Assembly (NCBI GenBank): GCA_943356455.1
Contig: CALRFB010000008.1
Location: 1 to 17,905, forward strand
Direction of reading: 5' to 3'
DNA: 17,905 nt
Source of the DNA: Candidatus Nomurabacteria bacterium
GTDB lineage: Bacteria > Patescibacteriota > Minisyncoccia > Phycocordibacterales > UBA9973
Shown: positions 1-17,905 of the stretch, in pieces
How the letters are laid out: each line of letters starts with the position of its first letter
How positions within the stretch are numbered: the stretch's first letter is position 1
Notes under the pieces: model-generated
Database searches by the model: none
Seen by the model: the letters and a program-made list of their open reading frames with translations, nothing else
What the model was told of the DNA's origin: nothing
Program-made: the position numbers and the translations under genes

Positions 1-1506
1 TAGTCGTCCATCTGCCCCAACCATAGTCGGGATTGTATCGATATATGTACCAACAAGTTTAGAATACTCTCTGTGCTCCATGATTAGCGGAATGATCGGA
101 TGCGCATCTTCAAGCTCGGCCAAAACTTCGGCCTTTGTTGAAACCTTGCTCGTACGTGTTTTACGCTTGAGTCCGAGTTTGGTAAATAATATTTCTCTAA
201 GTTGTTTTGGGGACGCCAGATTGAACTCTTCACCTGCGAGAGCCCACGCTTTTTTTTCAAGCTCAGTAATGAGGCCATGATACTCTTGTGACAACTTTTC
301 AAAAACATGCTGGTCGATGCCAACACCATACTCTTCCATGTTGCGAACTATTGGATATATCGGTAGCTCAATTTCTTCATACACATGCTCGAGTTTTTCA
401 GTATGTAAATCTGCCATGATTTTTTCTTTAGCTTTTTCAAAATTGTCAGTTTTAGCATATGACAAAATTTCTGACTCCCCAGCGTAACTGATATCAGAAT
501 TCACGAGCCAAAGTGCAATAGCAGTTTTTTCAATTTCTTCTTTGCTCATACTGCTCACCACCCGCACACCGACAGTTTCATTCGCACCGAACATTTTTTT
601 AACTCGTGGAACCAGGCTACGGAATTCAAGTTCAGAAAAAGTTTTTTCTAGTTGCGTCGGATCTACGCCATCTTTCCAAGATTTTAGAGGCAATGTAAAT
701 TCTATCGGCGCATTGCGGGATATAGTCGCTAATGTTTTTGAAAACAAGGCTTCTTCCTCATTTTCGAGTAGTATGCCGATCAAGCGATCGGTAACTCCCG
801 CAGCTTTGACTTTGTCTGGATTTTTTTTGAGCACGTTATACATATTCTCAATTGTGCCGAATGACTGTATCAACGTTGTTGCGGTTTTTTCACCGACTCC
901 CGGCACGCCGATAATATTGTCAGACGGATCACCACGTAAACCTTTGTAGTCTGTAATATGTTCTGGCCCGAAACCGTAACGTTCGTTTACACCAGCTTCA
1001 TCATAAATAATTGTATCGGTAATACCTTTTCGTAATGTAAAAACTTTGACGCGTTTTTTATCGACAAGTTGCAAAGTATCCATGTCCCCTGTCGCGATAT
1101 ATATTTCTATATTTTTAGTATCTTTGAGTTGTTCCACGATCGTACCCAGCATGTCATCGGCTTCATACCCAGGGCACGAATACACCGGGATTCCAAAATC
1201 TTCGAGTAGTTCTTTGGAACGAGCCAGTTGTGTTTTGAGTGCGTCGTCAATTGTTTTTCGTCCAGCTTTATAGCCTTCATACACTTCGTGGCGAAATGTT
1301 TTTTTGGGTAAATCGTAAGCCGCGATCACGTAGTCTGGTTTCAAATCCTCAACTATCTTAAAAAGCATAGTGGAAAGACCGTACAAACCCCCTGTCGGCT
1401 CGCCACTCGCTGTCGAAAAATCTGGCATGGCATGGTATGCACGATGTAAAATAGCGTGTGTATCGAGGAGAATAACGCGAGTTTTTGCGTTTTTTTTGGC
1501 TGGCAT
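1..1506 (-). CDS. polA: DNA polymerase I, 3' part cut off by window edge (502 N-terminal residues)
   Basis: Repair and Okazaki-fragment polymerase acting on nicked DNA. Residues 1 to about 300 form a complete 5'-3' exonuclease/flap domain: the DTHAILHRAYHA motif, YEADDMLGT, IATGDMDTLQLVD, and a GDPSDNIIGVPGVGEKTA helix-hairpin-helix. From about residue 378 the start of the family A polymerase domain is visible (EEIELPIYPIVRNMEEYGVGID, then EEFNLASPKQLREILF). Only about 75 residues separate the two, against roughly 240 in E. coli Pol I, so the DnaQ-like 3'-5' proofreading domain and its acidic catalytic motifs are missing. The linker (around ALWLVNSDISYA) resembles the tail of that domain in Taq-type enzymes. 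The catalytic palm motifs lie beyond the window. The ATG at 1506 is chosen because translation from there gives the canonical N-terminus and because an extended -10 box ends 7 nt upstream. The 5' nuclease and polymerase identity is certain; the absence of proofreading is read directly from the sequence. Confidence 0.95.
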   Translation of the reverse strand, partial: MPAKKNAKTRVILLDTHAILHRAYHAMPDFSTASGEPTGGLYGLSTMLFKIVEDLKPDYVIAAYDLPKKTFRHEVYEGYKAGRKTIDDALKTQLARSKELLEDFGIPVYSCPGYEADDMLGTIVEQLKDTKNIEIYIATGDMDTLQLVDKKRVKVFTLRKGITDTIIYDEAGVNERYGFGPEHITDYKGLRGDPSDNIIGVPGVGEKTATTLIQSFGTIENMYNVLKKNPDKVKAAGVTDRLIGILLENEEEALFSKTLATISRNAPIEFTLPLKSWKDGVDPTQLEKTFSELEFRSLVPRVKKMFGANETVGVRVVSSMSKEEIEKTAIALWLVNSDISYAGESEILSYAKTDNFEKAKEKIMADLHTEKLEHVYEEIELPIYPIVRNMEEYGVGIDQHVFEKLSQEYHGLITELEKKAWALAGEEFNLASPKQLREILFTKLGLKRKTRTSKVSTKAEVLAELEDAHPIIPLIMEHREYSKLVGTYIDTIPTMVGADGRL

Positions 1507-1513
1507 ATAGAGG

Positions 1514-1522
1514 ATTATAGCA
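1514..1522 (-). promoter_or_regulatory. Extended -10 promoter of polA (TGC-TATAAT), predicted leaderless
   Basis: On the minus strand a consensus TATAAT (1519-1514), preceded by TGC, ends 7 nt before the polA ATG. The predicted transcription start is 1507 or 1506, so the mRNA would have no leader and no Shine-Dalgarno site. The -35 region is occupied by two exact tandem copies of a 12-bp repeat (1521-1544), with no good TTGACA. Confidence 0.7.
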
Positions 1523-1544
1523 TTTTCAGACACATTTTCAGACA
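1521..1544. repeat. Two tandem copies of CATTTTCAGACA upstream of polA
   Basis: Exact 12-bp direct repeat at 1521-1532 and 1533-1544, lying between the tsaE terminator hairpin and the polA -10 box. One helical turn per unit could suit a regulator, but this is inference; it may be a simple local duplication. Confidence 0.6.
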
Positions 1545-1547
1545 CAG

Positions 1548-1576
1548 AAAAATCCTTGGTACAACCAAGGATTTTT
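1548..1576 (-). terminator. Rho-independent terminator downstream of tsaE
   Basis: A perfect 13-bp inverted repeat (1548-1560 and 1564-1576) with a 3-nt loop has T-runs at both ends. It lies 10 nt past the tsaE stop, between tsaE and the polA promoter, so the two same-strand genes are probably separate transcription units. Confidence 0.75.
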
Positions 1577-1586
1577 CAAAAATGAG

Positions 1587-2042
1587 TTACGCTTTTTCTT
1601 CAATACTCACACTTCTTCCGTCGCCATCGTACTCTATTTTTAGATCTATGCGTCTGTCGGGCAGCCTGTCCCCCAAAAGCTCTGGCCATTCTATAACTAT
1701 AAGATTTTTTGGGTCAGCGATTATTTCATGGAGACGAATTGTTGCAGCTTCTTCAGGTTTTTCAAAACGATATGCGTCAATGTGAATGAAGTTAGAAAAA
1801 CGATTATTCTCACCACCATGTATGAGCGGGTATATTTTCATTATCACAAAAGTCGGTGAGATAATTTCATCTTCAATATCATATGACTTCGCAAGGTATT
1901 GAGTCAGGGTTGTTTTGCCTGCACCCAAATCACCCCAAAGTGCCACAATGGTAGCAGAATCACTTTTAAAATCTTCTATTGTTGTGCGTAAGGCAACCGC
2001 AACTCTGGCAAAATCACTTCCTTTTTTCGTTTCTAATTGCAT
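1587..2042 (-). CDS. tsaE: tRNA threonylcarbamoyladenosine biosynthesis ATPase TsaE
   Basis: TsaE is the P-loop ATPase of the TsaB-TsaD-TsaE complex that installs t6A at position 37 of ANN-decoding tRNAs. The 151-residue protein has the usual family length. It shows a Walker A motif GDLGAGKTT at residues 37-45, the switch-like SPTF segment, HIDAYR, and VIEWPE as the Walker B-like motif. An extended -10 box (TGG-TATAGT) ends exactly 6 nt before its ATG, supporting this start and a leaderless mRNA. It is bounded by terminators on both sides and looks monocistronic; tsaB and tsaD are not in the window. Confidence 0.95.
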   Translation of the reverse strand: MQLETKKGSDFARVAVALRTTIEDFKSDSATIVALWGDLGAGKTTLTQYLAKSYDIEDEIISPTFVIMKIYPLIHGGENNRFSNFIHIDAYRFEKPEEAATIRLHEIIADPKNLIVIEWPELLGDRLPDRRIDLKIEYDGDGRSVSIEEKA

Positions 2043-2048
2043 GTAGTA

Positions 2049-2057
2049 ACTATACCA
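2049..2057 (-). promoter_or_regulatory. Extended -10 promoter of tsaE (TGG-TATAGT), predicted leaderless
   Basis: TATAGT at 2054-2049 is preceded by TGG and followed by 6 nt and then the ATG at 2042. The position expected for +1 is the A of the start codon. No -35 match is visible; the extended -10 may compensate. Confidence 0.7.
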
Positions 2058-2065
2058 AATACTAT

Positions 2066-2091
2066 AAAAAACCCTTTTCAGGGGGTTTTTT
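2066..2091 (-). terminator. Terminator of the FN3/DUF11 surface-protein gene
   Basis: A stem of A6CCC (2066-2074) paired with GGGT6 (2083-2091) has an 8-nt loop and lies just past the stop codon at 2098, followed on the minus strand by further T residues. The next same-strand gene, tsaE, has its own promoter immediately beyond. Confidence 0.75.
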
Positions 2092-2097
2092 TATATA

Positions 2098-4290
2098 TTA
2101 ATATCGATAATTTCTGCGCGTAATGAGGAGCGCAATAATGATGATGATCAGGATAAGTATCCAGAATAAGCAGCTACCACTTCCAAATATCGCTAGACCA
2201 GCAAGACCGTTACCACCACATGAGACATTGATAAGCGCGTAAGCGATTGCATCTCCTTGGTCATGCGTCATTGGGTTTGTGTAGACAGCTGTTGCTGTAG
2301 AAACGAGAGTATCTCCTGTGGCGTTTCGAGTATTTGCTGTGGCTTCGATACTAAACGAACCTTGTTCGTGTGAATCCAAATCACCAACAAGCACGGTTAC
2401 TGTATTTGCTGCATCAGCATAACTACCACGGCTTGATCGCAAGAATGTTTCTTCTTTTGGCAAAATAACTTGCACGATAACATCACGCAATGTTTTACCA
2501 GTTAGATTTTGATATGTGACAGTGTAATTGACTGTGTCGCCAACACACATCGCACCAACACCAGAATCAATCGTGAGTTTGAGTAATGGACCACTTCCGC
2601 CAGTGTGTGTATTTACGTAAATAATTTTTGGACCGACACCATTGTCAGATGTATCAAAGAAATATGTCTGACCGGTTGCTGTACCAAGATTATTCTGCGC
2701 CATAGCACGATAGAAATAACGAGTTCCTGGTTGAAGATTTTGTAGGAAATCGCTAAATGTCGCACCGGTATTCATGGTCTGGTGTTGTGTTGCAGTACCG
2801 AGAGAATAGGTAGTTCCCCATTCAAACCATACTTGTGTATTTTGGTAATTTGTATATGTTGAACTACCTGTTGAATTGAGGAAGCCATTGATACGAGCTG
2901 ACGTCTGAGCAATGTTGGAAGCAGAGACAGTTGTGACGACTGGTGGTTGCTGTTGCTGTACGGGTGGAACATACGTACTGTTTGTCGTACATGAAAGTAT
3001 TGTGCCGTATGCTGTGCCACCTTGATTCTGCGCAACCGCTTCAAAATAATACGTCGTGTTTGGGATAAGACCACTTAGCGTGTAATTAAAATTACCCGAT
3101 GTACCGTATTGTGATTGATTGCCAACTTGGTATCCAAGTGAATATGATGTGCCGTATTGGAACCATGTTGTTACATTTGAAGTACTGTTTGCGTAATAAG
3201 AACCAGCCATTGAAAATGATGTGTCTGTAGAATTACAGTTACCGGAAATTGTAGTAACTGTTGGCGCATTCTGTATTTGTGTTGTTGTAACAAATGAAAG
3301 AATCGTGCCACATGTTTGTGCTGTTGCTGTTGTGTCCGCGCACGCGCGGAAGTAGTATGTCGTATTTGGCATGAGGCCTGAAATGAATGCTTGCATAGTG
3401 CCGGACGATGCATTTATATATTGCATGGTTGTTTGATTGCCGAGACTTTGTGCTGTTCCCCACTCAAACCAATTTGTTGAAGAGCTTTGATTTGTTGCAT
3501 ACGAACCATTAAGTGTCGCACTGGTTTGGGTAATATTTGTTGCAGGTTGAGTAGTTGCTGTAACGTATGCCTGTTGAGTAATTGTATTGAATTCATCGTT
3601 GTCAGTGTAAGACGAACAACCCGGATCTGCTGGATAATCGATGAGGCCGTCTCCGTCATTGTCGAGATGATCATTACAAGCATATATAGTCTGAGTTGGT
3701 GTTGTACCAATTTGGAAGCGCGCTACAACTGAGCCCTGGTGACAAAATGTTTGTGAGCTAGGACATGTACTATCGGCCAGAATGTTGCCGATTGAAACTC
3801 CATTTGAACTAAACAATGCAGCTTCCTGTGAAGCTGAAAGATATTGTGGGGTTGTTACAGCTTGGTCAGGAAACCATGCAGCCGTCCCTGGAATGTAGGT
3901 AATCGTCTGTGGTATACCCGGGATAGTGACTGTGGCGTAGCCGAGATCGAGGTTGGCATTGCTTGCCCAAACACCGCCTGCAAAAATCTTGCTATTTACT
4001 GCCGGATTATTTTGTGGAGCAAGGCGAATGCGGGTATCTTGTGCTGTTTCATTACCAGTATTGTGGTAATACACGCGAACAGAAACCACTTGACCTTGGT
4101 TCATTGAAACTGTTGGTGACCAACATGTTGAACAACCAGGATTCTGTGTGTAGTTTGAAACCAGTGTTGTATCAAAGTCGTTTGGATTAGTATTAAATAC
4201 TGTCGATGCGCTTGCTGTCGCAACTGACATGCAGAGAAATGCCACTGTGGCAAATGTTGCTATAAAAAAGATTTTTGAAAAATATTTCAT
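2098..4290 (-). CDS. Secreted, C-terminally membrane-anchored surface protein with three FN3-like repeats and a DUF11-type domain
   Basis: No specific family name can be given. With the ATG at 4290 the protein has about 730 residues. It starts with a signal peptide (MKYFSKIFF, a hydrophobic core, then ATASAS). A Cys-containing beta-rich N-terminal region follows. Next is a calcium-binding-like acidic segment (NDHLDNDGDGLIDYPADPGC), a motif frequent in extracellular proteins. Three FN3-like repeats come next, each with the signature WFEWGT/WFQYGT..SLG and PNTTYYFRA/PNTTYYFEA/PGTRYFYRA. A DUF11-like domain (VGDTVNYTVTYQN) comes before a C-terminal membrane segment (LFWILILIIIIIALLITRR) with a positive tail. 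This implies a cell-surface protein anchored in the cytoplasmic membrane, possibly an adhesin facing a host cell; that role is inference. An upstream in-frame ATG at 4332 would lengthen the signal-peptide n-region by 14 residues and lies close to the predicted promoter, so the start is uncertain. Confidence 0.8.
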   Translation of the reverse strand: MKYFSKIFFIATFATVAFLCMSVATASASTVFNTNPNDFDTTLVSNYTQNPGCSTCWSPTVSMNQGQVVSVRVYYHNTGNETAQDTRIRLAPQNNPAVNSKIFAGGVWASNANLDLGYATVTIPGIPQTITYIPGTAAWFPDQAVTTPQYLSASQEAALFSSNGVSIGNILADSTCPSSQTFCHQGSVVARFQIGTTPTQTIYACNDHLDNDGDGLIDYPADPGCSSYTDNDEFNTITQQAYVTATTQPATNITQTSATLNGSYATNQSSSTNWFEWGTAQSLGNQTTMQYINASSGTMQAFISGLMPNTTYYFRACADTTATAQTCGTILSFVTTTQIQNAPTVTTISGNCNSTDTSFSMAGSYYANSTSNVTTWFQYGTSYSLGYQVGNQSQYGTSGNFNYTLSGLIPNTTYYFEAVAQNQGGTAYGTILSCTTNSTYVPPVQQQQPPVVTTVSASNIAQTSARINGFLNSTGSSTYTNYQNTQVWFEWGTTYSLGTATQHQTMNTGATFSDFLQNLQPGTRYFYRAMAQNNLGTATGQTYFFDTSDNGVGPKIIYVNTHTGGSGPLLKLTIDSGVGAMCVGDTVNYTVTYQNLTGKTLRDVIVQVILPKEETFLRSSRGSYADAANTVTVLVGDLDSHEQGSFSIEATANTRNATGDTLVSTATAVYTNPMTHDQGDAIAYALINVSCGGNGLAGLAIFGSGSCLFWILILIIIIIALLITRRNYRY

Positions 4291-4336
4291 CTGATTGTGA
4301 TTGTTGCTTATTAATAATTGCTTCTGTTTCATTACT

Positions 4337-4365
4337 TTTAAAGATTCGAGCGCGCTTACGTTCAA
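4337..4365 (-). promoter_or_regulatory. Candidate promoter of the FN3/DUF11 gene (TTGAAC-17-TTTAAA)
   Basis: TTGAAC (4365-4360) and TTTAAA (4342-4337) are separated by 17 bp on the minus strand. Predicted transcription starts near 4330, next to the alternative ATG at 4332, giving either a near-leaderless message from there or a leader of about 40 nt before the preferred ATG at 4290. Confidence 0.45.
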
Positions 4366-4403
4366 ATTCTTAAAAATAAGGAGGTCTGCATACGAGACCT
4401 CCT
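4366..4403 (-). terminator. Terminator downstream of the Gly/Asn-rich protein gene
   Basis: A perfect 9-bp stem (AGGAGGTCT at 4379-4387 with AGACCTCCT at 4395-4403, 7-nt loop) is followed on the minus strand by a T-rich run at about 4378-4370. It lies 34 nt past the stop of the 4438-6495 gene and separates the two secreted-protein genes. Confidence 0.75.
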
Positions 4404-4437
4404 AGGTACTCTGTGTGTTTCAGGCACAGTCTGATTA

Positions 4438-6495
4438 CTAACGGCGTCTCATGCCTCCACCCATATTTCCCATTTGTATTCTTGGCATTGGGGCTGGTGC
4501 AGACATACGTTGCGCTGGCATGGATTGTGCCATTCTCTGCGCGGGCATTTGTGCCGGTGCAGATTGTTGCATATGCGGTGGTTGACGATATGCCAACTCA
4601 CGAGCATTTGTGTTACGTGGTGCAGGTGCTTGTGCTGGTTGCATCGTCGGACTAGATTGCGGAGTAGCTACTTGTGGACGATTTTGTGCAACATTGTTGC
4701 GAACACCATTGTTACGAGCAAAATCATTTCGGGCAATATCATTGAACTGACTGTTGTTTACGTTATCAGAGTTTCTGGTGGGCGTATTCGTTTGTACAGG
4801 ACGTGACATTGTCGCAGATCCACTTGGTTGCATACTTGGTTTCGAGCCCAATTGAGCACTAGGCGGACCACTTGGTCGTGGTGACATTGGTTGCATGTTC
4901 GTATTTGGACGAACAGCTGTTTTGGTCACATCGCTGTAAACGGGTTTTGCAGGTGCATTTGCAAACGCTGGCTGATTTCGCATTCCACTATTTTGTAGTG
5001 TGCGGTTTGGTTGAGCATTTTGTTGTTGCATTGCTGGACGAGTCACATCTGTATACGTAGCTCTTGAAACCGGAGAACTTGTTGTCGGTATATTTGGATT
5101 GCGAACTTTTCCGCCCCAAACCGTACCGCCACCATCTGGATTCCACGGATCAGGATACCCGCCCGTGCCTCCATTTGTTCCACCGTTTGTGCCACCAGTA
5201 TTGCCTCCGTTATATCCACTGTTACCAGCGATATTTGGAAAGCTTCCATTCATACCTGGACCATTTTGTGGGTTTACAGGTCCACCGGTTCCGTTGCCGT
5301 TACCATTTTGTGGATTGACTGGACCGCCAGTACCATTTCCTGGACCCCAATTGCCGCCATTTCCGCCTGAAGTAGTCGGATAGTGAATGACAACTGGTGT
5401 TGTTGAATGATTGTCTACAGTAGATGTGTACGTGTGCGTGATTGGATTGTATGTCCAAACTGTCGACGAACTAGTTGAAGTGTTTGTTGTTGGGCTGTAT
5501 ATAGTGACGCTGTGGTCGCTATAATCGTAAAAAGTACTGTTGTTACTATTACTCATTGTCCAATTTTGAGACGGTTGCGGTTGTGAATAATTTCCACTAC
5601 AACATCCGCCTCCTAAACCTCCACTGTAACCACCATACGAACTATAACCACCGAAACTCAGGCTTGCACTTACGCCGAAACTTGCGCCGACTGGCGGGCA
5701 ATATACCGGAGTTGAATACGGAGTGTATGGAACACTCGTAGTAAGCGGTACATACGACTGAGCTTGAGGTTGTGTGTAGTAATTGTTGGTTACATACGTA
5801 CTACCTCCATCTCCGTCTTGATCGACCGTAACCATTGCTGTTGCATTTGCATCAGCACCACCTGACTCAGCATGTTTTTCATCGTGAGCGACAGTAGTCG
5901 GAGTACTAGCGAGATTTTGGTCATCATTGTATTCCGTTGGTTGTTCGGTTTGTTGTTGTGGTTGTACAGTAGGTACAACATACATCGGGTTCATGCATGG
6001 CATATAACATACTGTTATATAGTCATTGCCCGTATACTCTGGGTTGATTGTTTTTCCCCAAATGATTACCTTGTATTCATTTGGATATTTTTTTCTCCCC
6101 ACCTTCCCTTCGGAAGTTACAGGTAAAAAAGAACCGTCATCCGCAAGACCGAGCGGCATTTCCCACTCATTCGCAGGAATAGTATCGAAATACGGCAGAA
6201 GTTGATCGAAATTTTCAGCATAAAATACATCCGTTGTGATGCTTTTATTTTTAAGCTGTTCGTTCATACTTTCCGTTGTTTTCGATTTTAAATCCACGAC
6301 TGAGCACCTAAGTGGTGTTCCGTTGGGATTTATTCCATTGGTGTATGTGGCCTTGATATCATCAAGACTGTAGTTGGCTCGATTTGGTTGATATTTCGCA
6401 ACCGCGTGGAGCATTTTTTTTGGTCCGGCTGCATAGGCCGAAAAGCTGGTAGCGACAATAGCCGTTACAAGTAATCTGTAAAGGAACTTTTTCAT
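4438..6495 (-). CDS. Secreted low-complexity Gly/Asn/Pro/Gln-rich protein of unknown function
   Basis: I do not recognise a family. The 685-residue protein begins with a clear signal peptide (MKKFLYRLLVTAIVATSFSAYA, cleavage before AGPKK). Residues of about 23-175 form a normal-composition domain with Cys residues (RCSVVD, CYMPC). The rest is low complexity: a Gln/Pro/Thr stretch; a Ser/Tyr/Gly section with CPPVG and GGGCCSG; a Gly/Asn repeat zone including two copies of GGPVNPQNG; and a Pro/Gln/Met/Ala/Arg-rich tail ending in MGGGMRRR. Two related segments (RATYTDVTRPAMQ and KPVYSDVTKTAVR) form an internal repeat. No membrane anchor is seen beyond the signal peptide, so it is probably exported and matrix- or surface-associated. 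A terminator separates it from the FN3 gene downstream, but both encode exported proteins and may act at the same surface. Confidence 0.75.
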   Translation of the reverse strand: MKKFLYRLLVTAIVATSFSAYAAGPKKMLHAVAKYQPNRANYSLDDIKATYTNGINPNGTPLRCSVVDLKSKTTESMNEQLKNKSITTDVFYAENFDQLLPYFDTIPANEWEMPLGLADDGSFLPVTSEGKVGRKKYPNEYKVIIWGKTINPEYTGNDYITVCYMPCMNPMYVVPTVQPQQQTEQPTEYNDDQNLASTPTTVAHDEKHAESGGADANATAMVTVDQDGDGGSTYVTNNYYTQPQAQSYVPLTTSVPYTPYSTPVYCPPVGASFGVSASLSFGGYSSYGGYSGGLGGGCCSGNYSQPQPSQNWTMSNSNNSTFYDYSDHSVTIYSPTTNTSTSSSTVWTYNPITHTYTSTVDNHSTTPVVIHYPTTSGGNGGNWGPGNGTGGPVNPQNGNGNGTGGPVNPQNGPGMNGSFPNIAGNSGYNGGNTGGTNGGTNGGTGGYPDPWNPDGGGTVWGGKVRNPNIPTTSSPVSRATYTDVTRPAMQQQNAQPNRTLQNSGMRNQPAFANAPAKPVYSDVTKTAVRPNTNMQPMSPRPSGPPSAQLGSKPSMQPSGSATMSRPVQTNTPTRNSDNVNNSQFNDIARNDFARNNGVRNNVAQNRPQVATPQSSPTMQPAQAPAPRNTNARELAYRQPPHMQQSAPAQMPAQRMAQSMPAQRMSAPAPMPRIQMGNMGGGMRRR
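5261..5344. repeat. 42-bp tandem repeat inside the Gly/Asn-rich gene
   Basis: Two imperfect 42-bp units (5261-5302, 5303-5344) each begin with CCATTTTGTGG and encode the repeated GGPVNPQNG segment. The in-frame unit length allows copy number to vary without a frameshift. Confidence 0.7.
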
Positions 6496-6592
6496 CTTGT
6501 TTGAGATTTAGTATTTTCTTATATACTACCATTTATAAAGACAAAAGTCAAGCATTTTACTATTGCTTTTTTCCTATTCTAGCCTTATTTCA

Positions 6593-6601
6593 TGGTACAA
6601 T
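6593..6601 (+). promoter_or_regulatory. Extended -10 promoter of pilB (TGG-TACAAT), predicted leaderless
   Basis: TACAAT (6596-6601), preceded by TGG, ends exactly 6 nt before the ATG at 6608. This places +1 on the start codon and argues against the longer TTG start at 6563. No clear -35 is present. Confidence 0.7.
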
Positions 6602-6607
6602 TTTGAC

Positions 6608-8308
6608 ATGCCGGAATTTGACGAATCTAAAGAGCTCAAGAGAATAGATGATCTTAAAAAGAAAGAGGAGGAAGAACTCATCCAAATGCTCGCCGAAGAG
6701 AAGTATCACGTTCAATATGTGAACTTGAACAATATTCCTATTGAAAATGAAGCTGTCCGCGCGATCCCCGAAAACGAGGCTCGGGCCATCGAAGCTGCGC
6801 CTTTCAAGATTTTGGGGCACACGCTACATGTAGCGGTGCATTCCCCTGAGCGTTCCGAGATCCAAGAGCTCCACAAAACACTTGCTAGTAAGGGTTTTGA
6901 TACGGTTTTCTATATGGCGTCTCGAGCATCACTCGAAAAAGTCTGGGATCGATATAAAGAAATTTCTTATGCTGATCGCGTGAAATCTGGTTCACTTGAT
7001 ATTGCTGGCGACAAACTTATTGAAATCGGAAAAGATATTCACTCTATTGCCGACCTAACAACTGCTATCGAGAAAATCTCAGCAGATGATAAAACGCACA
7101 AAATTTCACACATGCTTGAAATTATTCTCGCAGGTGCTATTTCAATGAATGCATCCGACATCCATATCGAACCAGAAGAAGATCGCGTGCGTTTGCGCTA
7201 TCGTCTCGATGGTGTTCTCGAAGATGTTTTGTTTTTTAATTACGATGTATACAAATATCTAATTTCTCGCGTCAAACTTTTGTCTGGGATGAAACTTACT
7301 GTGGTTAAAAACCAAGACGGCCGCTTCTCTATATGGGTTGGCGACTCTGAAATATCTGTGCGTGTCTCTGCTATTCCTGGTGCATACGGAGAATCAACTG
7401 TTATGCGTCTTCTCAATCCAAAATCAATTCAGGTTAATTTGGAGGAGCTTGGTATTGAACCAAAATTGTTCAAGGTTATTGAACATGAAATCAAAAAACC
7501 AAATGGACTTATCCTCATCACCGGTCCGACTGGTTCTGGTAAAACGACGACTCTTTATGCGTTTATTCGTCGTATTTACTCTGAAGAAATCAAGATTATT
7601 ACGATTGAAGATCCGATCGAATACCATTTGAAAGGTATTACTCAAACCCAAACTGACAGCAAAAAAGGATATACGTTCCTCGAAGGTTTGCGTTCTGCTC
7701 TTCGTCAAGATCCAGACGTTATCATGGTGGGTGAAATCCGAGACCCAGAAACTGCGAAAATCGCCGTTGAATCTGCACTCACTGGTCACTTGGTTTTCTC
7801 TACACTCCACACCAACAATGCTGGCGGTGTCATCCCCCGCCTGATCGACCTCGATGTAAATGCTAAAATTTTAGTTTCTGCGTTGACTCTTTCTATGGCA
7901 CAACGCTTGGTGCGAAAACTTTGTCCGATTTGTAAAATCAAACGCGACCCGACACCAGAAGAAGAAACACAGATGCGTAAAATTCTTACCGAAGCTGTTA
8001 CTGAAGGAAAAAATATTGAAGCCTACGGAGTAAAAGCCGATCAAAAAATGGAGCTCCATGTTGCGAACGAAAAAGGCTGTGACAAATGTCACTCTGGTTA
8101 CAAAGGACGTATTGGTGTGTTTGAAGCAATATATACTGATGAAAATTTGGAAAAAATTATTCCAAATAATCCATCCGAACGTGATATTAAAAAAGTCGGT
8201 GAACTCCAAGGCACACTCGATATGAAAGAAGATGGCGTCATCAAAGTCTTGAACGGTGTCACCTCACTCGAGGAGCTCACCAGCGTCGTTGATCTCGATG
8301 AAGAATAA
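6608..8308 (+). CDS. pilB: Type IV pilus assembly / type II secretion ATPase, PilB/GspE family
   Basis: Cytoplasmic hexameric ATPase that powers extension of type IV pili. The 566-residue protein has an N-terminal MshEN/GspE-N-type region, then the catalytic domain. It carries Walker A GPTGSGKTT at residues 306-314, the Asp box ITIEDPIEY, Walker B-type IMVGEIRDPET from residue 372, and the His box TGHLVFSTLHTN. A zinc-binding pair of CxxC motifs lies at residues 439-442 (CPIC) and 491-494 (CDKC), as in extension ATPases and unlike the retraction ATPase PilT. The start at 6608 is preferred over an in-frame TTG at 6563 because the promoter box lies between them. Pilins, the platform protein and the prepilin peptidase are not in the window. 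Its 3' end converges on the structured RNA, with about 10 bp between them. Confidence 0.93.
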   Translation: MPEFDESKELKRIDDLKKKEEEELIQMLAEEKYHVQYVNLNNIPIENEAVRAIPENEARAIEAAPFKILGHTLHVAVHSPERSEIQELHKTLASKGFDTVFYMASRASLEKVWDRYKEISYADRVKSGSLDIAGDKLIEIGKDIHSIADLTTAIEKISADDKTHKISHMLEIILAGAISMNASDIHIEPEEDRVRLRYRLDGVLEDVLFFNYDVYKYLISRVKLLSGMKLTVVKNQDGRFSIWVGDSEISVRVSAIPGAYGESTVMRLLNPKSIQVNLEELGIEPKLFKVIEHEIKKPNGLILITGPTGSGKTTTLYAFIRRIYSEEIKIITIEDPIEYHLKGITQTQTDSKKGYTFLEGLRSALRQDPDVIMVGEIRDPETAKIAVESALTGHLVFSTLHTNNAGGVIPRLIDLDVNAKILVSALTLSMAQRLVRKLCPICKIKRDPTPEEETQMRKILTEAVTEGKNIEAYGVKADQKMELHVANEKGCDKCHSGYKGRIGVFEAIYTDENLEKIIPNNPSERDIKKVGELQGTLDMKEDGVIKVLNGVTSLEELTSVVDLDEE

Positions 8309-8317
8309 AATTAGCAA

Positions 8318-8488
8318 ATAAAAAAGGCCTTAAATCTCCAAACAATCCTTGAAACCCGAAGGAGACAAGTAAAGGTATTTTGAAGGATAGCCCCAGGAAC
8401 GCAGCCGAAGCCATGCACCAGGACGTCCTTCGCAATACCCTATAGACGTTGATCCGATTGCTTAGAGATTCAAGACCTCTTCTCTTAA
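8318..8488 (-). ncRNA. Structured non-coding RNA with 6S RNA architecture (candidate ssrS)
   Basis: On the minus strand 8478-8456 pairs with 8347-8325 over 23 consecutive positions, with four G-U wobbles that would be A-C mismatches in the opposite transcript. This fixes the strand. Inside is a large bubble (15 nt at 8455-8441; 25 nt at 8372-8348, the latter holding a CC-UUCG-GG mini-hairpin). A terminal arm follows: 8440-8434 with 8379-8373, a 2x2 internal loop, 8431-8426 with 8387-8382, and a GC-rich tip with a cUUCGg loop. A U-run follows the closing stem directly, so the stem doubles as terminator. The length of about 165-170 nt, the single central bubble and the terminal arm match 6S RNA, which traps the housekeeping RNA polymerase by mimicking an open promoter. 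The SRP RNA core, RNase P and tmRNA signatures are absent. That it is a structured RNA is well supported; the 6S identity is inferred from shape alone. Confidence 0.6.
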
Positions 8489-8493
8489 ATCTG

Positions 8494-8501
8494 CTATTAT
8501 T
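8494..8501 (-). promoter_or_regulatory. Candidate -10 box of the 6S-like RNA
   Basis: Overlapping AATAAT (8501-8496) and TAATAG (8499-8494) on the minus strand predict transcription start at about 8489-8487, around 10 nt before the closing stem. No convincing -35 is visible. Confidence 0.4.
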
Positions 8502-8544
8502 CATATGTAGCGACGAAACTGCTCGCCACAATTGTTTTTAAAAC

Positions 8545-8573
8545 TGTGGATAAAAAGTGAATTGTGTGGATTA
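8545..8573 (+). promoter_or_regulatory. Pair of DnaA boxes between the 6S-like RNA and ruvB
   Basis: TGTGGATAA (8545-8553) is a perfect DnaA box, and TGTGGATTA (8565-8573) differs at one position. They are in the same orientation exactly 20 bp apart, about two helical turns, in the divergent promoter region of the RNA and ruvB. Control of one or both by DnaA is inference. The rest of 8531-8652 holds only a weak ruvB -10 candidate (TATAGC) near 8635. Confidence 0.55.
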
Positions 8574-8652
8574 CCGAAGCAACCTTATTTCACAACACAT
8601 TTTTCTATTGCGAGTAATTAATCTGGTAAGAGTATAGCATAGACCGAAAAAT

Positions 8653-9660
8653 ATGTCAAGTAACGACACACCTATCAAAAAGAATACAGATGATGGCTTT
8701 CTCGACGTCACGCTCCGCCCTAGTACTTGGGATGACTATATAGGACAAGGCCATATCAAAGAAAACCTCAGGATTTTACTCGATGCTGCCAAAGAACGCG
8801 GCCACACTGCCGAGCATATTCTTTTTTATGGTCCTCCGGGTCTAGGCAAAACAACACTCGCCCACCTCATTGCCAAAGAAACAGGACGAAATATCAAAGT
8901 GACATCTGGTCCTGCTATCGAGCGTGTGGGTGATTTGGCGTCTATACTTACCAATCTCACACCTGGTGATATTCTTTTTGTCGATGAAATCCATCGATTA
9001 AATAAAATGATTGAAGAAGTTCTGTATCCTGCCATGGAGGGTGGGACTCTCGATATTATCATCGGCAAAGGTCCGTCTGCTCGAACGATACAGCTAGAAC
9101 TTCCGCCGTTCACACTCATTGCGGCGACGACTCGTATATCGCTTTTGTCGTCGCCGCTCCGTTCCCGTTTTTCTGGAGGCACATTTCGACTTGAATATTA
9201 CACACCAGAAGAAATCGAGCGTATCATTGCACGCTCTGCTAAAATTCTTGACGTCACACTCGACGGCGAAGCTCACAAAGAAATCGCTATGCGTAGCCGA
9301 CGAACTCCTCGCACCGCAAACTATTTTTTGAAGCGTGTCCGCGACTATGCTCAGGTTCACAAAACCGAAGCCGGAACAGATGCTGCAAAAAAAGCATTAG
9401 CACTCCTTGGTGTAGATGAATTCGGTCTTACTCAAACAGATCGGTTACTACTCGAAGCTCTTATTGAAAAATTTGGTGGTGGCCCGGTTGGTGTTAAAAC
9501 ACTTGCTGCCGCAACGAGCGAAGAAGAAGGCACTATCGAAGATGTTATTGAACCATACCTTATACAAATCGGTTTTCTTGAGCGCACTCCTCGAGGTCGC
9601 GTCGCCACACAACGCGCACACGACCACCTCGGTTTTGAATGGAAAGAACCTAAAGAATAG
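8653..9660 (+). CDS. ruvB: Holliday junction branch-migration ATPase RuvB
   Basis: Hexameric AAA+ motor that, with RuvA, drives Holliday-junction branch migration. The 335-residue protein is full length. It shows Walker A GPPGLGKTT at residues 60-68, Walker B LFVDEIHR ending near 115, sensor 1 (IAATTR), an arginine-finger segment (SPLRSRF, residues 167-173), and the C-terminal winged helix (ALIEKFGGGPVGVKTLAAA, IEPYLIQIGFLERTPRGR). The ATG at 8653 gives the standard N-terminus (LRPSTWDDYIGQ). No Shine-Dalgarno is evident; a weak TATAGC about 12-17 nt upstream would give a very short leader. ruvC follows 29 bp later with its own -10 box. ruvA is not next to them. Confidence 0.96.
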   Translation: MSSNDTPIKKNTDDGFLDVTLRPSTWDDYIGQGHIKENLRILLDAAKERGHTAEHILFYGPPGLGKTTLAHLIAKETGRNIKVTSGPAIERVGDLASILTNLTPGDILFVDEIHRLNKMIEEVLYPAMEGGTLDIIIGKGPSARTIQLELPPFTLIAATTRISLLSSPLRSRFSGGTFRLEYYTPEEIERIIARSAKILDVTLDGEAHKEIAMRSRRTPRTANYFLKRVRDYAQVHKTEAGTDAAKKALALLGVDEFGLTQTDRLLLEALIEKFGGGPVGVKTLAAATSEEEGTIEDVIEPYLIQIGFLERTPRGRVATQRAHDHLGFEWKEPKE

Positions 9661-9677
9661 AAGTTGAGGACGTATTG

Positions 9678-9683
9678 TATACT
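9678..9683 (+). promoter_or_regulatory. -10 promoter box of ruvC (TATACT), predicted leaderless
   Basis: TATACT ends exactly 6 nt before the ATG at 9690, so +1 falls on the start codon. It lies in the short ruvB-ruvC gap, so ruvC may be transcribed on its own as well as by read-through. Confidence 0.65.
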
Positions 9684-9689
9684 TACTCC

Positions 9690-10172
9690 ATGAAAATAAT
9701 CGGTATCGATCCAGGATATGACCGTAGTGGTATTGCTGTGATCGAGCATGATAAAGGTAAAGATGAACTTATCTTTTCTTGCCTAGTACAAACAAATAAA
9801 AAAGATGACATGCCTGTTCGCTTGGCTTCGCTTGCGACTGAGATAGAAACTATTATTCTGGAACACCAGCCAGATTTTTTGGTTATGGAACAACTCTTTA
9901 TGTCGAAAAATGTTACGACGGTAATCGGGGTAGCGGAAGCACGTGGTGTTATATTGGCGGCTTGTGGACGTCACCATATACCGGCAAGAGAAGTTGGGCC
10001 GATGCAAGTCAAACTTGCTATAACCGGCTATGGTAAAGCCGAAAAATCGGCTGTTGAGACCATGGTAAGTAAATTGGTTACACTACCGGACCGAAAAATG
10101 ATAGATGATGAAGTCGATGCTATCGCTATCGCCCTTGCAGGAAGTGCACTATTCGCTAGGTCATTTTCCTAA
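9690..10172 (+). CDS. ruvC: Crossover junction endodeoxyribonuclease RuvC
   Basis: Dimeric resolvase that cuts Holliday junctions symmetrically after RuvAB branch migration. The 160-residue protein has the four conserved acidic catalytic residues of the RNase H-like fold: D7 in GIDPGYDRSG, E67 in LVMEQLF, and D140 and D143 in DDEVDAIAIAL. The conserved QVKLAITGYGKAEK segment is present. An in-frame TTG at 9675 would add five residues, but the -10 box overlaps that extension and the ATG gives the family-typical MKIIGIDPG start. Confidence 0.95.
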   Translation: MKIIGIDPGYDRSGIAVIEHDKGKDELIFSCLVQTNKKDDMPVRLASLATEIETIILEHQPDFLVMEQLFMSKNVTTVIGVAEARGVILAACGRHHIPAREVGPMQVKLAITGYGKAEKSAVETMVSKLVTLPDRKMIDDEVDAIAIALAGSALFARSFS

Positions 10173-10238
10173 TTTCTCCTCGAGGAATACTATTAAAATA
10201 AAGAAAATGAGGTTTTCCTCTTGCCAAGGAAATCACGA

Positions 10239-10265
10239 TTTGCTACAAATACGTTTGTTACAAAT
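10239..10265 (+). repeat. Two direct repeats TTTGYTACAAAT upstream of the acidic-protein gene
   Basis: TTTGCTACAAAT (10239-10250) and TTTGTTACAAAT (10254-10265) match at 11 of 12 positions with a 15-bp period. The second overlaps the candidate -35, so they could be an operator; no regulator is identified. The remaining 10173-10238 stretch contains small inverted repeats (TCCTCGAGGA) and no gene. Confidence 0.5.
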
Positions 10266-10282
10266 TTTTTTATATTTATAAG
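10255..10282 (+). promoter_or_regulatory. Candidate promoter (TTGTTA-16-TATAAG) of the small acidic-protein gene
   Basis: TTGTTA at 10255-10260 and TATAAG at 10277-10282 are spaced 16 bp apart. Predicted +1 is about 10289, giving a leader of about 11 nt before the ATG at 10300. Confidence 0.5.
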
Positions 10283-10299
10283 GTAGCTCAATAACACAT

Positions 10300-10494
10300 A
10301 TGATTGATGATGATGAAAAAGTATTTCCAGTAGATGCCGATCTGGAAGAAGGTGAAATAGACTTCAATGTCGACCATTTCCCTGGTGCTGACCTTGAGGA
10401 CGATTTCCTAGCGGAAGACGAGGCGGAAATTCCTCATGTTGGTCTCCACGTTGAAGATGATGAGGTTGTTGAACCAGTAGAAATAGAACTCTAA
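10300..10494 (+). CDS. Small highly acidic protein of unknown function
   Basis: 64 residues, unrecognised. Asp and Glu make up close to half of the chain (MIDDDEKVFPVDADLEEGEIDF through EVVEPVEIEL), with no Lys after the first ten residues, no Cys, and no membrane segment. It has a plausible promoter just upstream and ends 2 bp before a strong bidirectional terminator, which together support a real transcription unit. Such acidic tails or mimics can bind basic proteins or nucleic-acid-binding surfaces, but no function is assigned. Confidence 0.6.
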   Translation: MIDDDEKVFPVDADLEEGEIDFNVDHFPGADLEDDFLAEDEAEIPHVGLHVEDDEVVEPVEIEL

Positions 10495-10524
10495 AGAAAA
10501 AACGCCATATGGCGTTTTTTCTTT
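10493..10524. terminator. Bidirectional terminator, perfect 32-bp palindrome
   Basis: The left arm 10493-10508 is the exact reverse complement of the right arm 10509-10524. The core GCCATATGGC is flanked by A6 and T6. It overlaps the stop codon of the acidic-protein gene and lies just past the tyrS stop on the other strand, so it can terminate both convergent transcripts. Confidence 0.88.
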
Positions 10525-10539
10525 TCATCTTATATTGAT

Positions 10540-11727
10540 TTATGTAATTTTAATAAACCGACGCTTCCCTATTCTGTATATTCCAGGGAGAGCGGGTGAG
10601 AAAGGGTCGGTGACCGCCGTGTTTGTGCCGAGGTCGTGCACAGCCCCTTGTTCAACAAGCCTACGGAATTCACCTTTTGATTCGATGATAGTTGCTCGTA
10701 AAAGAATTTCAGAAAATGTCTCTCCTGGGTGAGCATCGATAGTGTCGATATCATCCGGTATTTCTTTCTTTTGAAAAGTCGCTATAAAGTGCGCTTCCGC
10801 GTCACTTGCTGCTTTGTCTCCGTGGTACCGTGCAACTATTTTTTTACCAAGTAGTATTTTCATATCACGTGGATTTACTCCTGAAGCAAGTTCTTTTTGT
10901 ATCTGGTCGATTTCTTCTGTGGTTGATGCTGTCGCTAGGGAAAAATATTTTACGATCAAATCATCGTGAAGCGACATTACTTTACCAAACATGTCATTGG
11001 CTTCGTCTGTGATCAAGATAACATTACCCCAACTCGTAGACATTTTTCGCCCATCTGTACCTTCGAGCATAGCCGTCGTCAGTACGTCTTGTTCTGGTTG
11101 TCCGTAGTGTTTTTGTATTGTGCGTCCTGCTTTGAGATTAAAAAGTTGGTCGAAGCCACCGATTTCAACATTAGATTTTACAGCCACAGAATCGTACCCT
11201 TGCATGAGTGGATATAAGAATTCACGAAGCGAAATGTCTGTACCGGCTTCAATGCGGTCTTTAAAATTGCGACGTGATGACATTTGTTGTACAGAAAAAC
11301 TTTCAGCGAGCTGGCTGATTTCCGCAAAATTGAGTTTTTTCAACCATGAACTGTTATAGGTAAATTCGGCTTTTTTAATATCAATTATTTTACCAATAAT
11401 TTTTTTATATTCTTTCATGTTACGCTCAATTGTTTTACGATCGAGCATTGGCCGTTTTTCGATTTTGTCGGATGGGTCTCCGATCGTTGCTGTAAAATCT
11501 CCGACAATAATCACAATCTGGTGGCCGAGATCTTGAAAGGCTCGGAGTTTCCAAAGTGGCACTGCCCTGCCGAGGTGGATCGATGGACCTGTTGGGTCAA
11601 TGCCAAATTTTATACGAAGTTTTTTTCCAGAAAGGAGTTGTTCACGGATGTGATCGAGCACAAAAACATCCTCAACACTCCTGCCCAAAAGCTCGTCAAT
11701 TTTCCTAACATCAGTATCTATCTTCAT
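10540..11727 (-). CDS. tyrS: Tyrosine-tRNA ligase (TyrRS)
   Basis: Charges tRNA-Tyr with tyrosine. The 395-residue class I synthetase has the HIGH-type motif as HLGR (residues 51-54, in DPTGPSIHLGRA), the tyrosine-pocket segment YPLMQGYDS, and the KMSKS-type loop as KMSTS (228-232, followed by WGN). A C-terminal S4-like RNA-binding domain spans about 330-395. The second lysine of KMSKS is replaced by Thr. The enzyme belongs to the TyrZ-like branch by its KMS loop, not the KFGKT type of E. coli. The ATG at 11727 is supported by an extended -10 box 7 nt upstream. It is divergent from the PBP gene. Confidence 0.95.
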   Translation of the reverse strand: MKIDTDVRKIDELLGRSVEDVFVLDHIREQLLSGKKLRIKFGIDPTGPSIHLGRAVPLWKLRAFQDLGHQIVIIVGDFTATIGDPSDKIEKRPMLDRKTIERNMKEYKKIIGKIIDIKKAEFTYNSSWLKKLNFAEISQLAESFSVQQMSSRRNFKDRIEAGTDISLREFLYPLMQGYDSVAVKSNVEIGGFDQLFNLKAGRTIQKHYGQPEQDVLTTAMLEGTDGRKMSTSWGNVILITDEANDMFGKVMSLHDDLIVKYFSLATASTTEEIDQIQKELASGVNPRDMKILLGKKIVARYHGDKAASDAEAHFIATFQKKEIPDDIDTIDAHPGETFSEILLRATIIESKGEFRRLVEQGAVHDLGTNTAVTDPFSPALPGIYRIGKRRFIKIT

Positions 11728-11734
11728 GTGGTCA

Positions 11735-11743
11735 AATGTAACA
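11735..11743 (-). promoter_or_regulatory. Extended -10 promoter of tyrS (TGT-TACATT), predicted leaderless
   Basis: TACATT (11740-11735), preceded by TGT on the minus strand, ends 7 nt before the ATG. Predicted +1 is 11728 or 11727. There is no T-box leader or other riboswitch upstream, as expected for a leaderless message. Confidence 0.6.
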
Positions 11744-11804
11744 TAAAAACCACTCTTTCGTCACCATAGTGCGTGAAAGATATGAATACTAATGAAAAAC
11801 ACCG

Positions 11805-11813
11805 TGGTACTAT
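11805..11813 (+). promoter_or_regulatory. Extended -10 promoter of the PBP gene (TGG-TACTAT), predicted leaderless
   Basis: TACTAT (11808-11813), preceded by TGG, ends 7 nt before the ATG at 11821. This excludes the longer GTG (11773) and ATG (11782) starts. Its divergent partner, the tyrS -10, lies about 60 bp away. Confidence 0.62.
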
Positions 11814-11820
11814 ATACGCT

Positions 11821-14349
11821 ATGAGAAAGCATACATTTATTCCCCGCAAAGCTCTAAATATCGGATTTTCCATCCTGGGCGTACTCGCTATAGGTGTTGG
11901 TATTTTATTCATTTGGATCGGCACGGCAAAAATCCCGGATTTTCGTTCCATAAATGATCGAAAAATCCTCAATTCCACTAAAATTTATGATCGAACCGGA
12001 GAAACACTTCTCTATGACCTCCATGAAGATGTTAAAAGAACAGTGATTCCGTTTGATTCAATGGGAGATAATATCAAACATGCGACTGTGGCTATCGAAG
12101 ACAAAGATTTCTATAACCACGGTGGTATTCGTGTCACATCTATTTTACGTGCCGTCCTTTCAAATATTTTTAAAGGCAGTTCACAGGGTGGGTCAACAAT
12201 AACTCAACAAGTTATAAAGAATTCATTATTAACACAAGAAAAAAGTATTTCTCGTAAATTCAAAGAGTGGATTTTATCTATAAAAGTAGACAACACCCTC
12301 AGTAAAGATGAAATCTTGGCTCTCTACCTCAATGAAAATCCATACGGTGGTGCAGTGTATGGTATACAAGAAGCTTCACAGACTTATTTCAAAAAAAACC
12401 CTGCTGATCTAACTATTGCCGAATCAGCATACCTTGCTGCTATTCCTCAGTCACCAACTACATATTCTCCTTATGGGAAAAATATAGATAAGCTTAATGC
12501 CCGAAAAAATCTTGTTCTCAAAGATATGGTGGAACAAAAGTATATTACTCAGGCGCAATACGACGAAGCTAAAGCTGAAAAGGTTATCTTTCAACCAAAA
12601 GAACAAGCAAGTATTAAGGCTCCCCATTTTGTATTTTATGTTCGTGATTATTTACTCAACAAATATGGTGAAGATACTGTGTATACAGGGGGTTTGAAAG
12701 TTATAACTACATTGGATTGGGGCCTACAATCCAAGGGTGAAGCTATTGTAAAAGAGTGGGCAGCAAAAAACGAAAAAACATCTAAAGCCTCCGATGCTGC
12801 TCTGGTAGCAATCGATCCAAAAACTGGCCAAATTCTAACCATGGTAGGTAGCCGTGACTATTTTGGTAAAGCACTTCCAGAAGGCTGTATACCTGGAAAA
12901 GATTGCGCCTTTGATCCAAACTTCAATGCTGCTCTTTCTCCTCGTCAACCGGGTTCGTCTTTTAAACCATTTGCATATGCAACTGCATTCGAAAAGGGAT
13001 TTTTACCTGAAACAGTTCTCTTTGATGTACCGACAGAGTTTTCTACAAGTTGTACATCAAATAAAAATTCTTGTTATAACCCCGACAACTTCGATAACTT
13101 ATTTAAAGGACCGATTTCAATGCGTTCTGCTCTCGCAGAATCACGAAACGTACCTTCTGTAAAAACGCTATACCTTGCTGGTCTGAAAGATACATTAAAA
13201 ACTGCAAAAGACATGGGTATACACACTCTTGGTGAGGCAAGTACATACGGTCTTACTCTCGTACTCGGAGGTGGTGAAGTCTCACTTCTTGATATGACAA
13301 GTGCGTATGGTGTATTTGCAAATAATGGTATTAGAAATCAACCAACGGCAATTATTTCAGTTACCGACAAAGACGGGGAAATAATTGAAGAATATTCACA
13401 AATAGAAGAGCAAGTTATTCCGAAAAATGTAGCACTTCAGATTTCAGATGTTCTTTCCGATAATAATGCTCGTATACCAACATTTGGTGCAAACTCCCCA
13501 ATGTCATTCCCTGGACGTGATGTTGCAGGAAAAACTGGTACTACAAACGACAACCGCGACGCTTGGCTTGTTGGTTACACTCCATCTATTGCTGTTGGGG
13601 CGTGGTCCGGCAATAGTGATAACTCTAAAATGTTAAAAGGTGGCTCTGCTGTGTCGGGTCCACTTTGGCATGCATTTATGAATGAAGCTTTAAAAGTAAT
13701 GCCAAATGAACAGTTTGAAGAATGGGATCGTCCCGTAAATTATGATCAACTTAAACCAGTTCTTCGTGGTCAGTGGCAAGGAGGTGTGAGTTACTTTATC
13801 GATACAATTTCAGGAGGTCTCGCAACAGAATTTACTCCAGATGAAACTAAAAAAGAAATTCTCACGACTGGTGTACATGATATCTTGTATTGGGTAAATA
13901 AAAATGACCCCACAGGTCCAGCACCATCAGACCCAAACAGTGACTCTCAATACCATCTTTGGGAACCTGGTGTTCAGAAATGGGTAGCTGAACATCCTAA
14001 TTTAGTGACTGTAAGTGGTGGAACTCCTCCCTCGTACTCCGACAATGTGCACACACCAAATAATTCGATTGTAGTATCTATAACAAACCCAATAGCCAAT
14101 AGTACAATCGATGCAAATACACTTACAACGATCTCTGTTTCCGCAAGTGGATCTGGATATATTCGTAAAGTAGATTATTTTGTAAACGACACCTATATCG
14201 GTACATCTGATTCGCTTCCTTTTAATTTTACTTTTACTCCAGTAAATATACCTGGTGTAGATTCTCCTACAACCATACGAGTTGTGGCAACGGACTCTGT
14301 TTACAATAAAAAAGAAACTACAACATCGGTAACAGTAAGTGGTTTATAA
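11821..14349 (+). CDS. Class A penicillin-binding protein (bifunctional transglycosylase/transpeptidase) with Ig-like tail
   Basis: Polymerises and cross-links peptidoglycan outside the cytoplasmic membrane. The 842-residue protein has a short cytoplasmic tail and a membrane anchor at about residues 11-33. The GT51 glycosyltransferase domain has catalytic Glu93 in EDKDFYNHGG, then GGSTITQQVIKN and the LALYLNENPYGG segment. The transpeptidase domain has SSFK at 379-382 (acyl-enzyme Ser379), SRN at 441-443 and KTGT at 571-574. Residues of about 748-842 form an Ig-like (Big) domain after a Pro/Ser linker, an addition that may bind wall or surface polymers. All catalytic motifs are intact, so it should be active and penicillin-binding. 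It is a PBP1a/PbpF-like protein; a precise subfamily symbol is not claimed. Its stop is only 2 bp from the convergent DciA-like gene, with no terminator hairpin in between. Confidence 0.93.
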   Translation: MRKHTFIPRKALNIGFSILGVLAIGVGILFIWIGTAKIPDFRSINDRKILNSTKIYDRTGETLLYDLHEDVKRTVIPFDSMGDNIKHATVAIEDKDFYNHGGIRVTSILRAVLSNIFKGSSQGGSTITQQVIKNSLLTQEKSISRKFKEWILSIKVDNTLSKDEILALYLNENPYGGAVYGIQEASQTYFKKNPADLTIAESAYLAAIPQSPTTYSPYGKNIDKLNARKNLVLKDMVEQKYITQAQYDEAKAEKVIFQPKEQASIKAPHFVFYVRDYLLNKYGEDTVYTGGLKVITTLDWGLQSKGEAIVKEWAAKNEKTSKASDAALVAIDPKTGQILTMVGSRDYFGKALPEGCIPGKDCAFDPNFNAALSPRQPGSSFKPFAYATAFEKGFLPETVLFDVPTEFSTSCTSNKNSCYNPDNFDNLFKGPISMRSALAESRNVPSVKTLYLAGLKDTLKTAKDMGIHTLGEASTYGLTLVLGGGEVSLLDMTSAYGVFANNGIRNQPTAIISVTDKDGEIIEEYSQIEEQVIPKNVALQISDVLSDNNARIPTFGANSPMSFPGRDVAGKTGTTNDNRDAWLVGYTPSIAVGAWSGNSDNSKMLKGGSAVSGPLWHAFMNEALKVMPNEQFEEWDRPVNYDQLKPVLRGQWQGGVSYFIDTISGGLATEFTPDETKKEILTTGVHDILYWVNKNDPTGPAPSDPNSDSQYHLWEPGVQKWVAEHPNLVTVSGGTPPSYSDNVHTPNNSIVVSITNPIANSTIDANTLTTISVSASGSGYIRKVDYFVNDTYIGTSDSLPFNFTFTPVNIPGVDSPTTIRVVATDSVYNKKETTTSVTVSGL

Positions 14350-14351
14350 AA

Positions 14352-14603
14352 TTATCGAATCTCGGTTATAGAAATACCCGCACCATTTAAAAGGCGCTGT
14401 ATTTCTTTTGTTTTGGAAAGTAGCTCTTGTTTAACTACACCAGTTACTCGAACAGATAAAACCGTATCACGAAGAGAAATAGCATCTTTTTTGACTTCTA
14501 TACCTATACCTTTTTTTATAGCGAAAGCTATTACTTCTTTTTCATCGTAAGCTTTGAGAATTTTCTTACGTAAATTATCTGAGAAAGATGCAAACGACTG
14601 CAT
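14352..14603 (-). CDS. DUF721/DciA-like small protein downstream of dnaN
   Basis: The 83-residue protein lacks a named motif, but its second half (LSVRVTGVVKQELLSKTKEIQRLLN..GISITEIR) has the pattern of the DUF721/DciA family: an L-V-V strand, an aQEL-type helix, and a final strand ending in IR. DciA proteins load the replicative helicase DnaB and are found beside dnaA/dnaN in several phyla. It starts 3 nt after the dnaN stop, so it is almost certainly co-transcribed and probably translationally coupled with dnaN. It is shorter than typical DciA, as if reduced to the core KH-like fold. The assignment is by pattern and context, not by a diagnostic motif. Confidence 0.55.
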   Translation of the reverse strand: MQSFASFSDNLRKKILKAYDEKEVIAFAIKKGIGIEVKKDAISLRDTVLSVRVTGVVKQELLSKTKEIQRLLNGAGISITEIR

Positions 14604-14606
14604 ATA

Positions 14607-15704
14607 TTATCTATTCATAGGCATCATGAGGTATAAAAATCCTGAATCTCCAACACCACCAACAACAATAGGGCGGTTGGCTTCACTACATTCGATAGAA
14701 ATACTATCGCTACCAATACTGTTTAAAACTTCAGATAAATATCTGTAATTTACAAGTACTTCAATTGGATTTCCTTTAATAGCGCCGGACACATCTGTTT
14801 TTTGTTCACCAACATCACTATTTTTTGAAGATAGAGAACATTTTTTTGTAGAAGGGTTAAGTGTAAAAGTTATTTGATTAAACTTTCCAGAGAATACGTT
14901 TGAAAGTCTGAGTGCCTGTATAAGGTCTGATTTGAGCATTACAGCATCTGTTGTGTGGTCTTTTGGGATAATCTGTCGGTAGTCAGGGAAGATGCCGTTA
15001 ATGAGGCGACTAGTGACGTATATGCCATTTGCGGTAAAAGCAACTTGGTGTTCAGAAATTGTAATAGTAATATCATCATCGATTGATTCGAAAGTACGGA
15101 CGATATCAGTAACATTTTTTAAAGGAATTAAAATTGATTCTAAATCGATAGGTTGTTTAAGTTTTATTTTCTTTTCTGCGAGTCTAAACGAGTCTGTGGC
15201 AACAAATACTAGTTCACTATTGTCTCCATACACATACACAGCTGCTATTTCTGGTTTTATATCTGAAACTGCACCCGCAAACATAACAGAACGGAAACCA
15301 TCGAGTAATTTTTCTCTTGGGAGAGTGAATGAAACACCTTCCACTGTTGGTAATGTTGGAAAATCTTCATAAGGAACGCATTTTATTAAAGCATTACTTG
15401 TTTTTGATGCTAAACGAATATTGTCATTCTCTGTGGTAACAGTGACTTGGCTATTATTGGGGATATTGCCGAGGAAACTGTTGAGAACTGAACCAGTAAT
15501 AGCAATCATCCCTTCTTCTTCAACCTTTGCCGGTATTTCAATTTCAATACCAAGACTAAGATTTGTAGCTCGAACCCTTAACGTTTTTCCTGATGCAACT
15601 AAAAGCAAAGAAGAGAGTGCTGGGAGTGCAACATTTTTTCCTGTAATTCTATCTGCAACACTCACAATCATTTTTAGTTTTTCACTTATACACTCTAATC
15701 TCAT
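14607..15704 (-). CDS. dnaN: DNA polymerase III beta subunit (sliding clamp)
   Basis: Ring-shaped processivity clamp for the replicative polymerase. At 365 residues it has the usual length. The N-terminus (MRLECISEKLKMIVSVADRITGKNVALPALSSLLLVA), the central domain (FPTLPTVEGVSFTLPREKLLDG, FVATDSFRLAEKKI) and the third domain ending in LYLMMPMNR match the three repeated clamp domains and the conserved C-terminal MPM-x segment. The start at 15704 is 6-7 nt after a TATATA box that is part of the AT-rich origin element. It follows dnaA on the same strand and leads into the DciA-like gene. Confidence 0.96.
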   Translation of the reverse strand: MRLECISEKLKMIVSVADRITGKNVALPALSSLLLVASGKTLRVRATNLSLGIEIEIPAKVEEEGMIAITGSVLNSFLGNIPNNSQVTVTTENDNIRLASKTSNALIKCVPYEDFPTLPTVEGVSFTLPREKLLDGFRSVMFAGAVSDIKPEIAAVYVYGDNSELVFVATDSFRLAEKKIKLKQPIDLESILIPLKNVTDIVRTFESIDDDITITISEHQVAFTANGIYVTSRLINGIFPDYRQIIPKDHTTDAVMLKSDLIQALRLSNVFSGKFNQITFTLNPSTKKCSLSSKNSDVGEQKTDVSGAIKGNPIEVLVNYRYLSEVLNSIGSDSISIECSEANRPIVVGGVGDSGFLYLMMPMNR

Positions 15705-15709
15705 ATCTT

Positions 15710-15717
15710 TATATATA
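15710..15717 (-). promoter_or_regulatory. Probable dnaN -10 box within the AT-rich origin stretch
   Basis: TATATA registers within the alternating AT run on the minus strand end 5-7 nt before the dnaN ATG, again predicting a leaderless or near-leaderless start. The low-complexity run makes the exact register uncertain. Confidence 0.45.
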
Positions 15718-15742
15718 TAAATACTATTAATACTATTATCGC
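15711..15742 (-). other. DNA unwinding element with DnaA-trio-like triplets
   Basis: Reading the minus strand from the DnaA boxes: GCG (15742-15740), then six triplets of form NTA in unbroken 3-bp phase (ATA ATA GTA TTA ATA GTA, 15739-15722), then TTT and alternating AT down to 15711. In B. subtilis the strand carrying 5'-TCCACA is likewise followed by a GC cluster, nTA-type triplets and an AT-rich tract where DnaA opens the duplex. On the plus strand the triplets appear as two tandem copies of AATACTATT. Confidence 0.65.
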
Positions 15743-15923
15743 TGTGGATATGTGGATTACTTTTTAAACCTTTCTTTATATAGGTGCTTTGAGAAAGTGT
15801 TTTTCTGTATCTGGGGATAACACCTGCTCGTTTTCCACCTATTCACAGTCGGCTCAAGTTATCCTTTTTGACTCCACAGGTTATTCATTGGGTTTTCCAA
15901 TAATAGTTATCCACTTATCCACC
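15743..15923. other. oriC: oriC candidate: inverted clusters of DnaA boxes between dnaN and dnaA
   Basis: Near dnaN lie two overlapping boxes, TGTGGATATGTGGATTA (15743-15759). Near dnaA lie two more in inverted orientation, TTATCCACTTATCCACC (15907-15923). Both clusters have an 8-bp period. Between them are weaker matches: TGGGGATAA at 15812-15820 (one mismatch), TTTTCCACC at 15831-15839 and CTATTCACA at 15839-15847. Together with the adjacent unwinding element and the classical gene order, this marks the chromosomal origin. No gene is present in the interval. Confidence 0.75.
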
Positions 15924-15928
15924 GACTT

Positions 15929-17290
15929 TTACACAGATTTGAATAATATTCTAATCTGTTCTACTTCATCTACTAGTGTTTGATCGACCTTTAAATCATT
16001 TCGAATTTTAAGGTGTGAGTGAATAACAGTTGTATGATCTTTACCACCGAGTTTTTGGCCAATAAGTGGATATGAAACATTGAAGTCTTCACGGAGAATA
16101 TACATAATCACCTGTCGAGCCTTCACAATCTCTTTTCTACGAGTCTTTTCATATACTGTTGTCTCTTCTAGATTATAGAAATCGGTAATTATTTTAACAA
16201 TATCCTTAACTGAGACGTTTTTCTTTGGTTTTACACTGTTTTTTATAAGGTTTTTGATTTCATTTATAGAAAGAGGTTTCTGTTTAAGTTGAGTTTGAAC
16301 GATTATGGTATTTAAGACCCCCTCTAGTTCTCGGATATTACCTTGAATTGAGGTAGCAATAAATGAAACCACTTCATCTGTGATTTCTATACCCAATTGT
16401 CGACTTTTAGCCTTTAAAATAGCCACACGAGACTCATAATCTGGATCTCCGACGTCAACTATCATGCCGGCAGCAAAGCGAGATTTTAGGCGATCCTCAA
16501 GCCCAGGGATAAAGTTTGGGTGTTTATCAGAGGAAAAGATAATCTGCTTGTTTTGATCGTAAAAAGTATTAAACAAATGAAAGAGTTCCTCTTGGGTTTT
16601 CTCCATTTTTCCTATAAATTGGATGTCATCAATAACAATACAGTCGTATTTTCTATACTTTTCTTTAAATTGGAATGGATTTGACTTACTATTTCCCTGT
16701 AATGAGTTGATATAGTCGTTGGCGAACTTCTCAAGAGTTATGTAGTGAACTTTTTTATCAGGGTATTTCTCTTTGATGGCGTTGCCTGTTGCTTGGATTA
16801 GGTGTGTTTTTCCAAGACCAGTACTACCATATATAAAAAATGGGTTATACAGTGCTCCAGGCTTGTTAATAATAGCCTGACCTGCGGCGTAGGCTAGTTC
16901 ATTGAACGAACCAACAATGAAAGTATCAAATGTATATCGAGGATTGAGGTTGTCGTCTTTATTTATATATAGATCTTTGAGAGGTAATTCTCTTGAAGGA
17001 AGGATATGAACCGGGCTTTCATCTCGGGTGCGGTCGCGGTCAAACTTGGTGATAGTAAACTCTACTCCCCTGACGTTTTCAGAGTAGTTCATAAGAACTT
17101 TTAGAATAAGTTTTTGATATTTTGTTATGAGCCACTCCCTTACAAATTCATTTGGTACACCGACGTATACCGTACCCGAATCTTCTTTTGAAATATGGGT
17201 ATTTTTAAACCAAGTACTAAAGTTCGCTTTTGAAACATTCGTTTCGATCTCTTGAAGACAGCTATTCCAAATTTCTCTAGTATCAAGCAT
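15929..17290 (-). CDS. dnaA: Chromosomal replication initiator protein DnaA
   Basis: AAA+ initiator that binds DnaA boxes and melts oriC. The 453-residue protein has domain I (residues 1 to about 80, with WNSCLQEIE and FSTWFKNTHI), an almost absent domain II (about 80-105), and the AAA+ domain: Walker A GSTGLGKTH at 155-163, Walker B IVIDDIQF around 218-225, box VII SDKHPNFIPGLEDRLKSRF with the arginine finger at 271. Domain IV has the DnaA signature helix GGKDHTTVIHSH (415-426), which reads the box sequence. All key residues are present. A consensus TATAAT ends exactly 6 nt before its ATG. A perfect DnaA box lies about 45 bp upstream of that -10, consistent with autoregulation. Confidence 0.97.
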   Translation of the reverse strand: MLDTREIWNSCLQEIETNVSKANFSTWFKNTHISKEDSGTVYVGVPNEFVREWLITKYQKLILKVLMNYSENVRGVEFTITKFDRDRTRDESPVHILPSRELPLKDLYINKDDNLNPRYTFDTFIVGSFNELAYAAGQAIINKPGALYNPFFIYGSTGLGKTHLIQATGNAIKEKYPDKKVHYITLEKFANDYINSLQGNSKSNPFQFKEKYRKYDCIVIDDIQFIGKMEKTQEELFHLFNTFYDQNKQIIFSSDKHPNFIPGLEDRLKSRFAAGMIVDVGDPDYESRVAILKAKSRQLGIEITDEVVSFIATSIQGNIRELEGVLNTIIVQTQLKQKPLSINEIKNLIKNSVKPKKNVSVKDIVKIITDFYNLEETTVYEKTRRKEIVKARQVIMYILREDFNVSYPLIGQKLGGKDHTTVIHSHLKIRNDLKVDQTLVDEVEQIRILFKSV

Positions 17291-17296
17291 GGGATC

Positions 17297-17302
17297 ATTA
17301 TA
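17297..17302 (-). promoter_or_regulatory. Consensus -10 box of dnaA (TATAAT), predicted leaderless
   Basis: TATAAT at 17302-17297 is followed by 6 nt and the ATG at 17290, so +1 coincides with the A of the start codon. The -35 region shows no close match. Confidence 0.72.
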
Positions 17303-17347
17303 GGCTGATTACTAGTGTCTGCATATCTTGATTTTTTTATTATAATA

Positions 17348-17356
17348 TGTGGATAA
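17348..17356 (+). promoter_or_regulatory. DnaA box between dnaA and rpmH
   Basis: A perfect TGTGGATAA lies in the 203-bp divergent dnaA-rpmH gap. A weaker half-match (ATCCACAGG) is near 17404. A plus-strand TATAAT at 17341-17346 abuts the box. DnaA feedback on these promoters is plausible; no gene is seen in the gap. Confidence 0.6.
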
Positions 17357-17458
17357 CTTGTTAATACTATGAAAAACAGCTTATTCTATATAGGTTAAAC
17401 GAATCCACAGGTATTTTACTAAAAAATACATCAAGAAAAATTCAAGACCTCATGAGTA

Positions 17459-17487
17459 TTGTCTAAATGATACAGGTGGTGTATAGT
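17459..17487 (+). promoter_or_regulatory. Promoter of rpmH-rnpA (TTGTCT-17-TATAGT), predicted leaderless
   Basis: TTGTCT (17459-17464) and TATAGT (17482-17487) have the ideal 17-bp spacing, and the -10 ends 6 nt before the rpmH ATG at 17494. It is the best complete -35/-10 pair among the leaderless promoters here, fitting a highly expressed ribosomal-protein gene. Confidence 0.75.
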
Positions 17488-17493
17488 GCTCGC

Positions 17494-17643
17494 ATGTCAC
17501 AAACGTATCAGCCGAAAAAAAGAAAGCGCGCCAAGACCCACGGCTTCCTTGTTCGCGGTAAATCTGCAACCGGTAAACAGGTCCTCGTTCGCCGACGCCG
17601 CAAGGGACGCAAGGCTCTTACGGTTTCTGCTCACAAGAAATAA
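17494..17643 (+). CDS. rpmH: 50S ribosomal protein L34
   Basis: Small, very basic ribosomal protein of the large subunit; 49 residues. The N-terminal [14 protein letters not shown] and the following [20 protein letters not shown] are the L34 signature (TYQPSKRKRKRTHGF in E. coli-type proteins). A short Ser-Ala-His-Lys-Lys tail is present. It lies divergent from dnaA and one base before rnpA, the usual L34-RnpA arrangement. Confidence 0.96.
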
Positions 17644-17644
17644 T

Positions 17645-17905
17645 ATGCTTCCCAAAGCTCAAAGAATGAAAGGAGAAGACGTAGATCTCCTTTTTTCTCG
17701 TGCCAAAATGGTAAAAAACCCTTTATTTTCAATCAAATATTTAAAAAATGAAGAAAATACTGGAAAAACAGGCAAAGTAAAAGGCAATAAGGGCATTTCT
17801 GTTGCTGTAGCCGCCTCAAAAAAGATTTTCAAAACAGCTGTAGAGAGAAATGCTACACGAAGACGGATATATGCTGCAGTGCGAACGGCACAAGTTACAT
17901 CTATC
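17645..17905 (+). CDS. rnpA: Ribonuclease P protein component, N-terminal 87 residues (cut by window end)
   Basis: Protein subunit of RNase P, which helps the catalytic RNA cleave 5' leaders from pre-tRNAs. The visible part starts MLPKAQRMKGEDVDLLFSRA, like the RnpA N-terminus (LRKxxDFxxVF). It ends in the diagnostic RNR region, here VERNATRRRIYAAVR. Between these is a Lys/Asn/Gly-rich insertion (NEENTGKTGKVKGNKG) and the beta strand ISVAVAASKK. The frame is open to the window edge. The start codon is one base after the rpmH stop, so translation is probably coupled. Confidence 0.93.
   Translation, partial: MLPKAQRMKGEDVDLLFSRAKMVKNPLFSIKYLKNEENTGKTGKVKGNKGISVAVAASKKIFKTAVERNATRRRIYAAVRTAQVTSI

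Follow-up and report, generated by a model that had tools for sequence, protein, structure and literature searches.

The window, by which we mean the whole stretch of DNA analysed (17,905 nucleotides), comprises positions 1 to 17,905 of the forward strand of contig CALRFB010000008.1, from the Candidatus Nomurabacteria bacterium assembly GCA_943356455.1. Family searches identified TsaE, RuvB, RuvC, TyrS, a PBP1A-family protein (PBP), DnaN, DnaA and L34 above curated cut-offs, polA was identified from its domains, and the pilB product is a PilB/GspE-like ATPase that scores below the family cut-offs. The first-pass annotation had listed eight putative -10 boxes ending 6 or 7 nt before an ATG, and all eight are present as claimed:

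1514..1519, minus strand: putative -10 box TATAAT, extended by TGC, 7 nt before the polA ATG (1504-1506)
2049..2054, minus strand: putative -10 box TATAGT, extended by TGG, 6 nt before the tsaE ATG (2040-2042)
6596..6601, plus strand: putative -10 box TACAAT, extended by TGG, 6 nt before the pilB (PilB/GspE-like ATPase) ATG (6608-6610)
9678..9683, plus strand: putative -10 box TATACT, without TGN, 6 nt before the ruvC ATG (9690-9692)
11735..11740, minus strand: putative -10 box TACATT, extended by TGT, 7 nt before the tyrS ATG (11725-11727)
11808..11813, plus strand: putative -10 box TACTAT, extended by TGG, 7 nt before the PBP1A-family ATG (11821-11823)
17297..17302, minus strand: putative -10 box TATAAT, without TGN, 6 nt before the dnaA ATG (17288-17290)
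17482..17487, plus strand: putative -10 box TATAGT, without TGN, 6 nt before the rpmH ATG (17494-17496)
17459..17464, plus strand: -35-like TTGTCT, a 4/6 match to TTGACA, separated by 17 bp from the -10 box of rpmH

The TGN motif was likewise found upstream of the five boxes for which it had been described (polA, tsaE, pilB, tyrS and PBP) and is absent at ruvC, rpmH and dnaA. The description of most boxes as lacking a -35 element needs correction for rpmH on account of the TTGTCT listed above. The dnaN gene, proposed as a probable ninth case, was rejected because no TAnnnT lies 4-13 nt upstream of either of its candidate starts (15704 or 15671). The ruvC box is located 29 nt downstream of the ruvB stop codon. 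For PBP, the start caller chose position 11782; both same-genus genomes keep the box and the ATG at 11821 and have no ATG matching 11782, and this conservation favours 11821, the start given in the annotation, as the probable one. As had also been stated for the listed genes, no Shine-Dalgarno (SD) motif is seen at the starts: none of GGAG, GAGG, AGGA or AAGG ends 3-13 nt upstream of the 16 start positions examined (14 genes). If a strict hexamer is required (TA, three letters with at most one mismatch to TAA, then T), six of the eight boxes qualify and those of tyrS and PBP fall short. By chance, a strict hexamer would end 6 or 7 nt before approximately 2% of start codons (5.93 of 297 on average in the shuffles), and its occurrence at 6 of 15 starts in the window corresponds to a binomial P of about 3e-7.

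The upstream regions of the genome were then examined for a -10 box at a fixed position. Gene starts were called without regard to motifs across 62% of the genome, resulting in 309 starts, of which the 12 non-ATG starts were left out (one of these has a box, at 9 nt), leaving 297. With distance counted from the end of the box to the ATG, strict boxes at 5, 6, 7, 8, 9 and 10 nt were found at 0, 41, 13, 9, 8 and 7 of the 297 starts, against a background of 2.0 per position. The genome-wide peak that the first-pass annotation named as a check is observed, with a box ending 6 nt before the ATG at 41 of the 297 starts. Composition-preserving shuffles of each upstream region (1000 rounds) gave a mean of 3 and a maximum of 11 at 6 nt, and a strict box precedes only 3 of 1472 internal in-frame ATGs at this distance. 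Pooling four genomes of the family gave the same profile (1, 74, 24, 15, 12 and 8 of 474 starts at 5 to 10 nt). The box excess at 6-8 nt amounts to about 19-21% of starts in this genome and to 21.4% in the four pooled genomes, and a looser scoring of the box resulted in a 40% excess over control positions. Boxes at 6-7 nt occur at 24 of 79 divergent genes versus 2 of 51 genes whose co-directional neighbour is at most 10 nt away. TGn precedes 24 of 54 boxes, and the nucleotide immediately before the ATG is T or C at 250 of the 297 starts.

Counting SD motifs as 4-mers 4-10 nt upstream (rather than as hybridisation energies) identified 6 of the 297 starts, against 11 expected. The same pipeline recovered SD motifs in a Firmicutes control (45.4% versus a 6.7% background) and in E. 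coli (12 of 35 versus about 1). The other partner of the pairing was sought in the 16S rRNA. Neither CCTCC nor CTCC is present in any of the 21 readable 16S tails among 22 loci, which comprise 19 relatives, two fragments from the genome itself and one locus (L070) without a readable tail. The two own fragments were not found in the first Rfam search; the tail pattern located them (L083 and L084) and Rfam confirmed them. They are two different partial copies, both at contig ends, so one of them may belong to a close relative. Substitute pairing with the new tail was rejected, as TTGAA, TGAAT and GAATT occur at 7, 11 and 11 of 474 starts and flanking windows give 5-14. Inverted repeats in the new tail average 4.1 versus 3.3 in shuffles, with the best of 300 shuffle sets equal to the observed value, and two tails would require 2-nt loops to form a hairpin. 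Loss of another translation component alongside the anti-SD was considered as well: S1 was rejected, with an S1-domain match in 92 of 93 class genomes (none above the rpsA cut-off), as was bS21, with a patchy distribution of matches in 60 of 93 (24 above the cut-off).

The boxes are conserved among relatives. In the family, 38 genomes have a match for the dnaA/rpmH locus, and 30 of these loci were covered; among them, a box is found 6-12 nt before the dnaA ATG in 24 of the 30 and 6-8 nt before the rpmH ATG in 20 of the 30. Judged by -10 geometry, dnaA of the relatives would often have a leader of 1-6 nt. Both same-genus genomes have the dnaA box at an identical spacing of 6 nt, TATATT 7 nt before the rpmH ATG, and the PBP box with its 7-nt spacing. 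The tyrS box is the same in both; G121 has it 7 nt before the ATG, G114 12 nt before.

Boxes and SD motifs were compared across the class using 23 genomes picked for a known tail state and long contigs (59-115 kb per genome; 357 kb for G000). The box excess at 6-8 nt is 11.8% in nine further genomes that lack the anti-SD and 4.5% in eight with the canonical one; the former nine retain a small SD-like excess (+4.7%). The correlation of tail state with box ratio used 58 of the 59 genomes matching the tail pattern. G058, whose only match is not 16S-like, was left out, as were second matches of G000, G065, G067, G083, G085 and G091; the 34 of 93 class genomes without a match are uncounted. Across the class the resulting link is of moderate strength (Spearman -0.41) and shows no gradation: the ratios of genomes with 3-4 of the 5 core letters are no lower than those of genomes with no core letter. 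G085 has a canonical anti-SD yet an 11% box excess. Elsewhere in the phylum, family f75 shows a 6.5-fold excess of TATAATN6ATG, while 15 of its 23 genomes match the canonical tail. This contradicts a strict law that couples anti-SD loss to boxes; ATG-adjacent boxes do not require that loss.

The most probable reading, in which we have high confidence, is that the boxes are sigma-70-type -10 elements placing +1 on the A of the ATG or 1-4 nt upstream, such that the mRNAs would be leaderless or nearly so. That sigma70 geometry puts +1 on or beside this A had been suggested for the window, and the spike at 6 nt, the lack of boxes at 5 nt and the bias toward first genes support it well, as do box conservation across genera and the lack of an SD excess. 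The further suggestion that leaderless initiation is the rule for first genes is well supported for dnaA and rpmH, but goes too far as a general rule: among 82 divergent genes, 34 have a strict box ending 6-10 nt upstream of an ATG in frame and 48 have none there. The true leaderless share is probably higher than counted because start-calling errors dilute the signal.

Could promoters lie elsewhere? The boxes could be secondary promoters or byproducts of compaction, with other promoters starting transcripts a few to tens of nt upstream and SD-independent initiation on short leaders at A/U-rich, unstructured starts assisted by S1. In keeping with this, most starts lack a strict box, box-less starts are enriched in AATAA/ATTAA, and S1-domain matches are nearly universal in the class (92 of 93), a weak argument since none is above the rpsA cut-off and archaeal controls match too. 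However, loosely placed promoters would not give 41 boxes at 6 nt and none at 5 nt, nor keep the box of 20 among 30 rpmH loci of the family at a distance of 6-8 nt, and we regard this explanation as unlikely. A composition artefact or a Kozak-like A/T preference without promoter function, as in Bacteroidetes (PMC6847099), would fit the A/T-rich upstream regions, the missing SD excess and the reversed hexamer, which is also increased at 6 nt (13 of 264). It is very improbable given that composition-preserving shuffles reach at most 11 versus 41, that tightly co-directional genes rarely have boxes (2 of 51), and that Flavobacterium ribosomes keep the anti-SD (PMC6847099) that is absent here. Slighter still is the chance that the starts are misassigned, the true ones lying downstream and the boxes being ordinary promoters of leadered genes. 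The caller is imperfect, recovering 32 of 47 E. coli starts exactly, but the peak is unchanged if the 5'-most or the best-coding ATG is taken as the start, internal ATGs show none, and the matches to the family models begin at residue 1 in RuvC and L34 and at residue 8 in DnaA.

Under the leaderless reading, -10 elements, often TGN-extended and with a weak or no -35, would direct RNA polymerase to begin on the start-codon A or 1-4 nt before it; we infer these transcript 5' ends, and hence leaderless or nearly leaderless mRNAs, from -10 placement. The ribosome would accept the 5'-terminal AUG without SD pairing, and closely spaced downstream genes, mostly without boxes, would probably be reached by coupling or re-initiation. 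With no SD excess at starts and no CCUCC in the 16S tail, the family appears to have lost the SD system on both sides, and in leaderless mRNAs many gene starts would therefore be set by the promoter. We lean toward the broader view that a large Paceibacteria clade dismantled its SD/anti-SD system, losing CCUCC and leaving the RNA polymerase -10 element to fix both transcription and translation starts. On balance we also favour replacement of CCUCC in this family by another conserved, partly palindromic tail as part of the same process. If true, promoter position determines where many genes start in an ultra-small bacterial clade, and neither partner of the classical ribosome-binding-site pairing remains. 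This would bear on gene-start annotation of these uncultured genomes, on expression of their genes in E. coli, and on the debate that sets leaderless initiation as an ancestral trait against a derived one. Because intact, altered and lost anti-SDs all occur in lineages of one class, the steps of the transition can be followed there.

Both components have precedents: Deinococcus-Thermus also has an ATG-adjacent -10, and loss of CCUCC is known in a few lineages of the radiation studied here. A published table of SD-scarce bacteria without CCUCC contains, in its accessible portion, one Campbellbacteria, one Wolfebacteria, two Absconditabacteria and one Peregrinibacteria genome. These share the CCUCC-less tail and scarce SD motifs seen here; the accessible portion of that source does not describe a start-codon -10 box or the class-wide extent of the loss. 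We found no paper linking the ATG-adjacent -10 architecture with CCUCC loss in the lineage studied. The Campbellbacteria and Wolfebacteria genomes of that table presumably belong to the same class as our genome. Bacteroidetes genes also lack an SD motif, as here (PMC6847099, PMC6107228, in their available text), but Flavobacterium keeps the anti-SD and uses a Kozak-like context (PMC6847099), whereas the present genome combines a tail without CCUCC with a -10 box at the start. The closest likeness is to Deinococcus-Thermus, where, according to the available part of the report, a TANNNT -10 element lies few bp before about 30% of ORFs, its spacing is required, the -35 is optional, transcripts are leaderless or have very short leaders, and promoter function was tested experimentally (PMC12340547). 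The present genome likewise has TANNNT at a fixed short distance above chance (an excess of about 19-21% at 6-8 nt), conserved across related species. That report describes a coexisting RBS motif and experimental evidence (PMC12340547, same part), whereas here there is no SD excess, the 16S rRNA lacks CCUCC, and the promoters are predictions from sequence.

All eight sigma-70-type -10 boxes that the first-pass annotation had placed just before window genes (polA, tsaE, pilB, ruvC, tyrS, PBP, dnaA, and rpmH) were found on inspection of the sequence as described, and rpmH also has a -35-like TTGTCT at 17 bp from its -10 box. The proposed ninth gene, dnaN, has no box. Two large genes on the minus strand, 2098–4290 and 4438–6495, probably encode surface or secreted proteins; the latter has no Pfam match, and no TAnnnT lies 4–13 nt upstream of either start (4290 and 6495). 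The pilB–ruvB intergenic region (8318–8510) is non-coding, has no Rfam match, and has an elongated rod as its predicted fold (-42.6 kcal/mol, z -1.85; 10/200 shuffles fold as well), the shape of which was judged 6S-like by eye. The window comprises bases 1–17905 of the 20139 of contig C8, in a genome of 575,624 bp (50 contigs, 88% complete). The public records nearest to its DnaA are a Paceibacterota MAG (64%) and Yonathbacteria (59%), then Zambryskibacteria, Nomurabacteria, and Kaiserbacteria, although very near records are possibly absent from this comparison. From these names, we take the genome to belong to the class Paceibacteria.

Genes were called without any upstream motif in 356,576 bp (62%) of the genome, consisting of 20 stretches and the window, and a strict box was defined as TA[TAA, at most one mismatch]T. 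Among 297 ATG starts, strict boxes at 5, 6, 7, 8, 9, and 10 nt before the ATG numbered 0, 41, 13, 9, 8, and 7, over a background of about 2 per position farther upstream, bearing out the anticipated positional enrichment. After 1000 shuffles of each upstream region, the count at 6 nt averaged 3.0 and reached at most 11. Pooling four genomes of the family (474 starts) gave 1, 74, 24, 15, 12, and 8 at the same distances. With an earlier gene caller, the box stood at 6 nt in 39/264 cases for both the 5'-most and the best-coding ATG, compared with 3/1472 internal ATGs; the reversed hexamer was found there in 13/264 and 12/264, respectively. Transcription from sigma-70 promoters normally begins 7 nt past the -10 box. 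With any spacer shorter than 6 nt, the transcript would therefore lose the A of AUG, and the sharp edge seen between 5 and 6 nt is as expected from leaderless geometry.

Boxes at 6–7 nt precede 24/79 divergent genes and 2/18 genes at edges. For co-directional genes, the proportion was 6/56 with upstream gaps above 100 nt, 11/47 at 41–100 nt, 9/46 at 11–40 nt, and 2/51 at 10 nt or less. When any nearby in-frame ATG was allowed, 34/82 divergent genes had a box at 6–10 nt (2–7 in control windows of equal width), and a looser weighted score gave an excess at 6–8 nt of 40% for divergent genes, 31% for co-directional genes separated by over 10 nt, and 4% for those packed more closely. TGn lies upstream of the box in 24/54 cases, with G at -14 in 56%, and any -35 element is weak, with T in 50% at -35 and G in 30–41% at -33/-32. 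Position -1 is T or C at 250/297 starts, which is weak evidence because T is as frequent there (61%) in tightly packed, mostly box-free genes.

The claim that these starts lack a Shine–Dalgarno (SD) sequence is matched by the absence of an SD excess across the 297 starts: GGAG, GAGG, or AGGA ending 4–10 nt before the ATG occurred at 6/297 starts, below the 11.0 expected from flanking windows, and at 2.1% versus 4.0% in the four pooled family genomes. The same pipeline detected SD at 45.4% versus 6.7% in 27 Firmicutes loci, where there was no box excess (3 boxes at 6–8 nt in 293 starts), and at 12/35 starts in 50 kb of E. coli. In the twelve nearest public loci (L232–L243; Paceibacterota, Yonath-, Zambryski-, Nomura-, and Kaiserbacteria, the Parcubacteria and Patescibacteria groups, and three labeled "uncultured bacterium"), the box excess at 6–8 nt was 16.7% and SD stood at 0.6% versus 4.4%.

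A first search of the bin with the Rfam SSU model reported no 16S rRNA. A helix-45 pattern located two 3' fragments at contig ends, the identity of which was confirmed:

L083:6511–6686 (contig C31), 16S rRNA 3' fragment without CCTCC
L084:5652–5853 (contig C34), 16S rRNA 3' fragment without CCTCC

Their tails are GGATTAATTCATAC and GGAACAATTCAAGT, respectively, and the presence of two different fragments points to two rRNA copies or, alternatively, to a close strain within the bin. The 16S tail of most bacteria is GGATCACCTCCTTT, which the helix-45 scan found, with or without its last letters, in 20 genomes. Neither CCTCC nor CTCC was present in any of the 21 readable tails from 22 family loci, most of which read GGAATAATTCAATTTGA. 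This substitute tail forms a partial palindrome (TTCA..TGAA; alignment A2, columns 27–38), both halves of which are altered in step in L064 and L075, to CTCA..TGAG; a role in 3' processing is conceivable. Allowing up to one mismatch, the canonical tail occurs in 217/379 genomes across the phylum, compared with 0/6 of the family and 4/32 of the class in the same sample, where a non-match may also reflect a 16S gene missing from the assembly. In a class sample with usable tails from 58/93 genomes, 20 keep CCTCC, 12 keep three or four of its five letters, and 26 keep two or fewer. On a DnaA tree rooted at the midpoint, in which the deep forks are weak, 17 genomes group in one clade (support 100/99) where none of the 14 known tails is canonical, 12 having at most two core letters and 2 having three; changed tails also occur outside it (G020, G026, G051, and G019). 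G304, from the same order, carries a canonical tail (G304:C6:263–305) with a helix 45 unlike that of its relatives, possibly on a contaminant contig.

DnaA matches were found in 38/40 family genomes. Among the 30 loci listed (proteins 64–100% identical, own included), a dnaA box lies at 6–12 nt in 24, at 6–8 nt in 16, and never at 3–5 nt; by the same geometry, this drift from 6 to 12 nt would give leaders of 0–6 nt. An rpmH box lies 6–8 nt upstream of the ATG in 20 of these 30. Both same-genus genomes have TATAAT at 6 nt (dnaA), TATATT at 7 nt (rpmH), and TACTAT at 7 nt (PBP), and the tyrS box TACATT stands 7 nt before the start in one of them and 12 nt before it in the second. Candidate dnaA starts were found in 12 of the 13 public loci L232–L244, with a box at 7 nt in two (L236 and L244) and at 6 nt in none; leaderless dnaA thus looks like a trait of the family more than of the class.

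The relation between boxes and anti-SD (aSD) loss was examined by counting TATAATN6ATG against its reversed control for each tail class. The pooled ratio was 1.50 with CCTCC (20 genomes), 3.5 with four core letters, 4.8 with three, and 2.9–3.7 with zero to two. CCTCC and zero-to-two-letter genomes differed by genome (Mann–Whitney P 0.0005) and by family (P 0.015; 14 vs 19 families, medians 1.70 vs 3.23). The gene-anchored box excess at 6–8 nt was 21.4% in the family (4 genomes), 11.8% in other aSD-less genomes (9), 5.2% in intermediate ones (2), and 4.5% with CCTCC (8), with medians by aSD state of 13.0 vs 6.2 (P 0.0013; P 0.011 without the family). SD excess in these groups was -1.9%, +4.7%, +6.9%, and +3.9%, so SD is weak in every group, and some aSD-less genomes have an SD-like excess (G029 and G054, 16% vs 6%). 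In all of these comparisons, family averaging is the only correction for shared ancestry. A strict link between boxes and aSD loss is contradicted by f75, another family of the phylum, with 1138 TATAATN6ATG against 174 controls (6.5-fold) and a canonical tail in 15/23 genomes. Seven f75 genomes (G232, G278, G401, G361, G465, G480, and G488) have an extreme excess, e.g., 60+64 vs 6+4. All of these except G361 and G488 match the canonical tail and are candidates for leaderless-rich genomes that retain the aSD.

Alongside the observed position, statistics, and conservation of the boxes and the absence of an SD excess and of CCUCC, we propose that +1 falls at or adjoining the A of AUG, that translation would start on the 5'-terminal AUG, using ribosomal particles that already carry initiator tRNA and IF2, as described in PMC10783764, and that coupling would serve tightly packed genes. 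Leaderless promoters may have become common early in the phylum, relaxing the need for SD and permitting decay of CCUCC in the class; this order is a guess, consistent with f75. Broad conservation is noted for YchF, a factor that promotes translation of leaderless messages (PMC12641178), and Era, which binds GAUCA and CCUCC, is absent from most phyla of this radiation (PMC10582724). In the accessible portions of open-licence literature on Patescibacteria and the candidate phyla radiation, neither leaderless genes nor an altered 16S tail was described for the group; single Campbellbacteria and Wolfebacteria genomes are already among those listed as SD-scarce and without CCUCC (PMC10783764, section 21). 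CCUCC loss with SD scarcity is known from Bacteroidetes, Mollicutes, and small symbionts (PMC6107228; PMC10783764), and Deinococcus-Thermus is an established case of leaderless mRNAs associated with ORF-adjacent -10 motifs (PMC12340547).
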